A stretch of DNA of 64,000 nucleotides from NCBI RefSeq assembly GCF_007859755.1, contig NZ_SJPF01000004.1, positions 620,894-684,893 on the forward strand, written 5' to 3'. A model generated the notes under the pieces. It had not been told where the DNA came from. It made no database searches and was given only the letters and a program-made list of their open reading frames with translations. Of the stretch, positions 1-64,000 are shown one piece after another; position 1 is the stretch's first letter, and every line of letters begins with the position of its first letter. The position numbers were made by a program, and so were the translations under genes. Origin of the DNA: Blastopirellula retiformator (GTDB lineage Bacteria > Planctomycetota > Planctomycetia > Pirellulales > Pirellulaceae).

Positions 1-1012
1 GATCGCTGTCGGGCGTCGCCAATCCGTGGGCGTTGATATGACCGATGTCGGCTGCGGACAGTTGCGCTTCGTTCAAGGCGAAGCGGATCGCATTGACCAA
101 TGCCAGGCGACGATTCGACGCGCCGCTGCGGTCGATGACGGTCGACATCCCTTGTCCCAGGATCTCGGCCAGCGGCTTCGCCCCGCGGGCTTCGGCGTGC
201 TCGGCGGTTTCCAGAACCATCGCGCCCGCGCCTTCGCCCAGGATCATGCCATTGCGGTTCTTATCGAACGGACGGCAAAGACCGGCCGATTCGCCCGAGG
301 CGATTTGTTCCTGCAAAACCGTGTGCACCGAACGCATTTCATGCACCCGGGTACCGGTTGCGCCCGTCACGATCACGTCGGCGTGGCCGCGGAGGATCGT
401 CATAAACGACTCGCCGATCGCGGCGTTGGACGACGCTTCGCGAAGCGTGAGCGAATTGTTGGGGCCCCTCATATCATTGAAGATCGCGATATGGCTGGCC
501 GGCATATTCGGCAGGTATTTGAGCAACCAGAGCGGGTTGATCTCGGGCATGCCTTGCGTGGCCCAGTGATCGAAGTTGTGCGCTGCGAGTTCGGCCTCGC
601 ACTTCATGACCCCCTTCGCGTACTCTTCGGGCAAGGTCATCATGTAGTCAGAGCCGTAGACGACGCCGGTCCGCTCGGGATCAAACTTCCCGCTGGTGAG
701 ATCGGCATGATGCAGCGCCAACTGGGCCGCAGCGACCCCCATCTGGATCTCGCGGCACATCACTTTCAGATTCTTACGAATCGATCGCTGCTGATTCTTG
801 TCGAGCGGCCCAAATTCGCCAATGTCGCCGGCAAAGGCGGTCGCTTCTGCGCCATAAGAAGTCGGCAAAGCGTCCGTAGGCAAACTTTGCAGCAAAGCGA
901 CGCCGTTTTGCGCAGCGGCGACTCCATCCCAGAACGCTTCGATCGTATTGCCGAAGGGGGTGATGCAGCCGTATCCGGTGACAACGACGCGGCGATTTCC
1001 GACTTCCGCCAT
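1..1012 (-). CDS. beta-ketoacyl-ACP synthase family protein with Glu in place of the catalytic Cys (partial)
   Basis: The ATG is at 1010-1012 on the complement and the gene runs off the left edge after about 337 codons. The thiolase-fold ketosynthase pattern is clear: an early VVVTGYGCITPFG, then RGPNNSL, then a glycine-rich NGMILGEGAGAMVLE, then INAHGLATP with the first catalytic His at residue 329. Against FabF-type enzymes, the position of the nucleophilic cysteine (TAC motif) reads LREAS, so residue 192 (codon 437-439) is Glu. The second active-site His lies outside the window. Cys-less ketosynthases are known as chain-length factors or as decarboxylating KSQ domains, usually with Gln, so normal condensation by this protein alone is unlikely. 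Inference: it partners a catalytic ketosynthase encoded to the left, in fatty-acid or polyketide-like synthesis. No other gene lies between it and 1429. Confidence 0.85.
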   Translation of the reverse strand, partial: MAEVGNRRVVVTGYGCITPFGNTIEAFWDGVAAAQNGVALLQSLPTDALPTSYGAEATAFAGDIGEFGPLDKNQQRSIRKNLKVMCREIQMGVAAAQLALHHADLTSGKFDPERTGVVYGSDYMMTLPEEYAKGVMKCEAELAAHNFDHWATQGMPEINPLWLLKYLPNMPASHIAIFNDMRGPNNSLTLREASSNAAIGESFMTILRGHADVIVTGATGTRVHEMRSVHTVLQEQIASGESAGLCRPFDKNRNGMILGEGAGAMVLETAEHAEARGAKPLAEILGQGMSTVIDRSGASNRRLALVNAIRFALNEAQLSAADIGHINAHGLATPDSD

Positions 1013-1181
1013 ATCTCAACTTCTCAACAAGTCGGTCGCATGGGGAAAACGCTCCCTGGCGACCTGACTGACGCAGGATGCAAACCGTGTACTAACTTAG
1101 GGTTCTGTATTCTAAGCAGCCGCCCTGGGCGTGTCGACGGGATACGGATTTCCTGGGCGAAAACTCGGCGGTTTTGGCCGT

Positions 1182-1338
1182 TAGAGCGTTTTTCTGATAG
1201 CTGTAGCGTTTCTGGCGTTGGTGAGGCAAGCTGGTCAAGGCGACCGAAGCAGGCGAATCCTCAAGATTGGTCGATGCAGGTCAACGCCGACCAGCGCGGC
1301 CGCAACCAGCCAGAACGATACAGATGAAGGAAAACCGC
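1182..1338 (+). repeat. dispersed repeat family E, copy 1 (about 157 bp)
   Basis: This stretch is nearly identical, in opposite orientation, to 57487-57649. The shared core runs from TTAGAGCGTTTTTCTGATAG through GGCGTTGGTGAGGCAAGC to GCGGCCGCAACCAGCC and ends in AAAACCGCTCT. The two ends are imperfect inverted copies (AGAGCGTTTTTCT and AGAGCGGTTTTCC), as in a miniature non-coding element. Its right end merges into a second repeat family at GCTCTTCGCGG. Bases 1013-1181, upstream of the ketosynthase start, show nothing recognisable and presumably hold its promoter. Confidence 0.8.
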
Positions 1339-1431
1339 TCTTCGCGGCTCGCAAAATAACGACTTACGTCGCTATTTTGGGATCGCATCCGTGCGATCAC
1401 GCAGTCCGTCGAAAAAATCAACGGACTGCTA
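1337..1431 (+). repeat. dispersed repeat family A, partial copy (three of four hairpins)
   Basis: The segment matches the right two-thirds of the full repeat at 24559-24712. It has a hairpin built on AAAATAACG/CGCTATTTT, a perfect hairpin GATCGCA-tccg-TGCGATC, and a CAGTCCGT/ACGGACTG pair. The first hairpin of the family is missing and replaced by the family E element. The right terminus ...GGACTGCTA overlaps the TAG stop codon (complement 1429-1431) of the next gene. Confidence 0.8.
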
Positions 1432-2787
1432 GTACCGACCGCGATTGTCGATCGCCGCCGCATTGGGCGTGACCGGCGTCTGGCCCGGCTTCGATTTCGC
1501 CGGCCCCAGATACTCGACAAACATCAGCCCATCGGCGCGAGCCGGGCTGCTGGGCAGGGGCAATGAGATTGGGAAAGAAGCGGCCGTTGAGACTCCCATA
1601 TCGGGCTGAGCCACCACGCCGCAGCTGATCAGCAGCACCTGATCCGATGGCCAGCGGAATCGCTCGTGCAGCCGCCAGCTGACCATTTGCGGAATTTGGA
1701 CCTGGATTGATTGCGAGCCGCCGGTGGCGGTCGGCACGTCGATATCGACGTTCACGAACTTCTCAATCTGGTCGACGCTGCACTTCAGCACCGCGTCAAT
1801 CGTGCGGTCGTCGGGGGCAAGCAGCGGGCTCACCTCCAGCGAAAAGCCGGCTTCGATCTGATCGCTTTGCAGTTCGTAACCCGGCCAGGCGGCGGTCGCA
1901 CGGACCGAACGCATGAACGTTTGCGGCTTGAGCATCGAGACCGCGCTTGATTGGCCATTGTGAATCAGCAGGTTCGCCGCTTGATGCTCTTTGTAGTCGC
2001 TCCGCTTGCGGAGGCTATCGAGCAGGATCGCCGCGTTTTCTTTGCTGAGCAGCCAGGCTTCGATCCCCGGCGTTTTCACCGAGACCGGCTGCATCATGCG
2101 GTAGGCCAGACGGCGCCAGTTCGGGCTTTTGACCGTTACCAGACGCAGCCCCAAGGTCTTTACTTCGGCCTGGCTTTCGACAAAATCTTCGACCACGTCC
2201 CGCACGATCTGTTGCATCTCGGGGGTGTGGTAGACCCGCAGGGTGTTCTTGTCGGCGTGCAGCAATCCCAACGGAGAACCAAACCAGACGTCGGTCCCCG
2301 TTTCTCGCAAGATCCAGTCGATGATCGCCTGTTCCGGCTTCGAGGTCGACGTGACCCGCAGCGTATAAGGAGTAATGTCATAGTCGCGCCAAACCTGACC
2401 TTGGTCATGCGGCAGTTCGTTCAAACCGCTGGTCACCTTCAGCAGCGAACCGGAAGCCGGCAGCGGCTCGCTACGCGTCGCGGCGCTCATCGGCGAAGCG
2501 GAATTCCCCGAGGAATAGGCGGACGCGGTTTTGATCGTTTCGCTAGGACTGCGCCAGGCCGAACTCGAGACGCCGGCCGGCTTTTCTGTCGATGTTGCAG
2601 TCGAAGGCGCCGGGGAAGTCGCCAAGGGAGCGGCGGCCGCCTTGTCGCTTTCGTTCAGCGGAGAAGGGGGGCGGACCGTTGGAATCGGGTGGGCGGTCGC
2701 CTGCGAGCTAACGCGTCCGTCGGTCTGGGCGAAGACCGGGCCGCCAATCAGTAGCAGGGTCAGCAATATCATCCATGTTCGCGTCAT
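1429..2787 (-). CDS. exported secretin-like protein
   Basis: The chosen ATG (2785-2787 complement) follows AAGGAC and starts directly with a signal peptide, MTRTWMILLTLLLIGG, probably cleaved after PVFA. A longer open frame upstream has no such logic. The mature protein has a Ser/Pro/Ala-rich linker to about residue 110. A folded region follows, with a segment resembling secretin N-domains (residues about 120-200, DYDITPYTLRV to VVEDFVES). A C-terminal part (GFSLEVSPLLAPDDRTIDAVLK, then VQIPQMVSWRLHERF) resembles the beta-rich secretin domain. At 452 residues it is short for a full type II or IV secretin. Family membership is my inference from pattern; the export signal is plain. Its stop codon lies in the edge of a family A repeat. 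Confidence 0.7.
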   Translation of the reverse strand: MTRTWMILLTLLLIGGPVFAQTDGRVSSQATAHPIPTVRPPSPLNESDKAAAAPLATSPAPSTATSTEKPAGVSSSAWRSPSETIKTASAYSSGNSASPMSAATRSEPLPASGSLLKVTSGLNELPHDQGQVWRDYDITPYTLRVTSTSKPEQAIIDWILRETGTDVWFGSPLGLLHADKNTLRVYHTPEMQQIVRDVVEDFVESQAEVKTLGLRLVTVKSPNWRRLAYRMMQPVSVKTPGIEAWLLSKENAAILLDSLRKRSDYKEHQAANLLIHNGQSSAVSMLKPQTFMRSVRATAAWPGYELQSDQIEAGFSLEVSPLLAPDDRTIDAVLKCSVDQIEKFVNVDIDVPTATGGSQSIQVQIPQMVSWRLHERFRWPSDQVLLISCGVVAQPDMGVSTAASFPISLPLPSSPARADGLMFVEYLGPAKSKPGQTPVTPNAAAIDNRGRY

Positions 2788-2963
2788 AGCCGTCGTCCTT
2801 GTCGGCACACAATCGAAACGCCAGCTTCGCTGCCGGCAGGGTCCGTAGTTCGGGCGGAGTATAGAAGTCGCGGGACAGACCAACAAGATCGATCAGCAGA
2901 ATCTTGGCCGAATCGCTCAAGTTCGGCCGGTCAGTTGCCGACAACCTGGGCTGCTAGCAGAAG

Positions 2964-3905
2964 CTACAGAAGATCGTTGAGCCAATCATCGTCCGACGGC
3001 TTCGGCTTGGCGGGAGCTTCCGCCACCGGCTTCGAAGCGGGCCTAGCAGGCGCCGCAGGCTTGGGTGCAGGCTTCGGTTTCGATCCGGCGGCGACGGTCG
3101 GCTTGCTGGCCAAATCGGGGCGAACCGGTTTTCGCTGCGGCTGTGCAGAAGCAGGTTTGGGCTTCGCCTGACCAGGGAGATCCGCGTCGGGCAGATCAAA
3201 ACTAAGGGGCTTGGTCGCCGCTGGCTTGCCGCCGGTCGTCGGTTTTGCGGTAGTGGCTGCTGCCGTTGCCGTTGCCGCTGGGGTCATTGGCGCCGAGGCG
3301 GGGGCCGTTTCCTTCGTTTTCCGCTCCGCGTCCTCTTTGGCCAAGATTCGCTTGCGGGTCGGGTCGTTTAGCAGCCCAATCAATTGCATGACCCGGTACC
3401 AAGCGATCCAGACGCCAATCAGCAGAGGAATGATCAACATCCCGGCCATGCCAAACCGCAGATGGGCCGCAGCCAAGGTGATGATGGTAACCACCGCCCC
3501 GGCGATGGCGGAGAAATTGAGGACGTCTTGAGGCCGCGAATTCTCGTGTAGCTGGTCGGCGAACCAACTTTCCCACTTGGTCTTCGGTTCTTCGCGGACG
3601 ACCATATTGTCGTCCTTGAGATCCTCGAAATAGGCTTCCAGCTCGAGATGCCAGCCACACTGGCTGCAAAGCTTGCCGCCCGGTTTCAGCGAATTGGCGC
3701 ACTTGGGACAAACGCGTCCTACATTCTGTTCTTCGAGTGGAACGGCCTCGTAATTGGCTTCGACCGGCTGGGCATAGCCCTCTTCGGGCGGCTTGATCGG
3801 CACCAGGCTGACGCACTGGGGACACCGGATTGTCTGGCCGGCAAGCTGCTCTTTGGCGCGCAACGACACGCCACAGCAGGGGCAAACGACCCGAATATCA
3901 GCCAT
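2964..3905 (-). CDS. zinc-ribbon membrane protein with Pro/Ala/Lys-rich tail
   Basis: This 313-residue protein has two zinc-ribbon modules. C8/C11 pair with C28/C31, and C66/C69 pair with C80/C83. Two probable membrane helices follow at about residues 130-150 and 153-175. The last third (about 195-300) is low-complexity, rich in Ala, Pro, Lys and Thr, and the protein ends in an acidic/aromatic DDDWLNDLL. The first ribbon has the same C-x2-C-x16-C-x2-C spacing and the same LAGQ turn as the ribbon of the divergently encoded MotA/ExbB protein at 4248. The two share an intergenic region of 342 bp. I do not know its function; a role next to the proton-channel complex is inference from the shared ribbon and shared control region. 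Confidence 0.8.
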   Translation of the reverse strand: MADIRVVCPCCGVSLRAKEQLAGQTIRCPQCVSLVPIKPPEEGYAQPVEANYEAVPLEEQNVGRVCPKCANSLKPGGKLCSQCGWHLELEAYFEDLKDDNMVVREEPKTKWESWFADQLHENSRPQDVLNFSAIAGAVVTIITLAAAHLRFGMAGMLIIPLLIGVWIAWYRVMQLIGLLNDPTRKRILAKEDAERKTKETAPASAPMTPAATATAAATTAKPTTGGKPAATKPLSFDLPDADLPGQAKPKPASAQPQRKPVRPDLASKPTVAAGSKPKPAPKPAAPARPASKPVAEAPAKPKPSDDDWLNDLL

Positions 3906-4247
3906 GAAAATTCCTTCATTAGACGAACCAGATGCGATTAATTTTCACGGCTATTGCGTAGAATTGCAACAAATGAGCTGCGAGTTGCTGGAGAAACGCA
4001 ATCGTGCTCGCAGATACGTAAGAAACCGGTATGTTTATTCCGTGACAGGGAATAAAAACAAGTTCAAAATCAGAATAAAGAGTATTAGGCCAGAGATGCG
4101 ATAGCTTTTTCCATTTTTCACCTAACCCCCCCGTACCAGGCAGTTTGGTTGCAAAAAGTGACCAGCTAGTGCATATCAGAAGAATACCGGCCCCCTTTTC
4201 TACCCCCCGCGGAACAGACCGCAGCATTCGCTCCCTCCTGAAAATCT
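3906..4247. other. 342-bp divergent intergenic region, AT-rich
   Basis: This stretch separates two divergent genes that share a zinc-ribbon module and should contain both promoters. It is clearly AT-richer than the flanking genes. The only structure I can point to is the inverted repeat at 4034-4056. A Shine-Dalgarno-like CTCCTGAAAATCT lies just before the ATG at 4248. No coding frame here looks real. Confidence 0.6.
4034..4056. promoter_or_regulatory. inverted repeat, candidate operator
   Basis: Perfect 8-bp arms TTTATTCC and GGAATAAA are separated by the 7-bp spacer GTGACAG. The site sits near the middle of the divergent intergenic region. It lacks a T-tract long enough for a terminator in either direction. 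A dimeric regulator site serving both genes is an inference. Confidence 0.35.
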
Positions 4248-5963
4248 ATGTATTTCAAATTTAAATGTCCGCAATGCGGCCAGTCGCTGAAAGTCCGCCA
4301 AGAACTCGCTGGCCAAAAACGGAACTGCCCCTACTGCAAAGCCAGCGTCCGGATCCCCAACACGACGGAAATTGATCTCGATCTGCCGCCGGTTGAATCG
4401 TCCGGTTTCCCCAGCTTCGACGAGGGTGACGCCGGCGGCGGTTTGGGCGGACTTGATCTTGGCAACCTCCAGACCGATCCGTTGTCGACCCGCAACGCTC
4501 CCAAGCAGGGCGGCGGCAAGAAAGCGGGGGCTCCCCCGACGAAACAACCAGCCAAACAGGCGGCGGCCGCCTCGAATGCATCTTCTTCGATCTCGGAAGG
4601 GGAATTCACCGATCCGAGCGATGTCGGTTTGCTGTGGCCTGGTATCTTCGGCTTCGCCACCGCCGCGGCGTTTCTGCTGCTGTTGTGGCCGTCGAAGGGA
4701 ACGTACCTCGGCGACCTGTTCCTCGCCGGCGGCGTGCAGGGTGTGGCGATTCAGTATCTGTCGACGTCTCTCTTTTTCTGGGCGATGGCGATTCTCTGGC
4801 TGAAGCAACGCAAGATCCGTCGTCAGCGCGATTACTTGCTGATGGACGTGTTGCCGACCGACATCTCGCCCGAGATTCGGATCGATACGCTCGACCGCTT
4901 TGTCGAAAACATTCGCCAACTGCCGGGCGAACATGGCGAAAGCTTCCTGATCAACCGCGTGCTTCGCGGTTTGCAGCACTTCCGCGTTCGCCGCAACGCC
5001 GCCGAAACGGTGACGATGATGGCGTCGCAGTCCGAAATCGACTCGAACAACGTCGTGTCGAGCTATACCGCTTTGAAGGTGCTGATCTGGGCGATTCCGA
5101 CGATGGGGTTCATCGGTACGGTGCTCGGTATTAGCTTGGCGGTCGCGTCGCTGGCCGGCGCCTTGGGGGGCAACGATCCTTCGCAGCTGATGTCCTCGTT
5201 GACGTTGATGTTCTCCGGTCTCGGCACCGCGTTTAATACGACGCTGGTCGCGCTGGTGATGAGCATGATTATCAAGTTCCCGATGTCCTCGCTGCAAAAG
5301 AGCGAAGAAGGGGTGCTGAACTGGGTCGACGAGTACTGCAACGAAAACCTGCTTCGCCGACTCAATGACGGTCGCGAACATGAAACCGTCAAACAGAACC
5401 ATCCGTACGACACGACCGTCTTCCGTCGCGCCGTCGAAGAAGCGATGGCGACGCAGCAGTCGGAACTGGAAGCCTGGACCCGGAAGCTGGAACTGGTCGG
5501 CGAAACGATCACCAAGCAGACGACCGACGGCTGGAGCGAAATCCAAGCGAAGCTGCTCGACAGCCAGAAGCAAATCACTTCGGAAGTGATGGAGCAGGTG
5601 CAAGCCAAGACCGGCGAAATGCAGACGCGTCAGGAAGAAATGCGGGTCGAACTGCAAGACCAGCTGACGCAGATGCAAGAGATCGCCGCTCAGCTGCAAG
5701 CCTCGCTGACGGCGCTGACCAGCGCGGCGATTCAGACCTCGAATCAGATGAACGCCAACGTCGACGCTTCGACCGAACGGCTGGAAGCTTACTTCTCCGG
5801 CGTCGCTGAGGGCCTAACCGGCCTGAACGACGTGCTGTCGAAGCTGGGTGACGAACGGGTCGTCGTGCAACAAGTCGAAGGTCCGGCCAACGGCAGCAGC
5901 GGCGGCGGTTGGTTCGGCTTTGGCGGCGGCGGCAAGAAATCGCGTCGTAACGGGAAACGATAA
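4248..5963 (+). CDS. MotA/TolQ/ExbB proton channel family protein with N-terminal zinc ribbon
   Basis: The protein has 571 residues. A zinc ribbon opens it (C7/C10, C27/C30), followed by a Gly/Pro/Ala linker. Probable membrane helices lie at about 128-148, 162-184, 276-304 and 320-344. The last pair carries the ExbB/TolQ signature: WAIPTMGFIGTVLGISLAV, then LMFSGLGTAFNTTLVALV. A long predicted coiled coil (about 395-540, many EMQ/LQ heptads) and a Gly-rich basic tail follow. ExbB/MotA proteins form the inner-membrane ring that turns proton flow into movement of a partner. The next two genes, 2 bp away and then overlapping, encode ExbD-like single-pass proteins, so the three form one operon and probably one complex. 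The cargo or outer partner is not evident. Confidence 0.9.
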   Translation: MYFKFKCPQCGQSLKVRQELAGQKRNCPYCKASVRIPNTTEIDLDLPPVESSGFPSFDEGDAGGGLGGLDLGNLQTDPLSTRNAPKQGGGKKAGAPPTKQPAKQAAAASNASSSISEGEFTDPSDVGLLWPGIFGFATAAAFLLLLWPSKGTYLGDLFLAGGVQGVAIQYLSTSLFFWAMAILWLKQRKIRRQRDYLLMDVLPTDISPEIRIDTLDRFVENIRQLPGEHGESFLINRVLRGLQHFRVRRNAAETVTMMASQSEIDSNNVVSSYTALKVLIWAIPTMGFIGTVLGISLAVASLAGALGGNDPSQLMSSLTLMFSGLGTAFNTTLVALVMSMIIKFPMSSLQKSEEGVLNWVDEYCNENLLRRLNDGREHETVKQNHPYDTTVFRRAVEEAMATQQSELEAWTRKLELVGETITKQTTDGWSEIQAKLLDSQKQITSEVMEQVQAKTGEMQTRQEEMRVELQDQLTQMQEIAAQLQASLTALTSAAIQTSNQMNANVDASTERLEAYFSGVAEGLTGLNDVLSKLGDERVVVQQVEGPANGSSGGGWFGFGGGGKKSRRNGKR

Positions 5964-5965
5964 CC

Positions 5966-6781
5966 ATGGCCAAACGCGCACAAGACGGGGGCGACGACGT
6001 CTCGCTCTTTCCGTTTCTTAGCGTGCTGGCTTGCGTTATCGGCACGCTTACGATGATCATCGCTGCGATCGCCGTCCAGGCGCTCGACAACGACACCGTC
6101 GACCAGGCGATGAAGTACGAAGAGAAGAAAGCGGAACTCGCCAACGCGGACGAAGAATTGGCGAAATTGAACGCCGAACTCAAAAAGAAAGAGACGGAGC
6201 TCAAGAAGACCCAGTCCGCCGAGCAAAAGGAGTTGGAAGACGCCAAAAAGCGTCTGGCCGAGTTGCTGGCGAAGCTGGAAGAAACGGAGACCAAGCTCGA
6301 TCAGATTTCGCTGGATGGTCCCAAAGTCGACCTCGCCGGCCAATCGGAAACCATCAGTGAGATGGAAGAAGAGCTGAAGTCGCGGCGCGAGAAAATCGCC
6401 CAGATGGAAAAAGAAGTCGCTGATCGCAAGCTGCCTCCCAAGGAATCGGAAGTTTCGATTCTGCCCGGCGGCTCTGGCGTCGGATTTGATCCGTCGTTCG
6501 TCGAATGCGACGACGGACGCATCGTCATCCATGATGGCGCCAAGACGACGCCGGTCCGCACCAACGAAATGAACACCAATCCGACGTTCATTAAACTGGT
6601 CGAAGAAGTAAAGGCGAATCCGAAAGGCCAGATCGTTTTTCTGATTCGCAACGACGGCTTGTCGACGTATCGCTCGGCGCGATCGCTCGTTAGCTCCAAG
6701 GGAGTCAAAAATGGCAAGTTGCCGGTCGTAGGCGACGGACGAATCGATTTGAGTTATTTCAAAAAGAAGAAACCGGAATAA
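5966..6781 (+). CDS. ExbD-like coiled-coil membrane protein lacking the channel Asp
   Basis: The protein has 271 residues. A short cytoplasmic start leads to one membrane helix (about 14-41, LFPFLSVLACVIGTLTMIIA). A long Lys/Glu-rich coiled coil runs to about 150, then a probable periplasmic domain that includes GGSGVGFDPSFVECDDGRI. In ExbD/TolR the helix begins P-x-x-D-V with an essential proton-carrying Asp. Here the same place reads PFLSV, so residue 19 is Ser. The start is 2 bp after the ExbB-like stop and the stop overlaps the next ATG (TAATG), which implies translational coupling. It is probably the non-protonatable half of a heteromeric stator with the following gene product; that pairing is inferred. 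Confidence 0.8.
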   Translation: MAKRAQDGGDDVSLFPFLSVLACVIGTLTMIIAAIAVQALDNDTVDQAMKYEEKKAELANADEELAKLNAELKKKETELKKTQSAEQKELEDAKKRLAELLAKLEETETKLDQISLDGPKVDLAGQSETISEMEEELKSRREKIAQMEKEVADRKLPPKESEVSILPGGSGVGFDPSFVECDDGRIVIHDGAKTTPVRTNEMNTNPTFIKLVEEVKANPKGQIVFLIRNDGLSTYRSARSLVSSKGVKNGKLPVVGDGRIDLSYFKKKKPE

Positions 6782-7899
6782 TGGCCCGACGAAAATCAAA
6801 CGACGACGAAGACGGCGGAATGGACTCGCTGCTCGACACGATGTTTAACGTGGTCGGCATTTTGCTGATCGTGTTGGTCGTCGTGCAGTTGGGCGTTCGT
6901 CAGGCGGTCGAGCGGATCGCCTCGACGGTGGCGGTCGACCCTGCGGCGCTCGAAGCGATGATCAAAAAGCTGGAAGAGACCCACAAAGAAAAGCTGGCGG
7001 TAAAGACGTCGCTCGACGATTTGGATCCGGACGAGTCGAAGCTGGAAGAGTTGCTCAAGCGGCTCCGCTCGGAATCGGTCGCCAAAGAAGCGACGCTGGT
7101 CGGCAAAGAGGGCCAGCTGAAAAAGGCGCTCGTCGCCAAAAAAGAACAAGACGAGATGATGAAGAAGGCGGGCGAGAACGAGAAATCCCGCGAGAAGTTA
7201 TCGACCGACTTGAACTCGAGCCTGGAGAAGATCGCCAGCCTGGAAGCGATTCTGGCCGATTCCAAGCCGCGCTCCCAATTGCCCCCCAAGATCGTCAATA
7301 TGCCCGATCCGCGCCCCGCGCCCGACGGCATCAAGGAGGCGCTCCTCCTGTGCATTGGCAACAAGGTCTATCCGCTCAATCCGACCGAACTTCGTGATGA
7401 CGCCAAAAAACGCTCGGAGTATCAGCTGCAGCGCGGCGTCAAAAAGTACGTGAAGGATCCGGCCCAAGGGGTCGAAGCGGAGAAGTTTGTTGAGGACTTC
7501 AATCAGCGCGTCTTGCAGGACGACTACTTCAAAGCCAAAATGTACGCTTCCGGACGGTCCCCCCGCCTGCGGCTAGAGCCGCGAGAAAGCGAAGGCTTCA
7601 CGATCGCCGAGATCGAAAACCCGCGCTCCCGGTTTCAGAAGCTGCTGCGGATGACCAATCCAGAGAAGTACTACTTCAAGTTTATCGTGCTCCCCGATAG
7701 CTACGAGGCGTACCTGGCCGTCCGCGCCGTCGCCGACAAGGCCGGCTATTTGGCCGGCTGGGATCCTCAGCCCGATACGTGGCGGTACACGACCTGGATC
7801 GGCGGCAAAGTGAAGTTCGGCCCCGAGCCGAAGGTCGATCCGAACGCTCCGAAACCAACGCCCAAACCGCCGGCGCCCAAGGCGAACGTGCTCGACTAG
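6781..7899 (+). CDS. ExbD-like coiled-coil membrane protein retaining the channel Asp
   Basis: The protein has 372 residues. An acidic N-terminus precedes a membrane helix at about 15-38 (DSLLDTMFNVVGILLIVLVV), with Asp19 where ExbD/TolR carry their proton-binding residue. A coiled coil spans about 55-160. A periplasmic region of about 200 residues follows, with a Pro/Lys-rich tail (PNAPKPTPKPPAPKA). It is co-translated with the preceding ExbD-like gene through a TAATG overlap. Both the Asp here and the Ser in the neighbour are residue 19 of their proteins, so the two are easy to compare. The C-terminal domain does not resemble OmpA in what I can read, so peptidoglycan binding is not shown. 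The TAG stop is the first three bases of a family A repeat edge. Confidence 0.8.
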   Translation: MARRKSNDDEDGGMDSLLDTMFNVVGILLIVLVVVQLGVRQAVERIASTVAVDPAALEAMIKKLEETHKEKLAVKTSLDDLDPDESKLEELLKRLRSESVAKEATLVGKEGQLKKALVAKKEQDEMMKKAGENEKSREKLSTDLNSSLEKIASLEAILADSKPRSQLPPKIVNMPDPRPAPDGIKEALLLCIGNKVYPLNPTELRDDAKKRSEYQLQRGVKKYVKDPAQGVEAEKFVEDFNQRVLQDDYFKAKMYASGRSPRLRLEPRESEGFTIAEIENPRSRFQKLLRMTNPEKYYFKFIVLPDSYEAYLAVRAVADKAGYLAGWDPQPDTWRYTTWIGGKVKFGPEPKVDPNAPKPTPKPPAPKANVLD

Positions 7900-7976
7900 C
7901 TGCCTGTTGAACAATGCCCTCGTGGCATTTTCCAACCTCGCCAGGCTCAGAGCATAGCTCCTCGCGGCTCCCAAAA
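7897..7976 (+). repeat. dispersed repeat family A, partial copy (left part)
   Basis: The sequence TAGCTGCCTGTTGAA, an AATGCCctcgtGGCATT hairpin and CCTCGCCAGGCTCAGAGCAT match the left end of the full copies at 24559 and 37079-37233 (reverse). The copy stops at GCGGCTCCCAAAA and lacks the right three hairpins. The leading TAG is the stop codon of the gene ending at 7899. Confidence 0.8.
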
Positions 7977-8004
7977 GCTCGGTCAACGCTGACCGAGCTT
8001 TTTT
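7973..8004 (+). terminator. intrinsic terminator of the ExbB/ExbD-like operon
   Basis: A perfect stem (AAAAGCTCGGTCA / TGACCGAGCTTTT) with loop ACGC is followed by a T-run. It begins where the truncated family A repeat breaks off, so repeat and terminator are fused. Confidence 0.8.
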
Positions 8005-8310
8005 CTTGCACGCAACTCTTGCGAATGCGGTAAGTACGTCCCGGTTGTATCGATCGCGCGGTCCAAAGTGCCGCCGTTCCGGCGTCCGATCCCCATGGAG
8101 CCTACTTTCGCCAGAAAAAAGTGAAATTGATTTCCTATTCATGACCTACTCTTTGGGAGTTCAGAGTTCACCCATTAGAGAGTGCCAAATTCTGAACGTG
8201 CTGCATTCCCACAACACTGCCCCAATCTAAACGTGGATCGACGACCGCATCTTGGCGGAAGGCGTGCGTCGACCAGCCCCACCGGTACAACGTAATTTCC
8301 GAGTCGCCCC
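8005..8310. other. intergenic region upstream of the Amt-kinase gene
   Basis: About 300 bp with no credible gene; a 74-codon frame here has no recognisable protein character. It presumably carries the promoter of the ammonium sensor gene. I see no clear -10/-35 pair or NtrC-type site. Confidence 0.4.
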
Positions 8311-11300
8311 ATGTCCGCTACCGCTGAATCCCTCGACATCACCTGGATTCTGATCTGTTCCGCATTGGTAATGCTAATGCAGGGCGGTTTCTGCCTGCTG
8401 GAAAGTGGGATGGCGCGGGCGAAGAACAGCTTTAACGTCGCCCTGAAAAACCTGATCGACTTTTGCGTTTCCAGCGTCGTGTTTTGGACGTTCGGTTTCG
8501 CGCTGATGTTTGGCGTCAGCTACTACGGCCTGTTCGGCACGACCAATTTCTTCCTGGAAGGGGACGCTTCTCCCTGGTTGATGGCGTTCCTGCTGTTTCA
8601 GCTGATGTTCTGCGGCGCCGCGACGACGATTATCGCGGGCGCCGTGGCCGAGCGGATTCGCTTTCAGGGATATCTGATCATCAGCGTGTTCGTCTCGGCG
8701 ATCATCTACCCGCTGTTTGGCCACTGGGCCTGGGGTGGCGCGATCGAAGGGACGCCGACCGGCTGGCTGGCGCAACTCGGCTTCATCGACTTCGCCGGCT
8801 CGACCGTCGTCCACTCGGTCGGCGGCTGGGTCGCCCTGGCGGCGGTCTTGGTGATCGGACCGCGCCTAGGCCGCTTCGACGGCAACGAAGAAAAACCGAT
8901 CTCGGGCCACAACCTGACCCTGGCGACCTTCGGAGCGCTCGTCCTGTGGTTCGGCTGGTTCGGCTTCAACGGCGGCAGCACGCTCGCCATGAACGGATCG
9001 GTTCCCAAAATTCTGGTGAACACCAATCTCGCCGGCGCCATGGGCGCTCTGGCGGCGCTCGTCCTTTCCCAATGGGTTAGCAAGCGTCCCGACGTTGGTC
9101 AGGTGATGAACGGCGCTATCGCGGGGCTGGTCGGCGTGACCGCTTCGTGCCATATCTTGGCGCCGTGGGCCGCGGCGGTGGTTGGCGCCGGATCGGGCCT
9201 GGTCTGTAGCGGCGTCAGCTACTTGCTGCCGAAGTTGAAGATCGACGACGTAATCGGCGCGGTGCCGGCGCATGCCTGTGCCGGCTGTTTCGGCACGGTA
9301 GCGCTGGCGCTATTGGCCGATCCGGTCCACTTTGGCGAAGGCGTCACCCGTTGGCAACAACTTGGTATCCAACTGGTGGGCGTGACGACCTGCTTTGCCT
9401 GGTCGTTTGGCGGCGGCTTTATCGTCATCACGATCGCCAACCGGATCGCTCCGCTCCGCGTCTCTCGCGAACAAGAGCTTGACGGCCTGAACATCTCGGA
9501 GCATGGCGCCAGCACCGAACTGATCGACCTGCTGACCGACATGCAGCGGCATCGCAGTCTGGGCGACTTCTCGGAGGACGTCCACGTCGAGCCGCATACA
9601 GAGGTGGGTCAGATCGCCGCCGAGTACAACCGCGTGCTCGCCAAAGTGAACAGCGAGATGGCCCAGCGTGGCGAGGCCCAACGCCGCTTCCGCGAGATCT
9701 TTGAGAACGCCGTCGAAGGGATTTATCAAACGACGCCGGAAGGGTTCTTCATCACCGCTAATCCGGCGCTGGCGCGGTTGCTCGGCTATTACGATCTGGC
9801 GTCGCTGCGCGACGAGATCCAGGACGTTGCGATCGACGTCTATGTGGACCGCAATCGCCGTCAGAACTTTATCGACGAAATCGAACAGAACGGCGTCGTC
9901 TTCGGCTTCGAGTCGGAAATTCGCCGCGCCAACGGAACAATCGCCTGGATTTCGGAAAACGCCTCGGCCCGCCGCAATCACAACGGCGACGTCCTTTACT
10001 ACGAAGGAACGGTCGAAGACATCACGCAGCGCCGGAAGGCGGCGCAGCTGGCCGACGAAATCAAAGCGGCCGAAGCGGCCAACGAAGCGAAGAGCACCTT
10101 CCTGGCCAGCATGAGCCACGAGATCCGCACGCCGCTCAATGGCGTGATCGGGTTCCTCGATCTGCTGCACACCACGCGGATGGACGATCAGCAACAGCGT
10201 TTCGTCGAACTCGCCAAGTCCTCGGCCGGATCGCTGTTGCACCTGATCAACGACATCCTCGACCTCTCGAAAATCGAAGCCGGCGGGATCGAACTCGAAC
10301 AGACCGAGTTCGTCCTGACCGACCTGATCGAGTCGGTTCCCGAGATGTTCGCGCCGCAGTGCCGGATGACCGGGCTCGAGCTGAACAGCAGCATCGCCTC
10401 CGACGTTCCCCAGGCGGCGATCGGCGACTGCGAACGGATTCGCCAGGTGTTGGTCAACCTGTTTTCCAACGCGGTGAAGTTTACCGAAACCGGCGGCGTC
10501 TACCTGCGGGTTGAGCGTGAACGTTCGGTCCCGACCAGTTCCGACGCCGTCGCCCGCATTCGCTTCTCGGTCGAAGATACCGGCATCGGCGTGCCTCGCG
10601 CCAAGATGCAGCGGCTGTTCAAAGCGTTTTCGCAAGTCGACGCTTCCACAACGCGGCGATACGGCGGCACCGGGCTCGGCTTGGCGATCTGCAAACAGTT
10701 GGTCGAGTTGATGGGGGGCGAAATCGGCGTCGAGAGCGAAGTCGGCAAGGGCTCGACCTTCTGGTTCACGCTGCCGCTCGAAGCGATCGAACGTTCGACC
10801 TGCAATCAAATCCCCAACATTCAAGGTCTGCGGGTGTTGGCGGTCGACGACAACCACATGAACCTGCAGGTGATCAACGAACAGCTGCAATCGTGGGGCG
10901 TCGATGTGGCGACGGCCGGCAACGGCCGACGCGCTTTGGCCTTGCTGGAAGATGCGGCGAACCGAAACGTGCCGTTCCAGCTGGCGATCCTCGATCACCT
11001 GATGCCGGAACTGGATGGATTGCGTCTGGCCCATTTGATACACGACCACGACAAGCTGCAGTCGACGCGGCTGCTAATGCTCACATCGTACCAACAAACG
11101 ATCCCGCCGGCCGAACTGAAACAGCTGGAGATGCTCTGCCTGCCCAAACCGGTTCGTCAGACGCGGCTGCTCGACGCGCTGGTCGCAATGACGGGCCAGC
11201 GTTCGCCCAGGCTGTTGTCCGGCGAAGGCGAAACCGAAGCGACGACCGAGCCCCGGGCTCCGCTGGATGACAAGATCCTGGTCGTCGACGACAACGAGAT

Positions 11301-12090
11301 CAACCGCATCGTCGCCAAAGAGATTCTGCAGTCGGAAGGCTTTGACGTCGCGCTGGCCGAGAACGGCCGTCAGGCGGTCGACAAGATCTTGGAAGGCGCC
11401 TTCGACCTGGTCCTGATGGACTGCGAAATGCCCGAGATGGACGGTTTCGCCGCGACCAAAACGATTCGCCAGCGAGCCGCCGCCGACCGCACCGATTTGA
11501 AAAACCTGCCGATCGTTGCGTTGACCGCTCAAGCGGTTCGCGGCGACAAAGAGCGCTGCCTGGCCGCCGGCATGGATGGCTATGTGATGAAACCGGTCAA
11601 CCGCGGCGAATTGATCAGCACGATCGTCGATTGCCTGGCGCCGGCGGACGAGGAAGAATCGTTCTCAATCGAAGCGCCATACGACTTTGGCGTGGCCGAT
11701 CTGCACGAGGAGGTGACGCTCGATGTCGACGACTCCGACGGCTCGATCGACCGTGACGACCTGCTGGCCCGCTGCGGCGACAACGACGACCTAGCCCGGA
11801 TGATCCTGACGAAATTCAAAGATCGTTCGTCGCAAGACGCGGCGACGCTGGGTCAACATGTCGCCTCGAAAAATGCCGAGATGGTCGCCCAGTTGGCTCA
11901 TTCGCTGAAGGGGATGGCGGCCAACATTTCGGCCAAGGAAGTCGCCTCCGCCGCCGCCTTGCTGGAGCAAGCGGCCAAAGCCAGCGAAACCGAAACGTTC
12001 GCCGACCATTACGCTGGCGTCGTCGCCCGGTTAGAAACTTGCGAAGTCGCCATCGAACGTCTCCTTGCCGGGAACGAAGGGTGGGAATGA
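8311..12090 (+). CDS. ammonium transporter domain fused to hybrid sensor histidine kinase
   Basis: The protein has 1259 residues. Residues 1-390 are an Amt/Mep/Rh domain with the twin-histidine regions (VVHSVGGW and VPAHACAG). A HAMP-like linker (about 405-450) and a PAS domain (about 455-575) follow. The kinase core has the H-box [12 protein letters not shown] (His603), an N-box with [11 protein letters not shown], and G-boxes DTGIGV and GGTGLGLAI. Two receiver domains have Asp895 and Asp1037, each with a downstream KP motif. A C-terminal Hpt domain has His1197 in AHSLKGMAA. All phosphorelay residues are present, so it should sense or transport ammonium and pass phosphate along H-D-H-D. Amt-kinase fusions are known, for example Amt5 of the planctomycete Kuenenia. 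The likely output is the HD-GYP regulator 8 bp downstream. Confidence 0.95.
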
Positions 12091-12097
12091 ACCAACG

Positions 12098-13108
12098 ATG
12101 AACGCCTTGGAACATGCTACGAACATCTTGATTGTTGATGATGACGAGATCTCGCTCGACTTGCTGCGGCATGCGCTGGAAGCTCAGAACTTCTGCGTCT
12201 GGTCGGCCAGCAACGGGGCGGAAGCGCTTGGCGCGCTTGAAGCGGAAAACATCAATCTTGTCGTCACCGACTGGGAAATGCCGGTCCTCGACGGCTTGGA
12301 GTTCTGTCGTGAAGTCCGCCGTCGTCAGTCCGATCACTACGTTTATGTGATCTTGCTGACCAGCCATGGCGCCCGCGACGAAATCGTCGAAGGCATGGCG
12401 GCCGGCGCCGACGACTTCATCGTCAAGCCTTTCAATCCGCCGGAACTGCTGGCCCGCATTCAAGCCGGCCGACGGGTGCTGGCGCTCGAAACCCGCGACC
12501 TGGTGATCTTCGCTCTGGCGCGGCTTGCCGAATCGCGCGACACCGACACCGGCCTACACCTCGAACGCGTCCGCATGTACGCCCGTCGTCTGGCCGAAGA
12601 ACTCGCCGCTTCGTCTGCATTCACCGATGAAATCGACGCCGAGTTCATTCGTCTGGTTTATCAAACCTGCCCGCTGCATGACATTGGCAAGGTCGGCGTA
12701 CCCGACGCCGTCTTGCTGAAACCCGGCAAGCTAACCGACGAAGAGTTCGAGATCATGAAGCGGCATACGATCATCGGCGCCGAGACGCTGGATGCCGCGC
12801 TCAACCAATTTCCCAATGCCCGTTTTCTGCAGGTCGCCCGCGATATTGCGATCGGTCACCACGAGCGTTGGAACGGTCGCGGCTATCCTTACGGGATCGC
12901 CGGCAATCAGATTCCGCTGGCTGCCCGGATCGTTGCCGTCGCCGACGTCTATGACGCGTTGACGACGTCGCGGGTCTACAAAGACGCCATGCCGCACGAC
13001 CAGGCAAGAGCGATGATCGTCGCCGCGTTCCAGCGATGTTGCCCCGAGTTTGTGCGGATTTCGCAGCGCTACGCCAACGAGAACGAACCGGCGGCCTGCG
13101 GCGTTTAA
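12098..13108 (+). CDS. response regulator with HD-GYP phosphodiesterase domain
   Basis: The chosen ATG lies 8 bp after the kinase stop; the open frame extends upstream into the kinase gene. The receiver domain (about 8-125) has phospho-acceptor Asp58 in VTDWEMPVLDG and the conserved Lys in FIVKPFNPPE. The HD-GYP domain has HDIGK (His194, Asp195), HHERWNGRGYP (His254, His255) and ADVYDALTTSRVYK. These are the metal-binding and signature residues of cyclic-di-GMP phosphodiesterases. With the preceding gene it forms a two-component pair: ammonium state sensed at the membrane would set c-di-GMP breakdown. The enzymatic role is family knowledge; the pairing is inferred from adjacency. The 336-residue length is typical. 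Confidence 0.93.
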   Translation: MNALEHATNILIVDDDEISLDLLRHALEAQNFCVWSASNGAEALGALEAENINLVVTDWEMPVLDGLEFCREVRRRQSDHYVYVILLTSHGARDEIVEGMAAGADDFIVKPFNPPELLARIQAGRRVLALETRDLVIFALARLAESRDTDTGLHLERVRMYARRLAEELAASSAFTDEIDAEFIRLVYQTCPLHDIGKVGVPDAVLLKPGKLTDEEFEIMKRHTIIGAETLDAALNQFPNARFLQVARDIAIGHHERWNGRGYPYGIAGNQIPLAARIVAVADVYDALTTSRVYKDAMPHDQARAMIVAAFQRCCPEFVRISQRYANENEPAACGV

Positions 13109-13113
13109 GCTCG

Positions 13114-14238
13114 CTATTTGGCGTCGGACAACCGATGCGTCGGCACGGGACGACCTGGGCGAAAGTACTGCGTCTGCTGCCGGTCAACCTGAACGCCGAG
13201 CGATTTCGCCGCCGCGTCGATCGCCTCATCGACCTGCTGACGCAATACCTCCGGCGCGATGCCGACACGGGCATTGACCACCACGTCCGCTTCCTTTGCC
13301 TGGCAGTTAGACGGCAGCGACAGAACCGGCGCCGTGTCGCTGCTGATCAAGTTGGCGACTCCATAAAAACCTTCCCACAGGCCGATCGCTTTCAAGTGGG
13401 CGGTTTCGGCGGCGGAGTTGGCGAGCGACTGCTGCAAGCTGCCCATGATCGTCATCAGAAAGGCGTCCAGATCAAACGCTTCGCTGGAAGTCGCCTTCAA
13501 GCTGCTGTTGAGCCAGCCCAGCTCCGCTTCTCCTTCGGCGTAAAGATCGTAATCGATCTCCAGGATCTTCTTACCAAAGTCGCCCCGCTGATCGATCAGC
13601 TCGACCAGTGCGTCAAAGCCGGCGCCCGTCTTGGCCGAGGTACGCAGAATCGGCGTGCCAGGGAACTCGGCGGTGATCAATTGGGCGAGCGTCTCGACCT
13701 TTTGCGGATCGAGCTCGTCAATGCGATTGATAATCACAAAGTCAGCCTCTTCCAGCTGCTTTTTGAAGATGTAGGCCGCCTTGGGCGAGAAGCCGCCGTT
13801 GTCGTCTCCCTGCAAGATCCGCAAACCATGCGATGGCTTCAAAATCACGCCATACGGGGCGACGTCAAACTGGGCGTCAAACATCTGCACCAGCGGCTGC
13901 ACGACCGTCGCCACCAAGTCCGTGCAGCTGCCGACCGGCTCGGCGATGACGACGTCGGGTCGATCTTTCGCCGCCAGTTTGTCGACCGTGCCGGTCAACT
14001 CGTTAAAGTTGCAGCAGAAGCAGGCGCCCGCCACTTCGCCGACCCGAAAGCCTTGCGAACGCAGCAGCTGCGTATCGACCAGGTCGGTCGCTTGATCGTT
14101 GGTGACGATGCCAACGTTCAGACCTTGCTCACGATAGTACTGCGCCAAACGGCCGATCGTGGTCGTTTTGCCGGCGCCCAAAAAGCCGCCGATCATGACG
14201 AAACGAATCAGATTTTTCTCGTTGGCGGTAGACGGCAT
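13114..14238 (-). CDS. CobW/COG0523-type GTPase
   Basis: The protein has 374 residues. The Walker [12 protein letters not shown] (residues 17-27) is near the N-terminus. A C73-F-C75-C76 cluster matches the metal-binding CxCC motif of COG0523 GTPases, and an INRIDEL guanine-specificity motif follows. The C-terminal part lacks the usual CobW_C pattern and is rich in hydrophobic helices (about 230-310). Family members act as metal (Zn, Co) chaperones or insertases; the substrate cannot be told here. It converges on the HD-GYP gene with a 5-bp gap, and the aquaporin gene is transcribed toward it 43 bp away, so the two minus-strand genes may be co-transcribed. Confidence 0.9.
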
Positions 14239-14281
14239 GCAGGCACTCCGAGGGAAAATATCAGCTTCGAATGATCTTGAA

Positions 14282-15139
14282 TTATTCAGGCGACGCGGTC
14301 GGTTCGATCACGTACGGCAGCAACAATTTCTGGAACAGCCCGCAACCGACAATCGAGCCGACGATCGGTGCGATGATGTAGACGGTGACGATGCCGATTC
14401 CGTTCGGACCAGGTATCGCGGCGCTGCCCCAGCCGGCGAAATAGGCGAACAGCCGCGGCCCAAAATCGCGGGCCGGATTAAAGCAGGCCTGCGTCAGCGG
14501 CGCAATCACGCAGATCAGCGCAGCGACGCAGATGCCGATAAAGACGGGCGCCAAGTTCTTGGGGCCGGCCAGATGTTCTTTCTCGGTCGTGGCCAACACC
14601 ACAATCGCCAGGATGGCTGTTCCCAGCATCTCGGCGACAAACGCCATCGGCCCGTTGAAGCTGGCCTGCCAGGCGGCCAGTTCGTCGTCGGTGACCGCTT
14701 CGGTTCCCAGTTTGCCGGGGTTCGGGTAGTACTCTCCAAAACACATCGCCGTCACGATGCTGGCCGGTTCGCCGCGGACAATCCCGCGCTCCGCTTCGAC
14801 CAGGCCGAAGTAGGAAGCGTTGATGGCGAATAACACCGCCGCAGCGAGAAAAGCGCCAACTACTTGCGACGTCACGTAAGGCGCAACGCGGCCGAGGGGA
14901 AACAGCCCCCAACTGGCCAATCCGATTGTGATCGCCGGATTGATATGGGCGCCGCTAATCGCGCCGACCGCGTAGATCGCCAGCATGATCGAGACGCCCC
15001 AGACCATGCCGACCTGCCACAGGCCTGACATGTCGCCATGCAACACAGCCGTCTGCACGGCGCCCAGGCCGAAGAAAATCAGCAAGAACGTGCCGATCAC
15101 CTCCGCAACACAGCAAATCCACAAGGGGCGGGCAGTCAT
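14282..15139 (-). CDS. MIP family aquaglyceroporin
   Basis: The start at 15137-15139 follows AAAGGT seven bases upstream and gives a 285-residue protein beginning [10 protein letters not shown]. The open frame extends further upstream without supporting signals. Both NPA half-helices are present: HINPAIT (Asn67) and [11 protein letters not shown] (Asn221). Asp after the second NPAR is the glycerol-facilitator signature, so glycerol or other small polyol transport is more likely than strict water passage. About six membrane helices can be traced. A roughly 35-residue insertion between the half-channels ([10 protein letters not shown] to [11 protein letters not shown]) is longer than in GlpF-like proteins I can recall. 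It lies divergent from the nuclease-like gene. Confidence 0.92.
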
Positions 15140-15315
15140 CAATTGACCTTTAACGTTTCGCCGCAGCAGGGTAGGGTAGGGCCGATTTTCGCCACTCCCG
15201 TGCGAGCCGCTTCTGCGAAAGAACGCGCCGGGGGAGGGAACATTCAAACCATCATTTGAATCAAATTCGGGCCGATTGCAAGAACGGCTTTCAATTTCCG
15301 CCCGCAGGACGCCCC

Positions 15316-16005
15316 GTGGAAACGTCGCTACACCGCCAACTGAAACACCTGTACGCCGGCGAAGATGCCGCGACCGAGGTGCAGTTTGGCCGTTACCGGA
15401 TCGACGCCGTCGTCGGCGAAGAACTGGTCGAAGTGCAGTGTGCGTCCCTCTCGGCGATTGGCCCCAAGATCAAAGCCCTGGTCAAACAGCGGCCGGTTCG
15501 CGTGGTGAAACCGCTGATCGCCCGCAAGCGGATCGTCCGCCGCAAAAAAAGTGGCGGCGAGATCATCAGCAACCGCCTGAGCCCCAAGAAGGGGACCTGG
15601 CTCGATTTGTTTGACGACTTGGTCTACTTCACCAAGGTCTTTCCGCACGACAACCTGACGCTGGAAGTGCCGCTGGTTCATATCGAAGAGCACCGCGTTC
15701 CCGGGCATGGCAAACGCCGCCGCTGGCGCCAAAACGATCACACGGTGGAAGACATCCAGCTGATCGAAGTGCTCGAAACCCGCCGCATCACCACAGCCGA
15801 CCAATTGTGGAAGTTTGTCCCCGGCAAACTGCCGAAAGAGTTCGACACCAGCGACTTGGCCCGCGTCGTCGGTTGCCAACGTTGGATCGCCCAGCGAATC
15901 GCCTACTGCCTGCGCGAAACAGGCGCCGCCGAGCCGGTCGGCAAACGAGGCAACGCGGTCACCTACGCCAAGGCGAAAAAGCGGAAAAAAGCGAAAGCTG
16001 CGTAG
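15316..16005 (+). CDS. nuclease-like protein with C-terminal winged helix
   Basis: I chose the GTG at 15316, preceded by AGGA six bases upstream. An upstream in-frame TTG (15256) is possible but has no ribosome site. The 229-residue protein begins VETSLHRQLKHLYAG. It then carries FGRYRIDAVVGEELVEVQC: Asp30 and Glu39-x-Gln41 on consecutive strands, like the D...ExQ/ExK core of PD-(D/E)xK nucleases. The C-terminal half (about 150-215: TRRITTADQLWKF, DTSDLARVVGCQRWIAQRIAYCL) reads as a helix-turn-helix/winged-helix, ending in a Lys/Arg-rich tail. DNA binding or cleavage is an inference; I do not recognise a named family with certainty. It stands alone. Confidence 0.7.
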   Translation: METSLHRQLKHLYAGEDAATEVQFGRYRIDAVVGEELVEVQCASLSAIGPKIKALVKQRPVRVVKPLIARKRIVRRKKSGGEIISNRLSPKKGTWLDLFDDLVYFTKVFPHDNLTLEVPLVHIEEHRVPGHGKRRRWRQNDHTVEDIQLIEVLETRRITTADQLWKFVPGKLPKEFDTSDLARVVGCQRWIAQRIAYCLRETGAAEPVGKRGNAVTYAKAKKRKKAKAA

Positions 16006-16095
16006 CCTGATTTCTTTTTGCCGGCAAGATTTTCCTTCGCCCCACGAATCGACTAAGATCGGGCAACCTCTCTCCTTGGTCTTCCGCTAGTCGCC

Positions 16096-16749
16096 ATGTT
16101 GATCTTTCAGCGCATCCTCAAACTCTCACTGACTCTGGCCTTTGTCGTCGGCGTCGTCATGTTCGCCCTGGCGAAGCGTGAGCAAGCGCCGATCAAGGCC
16201 GAGTACGATCGACTACGCGCCAAGTTTGGCGAGCTGCCCAACGTTTCGCCTGATCGGTTTCAAATTCTCAGCTTTCAGAGCGAAGAGCCGGGCCACTTGG
16301 TGTGGCGATTTCGGCCCCCCGATAACGTGCCGATAAAGTTCAACAGCGAGATTTCGTTCGGCGGCGGATCGTGCCGCGGCGGCACAACCTCCTACGGCGC
16401 CAAACGGACGGAAGGACTCATTCGTTTTCGCATCGACTTTGACAATCCACGCATGGTTTGTTTCCTCAAGTACCCGCATGGCCACATGACCTGTGGATCC
16501 AGCGATGCCGAAGCGGCCGAGGCGTATCGCCAGCACTGGGACGAACTGACGATCGAGACGGTATCGTCGACGACGCCGGAGTCGTATTCGCAAGACGAGA
16601 TCATCGACCTGGTTCGCATCACGGCGCCCGAGAAATTCGCAGACGGCACGTCCGTTCGAAGCGGCGAGAACGGCCTCTGCCTACTGGTGCGAATCGGCAC
16701 GCCGACGGCGTTCGATGCAGAAAAGGCGAAAGCCCAGGAGCAGCAATGA
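16096..16749 (+). CDS. membrane-anchored protein of unknown function, type A (cassette gene 1)
   Basis: The protein has 217 residues with one N-terminal membrane helix (about 7-27) followed by an extracytoplasmic domain. Landmarks are EYDRLRAKFGELPNV, LVWRFRPPD, YRQHWDELTIETV and IIDLVRITAPEKF. The third gene of this run has matching landmarks (RNRLAEIYGDL, FRWRFDQPP, LRDHWDELDIQVG, VVAMIQITAPLSL), so the two are paralogues. Its stop overlaps the next start as ATGA. I do not recognise a named family; it is probably a cell-envelope protein. Confidence 0.8.
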   Translation: MLIFQRILKLSLTLAFVVGVVMFALAKREQAPIKAEYDRLRAKFGELPNVSPDRFQILSFQSEEPGHLVWRFRPPDNVPIKFNSEISFGGGSCRGGTTSYGAKRTEGLIRFRIDFDNPRMVCFLKYPHGHMTCGSSDAEAAEAYRQHWDELTIETVSSTTPESYSQDEIIDLVRITAPEKFADGTSVRSGENGLCLLVRIGTPTAFDAEKAKAQEQQ

Positions 16750-17423
16750 CGCCGGACGACGAGTTTGCCGTCGAGTCGAAGTCGCCCGCTGCCGGGCGCG
16801 GTTCGCTGCTGCGATTCAACCTGTTCACGCTGCTGTTGGCGATGGCGGTTTTCGCCGTCTGGATGGCCTGGTATCTGACGCTGCAAGAGACCGCCCGGAT
16901 GCAGGCGAGCTTATCTGGCTTACGAAATCTGGCGCGAGAACTCCGAATCAACTCGCCCGACTGGTACGCCGCCGTCCAGCATCATGAACTGACCGACGAC
17001 GACTTCCGCTGGCGCGTCTATCTTCCGCCAGACAACAAGTACCAACTTTGCGTCGCCACCCAGAACGTTGATCAGGCTTACGATCTCAAACGCCCGAAAC
17101 CGGAAGCGTCGATGATCGCGCCGATCGCCCCCGGCGAACACGAACTGATGCTCACCTACGAGAAAGAAGAGGACGAGTGGACGATCGCGGTGACCGTCGA
17201 CGGACAGATTATCCTTGAGGAGAAACAACCGGCCGACTGGAACCTGGGACGCGGCTCTTCTGGTGGGAGCCTGGTGCAAAAGAACCGCCATTTCACCACC
17301 GACGAGCCACTCAAGTTGTTCGACCGCGTTTTCTTCGTGCCTCTGCCCAACAAGCCAAACTCAGCCAGCTCCAAAGACTCCAATACCGGCCTGCGGCTGT
17401 GGGTGGAGAAGCTCAAAAAATGA
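16746..17423 (+). CDS. membrane-anchored protein of unknown function, type B (cassette gene 2)
   Basis: The start is the ATG in the ATGA overlap with the preceding stop, giving 225 residues; a longer frame upstream overlaps the first gene and is rejected. It has a short polar N-terminus, a membrane helix (about 20-43, LLRFNLFTLLLAMAVFAVW), a helical spacer and a beta-rich outer domain. Landmarks are WRVYLPPDNKYQLC, PIAPGEHELMLTY, GQIILEEKQP and a C-terminal NTGLRLWVEK. The fourth gene shares these landmarks. Function unknown. RFNLFTLLL-type N-termini recur in planctomycete membrane proteins. Confidence 0.8.
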   Translation: MTPDDEFAVESKSPAAGRGSLLRFNLFTLLLAMAVFAVWMAWYLTLQETARMQASLSGLRNLARELRINSPDWYAAVQHHELTDDDFRWRVYLPPDNKYQLCVATQNVDQAYDLKRPKPEASMIAPIAPGEHELMLTYEKEEDEWTIAVTVDGQIILEEKQPADWNLGRGSSGGSLVQKNRHFTTDEPLKLFDRVFFVPLPNKPNSASSKDSNTGLRLWVEKLKK

Positions 17424-18103
17424 GCCGCGAGAAATGGTGGAACCTAACGCCGCTGCAGATCGTTCATTGGCTGCTGCTGTTGGTCACGATGTGGGGGTTG
17501 TTTGGGGTCTGGGAGACGCAACACGCCCTTCGCAACTTGACGGCTGAAAGAAATCGTCTGGCGGAGATCTATGGCGACCTTCGCGCGGCCGACGCCGATA
17601 ACTTTCAAATCACGAAACTTCCGTCCGCAGAACCTCGAGAATTTCGTTGGCGATTCGACCAACCGCCAGGCAAAGTCGCGCAGATCCGAACCTCAATCCA
17701 CGGTTTGGATGGACGGTGGTCGACACAGCAATCGTCTTATTCGTCGTCGCATCCTTTAGGGTTCCATCGCATCAAGTACCTCGAAGCCGGAAATGACGCA
17801 TTCCTGTTTGTCACTAATTTGCAAGGGACGCGACATTGGGAGATTTCCGATTCTATCGTGGGAGAGCTGCTCCGTGATCATTGGGACGAACTCGACATCC
17901 AAGTCGGCGGTAGTCCGACGTCAGTGGAGTTCAACGACGACCAAGTGGTAGCAATGATCCAGATCACGGCGCCCCTTTCGCTATTACGCGAAATGAACGC
18001 CGAGGGCTATGAGTCCGACTTCCAATTCTTCTCCATTCAACTGGGAACCGATCTAGCGTTCGAGAAACTGGAGACCACAAGTTCGCAACCAGGGGTGCCA
18101 TGA
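17420..18103 (+). CDS. membrane-anchored protein of unknown function, type A' (cassette gene 3)
   Basis: The ATG overlaps the previous stop (ATGA) and gives 227 residues beginning MSREKWWNLT. A single helix at about 13-33 (IVHWLLLLVTMWGLFGV) is followed by a domain paralogous to that of the gene at 16096, with the same WRF, DHWDELDIQ and ITAP landmarks. It is slightly longer than its paralogue and diverged through most of its length, so the duplication is old. Translation is coupled at both ends. Function unknown. Confidence 0.8.
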   Translation: MSREKWWNLTPLQIVHWLLLLVTMWGLFGVWETQHALRNLTAERNRLAEIYGDLRAADADNFQITKLPSAEPREFRWRFDQPPGKVAQIRTSIHGLDGRWSTQQSSYSSSHPLGFHRIKYLEAGNDAFLFVTNLQGTRHWEISDSIVGELLRDHWDELDIQVGGSPTSVEFNDDQVVAMIQITAPLSLLREMNAEGYESDFQFFSIQLGTDLAFEKLETTSSQPGVP

Positions 18104-18747
18104 ATTTCGAGGAAGAACCAACCGCGACGCCGCGCGACTACCGACCGGGGCAGTTTAGTCTCTGGACGCTGCTATTGCTCTCGACCGCCATTGGGACCTT
18201 GGCTGCCGCATTTCAGTTGCCGCAACAGTGCTACGAAGTCGATCAACAACGGAAGCAGCTAGAGCAATTGGAGAGTGCGAGCCTAAGCGAGCCCTGGAAA
18301 ATGATCAACTGTCAACGGCGATATCCAGGCAGCGTTCCCAGCGACGACTGGCTCATCTATCTACCTCCCGATCACCAATTCCAAATCGCCTGTTCAACCC
18401 TCCGTAGCGACAGCGAAACAGGTTTGCCTACTTCCGTCGCTCCGCTAACGCCCGGAGAGCACGTCGTCGCCATTCGCTACGCCATCGCTGATGACCAGTG
18501 GCTCGTGCAGACGCGGGTCGATGACCAGGCTATCTTAGAAGAGCGACTTCCTCGATCCTGGAATCCGCAACTCGGCGAGTACTCTCCCACGCGACAGATA
18601 GCTGGAATCAAAGCGTATCCCAATCAACCCTATCTCCTGCTACATAACGAAATCTTCTATACGCCCGACCCCGGCATCGGCGGCGGTAAAAGCTCACGCA
18701 ATTCGCAGACGGGGCTGCGGGTTTGGATAGAGAAGCGGGAGCCGTAA
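18100..18747 (+). CDS. membrane-anchored protein of unknown function, type B' (cassette gene 4)
   Basis: The ATG overlaps the previous stop (ATGA) and gives 215 residues. A membrane helix lies at about 18-38 (SLWTLLLLSTAIGTLAAAF). The outer domain is paralogous to the gene at 16746: LIYLPPDHQFQIAC, PLTPGEHVVAIRY, DQAILEERLP, SQTGLRVWIEK. The last gene of the four-gene coupled run, it converges on the secreted-protein gene ending at 18759. Function unknown. Confidence 0.8.
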   Translation: MNFEEEPTATPRDYRPGQFSLWTLLLLSTAIGTLAAAFQLPQQCYEVDQQRKQLEQLESASLSEPWKMINCQRRYPGSVPSDDWLIYLPPDHQFQIACSTLRSDSETGLPTSVAPLTPGEHVVAIRYAIADDQWLVQTRVDDQAILEERLPRSWNPQLGEYSPTRQIAGIKAYPNQPYLLLHNEIFYTPDPGIGGGKSSRNSQTGLRVWIEKREP

Positions 18748-18758
18748 GAGACCGGCGA

Positions 18759-19199
18759 TCACTTCTTCGCAACAGCGCCAGCCGACCGATTATTACTTAC
18801 CACCCGCCGCTGCGGCGTCAGCACCTCGGTCAAAACCTTCCCGCCGCCATGGCCCACCCATTTGCCGCTAAGGCGTCCGTTCTTCTCGACCTTATAGACG
18901 ACCACGCCGCCGGTGACGACGACTCCGCCGCCAGGGGCGACTTGCTTGCTGATCCAGCTCGACGAGAGCACGTCGCCGGTCAGCAGCGCGATTCCCTGAT
19001 GGGTTCGTCCGGCGATGTTCCACTCGAGCTTGTAGGCGTCGCCGCTCTTGGAGATGAAGACGGTCCCCTTGTATTGGCCGCCGCCGGCGTTGTCGCCGAC
19101 GCAGTCGTACAGGCCAGTCACATCGCCGGCCCAGCAGGTCGCCGGAGCGAGCGTCAGGAAGAGTAGGAACAAGAGCCAGTTGCGACGATGAGCCAACAT
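18759..19199 (-). CDS. small secreted protein of unknown function
   Basis: The protein has 146 residues. The ATG follows AGGGAGAA. A clear signal peptide (RRNWLLFLLFLTLAPATCWA) is probably cleaved near residue 24. The mature part is Gly-rich and beta-prone: TGLYDCVGDNAGGG, a GGGVVVTGGVVVYKV stretch and LSGKWVGHGGG. It resembles small beta-barrel or lipocalin-like exported proteins only in general character. It lies downstream of the ThuA gene on the same strand but is separated from it by a terminator-like hairpin, so it may be transcribed on its own. Confidence 0.75.
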   Translation of the reverse strand: MLAHRRNWLLFLLFLTLAPATCWAGDVTGLYDCVGDNAGGGQYKGTVFISKSGDAYKLEWNIAGRTHQGIALLTGDVLSSSWISKQVAPGGGVVVTGGVVVYKVEKNGRLSGKWVGHGGGKVLTEVLTPQRRVVSNNRSAGAVAKK

Positions 19200-19213
19200 G
19201 GTAGTTCTCCCTG

Positions 19214-19246
19214 GAAAAGAAAACAGGGCCGCAAGTGCGGCCCCTG
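19214..19246 (-). terminator. intrinsic terminator downstream of the ThuA gene
   Basis: Read on the minus strand, GGGCCGC-acttGCGGCCC forms a strong stem followed by a T-rich stretch (TGTTTTCTTTTCC). It lies 9 bp after the ThuA stop and before the next minus-strand start. Confidence 0.65.
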
Positions 19247-19254
19247 GTGGTTGG

Positions 19255-20265
19255 TTATTTCTTCAGCTCATAGTCGGCTGGCGTCGTGCCGGTTTTGAAC
19301 TTGCCGAAGCCGAAGAAGGTGGGCTCGTACTCGCCGACCAGCTCGACGTTCGCCTTGCCGTCGATTTTGTCGGCCAGGCCGGTGAAGTAGTAGCTGGCGT
19401 TGACCAACAGGCGGCGATAGTCCTCGCTCTCAAAGTCGACCGCCGAGCCAAACGTGCTGGTCAGCGACGGCGTGACGACGCCATTTTCGCCGGTGTATTT
19501 ATTGAGCCAGATGATCGGCATCATCGGATCGTTCTTCTTGCCTTCGACCGGCGGATCATTCGGCTCCATGCCGTTCAAGACTTGTCCGTTGACCAGAACT
19601 TCGGCCGTCTCCGGCAGCTTGGTGATGCCGTAAACGTCGGTCGGGCCCCAGATGTCCGTAACGCCGCGCAAGATCGGGTGATCTTTCATCGCGGGATTGA
19701 TCACGCCGCGCGTGCTCTCGCGACCATGATGGCCGTGATGATTGACCCAGGTTTCCCCTAAGATCTGGCGACCAAAACCACCCTTGAAATCGCCCCCGGC
19801 GTTGAAGGTGTATTTCGCGTAGGGAGAATCCTTCGGAAAGTTAAACGCGTGGGTCGACGTCCGCAGGGCGATGATCGGCTTGCCCGACTTCACGTAATCG
19901 AGGATCGGCTCCATCTGCTCTTTGGGCAGATTGCGAAAGCGGGTCAGCATGATCATCAGGTCAGCGTCGGCCAGCGCCTTGGTGCCGGGGATGTTGGTTT
20001 GGTGGGTCGGCACGATCTCGCCCGACTTGGGATCGATCGGGAAGAGGACGGTGCACTTGAAGCCGTGCCGCTGTGACAAGATCTTGCCGAGCGCCGGCAA
20101 CATTTCTTCCGAGCGATACTCGTCATCCCCCGAGACCAGCACGATGTGCTTGCCGGCGCCGGGACCTTCGCCGCCGGGATAGACGACCCACGGATCAGCG
20201 GCCGACGAACTAGTAGCGAACGAGACGAACAACGTCATGGCGAGAGCGAGCGAAAAAAAACGCAT
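19255..20265 (-). CDS. exported ThuA domain protein
   Basis: The protein has 336 residues with a signal peptide (MRFFSLALAMTLFVSFATSSSA). The ThuA fold, a class I amidotransferase-like domain without the usual catalytic triad, is visible in GKHIVLVSGDDEYRSEEMLPAL, LADADLMIMLTRFRNLP and YVKSGKPIIALRTSTHAF. A His-rich WVNHHGHHGR follows. A C-terminal part includes GPTDVYGITKLPETAEVLVNG and PIIWLNKYTGENG. In planctomycetes such proteins are often encoded with PVC-type heme proteins and are thought to act in carbohydrate turnover; the exact reaction is not established. The divergent neighbour at 20412 is such a heme protein, consistent with shared control. Confidence 0.88.
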   Translation of the reverse strand: MRFFSLALAMTLFVSFATSSSAADPWVVYPGGEGPGAGKHIVLVSGDDEYRSEEMLPALGKILSQRHGFKCTVLFPIDPKSGEIVPTHQTNIPGTKALADADLMIMLTRFRNLPKEQMEPILDYVKSGKPIIALRTSTHAFNFPKDSPYAKYTFNAGGDFKGGFGRQILGETWVNHHGHHGRESTRGVINPAMKDHPILRGVTDIWGPTDVYGITKLPETAEVLVNGQVLNGMEPNDPPVEGKKNDPMMPIIWLNKYTGENGVVTPSLTSTFGSAVDFESEDYRRLLVNASYYFTGLADKIDGKANVELVGEYEPTFFGFGKFKTGTTPADYELKK

Positions 20266-20364
20266 GGGCGGCAGTTCCTAGGCGGGAAAACAGGTGTTAG
20301 GCCGATCGATATCCGTTATAGACCAAACTCCTTGCGGGTGCGAGAACTTGCCCCGCAATTCAAC

Positions 20365-20370
20365 TATAAT
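20365..20370 (+). promoter_or_regulatory. candidate -10 element of the CxxCH-protein gene
   Basis: A perfect TATAAT lies 42 bp before the ATG at 20412. The hexamer 17 bp upstream (GAGAAC) is a poor -35. The 146-bp divergent region 20266-20411 must serve both the ThuA and the heme-protein gene. Confidence 0.35.
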
Positions 20371-20411
20371 AGCTCCGTCCCCTCCCCACGCTCCTTCCCC
20401 CGGTCGCCCCA

Positions 20412-22841
20412 ATGTCAACTCGCGTCCCACTTTTCGCATTGATTTGCGCCGCCAGTTTCGTGTCGCTCGCCTCGGCCGAGCCGCCGCGCGTGCTCGACGA
20501 CCGAATGCAATTGGAAATGATCGCCGAGCACCCCGCGATCGTCACGCCGATCGGCATCGCCTTCGACGCCCAGGGGCGCCTGCTGGTGATCGAATCGCAA
20601 ACGCATCATCGGAAAGAGGATTACGTCGGTCCGGAGAAAGATCGCATTCGCGCCTATGTTGATAGCGATGGGGACGGCAAGTTCGACGCGTGGAGCAATT
20701 TCTATGAAGGGACGACTTTCACGATGAGCCTGGCGGCGGCGCCGGACGGTTCGATCTATGTCGCGACCCGCATGGAGATCTTCCGCCTCCGCGATACTAA
20801 CAACGATGGCGTCGCCGATGAGAAAACGGAGATCGCCCATCTTGAGACGAAAGGCAACTATCCGCACAACGGCCTGGCCGGGCTCACCTTTGGCCCCGGC
20901 GGCAAGTTGATCTTCGGCATGGGCGAAAACCTGGGAGAACCGTTCGCGCTGGTCGGTTCTGACGGCGCCCGGATCAACGGTGGTGGAGAAGGGGGTTGCG
21001 TTTATCAAACCGAAGCGGATGGCTCGAAACTGAAGAAGATTGCGACCGGCGTCTGGAACCCGTTCGGCATGTGCTTCGATCCCCAGGAGCGGCTCTTCTG
21101 CGTCGACAACGATCCCGATGGCCGCCCGCCGTGCCGTTTGCTCGATATCGTCGATACCGGCGACTACGGCTATCAGTTCCGGTACGGTCGTTCTGGCGTC
21201 CATCCGCTACAAGCGTGGGATGGCGAACTGCCAGGTACGCTGCCGATGGCGGCCGGAACCGGCGAAGCGCCGTGCGCCGTGCTGTACGATCATGGCGATC
21301 TGCTGGTCACCAGCTGGGGCGATCACCGGATCGAACGCTACACGCTGGAACATAGCGGCGCCACCGTCCGTGGCCGCATGTCGCCGGTCGTGGTGGGAGA
21401 CGAAAACTTCCGCCCGACCGGGATGGTCGAAGGGCCCGACGGCGCTTACTATTTTGCCGACTGGGTCGACCGCAGTTATCAGGTTCATGGCAATGGCCGC
21501 CTTTGGAAACTGTCGTGGAAAAACGGCCCGCCGAAGAACAAACCGCTTTCGCTTTCCGACGCCGAGAAAGAGGCTCGTCAGCTAGCCCAGGAGTTTGACC
21601 TGCAGGCGCTCGATTCGCCCGATCTGTTCCTGCGGCAAGGCGCCATCGCCGGCTTGACCAAACAGCCTGATCGTCTGCGACAGGTCGACTGGGACGTACT
21701 GCCGACCGGCGATCAGCGACTGGGCGTCCTGCAGGCGCTGCGCTGGATTGGCGCGACCGCCGACGAGGCCCATCTGAGCGAAGCGCTGGCCGACGCCGAC
21801 GAAGCGGTCCGGATCGAGGCGGTGCGCTGGATCGCCGACGAACAACTGAAGCGGTACGAAGAAGAATTGAAAACGCAACTCGCTTCCGGCAAACTGTCGG
21901 CCCAAGCGTTTCCCGTCTACCTGGCGGCGATCGCCTGGCTGCAAAGCGGCAAGGTGGGGGGCAACAGCGAATGGCTCAGTCAAAAGCTGCTCAGCGATAC
22001 CGCGACGTCGCCCACGGCGTCGCCGGCGACCCGGGCCATGGCGATCACGCTGCTTCCCCCCAGTCACCCGCAACTGACGACCAGCAAGTTGACCGAATGG
22101 GCCCAGAGCGACCACCCCGCACTGCAATCGGCCGCGGTTCGGACGTTGGCGCTTCGCGCGACGGCGGAATCGGCGGAGCCGCTCGCTAAGCTGGCCGCCG
22201 ATGATCAGTTGCCCATCCAAACGCGGGCCGACGCTATCGGCGGATTGGCATGCGACAAAGAGAAGCACGCGCCCCTGTTAACGAAGCTGGCGGAAGGGGA
22301 CAACCCAGTGATCGCCACGGCGGCGAAACGAGCTTCGCTGGATAGCGGTAAACTCGAAACCGCCAATCGGCCGCCGCTGACCGACGTCGACGCCTGGTTG
22401 GCGAAACTGCCGAGCGACACGAGCCGCGACGCCGGCTGGCGGGTCTTCATGTCGGACCGGGCGACCTGTGCGCGTTGTCACACGTTCGGCGGTCGCGGCG
22501 CGAAGGTCGGTCCTGATCTGACGCATATCGGCGCCCGGACCGATCGCAGGCGGATCTTGCAGTCGATCTTGCGGCCGAGTCAGGAGATTGGGCCGATGTT
22601 CGTCGCCGAGATGTTGCTGCTGGACGATGGTCGCGTCTTGAGCGGCTTTCCGCTCCATCGCCTGGTCGAAGACAAACGCGAGTTGTTCGTCGACGCCAAT
22701 GGCAAGACGTTTGAAGTCGATCCGGACGAGATCATGGAGCGTCGCGCCGCCGAGAAGTCGATCATGCCGGAAGGTTTGCCAGGTCAGTTAACGCTGGCCG
22801 AATTGGCTGACTTGCTGGCGCTGTTAGCCGGCGATCAGTAA
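20412..22841 (+). CDS. PVC-type heme-binding CxxCH dehydrogenase-like protein
   Basis: The protein has 809 residues with a signal peptide (PLFALICAASFVSLASA). Residues about 30-370 form a six-bladed sugar/sorbosone-dehydrogenase-like propeller (IGIAFDAQGRLLVIES, NPFGMCFDPQERLFCVDNDPDG, GDHRIERY). Helical HEAT-like repeats run about 400-660. A cytochrome-c motif C686-A-R-C689-H690 opens the C-terminal domain (GPDLTHIGARTDRR, ILRPSQEIGP). This architecture is typical of the PVC group and points to a periplasmic heme-dependent oxidation, probably of a sugar-like substrate. Asp-rich DSDGDGKFDAW and DTNNDGVADE loops look Ca-binding. The stop region overlaps the convergent gene by 7 bp. Confidence 0.92.
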   Translation: MSTRVPLFALICAASFVSLASAEPPRVLDDRMQLEMIAEHPAIVTPIGIAFDAQGRLLVIESQTHHRKEDYVGPEKDRIRAYVDSDGDGKFDAWSNFYEGTTFTMSLAAAPDGSIYVATRMEIFRLRDTNNDGVADEKTEIAHLETKGNYPHNGLAGLTFGPGGKLIFGMGENLGEPFALVGSDGARINGGGEGGCVYQTEADGSKLKKIATGVWNPFGMCFDPQERLFCVDNDPDGRPPCRLLDIVDTGDYGYQFRYGRSGVHPLQAWDGELPGTLPMAAGTGEAPCAVLYDHGDLLVTSWGDHRIERYTLEHSGATVRGRMSPVVVGDENFRPTGMVEGPDGAYYFADWVDRSYQVHGNGRLWKLSWKNGPPKNKPLSLSDAEKEARQLAQEFDLQALDSPDLFLRQGAIAGLTKQPDRLRQVDWDVLPTGDQRLGVLQALRWIGATADEAHLSEALADADEAVRIEAVRWIADEQLKRYEEELKTQLASGKLSAQAFPVYLAAIAWLQSGKVGGNSEWLSQKLLSDTATSPTASPATRAMAITLLPPSHPQLTTSKLTEWAQSDHPALQSAAVRTLALRATAESAEPLAKLAADDQLPIQTRADAIGGLACDKEKHAPLLTKLAEGDNPVIATAAKRASLDSGKLETANRPPLTDVDAWLAKLPSDTSRDAGWRVFMSDRATCARCHTFGGRGAKVGPDLTHIGARTDRRRILQSILRPSQEIGPMFVAEMLLLDDGRVLSGFPLHRLVEDKRELFVDANGKTFEVDPDEIMERRAAEKSIMPEGLPGQLTLAELADLLALLAGDQ

Positions 22842-24244
22842 GCGTTCTTTTTCAATAGCACCACCGAAACCGTCTGCAGTAAGATACGCAGGTCGTTCGA
22901 GATGCTCCAGGTACGGATGTACTCGTGGTCGCATTCGATCCGCCGTTCCATCTTCTCCAGCGTATCGGTTTCGCCGCGCCAACCGCGAACCTGGGCCAAG
23001 CCGGTGATCCCCGGCTTGATCTTGTGCCGCAGCATGTAGCCTTGGATCACCTTGCGATACTCTTCGTTGTGCGCGGTGGCGTGCGGACGAGGACCGACCA
23101 GCGACATATCGCCATACAGCACGTTGAACAACTGCGGCAACTCATCAAGCGACGTTCGCCGCAGGAATCCGCCGATGGAAGTGAGACGCACGTCATCTTT
23201 GGTCACCTGGGTGATGGTCGGCCCATCTTCGCAGACCGTCATCGTCCGGAACTTCCAGACGAAGAACTCATGACCATCCAGGCCATAGCGCCGCTGGCGG
23301 AAGAAGATCGGACCGCTGGACGTCAACTTCACCGCAATCGCGATCGCCAACATCGGCAACGCGCAGCACGCCAGGATCAGCGAACCGAACACAATGTCGG
23401 TCGTGCGCTTCATCAATCCATCGACGCCGTACAGCGGGTTCTCAAACACGCTGACCACCGGCAATCCGCGGACATCGGTCCAGCGGGAGTGGAGCAACTC
23501 GAACACGAAGAAGTCAGGCACAATGTAAACCGACGCCGTCGAGTCGCTCAGCTGCGCCAGGACTTTGCGAATGCGATCTTCGGCCCGCATCGGAAAAGTG
23601 ATGTAAATCTGCTCGACTTCGCCACGACGGGCCCGCTCGATCAAATCGGCGATGTCGCCCACCTGCGTTCCGAGCGTCGCGGGGATTTCCGGCAACCGAT
23701 TGCATGGTCGATCGTCGAAGAAGCCGACAAACCTCAAACCCAAGTCGGGCGTATCGCGAATGTTGGCCGCCAGCTGAATGCCGAGCGGATTGACGCCGAC
23801 GATGGCGAAACCTCGCAGGTTCATTCCGCGGGCACGGAGGATCTCGAGCCCAAAGCGAATGGTGACCCGCACCAAGACCATCAAGCCCGGCGTCACCATC
23901 AGCCAATAGGCGGCGGATAGCAGCGCATAGGATTGGGCATGACCGGTCAGAAATCCGACCAAGATCAACACCGCCAGGCTGGCGCCCCAGGTCGCCGCTC
24001 CGCAGCCGATTTCGCGCTGTGTCGAGACGCCTCGCCAGTTGCGATAGACGCCGGTGACTTCGGCGACCAGAAAGAACATCGCAATTGCCGCAGCGGCGGC
24101 GAATTGGTGGGTAGCATTGAACGTGGCGCCCGACCAGTCGACGGCGACCCACAATCCAACCAGGATCGCGATGCCGTCAAACACGCGGTAACAGGCGTCG
24201 AGCCAAGTCGACTGCTGACGAATTGCCGAAATGTTAGGGGTCAT
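22835..24244 (-). CDS. undecaprenyl-phosphate sugar phosphotransferase, WcaJ-like
   Basis: I place the start at the ATG 24242-24244 (MTPNISAIRQQ, 469 residues), because the longer open frame runs back into a dispersed repeat at 24474. Four or five N-terminal membrane helices (about 20-140) and a nucleotide-binding-like CoA-binding fold (FAIVGVNPLGIQLA) come first. The PglC/WbaP-type catalytic domain takes the last 200 residues: KRTTDIVFGS, FVWKFRTM, SLDELPQLFNVLYGDMSLVGPRP and KPGITGLAQVRGW. Such enzymes transfer sugar-1-phosphate, usually glucose, to undecaprenyl phosphate to start exopolysaccharide. No glycosyltransferase or polymerase genes are adjacent, so it is an orphan initiating enzyme here. 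Confidence 0.93.
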   Translation of the reverse strand: MTPNISAIRQQSTWLDACYRVFDGIAILVGLWVAVDWSGATFNATHQFAAAAAIAMFFLVAEVTGVYRNWRGVSTQREIGCGAATWGASLAVLILVGFLTGHAQSYALLSAAYWLMVTPGLMVLVRVTIRFGLEILRARGMNLRGFAIVGVNPLGIQLAANIRDTPDLGLRFVGFFDDRPCNRLPEIPATLGTQVGDIADLIERARRGEVEQIYITFPMRAEDRIRKVLAQLSDSTASVYIVPDFFVFELLHSRWTDVRGLPVVSVFENPLYGVDGLMKRTTDIVFGSLILACCALPMLAIAIAVKLTSSGPIFFRQRRYGLDGHEFFVWKFRTMTVCEDGPTITQVTKDDVRLTSIGGFLRRTSLDELPQLFNVLYGDMSLVGPRPHATAHNEEYRKVIQGYMLRHKIKPGITGLAQVRGWRGETDTLEKMERRIECDHEYIRTWSISNDLRILLQTVSVVLLKKNAY

Positions 24245-24473
24245 TTTGGCGCTAACTAGGGAACTACGCTTGAGATGGGACCCAAAAACATACGTCGAAA
24301 CGACCTCGATGCAGGTCACGTCGCGGTAAGTTCTTGCGGTCGGCCGAAGCGGGGGTAGTTCTCGTGTCGATTGCGCCAATTGTCCGGGAGTCAGGCCAGG
24401 GGGCGTTACAGACCGCCCGAATTGACGACAGTTTTGGTTTCCCAAGCACACAGCGTTCTTGTGCATGACCCAC

Positions 24474-24558
24474 GTAGGGTCCGCTGTGCGGACCAAGGAG
24501 GCGGCAACCAATTTTGCCAACCGCTTGAGCACTTCGTGGACCGCACAGCGGACCCTAC
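24474..24558. repeat. dispersed repeat family F, copy 1 (85 bp, inverted ends)
   Basis: The 22-bp ends (24474-24495 and 24537-24558) are inverted copies of each other with one mismatch. They begin GTAGGGTCC and contain the nested palindrome GGTCCGC-tgt-GCGGACC. The interior is unrelated to that of the second copy at 52913. The right end joins a family A repeat directly. Bases 24245-24473, between this and the WcaJ-like start, hold no gene and presumably the promoter. Confidence 0.85.
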
Positions 24559-24712
24559 CAGCCTGTTGAAAAATGCCATCGTGGCATTTTTCAACCTCGC
24601 CAGGCTCAGAGCATAGCTCTTCGCGGCTCGCAAAATAACGCGACTTACGTCGTTATTTTGGGATCGCATCCGTGCGATCACGCAGTCCGTCGAGAAAATC
24701 AACGGACTGCTA
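24559..24712 (+). repeat. dispersed repeat family A, full copy (four hairpins)
   Basis: There are four successive hairpins. GTTGAAAAATGCCA-tcg-TGGCATTTTTCAAC is at 24565-24595, and CAAAATAACG/CGTTATTTTG at 24631-24660. GATCGCA-tccg-TGCGATC is at 24662-24679, and CAGTCCGT/ACGGACTG at 24683-24709. A full inverted copy is at 37079-37233, with partial copies at 1337-1431 and 7897-7976. No coding capacity is visible. Confidence 0.88.
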
Positions 24713-24748
24713 CGCGACTAAAGTACAGGCTTCAGCCCAGTCCGGCGG

Positions 24749-25699
24749 CTACTCGCCGGCGGGCGGGTTCGGTCGCGGCCAGACCAGCTCTTCCGTTCCG
24801 GCGATTTTCGCCTGGGCGTCGTTGGGGGCCTGCATTTGGGCCAGCAAAACTGCATCGATGTTCTGGCTGATAAACTTGCCGGCGCCGCTGGCGAACATCA
24901 GATTGACGCCGCCAGGATGGTAGCTCGACATGCGGGCAAACCGGGCCGATCCGTCCCCTTTGCCGAGCTGCTGATTGACGCCCAAGATGGCGTCCGGCGC
25001 ATTGCTCCAGACGAAAGCGATTTCGTTTTCCTGGGGAGAGGTCCAAGACCCGGCTTCGACGTTTTCGCCCAACAGCAGCGTCGATTCGAGTCCGTCCAGC
25101 TCCGAAACCTGCAGCAGCGAAAATTGCTGGAACGCGAGGTCCGGTTTTTCATTCAGCCGATTCTGGAAGATGCCGTTGGCGGCCCAATCGGCCGGAATCG
25201 TGCTGGTCGGGGCCACGTCGGGCATGCCGCCGTTGACCACATACGAGTTGACCCCACCCCATTGCTCGGGATCTTCCGGAGCGTCATCGGGGCAGATTGC
25301 TTCATAAATCGTGAAATCGGGCCGCTTTCCAGCGAGTTCACCCTGGGCCGAGTAGGCCTGAAACTCTTCCAGATAGGGGGGAACCGGAACCTGGTCAGGC
25401 TCGGGATAAAGCTGACTCTGTAGATAGGGGAGGGCAGGGAATAGCCAGCCGGTCGTCGCCCCATCGGCCGCCCCTGGATCCTGCAGGTTGGCGTAGCCGG
25501 GCAGTTGGCGGTGGTCCTCGTCGTAGATGATGAGCGCCTCGGAGAGGAGCTTTTGGTGGTAGAGACAGGCGTTCCGCCGGGCGTTTTCGCGGCTGCGGAG
25601 GATGAGCGGAGCGAGCAGCATGAAGACGAGCCCGATTGCGGCCGCGGCGAAGACCACATTTCGCAGGGCGACGCCCCGCAGGTTATGATGAAATTTCAC
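24749..25699 (-). CDS. DUF1559-like pseudopilin with degenerate leader
   Basis: The GTG at 25697-25699 follows AAGGAC five bases upstream and gives 316 residues; a longer frame without a ribosome site is rejected. After a short start comes one membrane helix (about 12-34, ALRNVVFAAAAIGLVFMLLAP). SRENARRNACLYHQKLLSEAL follows, matching the DUF1559 pattern of AREAARRxxCxxNLKQ. Near the C-terminus, SSYHPGGVNLMFASG matches the H-x-GG-x-N-x-x-x-x-DG signature. In typical members the leader reads G-F-T-L-V-E; here it reads GVALRN, so the Glu5 needed for processing and assembly is Asn. It may be an unprocessed membrane-anchored variant. Confidence 0.8.
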   Translation of the reverse strand: MKFHHNLRGVALRNVVFAAAAIGLVFMLLAPLILRSRENARRNACLYHQKLLSEALIIYDEDHRQLPGYANLQDPGAADGATTGWLFPALPYLQSQLYPEPDQVPVPPYLEEFQAYSAQGELAGKRPDFTIYEAICPDDAPEDPEQWGGVNSYVVNGGMPDVAPTSTIPADWAANGIFQNRLNEKPDLAFQQFSLLQVSELDGLESTLLLGENVEAGSWTSPQENEIAFVWSNAPDAILGVNQQLGKGDGSARFARMSSYHPGGVNLMFASGAGKFISQNIDAVLLAQMQAPNDAQAKIAGTEELVWPRPNPPAGE

Positions 25700-25925
25700 G
25701 TAAGTCCTTGTGAATTCGGCAGCTTGCGTCGACCAAATCGCTTGACGAACGAGCGGTTTGTTGTTGCAATGGAAATGTATAAGATAAACTTTTCCGAGTA
25801 GCGTCGCCAAGTCGCCGCCGCCAGCCGTGCGACTATTTGTCTCCTCCCATTAGGACGCTCCGATTTGCGCTCGCGATATCGGTCCACCGACCGAGCCACT
25901 CGCCCGCCCAGGAATAGACTACGCC

Positions 25926-27536
25926 ATGACTGAAATCTCCGCCTCGCCTCGGGCTCGCCGAGGACTTACGCTCGTCGAAATGTTGGTGGCGACGACGTTG
26001 ACCCTGATCCTGTTCTTCTCGGTCGCCCAGATCTTCGCCTTCCTGGGCGATACGATGCATGACGCCCGGTCAACGATCGAACTGTCAGGCAACATGCGCG
26101 GTCTGACGACGACGATGCAGAACGATCTCGATTGCCACACGGCGCCCGGGTTGCCATGGGTCGGCGTTGGCGCCAACCTTGGCTACTTCACGGTGGTCGA
26201 AGGGCCTGATCGCGATGGCGACTTCGCCGGCGTGACCAGCGTTGGCGGCGACGCGGACGACATCATCGCGTTTACCGCCTACAGCAAAGAGCAGCCGTTC
26301 GTCGGTTTGATTCAAGGCGAACTGATCCGCCAAGGGGGACGGCTGTGTATTGCCGATACCGGCGCGACTTCGCCAATTACATCGCACTACGCCGAGATCA
26401 TCTATTGGACCGAGTTCACCCCGTATGACGATGCCGATGGCGATGGCCTGCGCGATGCGGACGAGACGGTCACGCTCTTTCGCCGTGTGCTGCTGATCCG
26501 TCCTGACATCGATTTTCAGGTGGATACCTCCAGCTACAACTCGATGACGGGAGTCTGGGGCAGCGGTCGCGAAATTACGCAACTGGAAGCGTTCAACAAT
26601 TTTGACCTCTCACTTCGTCCCTCTGTCGCCACCGGAAACGGCGCCGGCGATTGGACTTGGCGGACGAATTCGCTGGAGGACCTGCAGTCGCGCAACAATC
26701 GCCATGGGACGTGGATGATTCGGTCGAGCCAAGCTTCGACAGGGGGGGGCGCCGCAGAGAGTTTTGACGAACCGACGACGATGCCCCACTCGGCGCCAGG
26801 CGCGATCGTCGGCCGAGCAGTGGGCAGCTTCCCTCATCTACTTCGCCCGCGTTACTTGCGATCGTTTGAAAAAATGAACGAAATCGCCGTCGAAACCGGC
26901 AGTATGTTAACCGGCATTCGTGATCGAACGGGCGAAGACGTCTTGATGTCGAAGATTCTCGCCTTCGACGTCAAAGTGTTTGACCCCTACGCCCCAATCC
27001 TGGTCCATTCGATTGACAATGACATGGCCTCGATTCCCGGCGATATCGGCTTTGCCACCCTGGACGCTGGCTTGGGCACGATCGCCACCGGCGCAGGAAC
27101 TGGCGCTTACGTCGACTTGAATTGGATCGGACTGACGAACGATCCGAGCCGAGCCGCCGGCTCGAAGCTTTACGACAATGGCCATTTCGCCGCCATCCCC
27201 ACAGCCCGATCGCAGGCACGGAACCAGACGATTCCGCTGGTCGCCAATCATCGCTCTCCGAGCGTCGCCAACGGCCGCGATCTGGCGATGTACGACACCT
27301 GGCCGGCGCTCTATGAATCGGATGGCGTCGACCAAGACAGTGACATGCTAACCGACGAAGGGACCAACGGCGTCGACGACGATGGCCTCAACGGCGTCGA
27401 TGATCCCGGCGAACACGAAACGGCCCCGCCGTACGAACGTCCCTTGCGTGGTATTCAGATCACGATTCGCGCGATCGAAGATGGCTCCCGATTGATTCGC
27501 CAAGACACGGTCACCGCCAACTTGATGACCGAGTAG
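25926..27536 (+). CDS. PilW-like type IV pseudopilin protein
   Basis: The protein has 536 residues. A textbook prepilin leader, RRG-LTLVEM, has the cleavage site after Gly13 and Glu at +5. The helix LVATTLTLILFFSVAQIFAF and a large exported domain follow. Asp-rich stretches (DDADGDGLRDADE near 165, DGVDQDSDMLTDEGTNGVDDDG near 460) look like Ca-binding type-3 repeats. Planctomycete genomes carry many such pseudopilins thought to act with type II/IV-like secretion machinery, but no assembly ATPase or platform gene lies in this window. The stop overlaps the start of the next gene (TAGTG), so the two are translationally coupled. Confidence 0.88.
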   Translation: MTEISASPRARRGLTLVEMLVATTLTLILFFSVAQIFAFLGDTMHDARSTIELSGNMRGLTTTMQNDLDCHTAPGLPWVGVGANLGYFTVVEGPDRDGDFAGVTSVGGDADDIIAFTAYSKEQPFVGLIQGELIRQGGRLCIADTGATSPITSHYAEIIYWTEFTPYDDADGDGLRDADETVTLFRRVLLIRPDIDFQVDTSSYNSMTGVWGSGREITQLEAFNNFDLSLRPSVATGNGAGDWTWRTNSLEDLQSRNNRHGTWMIRSSQASTGGGAAESFDEPTTMPHSAPGAIVGRAVGSFPHLLRPRYLRSFEKMNEIAVETGSMLTGIRDRTGEDVLMSKILAFDVKVFDPYAPILVHSIDNDMASIPGDIGFATLDAGLGTIATGAGTGAYVDLNWIGLTNDPSRAAGSKLYDNGHFAAIPTARSQARNQTIPLVANHRSPSVANGRDLAMYDTWPALYESDGVDQDSDMLTDEGTNGVDDDGLNGVDDPGEHETAPPYERPLRGIQITIRAIEDGSRLIRQDTVTANLMTE

Positions 27537-27919
27537 TGAGCGACGCGCCCCATTCGATTCGTCTGAACGGCCCCTGGCAGGTTTGCTTTGCGCCCGGGGC
27601 CCAGCCAACCCGCGTGAACCTGCCGCGCGATTGGTCGACGCTGTCTACTACAACGTGCGACGGCGCCTTGACGTTGACCCGCTTCTTTAACGCGCCGACC
27701 GGTCTCGTCCCCGGTGATCAGGTAATGCTGGTGCTGGACGCGCTCCCGTTCTCGGGCAACGTGACGCTCAACGGCGCCGTGCTGGGCGACTTTTCCGGCA
27801 GCCGGCAGTTCTCGATCGTTGATCAGATCGAGTTGCGGAATCAGCTGGAAATCAGCGGCTCGTCGTTGGCCACTGGCCAGCCTGCCGGCGAAGTGCGTCT
27901 GGAAATCTTCGCCAGTTAA
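27536..27919 (+). CDS. small jelly-roll (GH2 sugar-binding-like) protein
   Basis: The protein has 127 residues with a GTG start overlapping the previous TAG. The sequence (IRLNGPWQV, VNLPRDWS, LTLTRFFNAPTGL, VMLVLDALPFSGNVTLNGAVLGDFSGS, EISG) follows the N-terminal sugar-binding jelly-roll of GH2 beta-galactosidases and glucuronidases. There is no catalytic domain, no signal peptide and no membrane helix. It may be a cytoplasmic accessory or a relic of a larger hydrolase. Coupling to the pseudopilin gene suggests a joint role, which I cannot define. Confidence 0.65.
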   Translation: MSDAPHSIRLNGPWQVCFAPGAQPTRVNLPRDWSTLSTTTCDGALTLTRFFNAPTGLVPGDQVMLVLDALPFSGNVTLNGAVLGDFSGSRQFSIVDQIELRNQLEISGSSLATGQPAGEVRLEIFAS

Positions 27920-27933
27920 CGCTCGCGGCGTCG

Positions 27934-29865
27934 CTACGAACTGCTTGGCGACTGCGACTCGGTTTCGGTCTCGTCTTCGGGCGCCACGTCCTCGGACTGC
28001 GTCTCTTCGGGGGCCGGTTTGACCGGGTCGACCAGCGAGATCAGGGATTGTCCCGGCTTGGGGGTCGCCGTCGACTCGGCGGTCCGCACTTCCAGCTTCT
28101 TCCCTTCGTCGATGATGAACATCACGAGCGCCGAGTCGCCATACCGCTTCAAAAAGTCGGCGTAGGTGAACTCGGCGGTCAGCGACGTCTTTTTGATTTG
28201 CGCCCCCGCGGCGAACCGTCGGGCGACAACATAGAAGTCGACTCCTTCCGAGAAGAGAACCCGCCCGCGGAGATGATCCGAGACCGAAGCTCGCCGCCCC
28301 GAACCAGAATCCCAGGCCGCCAACTGATAGACCTCTTTGCGGCCAAACAGGTGGATGAACTCTTGGCAGGCCAGGGCGTTGACTTCATCATTCGCCGTCA
28401 AGGCGAGCAGCCGCCCAATACCGCCGATGTTGATCTCTTCGGTGACATAGTCCGACAGGATGCTCGCGCAGTGAGCCGGCAAGCCGGCCATCTTGGCCGC
28501 CGAGATATTGCGGTAGTTGGTATCGACCAACAACACCTGGAAGCCGGCGTCGTGGATCACTTTGCCCAGTTCGCGGACCCAGCGATCGGCCCCGGCGATC
28601 AACAACCCTTGGGGATTGGGGGACGCCAGCCCCAGCATCCGCGCGATCGGCGCGGCCGTTAATCCGTAGAACGTCACCGTGCCGACGATCACCAACAGCG
28701 CGAGCGGGGCCAGCAGTTCGGCCTGGGCGATCGTGGTTGGATCGGCGCCCCGGTGGACGTACTCTTCGACAATTTCAAACGCGAACACCGACGAAACCGC
28801 CGCGGCGACGATCCCGCGCGGGGCCATAAAGCAAAGAAACGTCTTCTGCCGCCAGTTGAGCCCGCTGCCAATCGTCGATAATAAGACCGACGCCGGACGG
28901 ACGATCACGATCAAGAGCAGCAGAAACAGCAGACCTTGCCAGCCCACCTTGGCGATCTCGGCCGGCGACGTCCGCGCGGCCAGCACCACAAACAAGCAAG
29001 AGATCAGCAGCACCCGCAGGTTCTCTTTGAACTCAAAGATATGCCGCACCGTGATCCGCTTTTGATTGGCGAGTAAGATGCCGAGCACGGTAACGGTCAG
29101 CAGGCCCGACTCAGGCTGAATGGCGTTGGAGACCGCGAAGACGACCAGAATCGCCGCCAGGATCGATGCGTTGTGGAGAAAGTCAGGAATCAAAAAGCGG
29201 CGCAGCAGCAGAATCAGAGTCGCCGCCGAAAACGCCCCCAGGACCAAGCCGACCACCAGGGTCTTAAGAATCGCCAACAGGGCGACGGCGAACGCTTCGT
29301 TCAGCCCGGTCGCGACGACCGCTTCGTACACCAGAACCGCCAGCACGGCGCCAATCGGGTCGATGACGATCCCTTCCCACTTGGCGATCGAGCCCACCTT
29401 GCGGGCAGGCCGTATATAGTTAAGCAAGGGCGCAATCACCGTCGGACCGGTGACGACCAGGATCGCACCGATCAGGGCCGCCAGCTCGATCGGAAAGCCC
29501 ATGATGAAGTAGGCGGCCAAACCGGCCAGCCCCCAGCAGATCGCGGCGCCAACGGTCACCAGCCGCAGGACGACTCCGCCCGCTTCCCGAAGTTCCGAGA
29601 ACTTCAGACTCATCCCCCCCTCGAACAGAATCACCGCCACCGACAGCGATACGATCGGGAAGAGGAGATCCTTGCCGATGATGTCGTCGGGGTCGCCGGC
29701 CAACTGGGCGGCAAATCCAAACGCCAACAACAGCAAAATCGACGGCAAGTGCAAGCGCCAGGCGAGCCACTGAGCGGCGATGCCTAGTCCCAACACTCCG
29801 GCGAGGTAGAGCGGATAGTATTCTGGCGATAACGGCGGCAAGTAACAGCTTTCGCTCAAAGACAC
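27934..29865 (-). CDS. CPA1-type monovalent cation/proton antiporter with TrkA-N-like domain
   Basis: The protein has 643 residues. About twelve membrane helices span 15-400, with antiporter landmarks VILFEGGMSLKFSEL, VVTGPTVIAPLL, AKWEGIVIDPIGAVLAVLVYE and FMAPRGIVAAAVSSVFA. A cytoplasmic nucleotide-binding-like domain (about 415-550; GLLIAGADRWVRELGKVI, VLLVDTNYRNIS) resembles TrkA-N but lacks a clean GxGxxG. An acidic Glu/Ser/Thr-rich tail ends the protein. It should exchange Na+ or K+ for H+ across the inner membrane; ion preference cannot be read. It converges on the jelly-roll gene 14 bp away. Confidence 0.9.
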   Translation of the reverse strand: MSLSESCYLPPLSPEYYPLYLAGVLGLGIAAQWLAWRLHLPSILLLLAFGFAAQLAGDPDDIIGKDLLFPIVSLSVAVILFEGGMSLKFSELREAGGVVLRLVTVGAAICWGLAGLAAYFIMGFPIELAALIGAILVVTGPTVIAPLLNYIRPARKVGSIAKWEGIVIDPIGAVLAVLVYEAVVATGLNEAFAVALLAILKTLVVGLVLGAFSAATLILLLRRFLIPDFLHNASILAAILVVFAVSNAIQPESGLLTVTVLGILLANQKRITVRHIFEFKENLRVLLISCLFVVLAARTSPAEIAKVGWQGLLFLLLLIVIVRPASVLLSTIGSGLNWRQKTFLCFMAPRGIVAAAVSSVFAFEIVEEYVHRGADPTTIAQAELLAPLALLVIVGTVTFYGLTAAPIARMLGLASPNPQGLLIAGADRWVRELGKVIHDAGFQVLLVDTNYRNISAAKMAGLPAHCASILSDYVTEEINIGGIGRLLALTANDEVNALACQEFIHLFGRKEVYQLAAWDSGSGRRASVSDHLRGRVLFSEGVDFYVVARRFAAGAQIKKTSLTAEFTYADFLKRYGDSALVMFIIDEGKKLEVRTAESTATPKPGQSLISLVDPVKPAPEETQSEDVAPEDETETESQSPSSS

Positions 29866-30030
29866 ATTATCAGATCATCATGTGCGCTTGGATCTTAGGA
29901 GTCTAGCTCGCTATGACTCGACGGCGCGGAATGTTTGATGTAATTTGAACCAGCGTCGAGAGTTAAGAAAACCCCTCACACGCCCGAATCGCGGCGTCCG
30001 CCCCGCCAATCCCAGCCAGGTTCCACCTAT

Positions 30031-31260
30031 ATGCCAAATCCGCGAGTTCTGCTGGCGCTGCTGTTTGCGCTGATCGTCGCTCCCCTGACCGCGGCTAACG
30101 CCGAGCAAGCCCCCAATACGCTTACTGAGGCCGAAATTGCCGACGGCTGGATCTTGCTGTTCGACGGCGAGACTACATTTGGCTGGAGACGGGAGGGAAA
30201 TACCGATTGGACAATCGACCAAGGGGTGATCCGGGCGACCAAAGGGGATGTCGGCCTCCTCCGCACGACCACGCAATTCGCTAATTATCAGCTGCACGTC
30301 GAGTTTCGGGCGCCCGAGGAGACCAACAGCGGCGTCTTCCTGCGAACCGCCCCCAAGCCGGAAAGCCCGACCTACGACTGCTACGAACTGAATATCGCCC
30401 CCGAGAGCAACTCCTTTCCGACCGGCAGCCTGGTCGGGCGGATGAAGGTGACGCCCGAGTGCACGCCCGACCAGTGGCACGCCTTTGACGTGACCGTCAA
30501 CCAAGGAACGATCGTCGTTCAGCTGGATGGCGCCGAAGTGCTGAAATACGAAGATCCGCAATATCTGGGGATGGGCTTCATCGGGCTGCAGCACAACTCG
30601 GGCGAGGTCGAGTTTCGCAATGTGAAACTGAAGCCGCTGGGGATGGAATCGATTTTCAACGGCAAGGATTTCACCGGCTGGAAGACCTATCCCGAGATGG
30701 ACAGCAAGTTCACCGTGACCGAAGCAGGGGAGATCCACGCCGAAAACGGCCCCGGTCAACTCGAGAGCGAAAAGCCCTACGGCGACTTCGTCTTCCGCAT
30801 CGATGCGATCACGCACGCCAAGAACCTGAACAGCGGCGTCTTCTTCCGCTGCATCCCCGGCGAGAAAATGAACGGCTACGAATGCCAGATCCACAACGGC
30901 TACGAAGCCGAAGACCGCACGCTGCCGATCGATCACGGGACCGGGGCGATTTTCCGCCGCGTCAAAGCGCGCCGCGTCGTCAGCGATGACCAAAAGTGGT
31001 TCACCAAAACGCTGATCGCCCAAGGCCCGCATATCAGCGTGTGGGTCGACGGCTATCAAGTGACCGACTGGACCGACCACCGCAAAAAAGACGACAATCC
31101 CCGCCGCGGTCTGCGAACCGCCCCCGGCACGATCATGCTGCAAGGCCATGACCCGACGACCGACCTGTCGTTCAAGAACCTGCAGATCACCGAATTGCCG
31201 CAGCGCTGGCCCGTCGCCCGCAATTCGAAGCCGGCGGACCAGGAAGAAGCGTCGAACTAG
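30031..31260 (+). CDS. exported protein with two DUF1080 domains
   Basis: The protein has 409 residues with a signal peptide (RVLLALLFALIVAPLTAANA). Two tandem concanavalin-like DUF1080 (3-keto-disaccharide hydrolase) domains follow. The first starts at GWILLFDGETTFGWRR and contains TNSGVFLRTAP; the second starts at ESIFNGKDFTGWKT and contains LNSGVFFRCIPG. The repeated DG/NGKD-F-GW entry and NSGVF motifs show the internal duplication. DUF1080 proteins are expanded in planctomycetes and act on modified sugars outside the cytoplasm; the substrate is unknown. An AGGT ribosome-site-like sequence precedes the ATG. Confidence 0.88.
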   Translation: MPNPRVLLALLFALIVAPLTAANAEQAPNTLTEAEIADGWILLFDGETTFGWRREGNTDWTIDQGVIRATKGDVGLLRTTTQFANYQLHVEFRAPEETNSGVFLRTAPKPESPTYDCYELNIAPESNSFPTGSLVGRMKVTPECTPDQWHAFDVTVNQGTIVVQLDGAEVLKYEDPQYLGMGFIGLQHNSGEVEFRNVKLKPLGMESIFNGKDFTGWKTYPEMDSKFTVTEAGEIHAENGPGQLESEKPYGDFVFRIDAITHAKNLNSGVFFRCIPGEKMNGYECQIHNGYEAEDRTLPIDHGTGAIFRRVKARRVVSDDQKWFTKTLIAQGPHISVWVDGYQVTDWTDHRKKDDNPRRGLRTAPGTIMLQGHDPTTDLSFKNLQITELPQRWPVARNSKPADQEEASN

Positions 31261-31637
31261 TCGACCAATTCCAAGACAAACTCATTCGGGCCGCTCGGCG
31301 TTACCTCTGCCGTCAGGCCCGATTTTTCTGCGCTATAGGCTCGCGTGCCGCTCCTTGCGCAGGTTTCCGCCGTCCGATGGCCTGCAGCGGAAAACACGGA
31401 TTATTCCGATTTTGTCGGTCCGCTTCTCTGAGACATCCGCTCCACGCGATCTTAGCAGGGCCGCGTTAGCGCTGGCGAGCCAATCAGGCCCCGCCCAGAG
31501 TGTTTCTATCCGAGAAAACCCGAGTGCGCGTCCGCACAAGGATCCGCCAGCGACCTATGCTTTACTGATCCCTACAACTTCTGCGCTTGCGTCTGCCGTC
31601 AGACGCCGCTTCTACTTTGCTCATAAAGGCTTTCGTC
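31261..31637. other. 377-bp intergenic region
   Basis: It lies between the DUF1080 stop and the cupin-like start. I see no gene, no strong hairpin and no repeat shared with elsewhere in the window. AAAGG shortly before 31638 is the probable ribosome site. Confidence 0.4.
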
Positions 31638-32576
31638 ATGTCGCATGGCAACTTGATCGATTGGAACAAAGACCTGCACCAGATGGAGAGCGAGGTGATC
31701 ACCACCACGCATCGCTTGGTCGAAACCGGTCTGTTTGACGACGAGCACCTGGTGCGCATTCTCGATACCCATCCTCGCGACGCGCTAAACGTCAACACGA
31801 TGGGCATCGACGAGACCGATCACAGCGACTGGAAAGAAGGGGACGCGTCGAAACTAAACGGCGAGCAGCTGTTGCAAGCGACCAAAGAAGGTCGCCTCTG
31901 GCTGAACATTCGCAACATGCTGACCCATCACCGCGAATACGCCGATCTGATCAACTCGATCTACGACGAGCTGGAAAGCAAGGTCGCCGGTTTTCAGGCG
32001 CTCGAGCGTTCGGCCAACTTGCTGGTCTCGTCGCCGACCGCGATCGTCTACTACCACCTCGACATTCCGGTCAACATGCTGTGGCACCTCCGCGGCAAGA
32101 AGCGGGCCTACGTCTATCCGCCGTACGACGAACGTTTTGTTACCCAGGCGACGATCGAAGACGTCATCTGCGGCGAAAGCTACGAAGAACTCGCCTTCGA
32201 TCCGCAATTTGACGAAAGCGCCTTCATCGCCGAGCTGCAGCCGGGGCAGATGGTCACCTGGCCGCAGAACACGCCGCATCGCGTCAGCAACGTCGAAGGG
32301 CTGAACGTTTCGCTCACCACCGAACACAAGACGCCCAAAGCGATCCGCCGGATCAAACTGTTCCGCGCGAACCGCTTCTTCCGCCATCAGTGCGGCTATC
32401 AGAATCTGTCGACCGCCACCGAAGGGGTTGGCTACAACATGAAGATGGCGGCGTTTTCGGTTGTGAAAGCGTATCGCAAGCTGTTCAAGAAGAAAGAGGG
32501 CAACTACGCCTACCCCGTCACCTTTGAACTCGACCCGATGAACCCGACGAAGGTTCGCGAGATGTCGGCCAAGTAG
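31638..32576 (+). CDS. JmjC/cupin-like protein, probable Fe(II)/2-oxoglutarate oxygenase fold
   Basis: The start (MSHGNLIDWNKDL, 312 residues) is chosen over an upstream in-frame ATG because AAAGG precedes it. A helical N-terminal part (about 1-130) leads to a double-stranded beta-helix region. That region has H140-L-D142 in VYYHLDIPVNM and His214 in WPQNTPHRVSN, a possible HxD...H metal triad, with KKRAYVYPPYDERFV between. Similar cupin-like proteins occur near polysaccharide genes in Gram-negative bacteria; the substrate is unknown. It is the neighbour of, and convergent with, the glucan synthesis genes. No signal peptide, so cytoplasmic. Confidence 0.75.
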   Translation: MSHGNLIDWNKDLHQMESEVITTTHRLVETGLFDDEHLVRILDTHPRDALNVNTMGIDETDHSDWKEGDASKLNGEQLLQATKEGRLWLNIRNMLTHHREYADLINSIYDELESKVAGFQALERSANLLVSSPTAIVYYHLDIPVNMLWHLRGKKRAYVYPPYDERFVTQATIEDVICGESYEELAFDPQFDESAFIAELQPGQMVTWPQNTPHRVSNVEGLNVSLTTEHKTPKAIRRIKLFRANRFFRHQCGYQNLSTATEGVGYNMKMAAFSVVKAYRKLFKKKEGNYAYPVTFELDPMNPTKVREMSAK

Positions 32577-32590
32577 TTCGCCCAGACGGC

Positions 32591-32621
32591 AATCGGCTTC
32601 GTCGCAGCCACGAAGCCGATT
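32591..32621. terminator. bidirectional hairpin between convergent genes
   Basis: A perfect 12-bp stem AATCGGCTTCGT / ACGAAGCCGATT has a 7-base loop. It stands between the cupin-like gene and opgH, which converge here. A short T-run exists only weakly (TTTCAG on plus), so termination efficiency is uncertain. Confidence 0.6.
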
Positions 32622-32640
32622 TCAGTATATCAACCGGCGA

Positions 32641-34650
32641 CTAGCGTGCCCGGGCTTCGATGTCGGCCAACAGGCGTTCCGACCAATAGCTGGCGTGCGC
32701 CTGTCGCAACTTATCGGCGTCCACCAACAGCTCGCGACGTTGGTCCATCGTCATCTCTTCGAGCGTCTGTTCGCTGAGCGGCAGTTCGCAACTCGGATCG
32801 ACCGTCAGCTGCGTGATGGCGATATGAGCCGCCATCGCATGGGGATCGCGGACCAAGCGTTCGAGCGTCGCTTCTTCGCTGGGGACCGGCAGATCAAAGT
32901 ACTGCTGCTGGCGACGCATCGCAGCGGTCGGTTCGGTCTCTTCTTCGATGATCAGACGACCGCGGCTCTTTAACCAGCGGCCAAACTGCGGTGAGCTAAG
33001 CATCAAGATCAGCGGAGCGACGCCGAGCCAACTGGCCAGCAGCGGCGAGAACCAGATCAGCGCCGTCGGATTCGCCAGATAGATCAAGACGGCCGAGATC
33101 GCTCCCATCACCGCCAACTTCCAGCCAACGGCCCAAGCGTCTTCCCACGTCAGGTTCACGTCGCCACGGTTCTGCGCGTTCCACTCGACGCGGCGTCCCC
33201 GCAACGTGGCGAAGACGAACTGCGTATGAAACCACATCAGCAGCGGTGCGAACAACGTCGAAGCGACCGTCTCGATCGCCGCATCAATCCAAATCGCACT
33301 CGCCGGACGGCGTTTTTCGATCGGGGTCGAGCGAATGAAATCGGTAACGGCCAGCACCTTCGGGGTCATCAACAAGACCAGCGTACTGGCGAGCAGCAGC
33401 AGCGAAGCCATCGAAGCGCTAATGCCGAGCGAAGTGGCGCTGGTGCCCGAGACGCTGAGCAGCAGCGCGAGCTGCAGCACCACGAAGCCGAGCCACAGCG
33501 GGCTCGCCAGGTAGGCGAAGGCGCCACACATCAGGTGCCAGCGATTGGTCAGCGGCAAGGGGCAGCGGACCAGGAAGTTCAAGTGCTGCAGGTTTCCTTG
33601 ACACCAGCGTTGATCGCGCTGGAGGTAGTCGAGGACCGAGCCAGGCGTCTCTTCGTAGCTCCCTCCCAGATCGTCCGCAATATGCACCTTCCAATCGGCG
33701 CGGCGGAGCAGGGCGGCTTCGACAAAGTCATGGCTCAAGATTTCGCCGCCTAAGGGGCGTTCGCCTGGCAGCACTGGCAGCCCGCAATGTTGCACGAAAG
33801 CGCGGGTGCGGATGATCGCGTTATGTCCCCAATAGTTGGCGGCGTCGCCACACCAGTGGCGATAGCCTCGCAGGAACCCGCGGCCATAGGTGGCGGCGGC
33901 AAACTGCTGAGCGCGAGCCAACAGCGAGGCGCCATTGATCGGTCGCGGCGGAACTTGGATGAGCGCGACCCGCTCGTCCTTTTCCATTCGGCGGACCATT
34001 TCGACCATGGTCTCGGCCGACATTAGGCTGTCGGCGTCCAAGACGATCAGGTAACGATAGCGGCCACCCCAACGTTCGCAAAATTCGGAGATGTTGCCCG
34101 CCTTGCGGGCGATGTTTTTGGGACGACGGCGATAGAAAATTTGCGGCTTGGCGTTGTCGTACGACATCTCGAGCCAGACCGCTTCTTCTTCGGCGGCGAT
34201 GTCCGGATCGGTCGTATCGCTCAGCAGGAAGAACTCGAAAGTCTCTCCGCCGCCAATTTTGGCCAGCTCTTCCCGCATCGCTCGCACGCCGGCGGCGACG
34301 CGCCGGGGGGACTCGTTGTAAACGGGAACCAGAATCGCGGTCGAAGGGAGCGACCCGATTTCTTCCGGCGTGACCGGCTCGATCTCGCTCGTCTCGGGCG
34401 CCGGCAACAGATGGCCGACGATCGACATGCCGATGCCGTATCCAAGCCAACCGGTCAGCAGCGCGAAGAAGGCTCCGGCGGCGACGTCAATTGGCCCCAG
34501 TCCGCCATCGGCGGCAGAGATGTCGAGGAACAGCCACGTCATCAACGCGCTCACGGTGAGCGCCGTCGAGACGATCAGCGTCTTGGGATACTTCTGCGCA
34601 ATCGACTGCGACATACCGGCGATCGAGTTGTTTTGTTTTGACGATTTCAC
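32641..34650 (-). CDS. opgH: glucan biosynthesis glucosyltransferase OpgH/MdoH
   Basis: GTG start (34648-34650) with AGGTT upstream; 669 residues. Two N-terminal helices (LIVSTALTVSALMTWLFL and ALLTGWLGYGIGMSIVG) precede a GT2 domain: ILVPVYNESPRRVAAG, DADSLMSAETMVEM and the processive-enzyme motif QRDQRWCQGN. Several C-terminal helices and a cytoplasmic tail follow. OpgH polymerises glucose from UDP-glucose into beta-1,2 glucan backbones for osmoregulated periplasmic glucans. It is shorter than the about 850-residue E. coli protein, chiefly at the N-terminus. It is the third gene after opgG and a small unknown gene on the same strand. Confidence 0.93.
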   Translation of the reverse strand: MKSSKQNNSIAGMSQSIAQKYPKTLIVSTALTVSALMTWLFLDISAADGGLGPIDVAAGAFFALLTGWLGYGIGMSIVGHLLPAPETSEIEPVTPEEIGSLPSTAILVPVYNESPRRVAAGVRAMREELAKIGGGETFEFFLLSDTTDPDIAAEEEAVWLEMSYDNAKPQIFYRRRPKNIARKAGNISEFCERWGGRYRYLIVLDADSLMSAETMVEMVRRMEKDERVALIQVPPRPINGASLLARAQQFAAATYGRGFLRGYRHWCGDAANYWGHNAIIRTRAFVQHCGLPVLPGERPLGGEILSHDFVEAALLRRADWKVHIADDLGGSYEETPGSVLDYLQRDQRWCQGNLQHLNFLVRCPLPLTNRWHLMCGAFAYLASPLWLGFVVLQLALLLSVSGTSATSLGISASMASLLLLASTLVLLMTPKVLAVTDFIRSTPIEKRRPASAIWIDAAIETVASTLFAPLLMWFHTQFVFATLRGRRVEWNAQNRGDVNLTWEDAWAVGWKLAVMGAISAVLIYLANPTALIWFSPLLASWLGVAPLILMLSSPQFGRWLKSRGRLIIEEETEPTAAMRRQQQYFDLPVPSEEATLERLVRDPHAMAAHIAITQLTVDPSCELPLSEQTLEEMTMDQRRELLVDADKLRQAHASYWSERLLADIEARAR

Positions 34651-34717
34651 AGCAACCTGTTTCTCTCTGCCCCTGTTGGGTCGATAGGGCGATCGGCGAC
34701 GCGGCCCAAGGCGTCGT

Positions 34718-35128
34718 TTACAGCAATCGCATCGACCAAGCCACGTGGCGTACGACGTCTTGCGTCCGTCTCCAGGCAGCCAGGTAGAAATCGGGATTTA
34801 CGACGATCGGCGGTTCGTGCAGATCTTGCATCCGCATCGGCGAGCCTGCTTCATTCGGGACGGCGGCCAGACGCTGAACGTCTTGGAACTGGGACTCCGG
34901 CCGTTTGCCGAATTCCTGAATGCCGTAGTAAATGATCGCACGCGTTCGCTCGCGCCCGACCACCTCGTCGGGGATCTGGGCGAGCGCCACATCCATTAGT
35001 TCATGCGTCGTCTGTACTGCTTGCTCCGGATCGTCGATCCCATTGGCGACGACGTATCGCAGCAACGCCCGTCGTGCGAGCACGACTTGCGTGTCAGCCA
35101 GCGACTGATGTTCAATCACGGTTGACAT
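34718..35128 (-). CDS. small protein of unknown function between opgG and opgH
   Basis: The protein has 136 residues. GGAG six bases before the ATG at 35126-35128 decides the start, and the gene overlaps the end of opgG by 13 bp. There is no signal peptide and no membrane helix. The protein looks helical, with TQVVLARRALLRYVV, QTTHELMDVALAQIPDEVVGRER, RAIIYYGIQEFG and RRTQDVVRHVAWSMRLL. I know of no opg gene of this type. Position and overlap suggest a role in regulating or assembling the glucan synthase, which is inference only. Confidence 0.8.
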   Translation of the reverse strand: MSTVIEHQSLADTQVVLARRALLRYVVANGIDDPEQAVQTTHELMDVALAQIPDEVVGRERTRAIIYYGIQEFGKRPESQFQDVQRLAAVPNEAGSPMRMQDLHEPPIVVNPDFYLAAWRRTQDVVRHVAWSMRLL

Positions 35129-36690
35129 TGATAACTCCATGTTTCACTTAGGTAATCGGATCCATCCTTCAGGCAGGCGCGAATTTCCGGGTTCGCCCCA
35201 GGCTTGCTGGCCGTGGTAAAGGTCGCCACAAACCGGTCCCCTTGCTGGACCACTTCGCTACGACTGGTGAGCGGTAGCTCCGTCTCAATCATGAGTTCGG
35301 GCTTCGCGTCCGGCTTAACGCCCGTAAAGGACAACGTGAACGTCACGTCGCCATTTTCCTGACGCTCGATATGCGAGTCGGCGACCTTCGCTCCCACATG
35401 CTCCGGCGGATCGCCGGGACCATATTCAATGGAGTAAGCCAACTCAATCACATCGCCGCATCGTATCGGCTGTTCCGGCGTCCAAAAAGAAGCCAGATTA
35501 TCGATCCATTCGCCCGGCGACTCGATTTCCAACAGTTCCACACGTCCTGCCGGAAACGCCCCCTTTGGACGTATCCAAACGGTGGGTCGTCGATGATAGT
35601 TCGCCTCGGCGTCGTTATAATTTTTTACGTCCCGGTCGCGCTGCAGCAGACCAAAGCCCTTCACTCCAGGCAAGTAAAACGCAGAGAGTCGGGTTGCGTC
35701 GGGATTACGCACCGGCCGAAATAACCATTCGCCGGTCACCGACTCGGCCAGCAATCCGTCCGAGTCATGCACTTCAGGACGGAATTCTTGTCCCTCGGCC
35801 GCCGGCTGACCATCGCCCCACGTCCACATGCTGGTGATCGGGGCGACGCCCAACTTCTCAATTTCGTTCCGCGCGAGCAGACGCGCCCGCACTTCGATCT
35901 TGGTCCAATCGCCGGGGGTGACTTTAAACTGGTACAGGCCGGTCACGCTCTTGCTGTCGAGCCACGCGTAAACGGTTGCCGTTTTGTTGTTGGTTGGTTT
36001 CACTAACCAGAACTCGCGAAAGACCGGGAACTCTTCCCCCTTGGGCGAGCCGCAGTCAATCGCCAGGCCGCGCGTCGATGCGCCATACACCGTATCGGCC
36101 GCGACCGCTCGGAAGTAACTAGCGCCCAAAAAGGCGATCACTTCCGACATCGGCTTGCCTGCTTCCAAGTGATTCCACAACCGGAAGCCGGCGTAACCAA
36201 TCGGATCGCCTTGCAAGTGATTCGGATCGATGACGCCCTGGTGGTATTCGTACAGGCTTGTATCAAATTCAAGCGGCTCAGCTTCGGCATCCGGCTTTTG
36301 AAATTCGTTCAACCGGACGCATTCGCGGAAGATATAGCCCGGGTGGAAGAAGTCGAGTCGCCAGTCGGTTAGACTGTCGGCCCACTGCTTCTTATCAGGA
36401 TCAAAGACAATCTTGCGGTAGCCGTCGTAGCCCAACTCGGCCAGCGGTCCGTAGTTGACCAGCGGGTAAGCGTCTTGGCCAAAGGTGCGCGGCTGGATCT
36501 GCTCCCATAACGCTTGGAAGCGGGGCGAAACGTCGGCCGCTTCCCCGGCGCCAAGGCCGAACAAACGTTGTTCGCCGCGGGCCTGGCTTTGGCAAAACGC
36601 GATCGCCAGCAACGCCAACAGGCATTGGCCGCCAAGCCGCCAACGGGGGCGGAACGCGCGTTTTTCAAGTTTTGTTAGATGAGAGATCAT
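35116..36690 (-). CDS. opgG: periplasmic glucan biosynthesis protein OpgG/MdoG
   Basis: The chosen ATG (36688-36690) follows a perfect AGGAG five bases upstream and gives 524 residues; a longer frame lacks this. An N-terminal signal region (GGQCLLALLAIAFCQSQARG) leads to the OpgG beta-sandwich. Landmarks are AYPLVNYGPLAELGYDGYRKIVF, LDFFHPGYIF, PIGYAGFRLWNHL, VIAFLGASYFRAV, YGASTRGLAID and EFPVFREFWL. OpgG acts in the periplasm on nascent beta-glucan, with a role in branching or release. The length is close to the E. coli protein. It is the first gene of the opgG-unknown-opgH operon. Confidence 0.92.
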   Translation of the reverse strand: MISHLTKLEKRAFRPRWRLGGQCLLALLAIAFCQSQARGEQRLFGLGAGEAADVSPRFQALWEQIQPRTFGQDAYPLVNYGPLAELGYDGYRKIVFDPDKKQWADSLTDWRLDFFHPGYIFRECVRLNEFQKPDAEAEPLEFDTSLYEYHQGVIDPNHLQGDPIGYAGFRLWNHLEAGKPMSEVIAFLGASYFRAVAADTVYGASTRGLAIDCGSPKGEEFPVFREFWLVKPTNNKTATVYAWLDSKSVTGLYQFKVTPGDWTKIEVRARLLARNEIEKLGVAPITSMWTWGDGQPAAEGQEFRPEVHDSDGLLAESVTGEWLFRPVRNPDATRLSAFYLPGVKGFGLLQRDRDVKNYNDAEANYHRRPTVWIRPKGAFPAGRVELLEIESPGEWIDNLASFWTPEQPIRCGDVIELAYSIEYGPGDPPEHVGAKVADSHIERQENGDVTFTLSFTGVKPDAKPELMIETELPLTSRSEVVQQGDRFVATFTTASKPGANPEIRACLKDGSDYLSETWSYQCQP

Positions 36691-37078
36691 GGAAACTCCT
36701 CTGTTCCTGAGAGTTCGCCGCTCATAGTGCAAGAGTCGTGCCACAAATGATTCTACATGACCTGTATGAAGAGGCTTACGGGACGAAATTGAATACGGGT
36801 CGCGGAAAAATAGGAACGTTTCGTATCAGTAGGATTTAGTTTTTCGACAATGGCCCCGGCAATCCCATAGAGTGCCGTTTAACGGCATTTGTATGAACGG
36901 TTACTCTTTTTCTGCTATTCTGTACTCTTCCCGGGCCGCTCCCCCGAATTAACCGCGAATTCACCAAGCGCAACTGCTTGCTGATCTGCCAGCTGGCGTC
37001 CTAACAACCACGCCGATTAGGAAACGAGCAACAGCTAGCGAAGATAGTGAGCAAAACGCAAACAGATGCTTTGATGCC
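36691..37078. other. AT-rich intergenic region upstream of opgG
   Basis: Nearly 400 bp with no gene. It is visibly AT-richer than its surroundings and should carry the opgG promoter (minus strand). A small GTGCCGT-ttaACGGCAT hairpin is near 36870. No repeat from elsewhere in the window occurs before the family A element at 37079. Confidence 0.4.
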
Positions 37079-37233
37079 TAGCAGTCCGTTGATTTTCTCG
37101 ATGGACTGCGTGATCGCAGGGATGCGATCCCAAAATAGCGACGTAAGTCGTTATTTTGGGAGCCGCGAAGAGCTACGCTCTGAGCCTGGCGAGGTTGGAA
37201 AATGCCACGATGGCATTTTTCAACAGGCAGCTA
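37079..37233 (-). repeat. dispersed repeat family A, full copy, inverted
   Basis: This is the reverse complement of the 24559-24712 repeat with scattered substitutions; it keeps all four hairpin modules in order. Its edges are TAGCAGTCC (37079) and GGCAGCTA (37233), so both termini begin TAGC when read inward. An open frame reading into the oxidoreductase gene crosses it, which explains a spurious 85-codon N-terminal extension. Confidence 0.88.
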
Positions 37234-37301
37234 CCCGACTTACTCCCTCCCAAATCTACCTCACGCTGCGGCGCCAACTGCCCCAACCCAAGACCTCAAC
37301 C

Positions 37302-39161
37302 ATGCTCCGACTTTTTCGACTTAACCTGCTTGTTGCTTTTCTGCTCACCCTCAGTGGCGTCGCCGCCGCAGAACAGAAAACGCCACAGTCCGATGTCGTC
37401 ATATACGGCGCAACCCCGTCCGGAATCGCCGCCGCCATCTCGGCCGGGCGTGCCGGAAAATCGGTTCTGCTGATTGAACCAACCGCGCGACCTGGTGGGC
37501 TGGTGACCAATGGACTTACGCATCCCGACTTCCACTGCTTTGAGGCGCTGACCGGGGCTTACAAAGAGTTCACAGGTCGCGTCTTGGCCTACTACACCGA
37601 GAAGTACGGCGCCGACTCGCCGCAGGTCAAAACTTCGCTGCAGGGTACCCATGGCGAACCGAAAGTGAACCTGCTCGTCTACCGACAGATGCTGGATGAG
37701 ATCCCCGGCGTTAAGCTTTTGACCGAGTACCGACTCGACCAGGTTGACGTGGGTGATGACCACCAGATTCGCTCGATCACCCTCCATGGTCCCCAAGACC
37801 AACCGCTGACCGCCGTCGGCAAGATCTTCATCGACGGCTCCTACGAAGGGGACCTGATGGCCGCCGCCGGCGTGCCGTTCGCCGTCGGTCGCGAAGCGAA
37901 GTCGGAGTATGGCGAGTCGTTGGCGCCTGCCGAAGCGGACGATTGCGTCCAAGGATACAACTTCCGGCTTACCTTCACCGACCAGCCGCAGAACCGGGTC
38001 TATCCCGAGAAGCCGGAGGGCTACAACCGCGAAGACTTTCTGCCGCTGCTCAAGCTGTTGGAAAGCGGCAAGCTAACCGGGGCGATGCACCGGATGACCA
38101 ACGGGCACACCACCAAAGCGATTTACAAAGTCCAAGACCCCAACCTGCCCAACGGCAAGTTCGACATCAACGACATGTCGCGGGGCGTTGTCCGACTGTC
38201 GCTGCCGCAGATCAACAACGCCTGGCCGACCGGCGATCCACAGACTCGCGACGAGATCTTCGCCGCCCACGTCCGGCACAACGTCGGCATGCTCTACTTC
38301 CTGCAAAACGACAGCGAAGTGCCGGCCGAGATTCAAGAGAATGCCCGCGAGTTCGGCCTCTGCCGTGACGAGTTTGTCGAGAACGACCATCTGCCGGTAC
38401 AGCTTTATGTCCGGGAAGCCCGGCGGATGAAAGGGTCGCAGGTCTTCACCCAGGATTACGTCAGCCAGGCAGGAGACGACGTCCGGGCTCGCTTTGCCCC
38501 CGACGCGATTGCGATGGGGGACTATGGTCCCAACTGCCACGGCGCCGATCACGAAGGTCCGACGATCGGCGGCAAGCATACCGGCGAGTTCTATCAGTTG
38601 GCGGCCCCGTATCAAATTCCGTATGGCGTGATCACGCCGCAGCAGCATCCGAATTTGCTGGTCCCCTGTGCGATCTCGTCGTCGCATGTCGGATTCTGCG
38701 CGTTGCGGCTCGAACCGATCTGGGCCTCGCTCGGCGAAGCGGCCGGCGTCGCCGCTGCGATCGCGATTGATGAAGAGAAAGGGGTCCAAGCCGTCGAGCC
38801 AGCTGCGATTCGCAATCAGTTGCATGCCGCCGGCGCCGCGACCATCTATGTCACCGACATTCCGCGCGAACATCCCGACTTCGTCGCCGTACAGTGGTGG
38901 GGAGCGCTGGGCGGCTTGCATGGTTTGCAGTCGATTCCAGCCGACCAATACGGCAAGCGCGGAAAACACCTGCGGGGACAGTATTACCATGCATTCCCCC
39001 GGCACTCGGCTGAGTTGGATCAACCGCTGGACGATTCGGTGAAGGCTGCCTGGCTGGCGATCGCCGCCAAGAACCAGATCAGCGGCGAAGCGCTGTCGGC
39101 GGCCGCCACGCGCGGGGATTTTATCCGATCCGCCTACCGGATTGCCCACGACGGCCAGTAA
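37302..39161 (+). CDS. exported FAD-dependent oxidoreductase
   Basis: The start at 37302 (MLRLFRLNLLVAFLLTLSG) opens with a signal peptide; the upstream frame is repeat sequence and is rejected. The 619-residue protein has the FAD-binding start DVVIYGATPSGIAAAISAGRAG, with Thr-Pro inside the dinucleotide loop. LLIEPTARPGGLVTNGL, IDGSYEGDLMAAAGV and LEPIWASLGEAAGVAAA follow. This pattern belongs to the FAD_oxidored family seen widely in PVC bacteria, periplasmic and of unknown substrate. Nothing nearby suggests a pathway; the next gene, an ExbD, is 153 bp away. Confidence 0.88.
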   Translation: MLRLFRLNLLVAFLLTLSGVAAAEQKTPQSDVVIYGATPSGIAAAISAGRAGKSVLLIEPTARPGGLVTNGLTHPDFHCFEALTGAYKEFTGRVLAYYTEKYGADSPQVKTSLQGTHGEPKVNLLVYRQMLDEIPGVKLLTEYRLDQVDVGDDHQIRSITLHGPQDQPLTAVGKIFIDGSYEGDLMAAAGVPFAVGREAKSEYGESLAPAEADDCVQGYNFRLTFTDQPQNRVYPEKPEGYNREDFLPLLKLLESGKLTGAMHRMTNGHTTKAIYKVQDPNLPNGKFDINDMSRGVVRLSLPQINNAWPTGDPQTRDEIFAAHVRHNVGMLYFLQNDSEVPAEIQENAREFGLCRDEFVENDHLPVQLYVREARRMKGSQVFTQDYVSQAGDDVRARFAPDAIAMGDYGPNCHGADHEGPTIGGKHTGEFYQLAAPYQIPYGVITPQQHPNLLVPCAISSSHVGFCALRLEPIWASLGEAAGVAAAIAIDEEKGVQAVEPAAIRNQLHAAGAATIYVTDIPREHPDFVAVQWWGALGGLHGLQSIPADQYGKRGKHLRGQYYHAFPRHSAELDQPLDDSVKAAWLAIAAKNQISGEALSAAATRGDFIRSAYRIAHDGQ

Positions 39162-39231
39162 GGGACGTTATTTCCGCGAAAGCGAATATCTTTCCTCGAT
39201 CAGTCTTCACAAAACCTTGCTCATTCGGGAG

Positions 39232-39252
39232 CCTGTTGCGACAATCAACAGG
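39232..39252. repeat. short hairpin upstream of exbD
   Basis: CCTGTTG-cgacaat-CAACAGG forms a perfect 7-bp stem between the oxidoreductase stop and the exbD start. There is no T-run after it, so it is more likely an operator or RNA structure than a terminator. Confidence 0.35.
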
Positions 39253-39314
39253 ATCCCATTTGCGCGGATCGATCCAACCTTTGCGCCCCACCAAATCGCA
39301 GTAGTCGCTCGCCC

Positions 39315-39737
39315 ATGGCGGTTAAAGTCAAAAAAAGCAACGCTCTGCTGGCGTTGAACATTACGCCGCTGATCGATGTCGTCTTCCTGCTGCTCGTCTT
39401 CTTTATGGTGATGACGCGGTTTGACGAAGAGGACTACAAACTGGATGTGGCGCTGCCGACCGCCAGCGAGGCCCAGCCGCTGATCGCTCAGCCGCGCGAG
39501 CTGATCATCAACGTCAACGCCGACGGCAAGTATCACGTGCAGGGCGATTTTGTGTCGCTGGAGCGGTTGGAAGAGATGTTGCAGCAAGCCGCCGCCAACA
39601 ATCCCGATGCGGCGGTGATCATCCGGGCCGACCGTCGCTGCCGGCTGGAATTTCCGGTCAGCGTGATGAACGCATGTAATAAGGTCCACCTGACGAATTA
39701 TTCGTTAACCACGTCCGCGCCGGAGCGCATCGACTAG
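39315..39737 (+). CDS. ExbD/TolR family biopolymer transport protein
   Basis: The protein has 140 residues. A short cytoplasmic start leads to the canonical helix LNITPLIDVVFLLLVFFMV with the proton-carrying Asp in PLIDV. A small periplasmic domain follows (LIINVNADGKYHVQGDFVSLERLEEML, AVIIRADRRCRLEF). ExbD works with an ExbB ring to energise a TonB-like partner. No ExbB gene adjoins it; the nearest in the window is the zinc-ribbon type at 4248, which has its own partners. The next gene starts 5 bp after the stop and looks like the energised partner. Confidence 0.92.
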   Translation: MAVKVKKSNALLALNITPLIDVVFLLLVFFMVMTRFDEEDYKLDVALPTASEAQPLIAQPRELIINVNADGKYHVQGDFVSLERLEEMLQQAAANNPDAAVIIRADRRCRLEFPVSVMNACNKVHLTNYSLTTSAPERID

Positions 39738-39742
39738 CACAG

Positions 39743-42700
39743 ATGGCCGAACCGAAACGTTCCAATTCGCCGCGCCGCGAACCGAACTCCTGGGAAGAGC
39801 GGAGTTGGCCGGTCTATGGTTCGTTGGCACTGTTGGCCGGCTATTACGGCGCCGTCAGTCTGGCGCTGTTCGATTGGGACCACCCGCAGTGGTACTTCAA
39901 CGCCAAGTTCTACATGGCCCTGGCCCCGCTGATGCTGCTGCTCGGCTTGGGTCTGGTCAAGTTCTCGGAACAGCGGGCCGTCCGCCGCGGCATCCAGCTG
40001 TCAATCATCCTCAGCCTGATCCTGCACCTGAGCTTCTTCGTGGGCATGGTGGCGCTCGATCTGGTGAGCGTCCCGCAAGGGGAAGACGCCGTCGCCAACC
40101 GCCGCCAGCCGCGACGCGACCCGGTGATCCTGCCTGACTACCATCCATCGCAGTGGGATTCGACCAACGAGTCGCAGCAAGATTTCGAACGTCCCGTCGA
40201 AGCGGAAGAAACGCAGCCTGACCAAAAACAGGTCGAGCGCAAACAGATTGATCCCCAACAGCCAAGTCGCGAGGATCAACCGACCGTCGATCCAGAAATG
40301 CAGCGCCAGGCGACTCCCAACACGCCGACGAAGGTCGCGCGAAAAGAACAAACGCCGGCCGAGACGCTCGAGCAAATGCCGTCAAAGCTGAGCCGCAATT
40401 CGGTCGAAATGCAACGCCGCGAGCAACAGCCGGAGCAGATCGAGGTGCAGCGGCAAACCGATCCGCAGCAACCGCAAACCTCAGCCGCCGTCGCCGAACT
40501 CGCGCGTCAGCAGAACTCGGCCACGCAGTCGCGGCAGGAAAGCCAGGTCGAAGCGGCCGCGTCGACCGCCGCCCAAATGAATCGCCGCGACACGTCGCAG
40601 CAGCAACCGCAACTCGCCGCGGCCAATGCTCCGCTCCAGCGGCAGTCGGCCGAACCGACGTTGTCGGCGACCGCCCAATCGCCCGCCGTACAGCGAATGT
40701 CCGACCAGCAAGTCGCTCCGGCGGCGCAGCAAACGGCCAGCGCGCGGCAAAGCGCCGCCCAGGCCGCGTCGAGCCCGCAGCAGTCGCAGGTCGCCTCGGC
40801 CAATAGCGCCGCCGCACTGCAGAACCCGACGATGTCGCGGGCCGATTCCGCCTCGTCGACGGCCAGTCAAATCGCCCCCGCTTCCGCCGCACAGATCGCC
40901 AAATCGAGCGCCGCCCAAGCGACGCCTACGGCGACCCTGTTCGCCGAACAAATTGATTACGCCGCCGAAGCTGGTTCCCGCAACCCGAGTCAACTGTCGA
41001 GCGCCTCGACCAACATCGGCCGCAGTTCCGCGGGCGCTGGCGCCGGTGACGATGGCGCCGCCGGCGAAATGCAGGGCGGCATCGAACTGGGCGTGGTGCG
41101 CATCGCCGCCAATGGGTCGTTGCGCCGCGCATCAAGCGCCGGCGCTCCTTCGCTGCAATCGGCGATCAGCGGCGGATCGTCCGGCGGACAAGCCAACGGA
41201 ATGTCGGGACGCTCTGGCAGTGGACTTTCGCCCAGCGCTTCCGCCTCGCTCGATGGCGATATCGCTGGCGCCGGCATGCGTGCGGCCAATGGCAGCGGAA
41301 ACGCCGATGGACCGCAACTCGCCTCGGGCACAAGTGGCGGCATGACCGAACTTGGTCGACGTTCCGCTTCCGGCATCCCCGGCGGCTCGGCCAAGGGATC
41401 GGCGGATGGCGTCGCCGGCGGCCTGGGCACATCGGGATTGGCGAGCGGCTCAATCGGCGCCCGCGCTGGAAGCGGCGATGATGGAGCAGGCAACTCGCTT
41501 GCGGCCGCGGCGTCTTCGGGCGGATCGGCCTTTGGCCGCAGCGGCGGCAGCGGCGGCGGCCCCAGCACCGTCATGATTGCTGGCGAAGCGCCCGGTATGG
41601 GCGGCGATTCGCTTCGCCGCACGCCAACCGGCGGCGGTTTTGCCGGCGGTTCCTTGGCGCCAGGTTCGGCCGGCCCCAGCATTGAGCGCCGCGGAGCCGG
41701 GATGTCTTCCCTGGTCAAAGCGAACGCCGCCGAAGGCGCCGGCGGTTTGGGCGATCGAGTGTCGCCCAATGTCGGCACGGTCGCTCGGCGTCAAAACAAC
41801 GACACGCCGCAGTTGGCGATTAACATGACGCGATTCCCGGTCCGTGCGTCGCGGTCGGGTCTGCCGCAGATTTCGTCGGCGATCGCCATGCCGACCGAAG
41901 CGTTCCGTCGCCGCATGATGCGGGAAGAAGGAGCGGAGGGCGCCGATGGACCTTCGCCCGAAGTTCGGGAAGCGATTGAACGCGGCCTGGCCTTTCTGGC
42001 TCGCCATCAGATGCCGGGTGGCAGCTGGAGCCTGCAGAACTTCCCCGACACGCAGCCCGAGGATGCCGCCGCCTATGCCGCCGAACGCTCGAAAATGGAC
42101 TCCGACACCGCCGCCACCGGCTTGGCGCTGCTCGCCTTCTTGGGCGCCGGCTATCATCACCTGGACGACAAGTATCAAAACGAAGTCCGTAAGGGGCTGA
42201 ACTTCCTGGTGGAAAATCAACAGGAGAACGGCGACCTGTATGTGCGGATGGACCAATATTCCAACTCCAACGCGTGGCTCTACAGTCATGGCATCGCGTC
42301 GATCGCCCTCTGCGAGGCGTACGGCATGACGCAAGACGCCAACTTGCGCGAACCGGCGCAAAAGGCGATCAACTTTATCGCCGAGTCGCAAGATACTTCG
42401 GTCGGCGCCTGGCGGTATTTCCCTGGCGTCGGCGGCGACACCTCGGTCAGCGGCTGGATGACGATGGCGCTAAAGAGCGGTCAATTGGCCGGGCTCGAAA
42501 CCTCGCCGCAAACGTTCAATGGCATCGATCGGTGGCTCGCTCGCGCCGCTTACCAGCCCGCCGGCGGCGCGCTGTTCGTCTACAATCCCGACGCGACCGA
42601 CAACAAAGTCCAACGTCATGGACTGTTCCCTTCCAAGACGATGACCGCGGTCGGGCTGCTGATGCGACTCTACCAGGGCTCTAACCGCGAGACCGACGTG

Positions 42701-43033
42701 ATGCAGAAAGGCGCCGAGCATCTGCTGGCCAATCTGCCCGAAACCGGCACCCCGCAATCGCCAGAGCGCGATACCTATTACTGGTATTACGCGACGCAGG
42801 TGATGTTCCACATGAAAGGGGAGTACTGGCAAGCCTGGAACAATCGGTTGGAACCGATGCTAGTCGAGTCGCAACTGACCGACGGTCCGCTGGGCGGCAG
42901 CTGGGATCCCGAGGGAGCGATTCCTGATCGCTGGGGCGAATATGCCGGGCGAATCTACGTCACGACGATGAACTTGCTGTCGCTGGAAGTGCATCATCGC
43001 CATCTTCCGCTCTATGTGGACGCGGCGAAGTAA
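39743..43033 (+). CDS. TonB-like membrane protein with alpha-toroid (prenyltransferase/squalene-oxidase repeat) domain
   Basis: The protein has 1096 residues. Three membrane helices lie within the first 108 residues (last one LSIILSLILHLSFFVGMVAL). A linker of about 600 residues follows, first Gln/Arg-, then Ala/Ser/Gln-, then Gly/Ser-rich. A folded C-terminal domain (about 740-1090) has helical repeats: AIERGLAFLARHQMPGGSW, ATGLALLAFLGAGY, VRKGLNFLVENQQENGDL and GVGGDTSVSGWMTMAL. These are terpenoid-cyclase-fold repeats without the DDTA or DxDD catalytic motif that I can find, so the domain is probably structural or ligand-binding. Membrane anchor, extended linker and outer domain next to exbD recall TonB/TolA. 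That role is inference. The downstream gene is 115 bp away. Confidence 0.82.
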   Translation: MAEPKRSNSPRREPNSWEERSWPVYGSLALLAGYYGAVSLALFDWDHPQWYFNAKFYMALAPLMLLLGLGLVKFSEQRAVRRGIQLSIILSLILHLSFFVGMVALDLVSVPQGEDAVANRRQPRRDPVILPDYHPSQWDSTNESQQDFERPVEAEETQPDQKQVERKQIDPQQPSREDQPTVDPEMQRQATPNTPTKVARKEQTPAETLEQMPSKLSRNSVEMQRREQQPEQIEVQRQTDPQQPQTSAAVAELARQQNSATQSRQESQVEAAASTAAQMNRRDTSQQQPQLAAANAPLQRQSAEPTLSATAQSPAVQRMSDQQVAPAAQQTASARQSAAQAASSPQQSQVASANSAAALQNPTMSRADSASSTASQIAPASAAQIAKSSAAQATPTATLFAEQIDYAAEAGSRNPSQLSSASTNIGRSSAGAGAGDDGAAGEMQGGIELGVVRIAANGSLRRASSAGAPSLQSAISGGSSGGQANGMSGRSGSGLSPSASASLDGDIAGAGMRAANGSGNADGPQLASGTSGGMTELGRRSASGIPGGSAKGSADGVAGGLGTSGLASGSIGARAGSGDDGAGNSLAAAASSGGSAFGRSGGSGGGPSTVMIAGEAPGMGGDSLRRTPTGGGFAGGSLAPGSAGPSIERRGAGMSSLVKANAAEGAGGLGDRVSPNVGTVARRQNNDTPQLAINMTRFPVRASRSGLPQISSAIAMPTEAFRRRMMREEGAEGADGPSPEVREAIERGLAFLARHQMPGGSWSLQNFPDTQPEDAAAYAAERSKMDSDTAATGLALLAFLGAGYHHLDDKYQNEVRKGLNFLVENQQENGDLYVRMDQYSNSNAWLYSHGIASIALCEAYGMTQDANLREPAQKAINFIAESQDTSVGAWRYFPGVGGDTSVSGWMTMALKSGQLAGLETSPQTFNGIDRWLARAAYQPAGGALFVYNPDATDNKVQRHGLFPSKTMTAVGLLMRLYQGSNRETDVMQKGAEHLLANLPETGTPQSPERDTYYWYYATQVMFHMKGEYWQAWNNRLEPMLVESQLTDGPLGGSWDPEGAIPDRWGEYAGRIYVTTMNLLSLEVHHRHLPLYVDAAK

Positions 43034-43148
43034 CATTTCGCGCTTCTTTACGCTTCACGTTTACATCCGACTTTCCTTCCCCGGCCAAATCGGGAAAAAT
43101 CGCAGGTTCAGCGGTCCACTGGAGGAACGACCACACGGGAGCAATGCG

Positions 43149-45329
43149 GTGAAGCGGCAACTTTTGCGAACAGGCCTCGCAATTCTGACGGCAATCTGCC
43201 TGTTGGGGCGGACCAGCGCCACGTATGCGCAAGGAAAAACCGACGTTAAAATCCCGGTCAGTGCGCCGATTGTTCGCACGATTGACGCCGGATTCGACAA
43301 GACCTTGGTCGTTTCGGATCGGGGCGAAGTCGTCCGCTTCAATCCCAGCGTCGCCGAACCAGTCGCCGAGCCGATCCCGCAAGCAGGCGACGCGATCGCC
43401 GATCTAGCGCCGCTCCGCGACCAGACCGGCACAATCCTGCTAACCCAGGGAGGAGACCTGCGCCTACTGCGGGATGGAGCGCCGCAGGCGGAATTAATCA
43501 TGCCGGCGCCCGTTCGCGGGAAGCTGTTCGCCGCGATCAACGGCGCTGCGCTGCTGGTGGACGACCAAGGGAATTGTGCCCAGGTCAATGTGCTGGAAAA
43601 GAAAGCGACGCCGACGAAGAAGCTCCCCAACTTTGGCGGCAAGTTGAAGGTCTATGACGATCTAGCGCTCGCCGCTTATCAGTCCGACAACGCGCTGCTT
43701 CTGGCCGATATCGCCTCGGGCGAAGAAATCGTGCGTCTGCCGGTTGGCGAACTGCTCGACTACGACGTCTCCAAAGAACGCGGCCTGGCGGTCGTCGCCG
43801 GCGCATTTGGCGGCGTGCAACTGTGGGACCTGGTTCGCAAAGAGCCGCTCAACGTCAATTTGGGCATGCTGGACGAAGTCTGGTACCTCAAGTTTTTGCC
43901 CAGCGGCGATCTGCTGGCGATCACTCGCCCCGGCGTCGCGACCATCTACCAAAGCGACCAATGGCGGCCGATTCATACGTTTCAGGTTCCGCCCATGTCG
44001 CAGCTCCGTTTCGCGGAAGTGAGCGAGAACAACGAGCTGATGCTGACCACCAAACAAAAATCGGTCCAAACCATTCCGCTCGCGCTGTACGGATTTGCGG
44101 CCGAACCGGCCGTTCGCGGCGCCACTACGGTCGAACTTTGGTACGCCACCAATCGGCTTCCCAGCGACGGCAAACAGCCGCTGCGTGATCGCTACTTCGC
44201 CTGGCTGACGCGCGTTGACGTCGTCGTGATGCTGGCCGTCGTGCTCCTGCTGGCGTTTACGGTGGCGATGGTGTTCGCCCGATTTCCGCAGCGCTGGAAG
44301 ACGCTGTTGTCGGCGGCGGTGTCCGTCGCCATGATCGGTCTGCTGTCAGCCGGACTGTTTTTTCTGGTCGACCGCCAGGCGGCAACCGCGCAAACTCGCC
44401 CCGACAACTACTTCGGCAACACGCTGGACGAAAGCGGCGCCGTCGCTTGGGGCCGCTGCGAAGTGACCGTGCCGACCGATCGCCTGCCGGGCGACCTGAA
44501 CGAACCGCTCGACTTTCTCGGCTTTAAAGAAACCGAAGATCCGGAGAAGCACTTTATCTTGATGAAGGTCGAGCCCCGTTCGCCCGAGTCGATCATCGAC
44601 AAGGTAAAAACCAGCGGCGAGCCCGAAGAAATCTTGATCTTCGTCCATGGTTACAACGTGCCGTTCGCGTCGGCCGCCAAACGAACGGCGCAGCTGAAAG
44701 TCGACCTCAACATCGACGGTGAGGCCTTCTTTTTCTCGTGGCCTTCGCATGGCGATCTGAGTCGCTACCTGGCCGATGAAGACAACGCCCGGCTCTCGGC
44801 GACGCCGTTCCAGGAGATGCTGCACACCATCTGCGATCCATTCCCCAATGCCCGCATTCATATCGTGGGGCACAGCATGGGCACGCGAATCATCCACGAG
44901 AGCATCCGGCAACTGTACGCCGAGACGTCGCCGACGCTTAACGCCCTCGATTCGTTGGTCCTGGCGGCGCCTGACATCGATCGTCGCCAGTTTCATATGG
45001 AGCTGGAGAAGATCGTCAGCCAGATCAATCTGCCGATCACGCTGTATGCGTCGGCCAACGACAAAGCGCTGATCCTGTCGGGCCAATTGCACAACAACAG
45101 CCGCCTAGGCGACGTCGCGCCGGAGCCGGTCGTCATGCCGGGGGTCGAAACGATCGACTGCTCGATGGTCGACACCGACTTTTTGGGCCATGGCTACTAC
45201 GGCGACAGCGACGATCTGCTGAAGGATCTGTTCCAAGTGATCCGTGATGACCGCCCAGCGCGGCGCCGCTTCGGCCTGGTGCAGCAGTCGCTCGACAAAG
45301 AACGGCACTATTGGTATCTGCAGCCGTAG
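43149..45329 (+). CDS. propeller / membrane / alpha-beta hydrolase (DUF900) fusion protein
   Basis: The GTG at 43149 follows GGGAG and starts directly with a signal peptide (RQLLRTGLAILTAICLLG); a longer frame upstream is rejected. Of 726 residues, about 30-330 are beta-propeller-like with no strong family match. Two membrane helices follow near 360-380 and 390-412. A DUF900-type alpha/beta hydrolase takes the rest: EEILIFVHGYNVPFASA, AFFFSWPSHGD and HIVGHSMGTRI (nucleophile Ser576). Some DUF900 proteins are lipases or esterases; the substrate is unknown. It is probably the last gene of the exbD operon. Confidence 0.85.
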   Translation: MKRQLLRTGLAILTAICLLGRTSATYAQGKTDVKIPVSAPIVRTIDAGFDKTLVVSDRGEVVRFNPSVAEPVAEPIPQAGDAIADLAPLRDQTGTILLTQGGDLRLLRDGAPQAELIMPAPVRGKLFAAINGAALLVDDQGNCAQVNVLEKKATPTKKLPNFGGKLKVYDDLALAAYQSDNALLLADIASGEEIVRLPVGELLDYDVSKERGLAVVAGAFGGVQLWDLVRKEPLNVNLGMLDEVWYLKFLPSGDLLAITRPGVATIYQSDQWRPIHTFQVPPMSQLRFAEVSENNELMLTTKQKSVQTIPLALYGFAAEPAVRGATTVELWYATNRLPSDGKQPLRDRYFAWLTRVDVVVMLAVVLLLAFTVAMVFARFPQRWKTLLSAAVSVAMIGLLSAGLFFLVDRQAATAQTRPDNYFGNTLDESGAVAWGRCEVTVPTDRLPGDLNEPLDFLGFKETEDPEKHFILMKVEPRSPESIIDKVKTSGEPEEILIFVHGYNVPFASAAKRTAQLKVDLNIDGEAFFFSWPSHGDLSRYLADEDNARLSATPFQEMLHTICDPFPNARIHIVGHSMGTRIIHESIRQLYAETSPTLNALDSLVLAAPDIDRRQFHMELEKIVSQINLPITLYASANDKALILSGQLHNNSRLGDVAPEPVVMPGVETIDCSMVDTDFLGHGYYGDSDDLLKDLFQVIRDDRPARRRFGLVQQSLDKERHYWYLQP

Positions 45330-45347
45330 GCTGTCGGGCTAAATCGC

Positions 45348-45593
45348 TTAAGTCGCTTCCCGCAGGCAGACCAACCGGTTGCGGCCATTGTCTTCAAACG
45401 CCAGCTTGTCTTCGCGGGCCAGCCAGCCGATCGCCTGCATCACCTGATCGCGCGGCAGCCCAATCTGTTTGACCAAGCGGGACAAAGACATCGGGCCATC
45501 CACTTGCAGCGTAGCCCAGATGGCGCCGGCCGTTTCGCCGATACGCGAGATCATCTCGAAAGTGGCGGAATCCGTAGACGTCGCAGTCGTCAT
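45348..45593 (-). CDS. small winged-helix protein (DUF2582-like)
   Basis: The protein has 81 residues with GGGAAG before the ATG. The sequence (IGETAGAIWATLQVDGPMSLSRLVKQIGLPRDQVMQAIGWLAREDKL) is a compact winged helix-turn-helix, with the recognition helix around QVMQAIGWL and a short beta wing ending FEDNGRNRLVCL. DUF2582-like proteins of this size are common in PVC and Bacteroidetes genomes; their targets are not known. It converges on the DUF900 fusion gene 18 bp away and has no operon partner. Confidence 0.8.
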   Translation of the reverse strand: MTTATSTDSATFEMISRIGETAGAIWATLQVDGPMSLSRLVKQIGLPRDQVMQAIGWLAREDKLAFEDNGRNRLVCLREAT

Positions 45594-45726
45594 AATCTTC
45601 CCTCGCAGGCGAAGTCTCGCAATTTGCGTCGATGAACAGGCAAACGTGGGGCGCGCTGATTATAGCCAATCTTCCCAGGCGCGCTCAAATATTTCCCCGC
45701 GGTGATCGACGATGCGCGACTGCGCA

Positions 45727-45762
45727 TGAAAAAACGCGACGAGGCGGAAACCTCGTCGCGTT
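45727..45762 (-). terminator. intrinsic terminator of the Tyr-rich secreted protein gene
   Basis: Read on the minus strand, a perfect 12-bp stem AACGCGACGAGG-tttccg-CCTCGTCGCGTT is followed by TTTTTTCATGC. It lies 38 bp after the stop at 45801. Confidence 0.85.
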
Positions 45763-45800
45763 CCAATATTGGCTAACTACGTAAGCGTGACGCCGATCCG

Positions 45801-46394
45801 TTACGGAACGACGATCGCCTCCATCGGAGCGTAGTAGGTGGTTGTCGGGGTCGTCACCGGACCGTAAAAGGTCGAAATCGGTGCGTAGTTGGTGACCGTC
45901 GGCGTAGCGATCGACGTGCCGCCGTAATAGGTCGTCGTCGGCAGATGGTTGGTCGTCACCGTCGGCGCCGGAGCATAGTGGCTCGACGAAATCGAACCGG
46001 AGTACTCCGAGCTAAACCGAGTCGTCGTCACCGGACGCGGAGCCGCCGTCGCGCCGTAGTAGGTGGTTTGCACCGGAGCCGCAGTCGCCGCTGGAGCATA
46101 GAAGCTGGTTTGAATCGGGGCAACCGTCGCGGCCGGAGCATAGTAGCTGGTTTGCACCGGGCTCACGGACGAGGACGGCATGTAGAAGGTCGACTGCACC
46201 GGCGTGACGGCTGTGCCATAAACAGGCCGATACGAGGTCCGCAGACCAAACAGCCCGCGACGGACCGGCACAACGCCAACAACTTGCGGCGTCGCCACGA
46301 CTGGCGTCGAAACGACGACCTGCGCCTGGGCTGCGCCGCTCAAGGACGCCACAGCCAGCAACGCGGCTGACGCCCAAACGAATGTACGATTCAT
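45801..46394 (-). CDS. secreted Tyr/Thr/Pro-rich repeat protein
   Basis: The protein has 197 residues with a signal peptide (FVWASAALLAVASLSGAAQA). The mature chain contains at least four near-exact 14-residue repeats around residues 68-123, of the form TS(Y/F)YAPAAT(V/A)AP(V/I)Q. The rest is built from looser TTYYGG or TFYGP blocks. No cysteine and no catalytic motif. It is probably a surface or matrix protein; regular YY-AP spacing is typical of extended, possibly adhesive proteins, but that is only analogy. A strong intrinsic terminator follows, and the gene stands alone. Confidence 0.78.
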   Translation of the reverse strand: MNRTFVWASAALLAVASLSGAAQAQVVVSTPVVATPQVVGVVPVRRGLFGLRTSYRPVYGTAVTPVQSTFYMPSSSVSPVQTSYYAPAATVAPIQTSFYAPAATAAPVQTTYYGATAAPRPVTTTRFSSEYSGSISSSHYAPAPTVTTNHLPTTTYYGGTSIATPTVTNYAPISTFYGPVTTPTTTYYAPMEAIVVP

Positions 46395-46615
46395 GGTTTA
46401 TGTGTCCCGCGAAAGGAAGACGAGAGTTGGTTTCTCTAGCATAGGTTCCAATTTCACCGCATCTGGCCATTCTACGCGCAAACTTGCGGCAAGAGAGGAA
46501 AGTTCCTCCAGGAATTCATCAGAAAAACGTTGGATTGCCGGTCAGGCGTGTCGTAGAAATCAGGGTGGATAAGCTGGTTCGGTTAACGAAATTCGGCGAA
46601 CAAAGGTGGATAATA

Positions 46616-47533
46616 ATGAAAGCGCAAACATTTCTGACGGCCCTCGGCTTGGCGATGTTGACATTTTGCAACATCCAGGCCGAAGAGACCCTCTCAGCGG
46701 AAGATGAAATCATGGCGAGCGTCGTTTCGTACATCGCCGCTTTTAATGCCGGCGACTGCGATCGCCTGGCCGACCATTGGGCCGAAAATGCTGAATATCT
46801 CTGCCGCACCACCGGCGCCAAGGCGGTCGGTCGCGAACAAATCCGGGCCCAGTTCGCCGAGCAATGCCAACAAGCGGACCTTCCCAAACTGTCGGTCGAA
46901 GTCGATTCCATTCGCTTCGTCAAACCAGACGTCGCCATCGAAGAAGGGGTCGCCAAGATCGCGCACGAAGGGGAAGAGCCCGAGCTCTTCTCTTACACCG
47001 CCGTCCATGTGAAGGAAGAGAACCAATGGAAGCTCGACAGCGTTCACGAAACGCACGTCGCCAACCAGCTGTCAAACCCGTCGCCGGTTTCTGACGCCCG
47101 CCAGCAACTGGAACCTTTGGCGTGGCTGATTGGCCATTGGGTCGACAAGTCGGAAGGGTCGATCGTCGAAACCAACACTCGCTGGGCGAAGAACGAAACG
47201 TTCCTGATTCGCTCCTTCAAAGTCGAAGTGTCCGGCGTCATCGATTTAGAAGGGACCGAAGTGGTTGGCTGGGACCCCGCCAATCAGCGAATCCGGGGTT
47301 GGGTCTTCGATTCGGACGGCGGTTTCGCCCAAGAACATTGGCACCAGGAGAATGGAAGCTGGTTGATCAAGGCCGCCGGCGTCTTGCCCGACGGCCGCAC
47401 GGCCGCCTCTTTACGCACGATTCGACGCATCGACGACGAGAAATATGAATCGCATTCGCTCGGTCGTTCGGTCGATGGCGAGTTGCTGCCGGATGTTGGT
47501 CCTTTCCATGTCATCCGCCAGGGCGAACAATAG
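46616..47533 (+). CDS. exported SnoaL-like/DUF4440 protein
   Basis: The start at 46616 follows AAGGTGG and gives 305 residues with a signal peptide (KAQTFLTALGLAMLTFCNIQA). An N-terminal NTF2/SnoaL-like domain (about 28-145) reads IMASVVSYIAAFNAGDCDRLADHW, VGREQIRAQFAEQC and EENQWKLDSVHE. A second domain (about 160-300) reads LIGHWVDKSEGS, VVGWDPANQRIRGWVFDSDGGF and WLIKAAGVLPDG, like DUF1579-type lipocalin folds. Such two-domain proteins recur in planctomycete secretomes. Ligand or activity unknown. Confidence 0.82.
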   Translation: MKAQTFLTALGLAMLTFCNIQAEETLSAEDEIMASVVSYIAAFNAGDCDRLADHWAENAEYLCRTTGAKAVGREQIRAQFAEQCQQADLPKLSVEVDSIRFVKPDVAIEEGVAKIAHEGEEPELFSYTAVHVKEENQWKLDSVHETHVANQLSNPSPVSDARQQLEPLAWLIGHWVDKSEGSIVETNTRWAKNETFLIRSFKVEVSGVIDLEGTEVVGWDPANQRIRGWVFDSDGGFAQEHWHQENGSWLIKAAGVLPDGRTAASLRTIRRIDDEKYESHSLGRSVDGELLPDVGPFHVIRQGEQ

Positions 47534-47591
47534 AACTGGACGTTTTTGTCCACCTCGCCGGGATTAACGCTTAACCAACATGAGGCGCGTC

Positions 47592-49619
47592 ATGTTCGCT
47601 AAAAATATTTTCGTCACAGGTGTGCTGGTAGCGGCGATGCTGTTGCCAACCGCCACGTTCGCCCGTGGGTTCGGGGGCGGAGGGGGCAAAGGAGGCGGAG
47701 GGCCTCGGATCGGGGGCGGAGGCAAGAGCCCCTCGATGAGTCGCCCCAACATCAGTCGCCCCAGCCCCAGTCGATCGCTCCCGAGCCGCTCTAGCGGCAG
47801 TCGACCGAATATCAGTCGACCCAGCGCGAGTCTGCCGAGCGCCAGCCGCAGCCCCGCCAGTCGCCCTTCGGTCAACCTATCGAATCGCGGCGGCTCGCGG
47901 CCTTCGATCAGCTTGCCCTCTAGCGGTAGTCGTCCCAACGTCACCCGACCGTCGAGTCTGCCGAACCTGAATCGCCCCTCACTGGGAGACAATAACCGCG
48001 GCCGCACGCGCCCCAGCATCAACACGCCCAGCTTGAGTCGCCCCAACGTGACGCGGCCTAGTAGTGTGACGCGGCCCAATAGCGGCGACCGCAGCCGTCC
48101 GAACATCACAGCCCGGCCCAACTTGGACGGCAACCGTGGCGGCAGCATCTCCGGCGGGCGACCGTCCAACCAGAGACTGAATGATTTTCTGGGAATCGGC
48201 GGTGATCGACCTGGTTCGCAACGACCAACGACCCGCCCCGGCAACCTTGGCAACCGCCCCAGCGGCGATCGACCAACAACGCTGCCTGGCATCATCGGCA
48301 ATCGCCCCGGCGGCGATCGTCCCACGACGCGTCCCGGGATCATCGGCGATCGCCCCAACCGACCTGGCAACGGTGACCGCCCCAGCATCGGCGACCGGCC
48401 CAACCGTCCTGGCAACGTTGACCGTCCCGGCATCGGCGATCGGCCCAATCGACCTGGCGATGGTGACCGGCCCGGCATCGGCGATCGCCCCAACCGACCT
48501 GGCGATGGTGACCGGCCCGGCATCGGCGATCGGCCCAACCGACCTGGCGATGGTGACCGACCGGGCATCGGCGATCGGCCCAACCGACCTGGCAACGGTG
48601 ACCGCCCCAGCATCGGCGACCGGCCCAACCGTCCTGGCAATGGTGACCGTCCCGGCATCGGCGATCGGCCCAATCGACCTGGCGATGGTAACCGGCCCGG
48701 CATCGGCGATCGGCCCAACCGACCTGGCGATGGTGACCGGCCCGGCATCGGCGATCGGCCTAACCGACCTGGCGATGGTAACCGGCCTGGACTCGGCGAT
48801 GGCAATCGGCCCAACCGCCCGAATCGTCCTGATCGCCCGCATGGCCCGGGCCATGACGATCATTGGGATCACTGGCACAACCGGGGCGACTATGTTCGCA
48901 ATCGGTATAACTACTGGAGCGCCCGCAACAACTGGAACCATGGTTTCTGGGGTTGGAACAATCCTCGCTACAATCGCTGGGGCTTCTACGGCTATCGTCC
49001 GTACCCGGGGTATTGGTGGCGGTGGTCGACGCCGGTAGCGCTTACCTCGTGGTTCTACTGGGGTCCGTCGTGGGGCACGCCATGCTACTACGATTACGGC
49101 TCGAACGTTTACTTCCAAGATCGGTACGTTTACTACAACAGCGAGCCGATTGCGACCACGACCGTCTACTACCAACAGGCTTCCGATTTCGCGGCGGCCG
49201 GACGTGAGGCCCTGGCCGAAAGTCCGCCGACCGAAGAAAGTGGTGAGAACTGGATGCCGCTCGGCGTCTTCGCCCTGGCCAACCAGGAAGAAGGGGATCC
49301 GATCATGTATCTGCAGTTGGCGGTCAACAAGGACGGCGTCATCGCCGGCACCTACTACAACACCGAGACCAAGACCAACTTGCCGGTCGAGGGGAGCGTC
49401 GACAAAGAGTCGCAACGCGCCGCCTGGACGATCGGCGACAAGACCCAAACGGTCATGGAAACCGGCATCTACAACCTGACCCAGGACGAAACGCCGCTGC
49501 TGATTCACTTCGGCGAAGGCAAGACGCAAACCTGGATGCTGGTTCGCCTGCCGGAAGGAGAAGCGCAGCCCAACGAAGGCTTCGCCGATCCGAATGCGGT
49601 CGATCCGTTTGGTCCGTAG
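47592..49619 (+). CDS. large secreted Arg/Pro/Asn-rich repeat protein
   Basis: The ATG at 47592 has GAGG six bases upstream; an in-frame ATG four codons earlier is less well placed. The 675-residue protein begins with a signal peptide (KNIFVTGVLVAAMLLPTATFA), then GFGGGGGKGGGG. About 180 residues of SRPNISRPS-type repeats follow, then ten exact-length 15-residue repeats (G-I-GDRPNRPGDGDRP). A short Trp/Tyr/Asn-rich zone comes next (DHWDHWHNRGDY, YRPYPGYWWRW). A C-terminal domain of about 130 residues (LGVFALANQEEGDP, LAVNKDGVIAGTYYN) closes the protein. Highly basic and disordered; probably matrix- or nucleic-acid-binding, which is inferred. A strong terminator follows. Confidence 0.82.
   Translation: MFAKNIFVTGVLVAAMLLPTATFARGFGGGGGKGGGGPRIGGGGKSPSMSRPNISRPSPSRSLPSRSSGSRPNISRPSASLPSASRSPASRPSVNLSNRGGSRPSISLPSSGSRPNVTRPSSLPNLNRPSLGDNNRGRTRPSINTPSLSRPNVTRPSSVTRPNSGDRSRPNITARPNLDGNRGGSISGGRPSNQRLNDFLGIGGDRPGSQRPTTRPGNLGNRPSGDRPTTLPGIIGNRPGGDRPTTRPGIIGDRPNRPGNGDRPSIGDRPNRPGNVDRPGIGDRPNRPGDGDRPGIGDRPNRPGDGDRPGIGDRPNRPGDGDRPGIGDRPNRPGNGDRPSIGDRPNRPGNGDRPGIGDRPNRPGDGNRPGIGDRPNRPGDGDRPGIGDRPNRPGDGNRPGLGDGNRPNRPNRPDRPHGPGHDDHWDHWHNRGDYVRNRYNYWSARNNWNHGFWGWNNPRYNRWGFYGYRPYPGYWWRWSTPVALTSWFYWGPSWGTPCYYDYGSNVYFQDRYVYYNSEPIATTTVYYQQASDFAAAGREALAESPPTEESGENWMPLGVFALANQEEGDPIMYLQLAVNKDGVIAGTYYNTETKTNLPVEGSVDKESQRAAWTIGDKTQTVMETGIYNLTQDETPLLIHFGEGKTQTWMLVRLPEGEAQPNEGFADPNAVDPFGP
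48339..48788 (+). repeat. tandem repeat, 10 x 45 bp, within the coding sequence
   Basis: Ten in-frame 45-bp units encode GIGDRPNRPGDGDRP variants. The first five and last five units are nearly the same in order, so the sequence at 48361 recurs at 48586, exactly 225 bp on. The array therefore grew by a five-unit block duplication. Confidence 0.9.
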
Positions 49620-49638
49620 GGAAGTTGTCAACAACACG

Positions 49639-49673
49639 AAAGGCGGCGCACTTTGGTGCGCCGCCTTTTTTTC
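49639..49673 (+). terminator. intrinsic terminator of the repeat protein gene
   Basis: The stem AGGCGGCGCAC-tttg-GTGCGCCGCCT is followed by TTTTTTTC, 20 bp after the stop codon. Confidence 0.9.
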
Positions 49674-49796
49674 GTTCTTGGTAGCGATCTCATGGTTTCT
49701 GCGTGAACGCAAACCATGGTGGTCGTGTCTCCCGGTAAAATCTCCCCCATCGAACCTCTCAACCGACGTGCAAAAAGTGCGGCCCCAGGAGGCGCC

Positions 49797-51293
49797 ATGT
49801 CGAAATTGCAGCCCGACTATTCCTTTGTCCGCGACGGGATCTCGCTTCGGGAATGGCTTTGGAGTCTGGTCGACGATTTCAAACGAACGCGAATCGAGGC
49901 GGGCGAAGCGCTGCAAGCGATGGAGTGGGGATTGCCGTCGGTCCACACCGATTGGGACGACCTCGCTTCATTTCCCGATACCGCCGCGCAAGGCGAGCGA
50001 TTCGCCGCCGCGTTGCGCGAAACAATCGCTCAGGACGTTTTCGATCGGTCGACGTTTTTCGAAAAACTGGGAGGCCTCTCCCTCGGGCTGGCCCGCGATT
50101 GGCTGGGACGCGTCGATCAAGCGACGACGCAGATGAATGCGCGGGACAAAAAATATGATCGCATCGCCAATCGCCTAATCGACTCGATCAAGTCAGCCCC
50201 TGACGAGACGGAGAGAAAACGAGCCGAAGAGCGGCTGAAAAAACTCACCTCCATGTATGTCGTCGGCAGCGGCGAGGACGCCAACGGGGATCCTTTCGTA
50301 ATGGCCGAATCTCTTGCTCCATCGGGCATCGCCGCCGGTCGAATCTTTCAAATTTTGGATGTGGAAGTCCTGGAAGCCCCCGCGGTTATCACAGCTTTCT
50401 TGAACGATGCCCAATTGCGCCGAGACGCCCTGTCGATCCTGCAGCGATGTGGTCCAGCCGCCGTTTCCTGGGCTCCGCGACTGCTGCACGATTTCGATCG
50501 CTTTACTCGCAAACGAGGAAAGTCAAATTGGTTCGACGCGGCGCAGGCCTTGGGAAGCGTTGGTCGCGGAAATCCAGAGACGGTCGACGCGATGACAATC
50601 TGCCTAACCCACGCGAAGAACTTCGTTCGTCAAGCGGCGGCCGACGTATTGCGATACATGGCAGGGGAGGTCTGCGGGCGAAATGACGAGATTTGTCAGT
50701 TACTGCTCCCAATGCTCGACGAAAAAGAAGAAGTGGCGTATATTGCGGTGCTCGCCCTTGGTTCGGTTGGGCGCAACCGCCCGGAAATTCGCAGCAAGAT
50801 TCTGACGATCGCTGCTCCGCAGCCGCCCCAGCTTCGAAGTTATCCCGGCTATCCCCACCTACACTACGATCAGACGATGAACCAGCGAGCGGCAGCGCTC
50901 GGGGCGATCGAATATTTCACCACCTACCCCAACGAATGTTTGCCGGTGTTGATCGATGCGCTCGACACGTTTGTCGAGTTTGATCCAGACGAATGTTATC
51001 ACGGCCCCCACGCCAGGGTCTCTGGCCTGATCGCGTTGTTTGGCCCGCTGGCCGAGCCGGCCGTATTGCCGCTGGCCGGTCATCTGAATGATGAGCCGGA
51101 AGAACATCCCTCGGCGATGCTCGAGTGCCTGGAAGCGATCGGCCCGGCCGCCGGCGCGGCACTGCCTGAATTGCGGAAGCTTCGCGAGCAGTACTTGAAC
51201 GACAACGACATTGCCGTAACCGACGATCCGCCAGACCGCGACGACGACCCGATCGGCTGGCTCATCGCTCGAATCACCGGCGAGCTTTCGTAA
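49797..51293 (+). CDS. HEAT-like repeat protein
   Basis: The ATG follows AGGAGG closely and gives 498 residues. A helical N-terminal region (SLREWLWSLVDDFKR, EALQAMEWGLPSV) is followed by repeated helix pairs (RRDALSILQRCGPAAVSWAPRLL, RQAAADVLRYMAG, VAYIAVLALGSVGRNRPEI, EPAVLPLAGHLNDEPE), typical of HEAT/ARM solenoids. No signal peptide or membrane helix, so cytoplasmic. HEAT solenoids usually mediate protein binding; no partner is evident and the gene stands alone. The name is by repeat pattern only. Confidence 0.75.
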   Translation: MSKLQPDYSFVRDGISLREWLWSLVDDFKRTRIEAGEALQAMEWGLPSVHTDWDDLASFPDTAAQGERFAAALRETIAQDVFDRSTFFEKLGGLSLGLARDWLGRVDQATTQMNARDKKYDRIANRLIDSIKSAPDETERKRAEERLKKLTSMYVVGSGEDANGDPFVMAESLAPSGIAAGRIFQILDVEVLEAPAVITAFLNDAQLRRDALSILQRCGPAAVSWAPRLLHDFDRFTRKRGKSNWFDAAQALGSVGRGNPETVDAMTICLTHAKNFVRQAAADVLRYMAGEVCGRNDEICQLLLPMLDEKEEVAYIAVLALGSVGRNRPEIRSKILTIAAPQPPQLRSYPGYPHLHYDQTMNQRAAALGAIEYFTTYPNECLPVLIDALDTFVEFDPDECYHGPHARVSGLIALFGPLAEPAVLPLAGHLNDEPEEHPSAMLECLEAIGPAAGAALPELRKLREQYLNDNDIAVTDDPPDRDDDPIGWLIARITGELS

Positions 51294-51675
51294 GGCAGCA
51301 ATTTCTTTACGAGCCCACAGCGCAAAGAGCGGCGCATTCAACCGTAGTCTGGGCCAAAAAAGGCTTGCAAAACTGCCTGGCATTTCGTACACTACACCCC
51401 TTAAAGTTGCGGGCGTCTGATCAATCGCCCGCCGAGCCAAAATTCTTCGCGCCCTGCATGGCGGCAAGGCGATTTTTCCAAGCACGCAGGTCGCTGATGG
51501 CCCTTCCTGCGCGCTGAGCGAACCAACTTCCCACCGGGCGCCACTGGCCTTCCGTCAGTGCTCTTCAGATCGAAGTGACGCGGTCGAAGTACGGAGCTGG
51601 ATATCGATTCACGGAAGACACTGGCTGCAGGCCAGTGGCACCCAGATTTTGTTTTCACAAACCAAGGGAAATCTC
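51294..51675. other. 382-bp intergenic region with short palindrome
   Basis: There is no credible gene; a minus-strand 85-codon frame is not supported. A palindrome CACTGGC-tgcag-GCCAGTG lies at 51619-51637, 38 bp before the ATPase start. A weaker CACTG/CAGTG pair is near 51542-51560. These resemble REP-type palindromes. Nothing else is seen. Confidence 0.45.
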
Positions 51676-52956
51676 ATGCGCCGAGCCCGAATTCAGAAGT
51701 TTCAAACCCGGATGCGTCAGTTGCGGAAAGAGCTGCGAGCGAAGGAAACTGCCGAACAATTCGCCGCCGACCGAACGAAAATCATCGAGCGGCTCGACGC
51801 GTTGACCGCCGACGATTCCGCTTCCAAGGATATCGACTTCTTCCGCTGCGATGTCGGCGGCGGTGATGAGGCGAAAGAGACGCATCGCACGCTCTCGACT
51901 GCCGAAATGCTCGCCGAGCGAAAGCCGCAGGCGTGGCTCTTCCCGAATTTGCTCACCAAGAACGAACCGGCGGTGATCGTTGGCCCGAGCAAGACATTAA
52001 AGTCGTCGCTGGCGGTCGATCTGTGCGCGGCGCTCGCGACCGGCGGCAAGTTTTTGGGGGAGTTCGCCGCCGAAAAGGTGTTCCGCGTCGGCTTTGTTGG
52101 CGCCGACAACAAGCAATCGCAGCTCACCGACTTGGCGGTCCGGTGGAGCGCTGCCCGCGAGGAAAACCCAACGCTCGACAACCTGCAGTGGTTCATGGCG
52201 GTCGAGGAGCCGGCAGCTCCAGAGAACCTGGAGAGCCTGAGGGAGTGGATCGAGAAGTTTGAACTGGAAGTCGTCGTGATCGATCCACTGCGTCTTGGCT
52301 CCACCAACAAACGGAAGCAGGCCGAAGCAATTCAAACGCTGGTGAAAACCATTTCGAATGCCGGCGCCACGCCGATTCTCTGCGTGCAAACTCGCAAAGA
52401 AATGAAACCGGGCAAACTCGACGCCTCGATCTTGGCCGGCAGTCTCGACTTCGCCCAGCAATGGCTGCTGGTGAATCGCCGCGAAACGTTTCAAAGTGGC
52501 AGCGGGCAACACAAGCTGTGGCTGTCGATCGGCGGCTACGCCGGGCAAGGTGGCGAATGGGGCGTCGATATCGACGAAGGCAAACTGACCGATGAGGGGG
52601 GCCGCCGCTGGAATGTCCGCTTGCGCGAAGCGACCGAGATCGAAGCCGCCGCGAAGCAGGCGAAAGAATACGTGAAATTCGAAAAGCTCGAGTCGCAACT
52701 TCGCCGCGTCCTGCTCGACGCTGGTGAAAACGGCCTCTGCAAATACAACATCCGCAGCAACAGCGGCATGAGCGGCAGCAAGTTCGGCCCGACCTGGGAC
52801 CGGATGATGACCGCGGGGAAGATTGTCGAGATGCCGAAAGAACCCCATTCGACGCTCAAGCGATATACGTTGCCGCCGGGCGAAGAAAAAAATGAAACGG
52901 GGCGATCCAGTCGTAGGGTCCGCTGTGCGGACCACGAACCTGCTCAACAAGCATGA
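51676..52956 (+). CDS. RepA-like AAA/RecA-fold ATPase with repeat-derived C-terminus
   Basis: The ATG at 51676 follows AAGGGAAA and gives 426 residues. A basic coiled-coil N-terminus (RMRQLRKELRAKE) precedes a RecA-fold domain: PAVIVGPSKTLKSSLAVDLCAAL (Walker A), VFRVGFVGADNKQ, LEVVVIDPLRLG (Walker B) and GATPILCVQTRKE. A C-terminal winged-helix-like segment (LRRVLLDAGENGLCKYNIRSN) follows. Similar ATPases occur as replicative helicases of plasmids and phages and as chromosomal orphans. No other mobile-element gene is near. The last 15 codons are read from a family F repeat (RVRCADHEPAQQA), so the native C-terminus was probably replaced. Confidence 0.82.
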   Translation: MRRARIQKFQTRMRQLRKELRAKETAEQFAADRTKIIERLDALTADDSASKDIDFFRCDVGGGDEAKETHRTLSTAEMLAERKPQAWLFPNLLTKNEPAVIVGPSKTLKSSLAVDLCAALATGGKFLGEFAAEKVFRVGFVGADNKQSQLTDLAVRWSAAREENPTLDNLQWFMAVEEPAAPENLESLREWIEKFELEVVVIDPLRLGSTNKRKQAEAIQTLVKTISNAGATPILCVQTRKEMKPGKLDASILAGSLDFAQQWLLVNRRETFQSGSGQHKLWLSIGGYAGQGGEWGVDIDEGKLTDEGGRRWNVRLREATEIEAAAKQAKEYVKFEKLESQLRRVLLDAGENGLCKYNIRSNSGMSGSKFGPTWDRMMTAGKIVEMPKEPHSTLKRYTLPPGEEKNETGRSSRRVRCADHEPAQQA

Positions 52957-53013
52957 GCAACGGGCGCCAAATGACCGATGTGGCAGGCTCTTGGTCCGCA
53001 CAGCGGACCCTAC
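52913..53013. repeat. dispersed repeat family F, copy 2 (101 bp, perfect 22-bp inverted ends)
   Basis: Ends at 52913-52934 and 52992-53013 are perfect inverted copies starting GTAGGGTCC, identical to the left end of copy 1 at 24474. The interior differs. It covers the 3' end and stop codon of the ATPase gene. Bases 53014-53163 hold no gene; ...TCGCTGGCGCG-TCGGGGCCCTAC near 53130-53161 may be another degenerate repeat. Confidence 0.88.
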
Positions 53014-53163
53014 GGGGATGGGGGCTCGAAAAAAACGTGCGCTGCGGTCCGGTTTGTTGGCTTGCGGGCGGATTCCCTCGGCTTGCGCACTTGGGTTAGT
53101 GTGTGGCGTCAGACCGCTTTCCGCTTTTCGCATTTCCCTCGCTGGCGCGTCGGGGCCCTACGG

Positions 53164-54102
53164 TTACGCCTTCGGCAGCGCGGCTCGTAGTTCGCGGGGG
53201 AGTTGGAAGTGCACCTGTTCTTCGCGGATGCTGTGCGGGGTGATCGTGGCGCCGTGATGCTGGACCAGGTAGTCGAGACATTCCTGCACCACTTCTTCCG
53301 GAGCGCTGGCGCCGGCGGTAACCAGAATCGTGTCGACCCCTTCCACCCATTCCGGCTGCAGGTCGGCGGCGCCGTCCAGCAAGTAACCGGGGGTGCCCGA
53401 CTCGCGAGCCAGTTCTTTCAGACGCTGGCTGTTCGAGCTGTTTTGGCTGCCGAGCACCAAGACCAGGTCGGCCTCTTTCGCGAGCAGGCGAACCGCTTCC
53501 TGGCGGTTTTGCGTGGCGTAGCAGATGTCTTCTTTCGGCGGGCCGACAATCTGCGGGAAGCGTTCTTTGAGCGCCCCGATGATCCGGTTGGCGTCGTCGA
53601 CCGACAGCGTCGTCTGCGTCAGGTAGGCCAGCTTGGCGTCGTCGGGCACTTGCAGATTGGGGACATCTTCGGCCGATTCGACCAGGATGATCGCCTCGGG
53701 AGCTTCTCCCATGGTGCCGATCACCTCGTCGTGCCCTTCGTGCCCGATCAAGAAGATCGTGTAGTGTTGCTTGGCGAAGCGGATCGCTTCCAAGTGAACC
53801 TTGGTCACCAGCGGGCAAGTGGCGTCGATCGCGAAGAGTTTGCGATCTTTCGCCACTTGGCGGATTTCGGGCGAAACGCCATGAGCGCTGAAGAGCAACG
53901 TCGAGCCTTCCGGCGCTTCGCTTAGGTCATCAATGAAAACCGCTCCCTTCTCCTTGAAGGTGGTCACAACGTACTTGTTGTGGACGATTTCATGATAAAC
54001 GTAGACGGGCGCCCCAAACGCTTGCAAAGCAAGGTCGAGACTCTCAATCGCCATGTTAACGCCGGCACAAAAGCCGCGGGGACTCGCGAGGATCACTTTC
54101 AT
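53164..54102 (-). CDS. ispH: 4-hydroxy-3-methylbut-2-enyl diphosphate reductase IspH
   Basis: The protein has 312 residues, full family length. Iron-sulfur cysteines are in SPRGFCAGVNMAIESL, DATCPLVTKVH and EDICYATQNRQEAV. Substrate-binding elements include YHEIVHNKYVV, FSAHGVSPEI, YLTQTTLSVDDANRI and GSQNSSNSQRL. IspH makes IPP and DMAPP in the last step of the MEP pathway, in the cytoplasm. It sits divergent from hpnC, 111 bp apart, linking isoprenoid supply to squalene synthesis. Confidence 0.96.
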   Translation of the reverse strand: MKVILASPRGFCAGVNMAIESLDLALQAFGAPVYVYHEIVHNKYVVTTFKEKGAVFIDDLSEAPEGSTLLFSAHGVSPEIRQVAKDRKLFAIDATCPLVTKVHLEAIRFAKQHYTIFLIGHEGHDEVIGTMGEAPEAIILVESAEDVPNLQVPDDAKLAYLTQTTLSVDDANRIIGALKERFPQIVGPPKEDICYATQNRQEAVRLLAKEADLVLVLGSQNSSNSQRLKELARESGTPGYLLDGAADLQPEWVEGVDTILVTAGASAPEEVVQECLDYLVQHHGATITPHSIREEQVHFQLPRELRAALPKA

Positions 54103-54213
54103 CGTAGCGCACTTCTCCTTACGATTGCATCATACTGAATCGTCGCTTTTGCAGATAGCGGCGATTCCTCCCCCCATCTTCCGGAACCGTGACGCGTAAG
54201 ACGGATGTAACGC

Positions 54214-55173
54214 GTGCCCGACTCTCAATTCGAGCGCCAGCTGGAAAAATTTGGTCCCGATTCTGCGCACGAGCCTTATTCGCTCGCGGCGGCGACCGAT
54301 TATTGCCAACAGCTGACCAAGAGTCACTACGAGAACTTTACCGTCGCTAGTTGGCTGTTGCCGCGGGAGTTACGCCCTCATTTTGCCCATATTTACGCCT
54401 ATTGCCGCTGGTCGGACGATTTGGCCGACGAAGTGGGAGACGACCAGCGGAGCCTGGAGCTGCTAGCCTGGTGGCGAGCCGAACTGGCCGCCTGTTACGC
54501 AGGAAAGGCCAGGCACCCCGTTTTTGTCGCTTTGGGCGAGACGATCCACCAGTTTCAGATCCCGATCGATCCTTTCGCCAACCTGCTGACGGCGTTTGAG
54601 CAGGATCAGCGGGCCAAACGGTACGCTTCGCACCAGCAACTGCTGCATTACTGCGAAAACTCGGCCAATCCGGTCGGACATCTAGTTCTCTACCTGGGGC
54701 GATCGTTTCGCCCCGAGACGCGAGAGCTCTCCGATTCGATTTGCACCGGGCTGCAACTGGCCAACTTCTGGCAAGACGTCCGCCGTGACTGGGAAATCGG
54801 ACGAATCTACCTGCCGCAGGAACATCGCCAAAATTTTGGCGTCACCGAAGCGATGATCGCCGCCGACCGAGCGACGCCCGAGTTCCGTCAGCTGCTGGAA
54901 TTTGAAGTGGAGCGAGCCGAAAGCTACCTCAAGCGAGGGCGACCGCTAATCGGCATGATCGCGCCAGCATTACGACTCGATGTCGAACTTTTCCTGGCCG
55001 GCGGCCTGGCGATCTGTCAGGCGATCCGCCGTCAGAAGTTCGACGTCCTGCAAAGTCGCCCCACGGTCGGCAAGTGGCGAAAGCTGCAGCTACTGTTGGG
55101 TTGCTGGACGCGGCGCAGGTTTTCGCGCAGCGCTGCTTCCTCGGCCGCTGCCGGTCAGGAGGCGGCGGTATGA
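54214..55173 (+). CDS. hpnC: hydroxysqualene synthase HpnC
   Basis: GTG start; 319 residues. The squalene/phytoene synthase fold has both Asp-rich motifs, YCRWSDDLADE and DVRRDWEIGRIYLPQEH. NFTVASWLLPRELRPHFAHIY and HYCENSANPVGHLVLYLG support the HpnC subgroup. HpnC converts presqualene diphosphate to hydroxysqualene. The order hpnC-hpnD-hpnE with ATGA overlaps at both junctions is the classic three-enzyme route from farnesyl diphosphate to squalene for hopanoids or sterols. The last few residues (SAASSAAAGQEAAV) are an Ala-rich tail. Confidence 0.94.
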   Translation: MPDSQFERQLEKFGPDSAHEPYSLAAATDYCQQLTKSHYENFTVASWLLPRELRPHFAHIYAYCRWSDDLADEVGDDQRSLELLAWWRAELAACYAGKARHPVFVALGETIHQFQIPIDPFANLLTAFEQDQRAKRYASHQQLLHYCENSANPVGHLVLYLGRSFRPETRELSDSICTGLQLANFWQDVRRDWEIGRIYLPQEHRQNFGVTEAMIAADRATPEFRQLLEFEVERAESYLKRGRPLIGMIAPALRLDVELFLAGGLAICQAIRRQKFDVLQSRPTVGKWRKLQLLLGCWTRRRFSRSAASSAAAGQEAAV

Positions 55174-56060
55174 AGAGCGCCCTGACCGACAGCTACGCCT
55201 GTTGCCGCTTGGCGGCGAAGCGTTCCGGCTCCAACTTTGTGATGTCGTTCATGCTGCTGCCGCCTGACAAGCGGATGGCGATGTACGCGTTGTATGCGTT
55301 CATGCGGCACACCGACGACCTGGGCGATCAGCCGGGCGATCTTCCGCAAAAGACCGCAGCGCTGGCCGAGTGGCGCCAAGCGCTTCACGCCACGCTGGCG
55401 GGCGAAACGCCAAGCGACGCCCGATTGCTGGCGGTCGCCGACACGATCCAGCGATACGAGATTCCGGTTGAGTACATGACCGCGGTAATCGATGGCGTCG
55501 AGCGCGACCTGACGCCGACGCCGTTTCCGACGTTTGCCGAGTCGCAGCAGTATTGCTATCAAGTGGCCGCGGCAGTTGGCTTGGCCTGTTTGCATGTGTG
55601 GGGATTTGAGGGAGAAGCCGCGATCGAGCCGGCGCTGGCGTGCGGGTACGCGTTTCAGTGGACGAACATTTTGCGAGACCTGCACGAAGACGCGGAAGTG
55701 GGACGGCTCTACTTGCCGCAAGACGAGATGGCGCGGTTTGGCGTGACGGTTGATGATTTTGCCGCCGGCAAAGCGGTCGACGGCTTCGCCGAGTTGATGC
55801 AGTTCCAGATCGACAGGGCAGGGGAGTTCTATGCGGCGGCAGAGCCATTGCATGGCCTGCTGCATGCGGACGGACGAAAGATTTTTCCGGCGATGTTCAG
55901 CACCTATCGCGACTTGCTCGTCCGGATCGAGCGCGACCCGACCGCCGTGTTGCGGAAGCGGATCTCGGTCGGCTATTGGAAGAAGATGCGAATCGTCACT
56001 TCCTTGATGTTGGCCCAACTGTTTGACTTCACCACTTCGACGACGGTCGCGCGCGGATGA
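55170..56060 (+). CDS. hpnD: presqualene diphosphate synthase HpnD
   Basis: The ATG at 55170 overlaps the hpnC stop (ATGA) and follows AGGAGG; it gives 296 residues. A longer frame inside hpnC is rejected. Motifs are MRHTDDLGDQ and DLHEDAEVGRLYLPQDEM, with CYQVAAAVGLACLHVWGF and SFMLLPPDKRMAMYALYAF. HpnD condenses two farnesyl diphosphates to presqualene diphosphate, feeding HpnC. Coupled to hpnE by a second ATGA. Confidence 0.94.
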   Translation: MKSALTDSYACCRLAAKRSGSNFVMSFMLLPPDKRMAMYALYAFMRHTDDLGDQPGDLPQKTAALAEWRQALHATLAGETPSDARLLAVADTIQRYEIPVEYMTAVIDGVERDLTPTPFPTFAESQQYCYQVAAAVGLACLHVWGFEGEAAIEPALACGYAFQWTNILRDLHEDAEVGRLYLPQDEMARFGVTVDDFAAGKAVDGFAELMQFQIDRAGEFYAAAEPLHGLLHADGRKIFPAMFSTYRDLLVRIERDPTAVLRKRISVGYWKKMRIVTSLMLAQLFDFTTSTTVARG

Positions 56061-57490
56061 AAACCGGCAAGAGAAAAGCAACAAAGCCCAGACCTTCGGT
56101 AGCGATCGTCGGCGGCGGTTTAGCAGGCCTGGCGGCCGCCGAAGCGCTGTCGCGCAGCGGCATGCTGGTCACGCTGTTTGAGTCGCGGCGTTATCTCGGC
56201 GGCCGGGCCGGTTCGTTTTGCGATGAATCGACTGGGCAGCTCTTTGATCACTGCCAGCATGTGGCGATGGGCTGCTGCACCAACTTCCTTGACTTCTGCC
56301 AGCAAACGGGCGTCGCCCAGCTTTTCCGCCGTGACCGCAAACTGCACTACATCGACGCCCGGGGGAAGGTTTATCCGTTCGCGCCGGTCGAAGCCTTTCC
56401 GGCGCCGTTGCACTTAGCGCCGGCGTTTTTACGACAAGGCTATTTGACGCTGGGAGAGCGACTGGACATCGGGACGGCGCTGCGCCGCATGGCGCAGTTG
56501 ACCGAAGAGCAGGCCGAAGCGCTGCACGTTGGCCCGTGGCTACGCGAACGAAATCAATCGCCCGCCGCCATCAAGCGTTTTTGGGAAGTGATCTTGGTCA
56601 GCGCTTTGGGAGACTCGATCGAGAAGACGTCGGTCGCCGCCGCGCGGAAGGTGATGATCGACGGGTTTCTCGCGCATCGTCATTCGGCCGACTTGCATGT
56701 GCCGGCCGCGCCGCTGGGGCGGATTTACGAAGAAGGTATCGCCCGGGCGCTGTTCGATCGGGGCGTCCGCATCGAGCTAGAGTCGCCGGTCGACGAGGTC
56801 TTTCGCAAATCGGTCGGCAGCGGCTTTAGCGTTTCGGTCAAAGATGAAGAGACGCTTCATTTTGACAACGTCGTGATGGCGACCCCCGGACGCCGCGTGA
56901 AAGCGGTCTTGGCGCCACGACTGTTTGAGAAGGTTCCTGATCTGGCTCGCGTCGACAAGTTCACTCACGCGCCGATCACCAGCGTCCACCTGTGGTACCC
57001 ACAGCCGATTACCGACCTGCCGCATGCGGTGCTGCTCGATCGCACCAGCCAGTGGTTGTTCGCCCATGGCGAGGGGAAATCGCCGCACAATGGCGAGACG
57101 CCGGCGTTCTACTATCAGGTCGTCATAAGCGCGTCGTACAACTTGCCCAGCGGCGATCAGCAGGCGACCATCGAAATTGTCACCCGCGAATTGTCGGAGC
57201 TTTGGCCAGCGGCCGCGTCGCCGCTGTTGGCCCGCGTGCTGACGCAACGGCAAGCGGTCTTTTCGGCGGCGCCGGGGCTAGAAGCGATTCGACCGCCGCA
57301 AGCGACGCCGGTGACCGGATTGTATTTGGCCGGCGATTGGACCAAGACGGGTTGGCCGGCGACGATGGAAGGGGCGGTTCGCAGCGGTCGACTTGCGGCC
57401 GAAGCGCTCTGCCGCCGGTATGATCAGAACGACTCGCTCGTCACGCCCGAGCTCTCGCACTCGTGGCTTTGCCGCAAGCTCTACTACTAG
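56057..57490 (+). CDS. hpnE: hydroxysqualene dehydroxylase HpnE
   Basis: The protein has 477 residues, with a start overlapping the hpnD stop. The N-terminal FAD fold VAIVGGGLAGLAAAEALSRSG and the YLGGRAGSF second signature identify the phytoene desaturase-like family. SVHLWYPQPITDLPHAVLLDRTSQWLF and GLYLAGDWTKTGWPATMEGAVRSG support HpnE. It reduces hydroxysqualene to squalene. The C-terminus ends ...KLYY and the TAG stop lies in the edge of a family E repeat. No squalene-hopene cyclase is in this window. Confidence 0.93.
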   Translation: MKTGKRKATKPRPSVAIVGGGLAGLAAAEALSRSGMLVTLFESRRYLGGRAGSFCDESTGQLFDHCQHVAMGCCTNFLDFCQQTGVAQLFRRDRKLHYIDARGKVYPFAPVEAFPAPLHLAPAFLRQGYLTLGERLDIGTALRRMAQLTEEQAEALHVGPWLRERNQSPAAIKRFWEVILVSALGDSIEKTSVAAARKVMIDGFLAHRHSADLHVPAAPLGRIYEEGIARALFDRGVRIELESPVDEVFRKSVGSGFSVSVKDEETLHFDNVVMATPGRRVKAVLAPRLFEKVPDLARVDKFTHAPITSVHLWYPQPITDLPHAVLLDRTSQWLFAHGEGKSPHNGETPAFYYQVVISASYNLPSGDQQATIEIVTRELSELWPAAASPLLARVLTQRQAVFSAAPGLEAIRPPQATPVTGLYLAGDWTKTGWPATMEGAVRSGRLAAEALCRRYDQNDSLVTPELSHSWLCRKLYY

Positions 57491-57649
57491 AGCGGTTTTC
57501 TTCAATCTTTAGCGTTGTGGCTGGTTGCGGCCGCGCTGGTCGATGTTGACCTGCATCGACGAATCTTGAGGATTCGCCTGCTTCGGTCGCCTTGACCAGC
57601 TTGCCTCACCAACGCCAGAAACGCTACAGCTATCAGAAAAACGCTCTAG
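57487..57649 (-). repeat. dispersed repeat family E, copy 2 (163 bp)
   Basis: The element runs from CTAGAGCGG to CGCTCTAG, with inverted ends, and is the reverse complement of 1182-1338 apart from a few substitutions and small gaps. Its first four bases include the hpnE stop codon. It fills nearly all the space between the convergent hpnE and VWA genes. No coding capacity is seen. Confidence 0.88.
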
Positions 57650-57660
57650 AAGCTCGTCAC

Positions 57661-60600
57661 TTAGGAGAAGAAGTCGTCGTCCTCAGAGCTGGGCTGATCG
57701 CCAGACGAATCGCTCTCTTTTCGGGCGTCTCGTTTCGCCTTCAACAGTCGCGAAACGTAGTCTTCGCCTCCCATTCGGCCGCCGGCCAAGGAAGTGTCGC
57801 CATCGCCTAGTTGAGCGCCGCTCGATTCGGACGACTGCGAGCCGCTTGGCGTCGACTCAGACTCGACCGGTTCCGGCGCTTCGAACCGAGCGTTGGCTTG
57901 ATAACCTTCGGCCATCTTCTTTTTGGTGGCGCGAAGTCGCTCGAGCCGCCCGTCGTCTCCCTTGTCTTCTTTCCGCAACTTGAGACCAATCCAACGCCAC
58001 ACCGCAATCAGCCACTCCCAGCCAATCGTGATACGGCGAAAGGCGACGTCGCCCACAAACGCCGTCGCCGCCAAGACCAACACCCACGGCCAGGCTTGCT
58101 GCAGGCTGATCGCGTCGGGCAAGCCGCGGCGGAAGGTGTCGATTTGCGAGGCCAGATCTTGCGTGGTCGTCGCGTCGGCGATCACCTTGCCCGGTTCGCC
58201 TCCTTTGGGGACGTTGCCCGCCAGTTGCTCGAGCAGATGCAGATTGGTGGGGCGACGCAGATACTCGGCCGAGTAGCTGATGTTAACGCCGGTCCGCAGG
58301 ATCGGACTGCCAGGCCCGGTGGCGATCGAGAGGAAGTAGCTGCCTGACTCGCGAGCTGGGAACGTTCCTTCGTAGCGTCCTGGCGACGTCTGCGTCAGCG
58401 AGAAGTTTTCGGAGTCCATCCCCGGCGTGACAGCCGCGCCGACGACGTTCAAGAAGTTGGCGCCCTCTTTGGCCGGATCAAGGGCCGAGACGATGACCCG
58501 CACCTGCCCGTCCGCCTCTTCGGTCGCGACGGCGAAGTCTCCCTGATCGCCGGCCGGACGCATCGCGTAGCGGATCATCTGCAGAAAGAACTTGTCGTAG
58601 CCATCCCACTCGGTCCAACGATTGGTCCATCGAGCTCCCGCGTCGCTCGAGAAGACGACCGTCCGCCCCAAGCCATATTGCCAGCTGGCCAACAGCGTTG
58701 CATTTTCGGGATGCTCTTTCGGCACCGGTGCGATCAGCCCGACCTCGACCAGCGGGCTATCCTTCACCGTCGTCATGACGAATCCGTCAAACGTCGGCAT
58801 TCCGTCGATGCCTTGCAAGATTTCATGCGACGAATAGAGAGCCGGCTCCATGCCGGGCACTTCCTTCACCAGCGGCTGAGCGACGCGGCGCGCTTCTCGC
58901 ATGAAGATCCGCGGAATCGCTTTTGGGTTGTTCACCGCATAGAACTTGCCGCCGCCATTGCGAGCCACCGTCGACATCAGCTTCTGATCGGCGTCGGCGC
59001 CGACGGCGACCGAACTGACGGTCATGCCCATCTTTCGCATGTCCGAGGCGATCTGCGTCACGTTCCCTGGTTCGGTTTGCCCGTCGGAAAGGACGATCAT
59101 GTGCTTCACGCCCGCTTCGACGTTCTGCAGATCGCGGAAACCGAGCGCCACGCCGGGCGTCATGTTCGTGCCGCCCGAGGCGCTAAGCTTGCGCACCTGC
59201 GCGGCGAAGATGCCGGGGTTGTCGACCTTGCGAATCGGCACGACGCGTTGTGCCCGGGAATCGAAACCGACGATGCCGGCGAAGTCGGCGCCTCCCATGG
59301 CTCGAATTGCGGCCAATGCCGCGCCTTGCGTCATCTGCATCTTTTCGCCCTGCATCGAGCCCGACTTGTCGAGCACCAGCATCAAGGCCCCGACTGGGAC
59401 GACCTTTGCATCGCGAATGGCAAAGCGAACCGGCGACGCTTCCTCAAGCTTGGTATTCGCCCAGCCGCCGGCGCCAAAACTGCTAGGCCCGCCCAGGATC
59501 ACCAGACCGCAACCCAGTTGCTGCGTGTTGCGGACTAGCAGATCAATCTGACGATCGCTAAAGCTCGTGATCTCTTCGCCGGTCGTTCCGCTCGCCCGGG
59601 GCACGTCGGCCAAGATAACGCAGTCGTACGGCTGCAGGTCGGCCATCGACGAAAAGAGTTGATTGCTCGGCTGGACGTCGACTTCCAGCTCTTGCCGTTT
59701 CAGGCGTTCGATCAAGTGCGAAAACTGGCCGGTTCGCTCCCAGTCTTCGATCAAGAGAATCCGCCCTTTGCCATGGGCGTTGACGAACGACGTCGCTTCG
59801 TTGTTTTGCGACAGCAGGTCGTCTTGTTTGTTCTTGGGCGTGAAGCGGACCTGGTAGGTGTAGAAGTTCGCCTCGCTCAGCTCGTTTTCAAACGAGAAGA
59901 CCTTCTTGCCCGGGGGCAGCGTCACTTCTTGTTCGGCCAGCACGACTTCCTCGGCGCCGGCTCGACGCACCAGCGAGAGCTTGCCTTCCGCCGTTCGCGC
60001 TTCGCCCCCTTCCGGCGTTTCGTTGGTGAGAACGACGCTAGCCTGAAACGTTTGCCCCACGCGAGCGGTTTCGGGCGTCGTCAGCTTCTCGACGATCACT
60101 TCGGCCGAGGAGGGGGGCGCGAAAATCGGCGCCACATCGATTCCCACGCCGTTGGCAGCCAGACTGCGCGCGATCGGCAATGCGTCGCCAACCGTTTCGT
60201 TGCCGTCCGAGACGATTACGATTCGCCCGGCCGAGTCGGACTGTAGCGAGGCCTGGGCCAGTTGAAGTGCGCCGGCCAGATTGGTTTCGTCCGTTTCGAC
60301 CGTCGCTAATGAGGAGAGTCGTTTCAGGGGCGGCAGCGGGGCGTCAGTCGGGGGAAACTCGATCGCCGGCTGATCGCCAAACACGATCACGCCAACGCGG
60401 TCTCCTTGTGCTTCCCGCCGATGCTCGTCAACTTCGCGGACGACATATTCGACCATCGCCTGGCGTTGGCCGCTGGGGATGCTTTGCGATTGATCGAGCA
60501 GGTAGATGACCGTCATGCGGTCGTGTCGCTGCAACGTCTGCGTTTCGGCCAGGGCGGCGATCAGCAACAGAAGAATAAAGGCCCGCAACAGAATGGCGGC

Positions 60601-60717
60601 GGCCCCGCGCGAGCGGGTCATCACCGACAGCGACTTCCGCCCCAGATGGATCACGATCGGGATCAACAGCAACAGGAGAAAGTACCACGGACTATCGAAA
60701 CGGATCTCGCTGAACAT
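57661..60717 (-). CDS. membrane protein with two VWA domains and an amidotransferase-like domain
   Basis: The protein has 1018 residues. Two N-terminal helices (about 11-26 and 40-57) precede a VWA domain with MIDAS DQSQS starting at Asp75. An immunoglobulin-like stretch (about 190-300) follows, then a class I glutamine-amidotransferase-like fold (LLIEDWERTGQFSHLIERL to CGLVILGGPSSFGAGGW). Inside or after it lies a second VWA with canonical MIDAS at Asp450 (LVLDKSGSMQGEKMQM). A C-terminal helix (PWVLVLAATAFVGDVAF) and a charged cytoplasmic tail finish it. The Bat/YegL-like layout is common in planctomycetes; partner genes (MoxR ATPase, DUF58) are absent here. Function unknown, probably envelope stress or protein-complex assembly. 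Confidence 0.85.
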   Translation of the reverse strand: MFSEIRFDSPWYFLLLLLIPIVIHLGRKSLSVMTRSRGAAAILLRAFILLLLIAALAETQTLQRHDRMTVIYLLDQSQSIPSGQRQAMVEYVVREVDEHRREAQGDRVGVIVFGDQPAIEFPPTDAPLPPLKRLSSLATVETDETNLAGALQLAQASLQSDSAGRIVIVSDGNETVGDALPIARSLAANGVGIDVAPIFAPPSSAEVIVEKLTTPETARVGQTFQASVVLTNETPEGGEARTAEGKLSLVRRAGAEEVVLAEQEVTLPPGKKVFSFENELSEANFYTYQVRFTPKNKQDDLLSQNNEATSFVNAHGKGRILLIEDWERTGQFSHLIERLKRQELEVDVQPSNQLFSSMADLQPYDCVILADVPRASGTTGEEITSFSDRQIDLLVRNTQQLGCGLVILGGPSSFGAGGWANTKLEEASPVRFAIRDAKVVPVGALMLVLDKSGSMQGEKMQMTQGAALAAIRAMGGADFAGIVGFDSRAQRVVPIRKVDNPGIFAAQVRKLSASGGTNMTPGVALGFRDLQNVEAGVKHMIVLSDGQTEPGNVTQIASDMRKMGMTVSSVAVGADADQKLMSTVARNGGGKFYAVNNPKAIPRIFMREARRVAQPLVKEVPGMEPALYSSHEILQGIDGMPTFDGFVMTTVKDSPLVEVGLIAPVPKEHPENATLLASWQYGLGRTVVFSSDAGARWTNRWTEWDGYDKFFLQMIRYAMRPAGDQGDFAVATEEADGQVRVIVSALDPAKEGANFLNVVGAAVTPGMDSENFSLTQTSPGRYEGTFPARESGSYFLSIATGPGSPILRTGVNISYSAEYLRRPTNLHLLEQLAGNVPKGGEPGKVIADATTTQDLASQIDTFRRGLPDAISLQQAWPWVLVLAATAFVGDVAFRRITIGWEWLIAVWRWIGLKLRKEDKGDDGRLERLRATKKKMAEGYQANARFEAPEPVESESTPSGSQSSESSGAQLGDGDTSLAGGRMGGEDYVSRLLKAKRDARKESDSSGDQPSSEDDDFFS

Positions 60718-60835
60718 GCCGGCAGATGATGCTCCGCTAGGGGAAAGAAACGACGAGACTTGATTCTAGCATGATGTAAACCGGCAAACTTCGCTAGCCA
60801 ATCGCCAAGGGGCGTAGCGGAATTTGCCTCTACGG

Positions 60836-60841
60836 TACAAT
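60836..60841 (+). promoter_or_regulatory. candidate -10 element of the nitroreductase gene
   Basis: TACAAT lies 48 bp before the ATG at 60889, within a 171-bp divergent gap. No convincing -35 can be named. Confidence 0.25.
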
Positions 60842-60888
60842 ACGAGGGACGGACGCTTTCTCTCGAATCGTACGATTTCAAGGCAGAC

Positions 60889-61494
60889 ATGGACACTTTT
60901 GACGCAATCTACCAGCGACGCTCGATCAAACATTACGATCCGACGCACGAAATGAGCGACGAGGAAATCCGCAAACTGATGGATGCGGCTCTGCAATCTC
61001 CCACCTCGTTCAACATGCAGAACTGGCGGTTTGTCGTCGTTCGCGACAAAGCGGTCCGTCAGCAACTACGGGCCGCCGCATACGGCCAGGCTCAGGTCGA
61101 AGAAGCGTCAATCGTGGTCGTTCTGTGCGCCCATCTCAGGGCCCATGCGCTCGAGCCAGAGCGGTATTGGCGGAACTCGCCGCCGGATGTCGGCAAAAAG
61201 CTGGCCGGCATGCTCTTCAATCTGTACGAGGGAAATGAGCAGTTGCAGCGGGACGAAGCGATGCGGAGCGTCGGCATTGCTGGGCAAACGATCATGCTGG
61301 CCGCCAAAGCGATGGGTTACGACAGCTGCCCGATGGTGGGCTATGATCCGGCCAAAGTAGCCGAGGTAATCCGCCTGCCGGAAGACCATGTTCTGGGATA
61401 CATGATCACTGTCGGCAAAGCGGTGACGCCTGCCTGGCCGAAGCCGGGCCAGTTGGAAGCGGACGAAGTCGTCATCCGCGATCAGTTCTCGTAG
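60889..61494 (+). CDS. nitroreductase family protein
   Basis: The protein has 201 residues. The flavin-binding start AIYQRRSIKHYDP, the SPTSFNMQNWRFVVVRD stretch and LAAKAMGYDSCPMVGYDP with ITVGK near the end are standard for NAD(P)H:FMN nitroreductases. These are dimeric cytoplasmic enzymes that reduce quinones or nitro compounds; substrate unknown. It is divergent from the VWA gene and shares no evident pathway with its neighbours. Confidence 0.92.
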   Translation: MDTFDAIYQRRSIKHYDPTHEMSDEEIRKLMDAALQSPTSFNMQNWRFVVVRDKAVRQQLRAAAYGQAQVEEASIVVVLCAHLRAHALEPERYWRNSPPDVGKKLAGMLFNLYEGNEQLQRDEAMRSVGIAGQTIMLAAKAMGYDSCPMVGYDPAKVAEVIRLPEDHVLGYMITVGKAVTPAWPKPGQLEADEVVIRDQFS

Positions 61495-62051
61495 TTGCTA
61501 GCAACCTTCCCTGAGCGAGTAGGCGCCACGTGATATCATTGAATTTCGCGTTCAGGCTTCCAAAAATGGGTGCAGAAACGAAGAATTTGATACAAGACCG
61601 CGTCAACCGAAAGCGATCGATCAACACAAATCTTTTCTCATAAACAACTTACGACGACGCCCAGTCGTTTTGGGAAACCCGGTAAAGAGTCGGAATTACT
61701 TTGACAATTCGGGCGAAGACGGTTATCTTCTTCTCTTACGTCCCTTGAGGCCGAAACTTTGGTTGCAAGTCGCACTTTAGTTTCGATTCTCGAGCGACCC
61801 CGCCAACTTACCGGATAACACCATCCGGCCCTGCCTAAACAACTCCGCAGCCGAAGATGGCATTTCGGTTCACCAGCTAACCACCAGGGATGATCGGACG
61901 TCTTTTTCCCCTTGCGTCCTTCGAAAAGACATTTCGATATTCCTAGCAATCGCAAAATCGCCTGATTAACGGTTTTTTTCGCGAAACCATCTTTCCGACC
62001 CGCGCCATATCACACCGTACCCATGTGCCCACCACATCAGGAGAGCATCCG
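61495..62051. other. 557-bp AT-richer intergenic region
   Basis: No credible gene on either strand; a minus-strand 105-codon frame lacks protein character and a ribosome site. It is likely a long leader and promoter region for the DUF1501 gene. AGGAGAG six bases before 62052 is the ribosome site. No repeat shared with the rest of the window was found. Confidence 0.45.
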
Positions 62052-63356
62052 ATGCAATGCAAGGGAAATCTGCTAAGCCGACGTAACGCGCTAACGATTG
62101 GCGCTATCGGCGGTCTTGGGCTGACGCTCAGCGACATGTTCCGCCTCCGTGAGGCCCGCGCTGAACTGAAACAATACGACAACATCGCCGCCAAGGCGAA
62201 GAGCGTCATCCATATCTACCTGCCGGGTGGTATGGCTCAGCAAGAGTCGTTCGATCCCAAGCCGTACTCGCCGATCGAGTATCGCGGCGAAATGGGTACC
62301 GTGAAGACGAACACCGGCGAATACTTCAGCGAGACCCTGAAGAAAACCGCGCAGGTTGCTGACAAGATCGCCGTCGTTCGCTCGTTGAGCCACGGCGAAG
62401 CGGCCCACGAACGCGGCACGCACAACATGTTCACTGGCTACAAGCCGAGCCCGGCGCTGAACTATCCCTGCTTCGGCTCGGTCATCAGCCACGAGTACGG
62501 TCCGCAAAACAACCTGCCGCCGTACGTCTGCATTCCGAAGCAGCCGAACGAATTCGCCGGCACCGGTTACCTCAGCTCGTCGTTCGCTCCGTTCAGCTTG
62601 GGCAGCGATCCGGCCTCGGGCGGCTTCAAGGTCCGCGACCTGAGCCTGCCGGGCAACGTCGACGAGAATCGGTTCTCGCGTCGCCGTTCGGCCCTGGATG
62701 CGGTCAACGACTACTTCAAACACAAGAACGAATCGGACGCGGTCGTCGCGATGGATACGTTCTACGATCGCGCTTATAGCCTGATCAGCGCTCCGGAAGC
62801 TCGCGAAGCGTTCAACATCGACGCCGAAGACGCCAAGGTCCGCGACGAGTATGGTCGCAATCAGGCCGGTCAGCGAATGTTGATGGCCCGTCGTCTGGTC
62901 GCCGCCGGCGTCCGCATGGTCACATTGACCTATGGCGGCTGGGACATGCACAACAACATCAGCACCAGCATGCGTCGCACGATGCCCGACTTCGATCAGG
63001 CCTACGCCACGCTGATCCGCGACCTCGATCGCAACGGCCTGTTGGACGAAACCTTGGTCATGGTCTCCTCCGAATTTGGTCGTACGCCGAAGGTCAACAA
63101 AGACGCCGGTCGCGACCACTGGCCGAAGGTTTTCAGCGTCGCCCTGGCCGGCGGCGGCATCCAAGGGGGTCAGATCTACGGTTCGTCCAACGCGACGGCC
63201 AGCGAACCGGAAACCGATCCGGTCTCGCCGCAAGACCTGGCCACCACGATGTACCACCTGATGGGCATCGTCGCCGACAAAGAACTGATGGCCCCCGGCG
63301 ATCGTCCGATCGAAATCGTCGACGGCGGTAAGGTCGTCAAAGGCCTGTTGGCCTAA
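62052..63356 (+). CDS. DUF1501 protein with Tat signal
   Basis: The ATG at 62052 follows AGGAGAG and gives 434 residues; an upstream in-frame ATG is not supported. The N-terminus LLSRRNALTIGAIGGLGLTL is a twin-arginine signal (Arg10-Arg11). The sulfatase/alkaline-phosphatase-like DUF1501 body shows VIHIYLPGGMAQQESFDPKP, LSHGEAAHERGTHNMFTGY, GWDMHNNIST, LVMVSSEFGRTP and GRDHWPKVFSVALAGGGI. DUF1501 proteins are strongly expanded in planctomycetes and usually paired with DUF1549/DUF1553 or PPC-domain genes. The PPC-like gene follows 222 bp downstream; a DUF1549 partner is not seen. Reaction unknown. Confidence 0.93.
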   Translation: MQCKGNLLSRRNALTIGAIGGLGLTLSDMFRLREARAELKQYDNIAAKAKSVIHIYLPGGMAQQESFDPKPYSPIEYRGEMGTVKTNTGEYFSETLKKTAQVADKIAVVRSLSHGEAAHERGTHNMFTGYKPSPALNYPCFGSVISHEYGPQNNLPPYVCIPKQPNEFAGTGYLSSSFAPFSLGSDPASGGFKVRDLSLPGNVDENRFSRRRSALDAVNDYFKHKNESDAVVAMDTFYDRAYSLISAPEAREAFNIDAEDAKVRDEYGRNQAGQRMLMARRLVAAGVRMVTLTYGGWDMHNNISTSMRRTMPDFDQAYATLIRDLDRNGLLDETLVMVSSEFGRTPKVNKDAGRDHWPKVFSVALAGGGIQGGQIYGSSNATASEPETDPVSPQDLATTMYHLMGIVADKELMAPGDRPIEIVDGGKVVKGLLA

Positions 63357-63578
63357 TAATCCGACTCGCTGGCCTAACCGTTACGGCCTGCCGGCGTGGT
63401 TGATCAAGAAACATGTCGGCGCGGCGGACTCTGCAAAGTCGCCTCGCCGCGTGATTATGCTGAGTTTCGCATCCCGGCGTGTGCTCTCGCTCCTCAGGCG
63501 CGCCGCGAAGTTGGAGGCGTCGCCTCCCCCCCAATCCCGCCTTTACCATCGCGAACATCCTCCTTCAGAAGGTTGAAG

Positions 63579-64000
63579 ATGAATCGCCATCGACTTTTAG
63601 CGATCGCTATTTGCCTCGTCTCGGCCTCCGTCCTCTCTGCGGCCGAACCTCAATTCAGCTCGATTTCGCCCGTCGGCATGCAGCGCGGAACCGAAATCGA
63701 AGTCAACCTGCGCGGCGATCGCCTGCAGGACTTCAACGACCTGGTCTTCTACACCCCTGGGCTGTCGCTCAAAGAAATCAAGCCGGTCGAAGACAAAGAC
63801 AAAGCGAAGAAAGCGGTCGCCGTTATCGTGGCCGATTCCAACTGCCGACTCGGCATGCATGCGATTCGCCTGCGTACCGATTCCGGCGTCTCCAACATGC
63901 GAACGTTCTACGTTGGCGCGATGCCGGAGATTCAAGAGAAAGAGCCGAACAGCGATTTCGCCGAGCCGCAAGCGATCGACATGAACGTGGTCGTCAACGG
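63579..64000 (+). CDS. exported PPC-domain-type protein, N-terminal part
   Basis: The ATG at 63579 follows AGAAGG and the gene runs off the right edge after 140 codons. A signal peptide (HRLLAIAICLVSASVLSAA) precedes an IPT/TIG-like strand-rich start (SISPVGMQRGTEIEVNLRGDRL, DLVFYTPGLSLKEI). EIQEKEPNSDFAEPQAI follows, the typical entry to a bacterial pre-peptidase C-terminal (PPC) domain. Such proteins commonly follow DUF1501 genes in planctomycetes. The remainder is outside the window. Confidence 0.75.
   Translation, partial: MNRHRLLAIAICLVSASVLSAAEPQFSSISPVGMQRGTEIEVNLRGDRLQDFNDLVFYTPGLSLKEIKPVEDKDKAKKAVAVIVADSNCRLGMHAIRLRTDSGVSNMRTFYVGAMPEIQEKEPNSDFAEPQAIDMNVVVN

Follow-up and report, generated by a model that had tools for sequence, protein, structure and literature searches.

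The short repeats of families A and E in the window (the whole 64-kb stretch of DNA analysed here) look like two families of MITE, that is, of an ordinary kind of bacterial mini-transposon, and we put at roughly 0.9 the probability that they lie at stop codons because their TA-centred target is one that stops contain, the stops and the space behind them serving as safe harbours. This reading is supported by the termini, the target duplications, the target motif, the empty sites in congeners and the distribution of the copies. Insertion of A duplicates 4 bp of its target and insertion of E the 2-bp TA. The motif YTAR is its own reverse-complement pattern and forms part of any TAA or TAG stop that follows C or T, such that insertion there rebuilds the stop and leaves the protein intact; insertions within genes or promoter-side spacers would mostly be lost, so that copies would accumulate at stops and just behind them.

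Three of the six A or E copies of the window have an edge at a stop. The relevant features are the following:

1184..1340, minus strand: family E element with E termini and the TA target at 1182-1183; at the other end it adjoins a truncated A copy, and its right flank is TTC, not TA
1337..1432, minus strand: truncated A copy, left end only, with the target CTAG at 1429-1432, which includes the stop (1429-1431) of gene 1429-2886 on the minus strand
7896..7976, minus strand: truncated A copy, right end, with the target CTAG at 7896-7899; gene 6781-7899 ends with the TAG at 7897-7899
7976..8004, plus strand: native terminator-like hairpin with a T run downstream of gene 6781-7899, recognized by eye in the window and in the congeners G001-G003
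24474..24558, no strand assigned: GTAG-tagged palindrome pair beginning with GTAG, a separate class given for contrast, as described in the available text of PMC3733652
24555..24713, minus strand: full A copy (24559-24709) with CTAC on either side
37078..37234, plus strand: full A copy (37082-37230) flanked by CTAG and CTAC, absent from G002
52912..53014, no strand assigned: GTAG-tagged palindrome pair beginning with GTAG; gene 51676-52956 (AAA_25) has its 3' end inside it
57488..57648, plus strand: full E copy (57490-57646) with TA at 57488-57489 and 57647-57648; TAG 57488-57490 is the hpnE stop

The original prediction had placed a TAG edge on an in-frame stop at 1429-1431, 7897-7899 and 57488-57490, and in all three places the edge is indeed the stop of a called gene; two of these copies are truncated A copies and only that at 57488 is complete. 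The name hpnE is borne out by a match to TIGR03467 (402 bits versus a cut-off of 283). The names 'secretin-like' and 'ExbD-like', given to the other two genes, found no backing, neither protein matching Pfam or NCBIfam at E 0.001. Rfam yielded no match anywhere in the 64 kb.

An enlarged sample of 1.83 of the 6.20 Mb, in which copies were found by their paired ends and short E copies were included, contained 141 full copies (108 A and 33 E); orphan ends of A (34 left, 19 right) and of E (11 left, 6 right) were kept out of the counts. A measures 149 bp in 82 of its 108 copies; of the 33 E copies 22 measure 157 bp, the other sizes being 101 and 111 bp. Both families are short and non-coding, with paired termini (CAGYCYGTTGA or GAGCGNTTTTC, accompanied by a YTAR or TA duplication) which in A, CAGTCCGTTGATTTT and CTGCCTGTTGAAAAA, are inverted but imperfect repeats; both also have the target-site duplications and the high number of similar copies that are expected of MITE (median pairwise identity of 0.946 among 82 A and 0.955 among 22 E copies). 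Identical 4-bp flanks, mostly YTAR, border 81/108 A copies; the flanking tetranucleotides are CTAG (25), TTAG (20), CTAA (11), TTAA (8), ATAG (5), GTAG (4) and further rarer ones. The other 27 of the 108 lack identical 4-bp flanks, which may reflect mutations, nested insertions or rearrangements. TA stands on either side of 28/33 E copies, preceded on the left by a pyrimidine (YTA) in 30 and followed on the right by a purine (TAR) in 30.

The TAG had been taken for the edge of the element. It does stand at the edge of the repeat, but in A the whole tetranucleotide, usually duplicated, is host target DNA, and in E, whose target is the duplicated TA, only the G, its first base, belongs to the element. 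Because E thus starts with G after its target, stops at E edges read TAG (16/16 edges); the A tetranucleotide being target DNA, 20 of the stops at A edges are TAG and 14 are TAA.

Comparison of the orthologues in three congeners (G001, G002 and G003), made by eye at the three stops named above, showed in 9/9 cases that the same codon is a stop and that A and E repeats are missing. The stop of gene 1429-2886 is TAA in all three; the site at 7896 reads CTCGACTAG in G001 and G003 and CTCGACTAA in G002; and the hpnE stop is TAG in G001 and G003 and TGA in G002. At six stop-edge sites with a counterpart in G002, all genes likewise stop at the aligned codon (TAA, TAA, TGA, TAG, TAA and TAA; by eye). 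The stops therefore predate the repeats, and a 3'-end function is not needed to account for them, which contradicts the earlier proposal that the stop or 3' end arrived as a repeat module, a proposal that had itself named such orthologues as its refutation. Among 23 full copies in a part of contig C4 compared with G002, both flanks were found for 15, of which 12 are empty sites (flanks less than 120 nt apart in G002) and 3 have larger gaps; the compared G002 stretch holds none of the A or E matches listed for that genome. One site is cleanly empty: the copy at C4:701311-701459 has TTAG on either side, and G002 a single TTAG. A first look at the own genome gave 380 A candidates, and 40/40 of those scored matched, compared with 2, 6 and 5 matches in G001, G002 and G003 from 14 scored of 21, 14 and 17 candidates, respectively. 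As the copies are alike and A is far commoner here than in the congeners, a large share of the expansion came after the split. Beyond the genus, A is carried by the order-level genomes G025, G027 and G033. Named genomes, a collection that may omit the own genome, gave 0 and then 10 matches in pattern scans, 1 in a Planctomycetaceae MAG and the others in unrelated groups.

The enrichment at stops suggested originally is real in the 141 full copies. With gene calls from our own scorer and expectations drawn from unoccupied sites of the same tetranucleotide (139/141 copies usable, 2 A copies being omitted for want of a usable NTAN target), 49/141 copies lie exactly on a stop versus 24.6 expected from non-coding sites (0/20000 simulations reach 49), 11.4 when coding sites are counted and 25.0 when occupied sites are added to the pool. 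There are 50 edge stops among the 141 elements, one E copy having both edges on the stops of two convergent genes, and a single copy (1/141) is spanned by a called gene; these are the two copies flagged as inside a gene. Convergent, tandem and divergent spacers hold 49, 72 and 20 copies versus 24.6, 72.8 and 41.6 expected (chi-square P 2.6e-8), so that convergent spacers are favoured and divergent ones avoided. In the 3' zone, within 160 nt behind stops, 49/102 copies are at the stop versus an expectation of 38.0 based on sites with the same tetranucleotide (P 0.017), or 38.7 with occupied sites added (P 0.024); for E alone the figures are 15/25 versus 10.0 (P 0.035) and for A alone 34/77 versus 28.0 (P 0.09). 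An earlier, smaller sample (C4 only, with another copy finder) gave weaker signals of 13/56 versus 8.9 for A (P 0.10) and 5/15 versus 2.7 for E (P 0.12). Hence, the claim of preferential presence at stop codons stands insofar as copies are commoner there than by chance, but against sites of the 3' zone the excess is small. Most of the enrichment follows from the target motif together with the exclusion of copies from coding sequence and their avoidance of the promoter side, leaving a residual excess of about 1.3-fold at the stop itself which motif and zone do not explain.

This residual is what one would expect if the transposases or a host factor actively targeted stop codons or translation-termination regions beyond YTAR. 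Besides the 3'-zone excess, such targeting is favoured by the weak symmetric preference around the YTAR of A (A/T at -4, G/C at -2) and by E when the extended motif is used as a weight (15/25 at stops, expected fraction 0.406, P 0.040). The same weighting for A gives 34/77 with an expected fraction of 0.369 (P 0.11), the effect is small and depends on our own gene calls, and 92/141 copies lie away from stops; we regard targeting as unlikely and infer that selection is the source of the 3' bias.

We find it still less probable that the elements are exchangeable 3'-end modules, whose copies at stops would be kept since their hairpins terminate transcription or stabilize mRNA. The predicted folds are very stable (-82.4 kcal/mol, z -9.5 for A; -72.7 kcal/mol, z -6.5 for E), but any inverted-repeat element should fold strongly. 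Convergent and 3' positions are in excess, as is, slightly, the stop itself, and the right end of A adjoins the 3' end of the gene in 23/34 cases (P 0.058), but the orientation of E at stops is unbiased (10 versus 6). Published MITE implicated in mRNA regulation, ERIC and NEMIS (in the accessible part of PMC2229807), may by analogy be counted in favour of such modules; against them, the orthologues manage without the repeat in 9/9 comparisons, and behind gene 6781-7899 the terminator-like hairpin of all three congeners is, by eye, still present 3' of the repeat remnant. A consensus terminator scan found none at 37000-37400 (one full A copy) and 10 at 1000-9000 (two truncated A copies and one E) versus 9.1 expected, i.e. 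no excess; the hairpin at 7976-8004, seen by eye, is absent from its list.

The GTAG repeats offer a contrast. Family F, as first described, is probably the GTAG palindrome at 52912-53014, which, as had been claimed, covers the 3' end of a gene: the gene that ends at 52956 takes its TGA and roughly its final 14 codons from this repeat. The TAG edge of the palindrome, however, is not the stop of that gene. According to the available portion of PMC3733652, REPs are palindromes 20-40 bp long that bear GTAG as an unpaired tag and are associated with a tyrosine transposase, RAYT; like A and E they are palindromic, lie mostly between unidirectional or convergent genes and are reported to give TAG stops to flanking ORFs. 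A and E differ in being mostly ~150 bp long, with long inverted repeats and target duplications, and the GTAG repeats here form a separate class. That REP ends 'often provide' a TAG stop, as the same text (PMC3733652) has it, would favour mere chance, whereby an ORF that runs into a repeat with a TAG edge will often meet an in-frame stop there. Yet only 1/48 GTAG repeats of the own genome lies at a stop, so that the position at stops is not due to a TAG edge by itself; stops inside A or E, from genes running in, number 4 compared with the 50 edge stops among 141 elements; and at the three stops discussed above chance is refuted by orthologues ending at the same codon. We consider it extremely improbable.

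The elements had been proposed to be mobile and non-autonomous, with no transposase in sight, and both points are upheld. A search of the own genome with five Pfam families and a paired-end scan of ~30% of the sequence found no transposase with A-like or E-like ends. PF13358, PF13586 and PF13546 had no match in the own genome, and neither an IS630-type transposase with E ends (PF13358) nor an IS701-type one with A ends (PF13546, which we take to be the IS701 model) was encountered there. Loci with PF01609 or PF13751 have other ends wherever ends could be found; at two of them, L113 and L126, no ends were found. An element of 1709 bp found at L127, L129 and L137, which has A ends and encodes a 429-aa transposase, was rejected as the parent of A: a separate IS of 1.55 kb, with ends CAATACNGTTCGGCAC and a 9-bp duplication, has inserted into A there, at a single spot and in either orientation. 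This IS also occurs outside A, in L128. A 1781-bp TTAG-flanked pair on C3 proved to be a gene, named acetyltransferase-like by eye, with a tiny A-like hairpin on each side, and the IS1182-type gene of L114, beside an A copy, falls into a class of elements whose ends are GAGGCTGTGA (own copy and 4/6 relatives examined). In the four of 11 groups of multi-copy proteins from the sample that were judged by eye, neither A nor E ends mark the boundaries. The transposase class may nevertheless be suggested by the duplications: the TA duplication of E (28/33) is that expected of an IS630/Tc1-mariner derivative, and the 4-bp duplication of A (81/108) that of a derivative of IS701, which prefers YTAR.

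A and E are new, but their kind, the bacterial MITE, is already known. RUP of Streptococcus pneumoniae and other TA-ended MITE are likewise short and non-coding, with terminal inverted repeats, TA ends, target duplication, high copy number and presumed mobilization in trans (as far as the accessible text of PMC2229807 goes); however, the ends of RUP link it to IS630-Spn1, whereas PF13358 was not found in the own genome, and A duplicates 4 bp rather than 2. IS701-type elements, almost all with a target duplication of exactly four bp (available part of PMC2266710), resemble A in duplication length; PF13546 lacks a match in the own genome. ERIC and RU-1 of enterobacteria, 127-bp intergenic repeats called MITE-like (excerpt of PMC2759123), with ERIC implicated in mRNA stability (accessible part of PMC2229807), are likened to A and E by description.

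It is conceivable, if doubtful, that two unrelated transposon lineages with unlike duplication lengths converged on YTAR because it equals a pyrimidine plus a stop, the harbour being set by target specificity, not by selection alone, where most stops are TAG or TAA; the stop codon would then be a reusable safe harbour. The MITE reading itself gives a simple quantitative account of small repeats hugging stops: a palindromic TA-centred target regenerates TAA or TAG, making stops one of the few gene-edge sites insertable without cost. Where repeats are said to 'provide' stops, orthologous sites without the repeat should be compared before function is inferred, and the empty-site test may be used for other TA- or CTAG-targeting elements.

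Two families of short mobile hairpin repeats (MITEs), A and E, share the window (60% G+C, from a genome of 6.20 Mb) with GTAG palindromes, a separate class that serves here as a contrast.

Repeats in the window
24559-24709, family A, complete
37082-37230, family A, complete
1337-1432, family A, truncated
7896-7976, family A, truncated
57490-57646, family E
1184-1340, family E
24474-24558, GTAG palindrome
52912-53014, GTAG palindrome

As the original prediction held, the TAG repeat edges at 1429-1431, 7897-7899 and 57488-57490 are the stop codons of called genes. A profile search upheld the identity of hpnE, which ends at 57488-57490; the names secretin-like and ExbD-like found no backing from Pfam or NCBIfam at E 0.001. 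A GTAG palindrome supplies the last ~14 codons and the stop of an AAA_25 gene (51676-52956), close homologues of which (86-96%) lie at C4:60536-62171 and C3:707296-708540 on two contigs of the same genome. A tandem array with a 45-nt period occupies a coding region at 48251-48880.

Across C4 and C3:1-800000 (1.83 Mb), recognition by paired ends yielded 108 full copies of A and 33 of E. Identical 4-bp flanks border 81 of the 108 A copies (CTAG, TTAG, CTAA, TTAA, ATAG, GTAG, CTAT, CTAC and others), and A therefore duplicates a tetranucleotide, mostly of the TA-centred form YTAR. Family E is bordered by TA on either side in 28 of its 33 copies, with YTA on the left in 30 and TAR on the right in 30, and a 4-bp repeat in none of the 33, from which it follows that E duplicates the TA within YTAR. 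TTAG stands on either side of the copy at C4:701311-701459, and the congener G002 carries a single TTAG there, without the element. Tiny A-like hairpins of 26-27 bp occur in the C3:326840-326869 region (L154) and at C4:753812-753838 (L098), the former with TTAG at either side and made up of hardly more than two ends.

YTAR reads as YTAR from either strand, and any TAA or TAG stop that follows C or T contains it. Because the duplicated target retains its own third base, A leaves either TAG or TAA (20 and 14 copies at stops, respectively), whereas E leaves TAG (16 of 16 edges), the G being the first base of the element. Both edges of a 101-bp E copy (C4:99755-99855; L065:19755-19855) are stop codons of two convergent genes, and a single CTAG seems to have served both stops.

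Genes were called with our own codon-usage scorer, a non-standard program (774 + 640 genes), and the 1414 stops comprise 602 TAA, 583 TAG and 229 TGA, a TAG share unusually high for a genome in which the window has 60% G+C. An edge falls exactly on a stop in 49 of the 141 full copies (34 A, 15 E), against 24.6 expected from unoccupied non-coding sites with the same tetranucleotide, 25.0 with occupied sites added to the pool and 11.4 when coding sites are allowed, so that the predicted enrichment over chance holds across the 1.83 Mb. Copies lie between convergent, tandem and divergent genes in 49, 72 and 20 cases, whereas the 139 usable copies would be expected to divide into 24.6, 72.8 and 41.6. 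The ratio of observed to expected is 2.04 at the stop, then 1.44, 0.82, 1.75 and 1.28 in successive bins to 160 nt, 0.55 beyond 160 nt and 0.46 in places that lack an inward-pointing 3' end. Of the 102 copies between the stop and 160 nt, 49 are at stops versus 38.0 expected (P 0.017), or 38.7 with occupied sites added (P 0.024); the corresponding counts are 34/77 for A alone (P 0.09) and 15/25 for E alone (P 0.035). The bias is therefore mostly towards 3' sides and non-coding DNA, with a small residual at the stops themselves. A called gene spans one of the 141 copies, and in four cases a gene enters a copy and has its stop inside. Among 48 GTAG palindromes, one is at a stop, 37 are intergenic and 10 coding.

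Insertion at a YTAR stop leaves the protein unaltered, and insertions at stops would therefore survive. With copies within genes and between divergent genes depleted, stops would act as a safe harbour; from this depletion we infer selection.

Synteny with three genomes of the genus (G001, G002, G003), with aligned flanks read by eye, gave nine comparisons at the three stop sites, in all of which a stop stands at the same codon and an A or E repeat is missing (0/9), an outcome that counts against the proposal that the stop comes with the repeat as a module. At 1429 the three genomes share TAA; in the order G001, G002, G003, the stops are TAG, TAA and TAG at 7899, and TAG, TGA and TAG at 57490. 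Judged from these alignments, the stops are older than the repeats. The spacers differ otherwise: after hpnE, other sequence of 189 nt (G001) or 303 nt (G003) separates the aligned flanks, the latter including, by eye, a different CTAG-bounded palindrome. For 23 full copies in a wider part of C4, both flanks were located in G002 for 15 and a flank was missing for eight; 12 of the 15 counterparts are empty (flanks <120 nt apart) and three have larger gaps, the neighbouring copies 620290 and 620442 sharing one G002 site. Inspection by eye shows that G003 carries further palindromic repeats bounded by CTAG (CTAGCCCGCCAGCG..CGCTGGCGGGCTAG) at hpnE and 24.5 kb, two of six compared sites, and an E-like element (TAGAGCGG..CGCTCTA) at the 24.5-kb site; CTAG-edged repeats thus appear to recur across the genus.

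Family A is present in at least 9 of 60 genomes and E in at least 8 of 40, own genome included. A-related copies extend to other families of the order, with ends mostly at YTAR or another NTAN. Matches to E in G002, G017, G021, G027, G029 and G035 are limited to ~40-55 bp from its middle, and among the matches listed only G003 has a near-full-length E beyond the own genome. This middle (CTGCATCGACGAATC..GATTCGCCTGCTTCG; window 57545-57594) is 79-92% conserved elsewhere (L179-L187), in several cases embedded, by eye, in other long palindromes whose arms differ.

No transposase was seen originally, and a search of the genome through five Pfam families likewise yielded none with A or E ends: PF13358, PF13586 and PF13546 gave no matches, and the ends of PF13751 and PF01609 loci, where locatable, differ from those of A and E (no ends were located for L113 and L126). 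Family A is itself a landing pad for a 1.55-kb IS (429-aa DDE_Tnp_1 transposase, ends CAATACNGTTCGGCAC, 9-bp duplication; some copies shorter), five copies of which are inserted, in both orientations, into the same CCACGANGG hairpin loop.

Copies of the 1.55-kb IS
L127:968-2518, within A
L129:1182-2732, within A
L130:1182-2732, within A
L137:863-1969, within A
L103:2932-4105 (C4:842932-844105), within A
L136, further copy, one end
L128, further copy, elsewhere

Another IS, at L132:872-2707 (553-aa DDE_Tnp_1 open frame), has a 6-bp CCTAGT duplication, again a CTAG-centred target. An IS200-like Y1 transposase at L061:3483-4112 (PF01797, 47.8 bits; REP-associated model NF047646, 48.9 bits, under the cut-off of 80) is a candidate for mobilising the GTAG palindromes.

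Both A and E fold strongly. A terminator scan of 37000-37400, the stretch around a full A copy, came up empty, and in 1000-9000 it showed no enrichment (10 sites versus 9.1 expected). The hairpin and T run behind the gene at 6781-7899, missing from the scan's list, is still present; reading by eye shows it in each of the four species. The right end of A faces the gene in 23 of 34 copies, a weak bias (P 0.058), and E has no orientation bias (10/16, P 0.45). A 3'-end function is possible for single copies, but none is required.

TA-ended MITEs have been reviewed (PMC2229807), and the 4-bp duplication of IS701 (PMC2266710) has the length seen in family A. GTAG-tagged REP palindromes are reported often to furnish neighbouring ORFs with a TAG stop (PMC3733652). 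Titles and abstract openings on mobile repeats and stop codons, a body in which subscription journals are thinly covered, contain no report of YTAR insertion rebuilding stops. The repeats are of a known type, with a clear mechanism for their association with stop codons.
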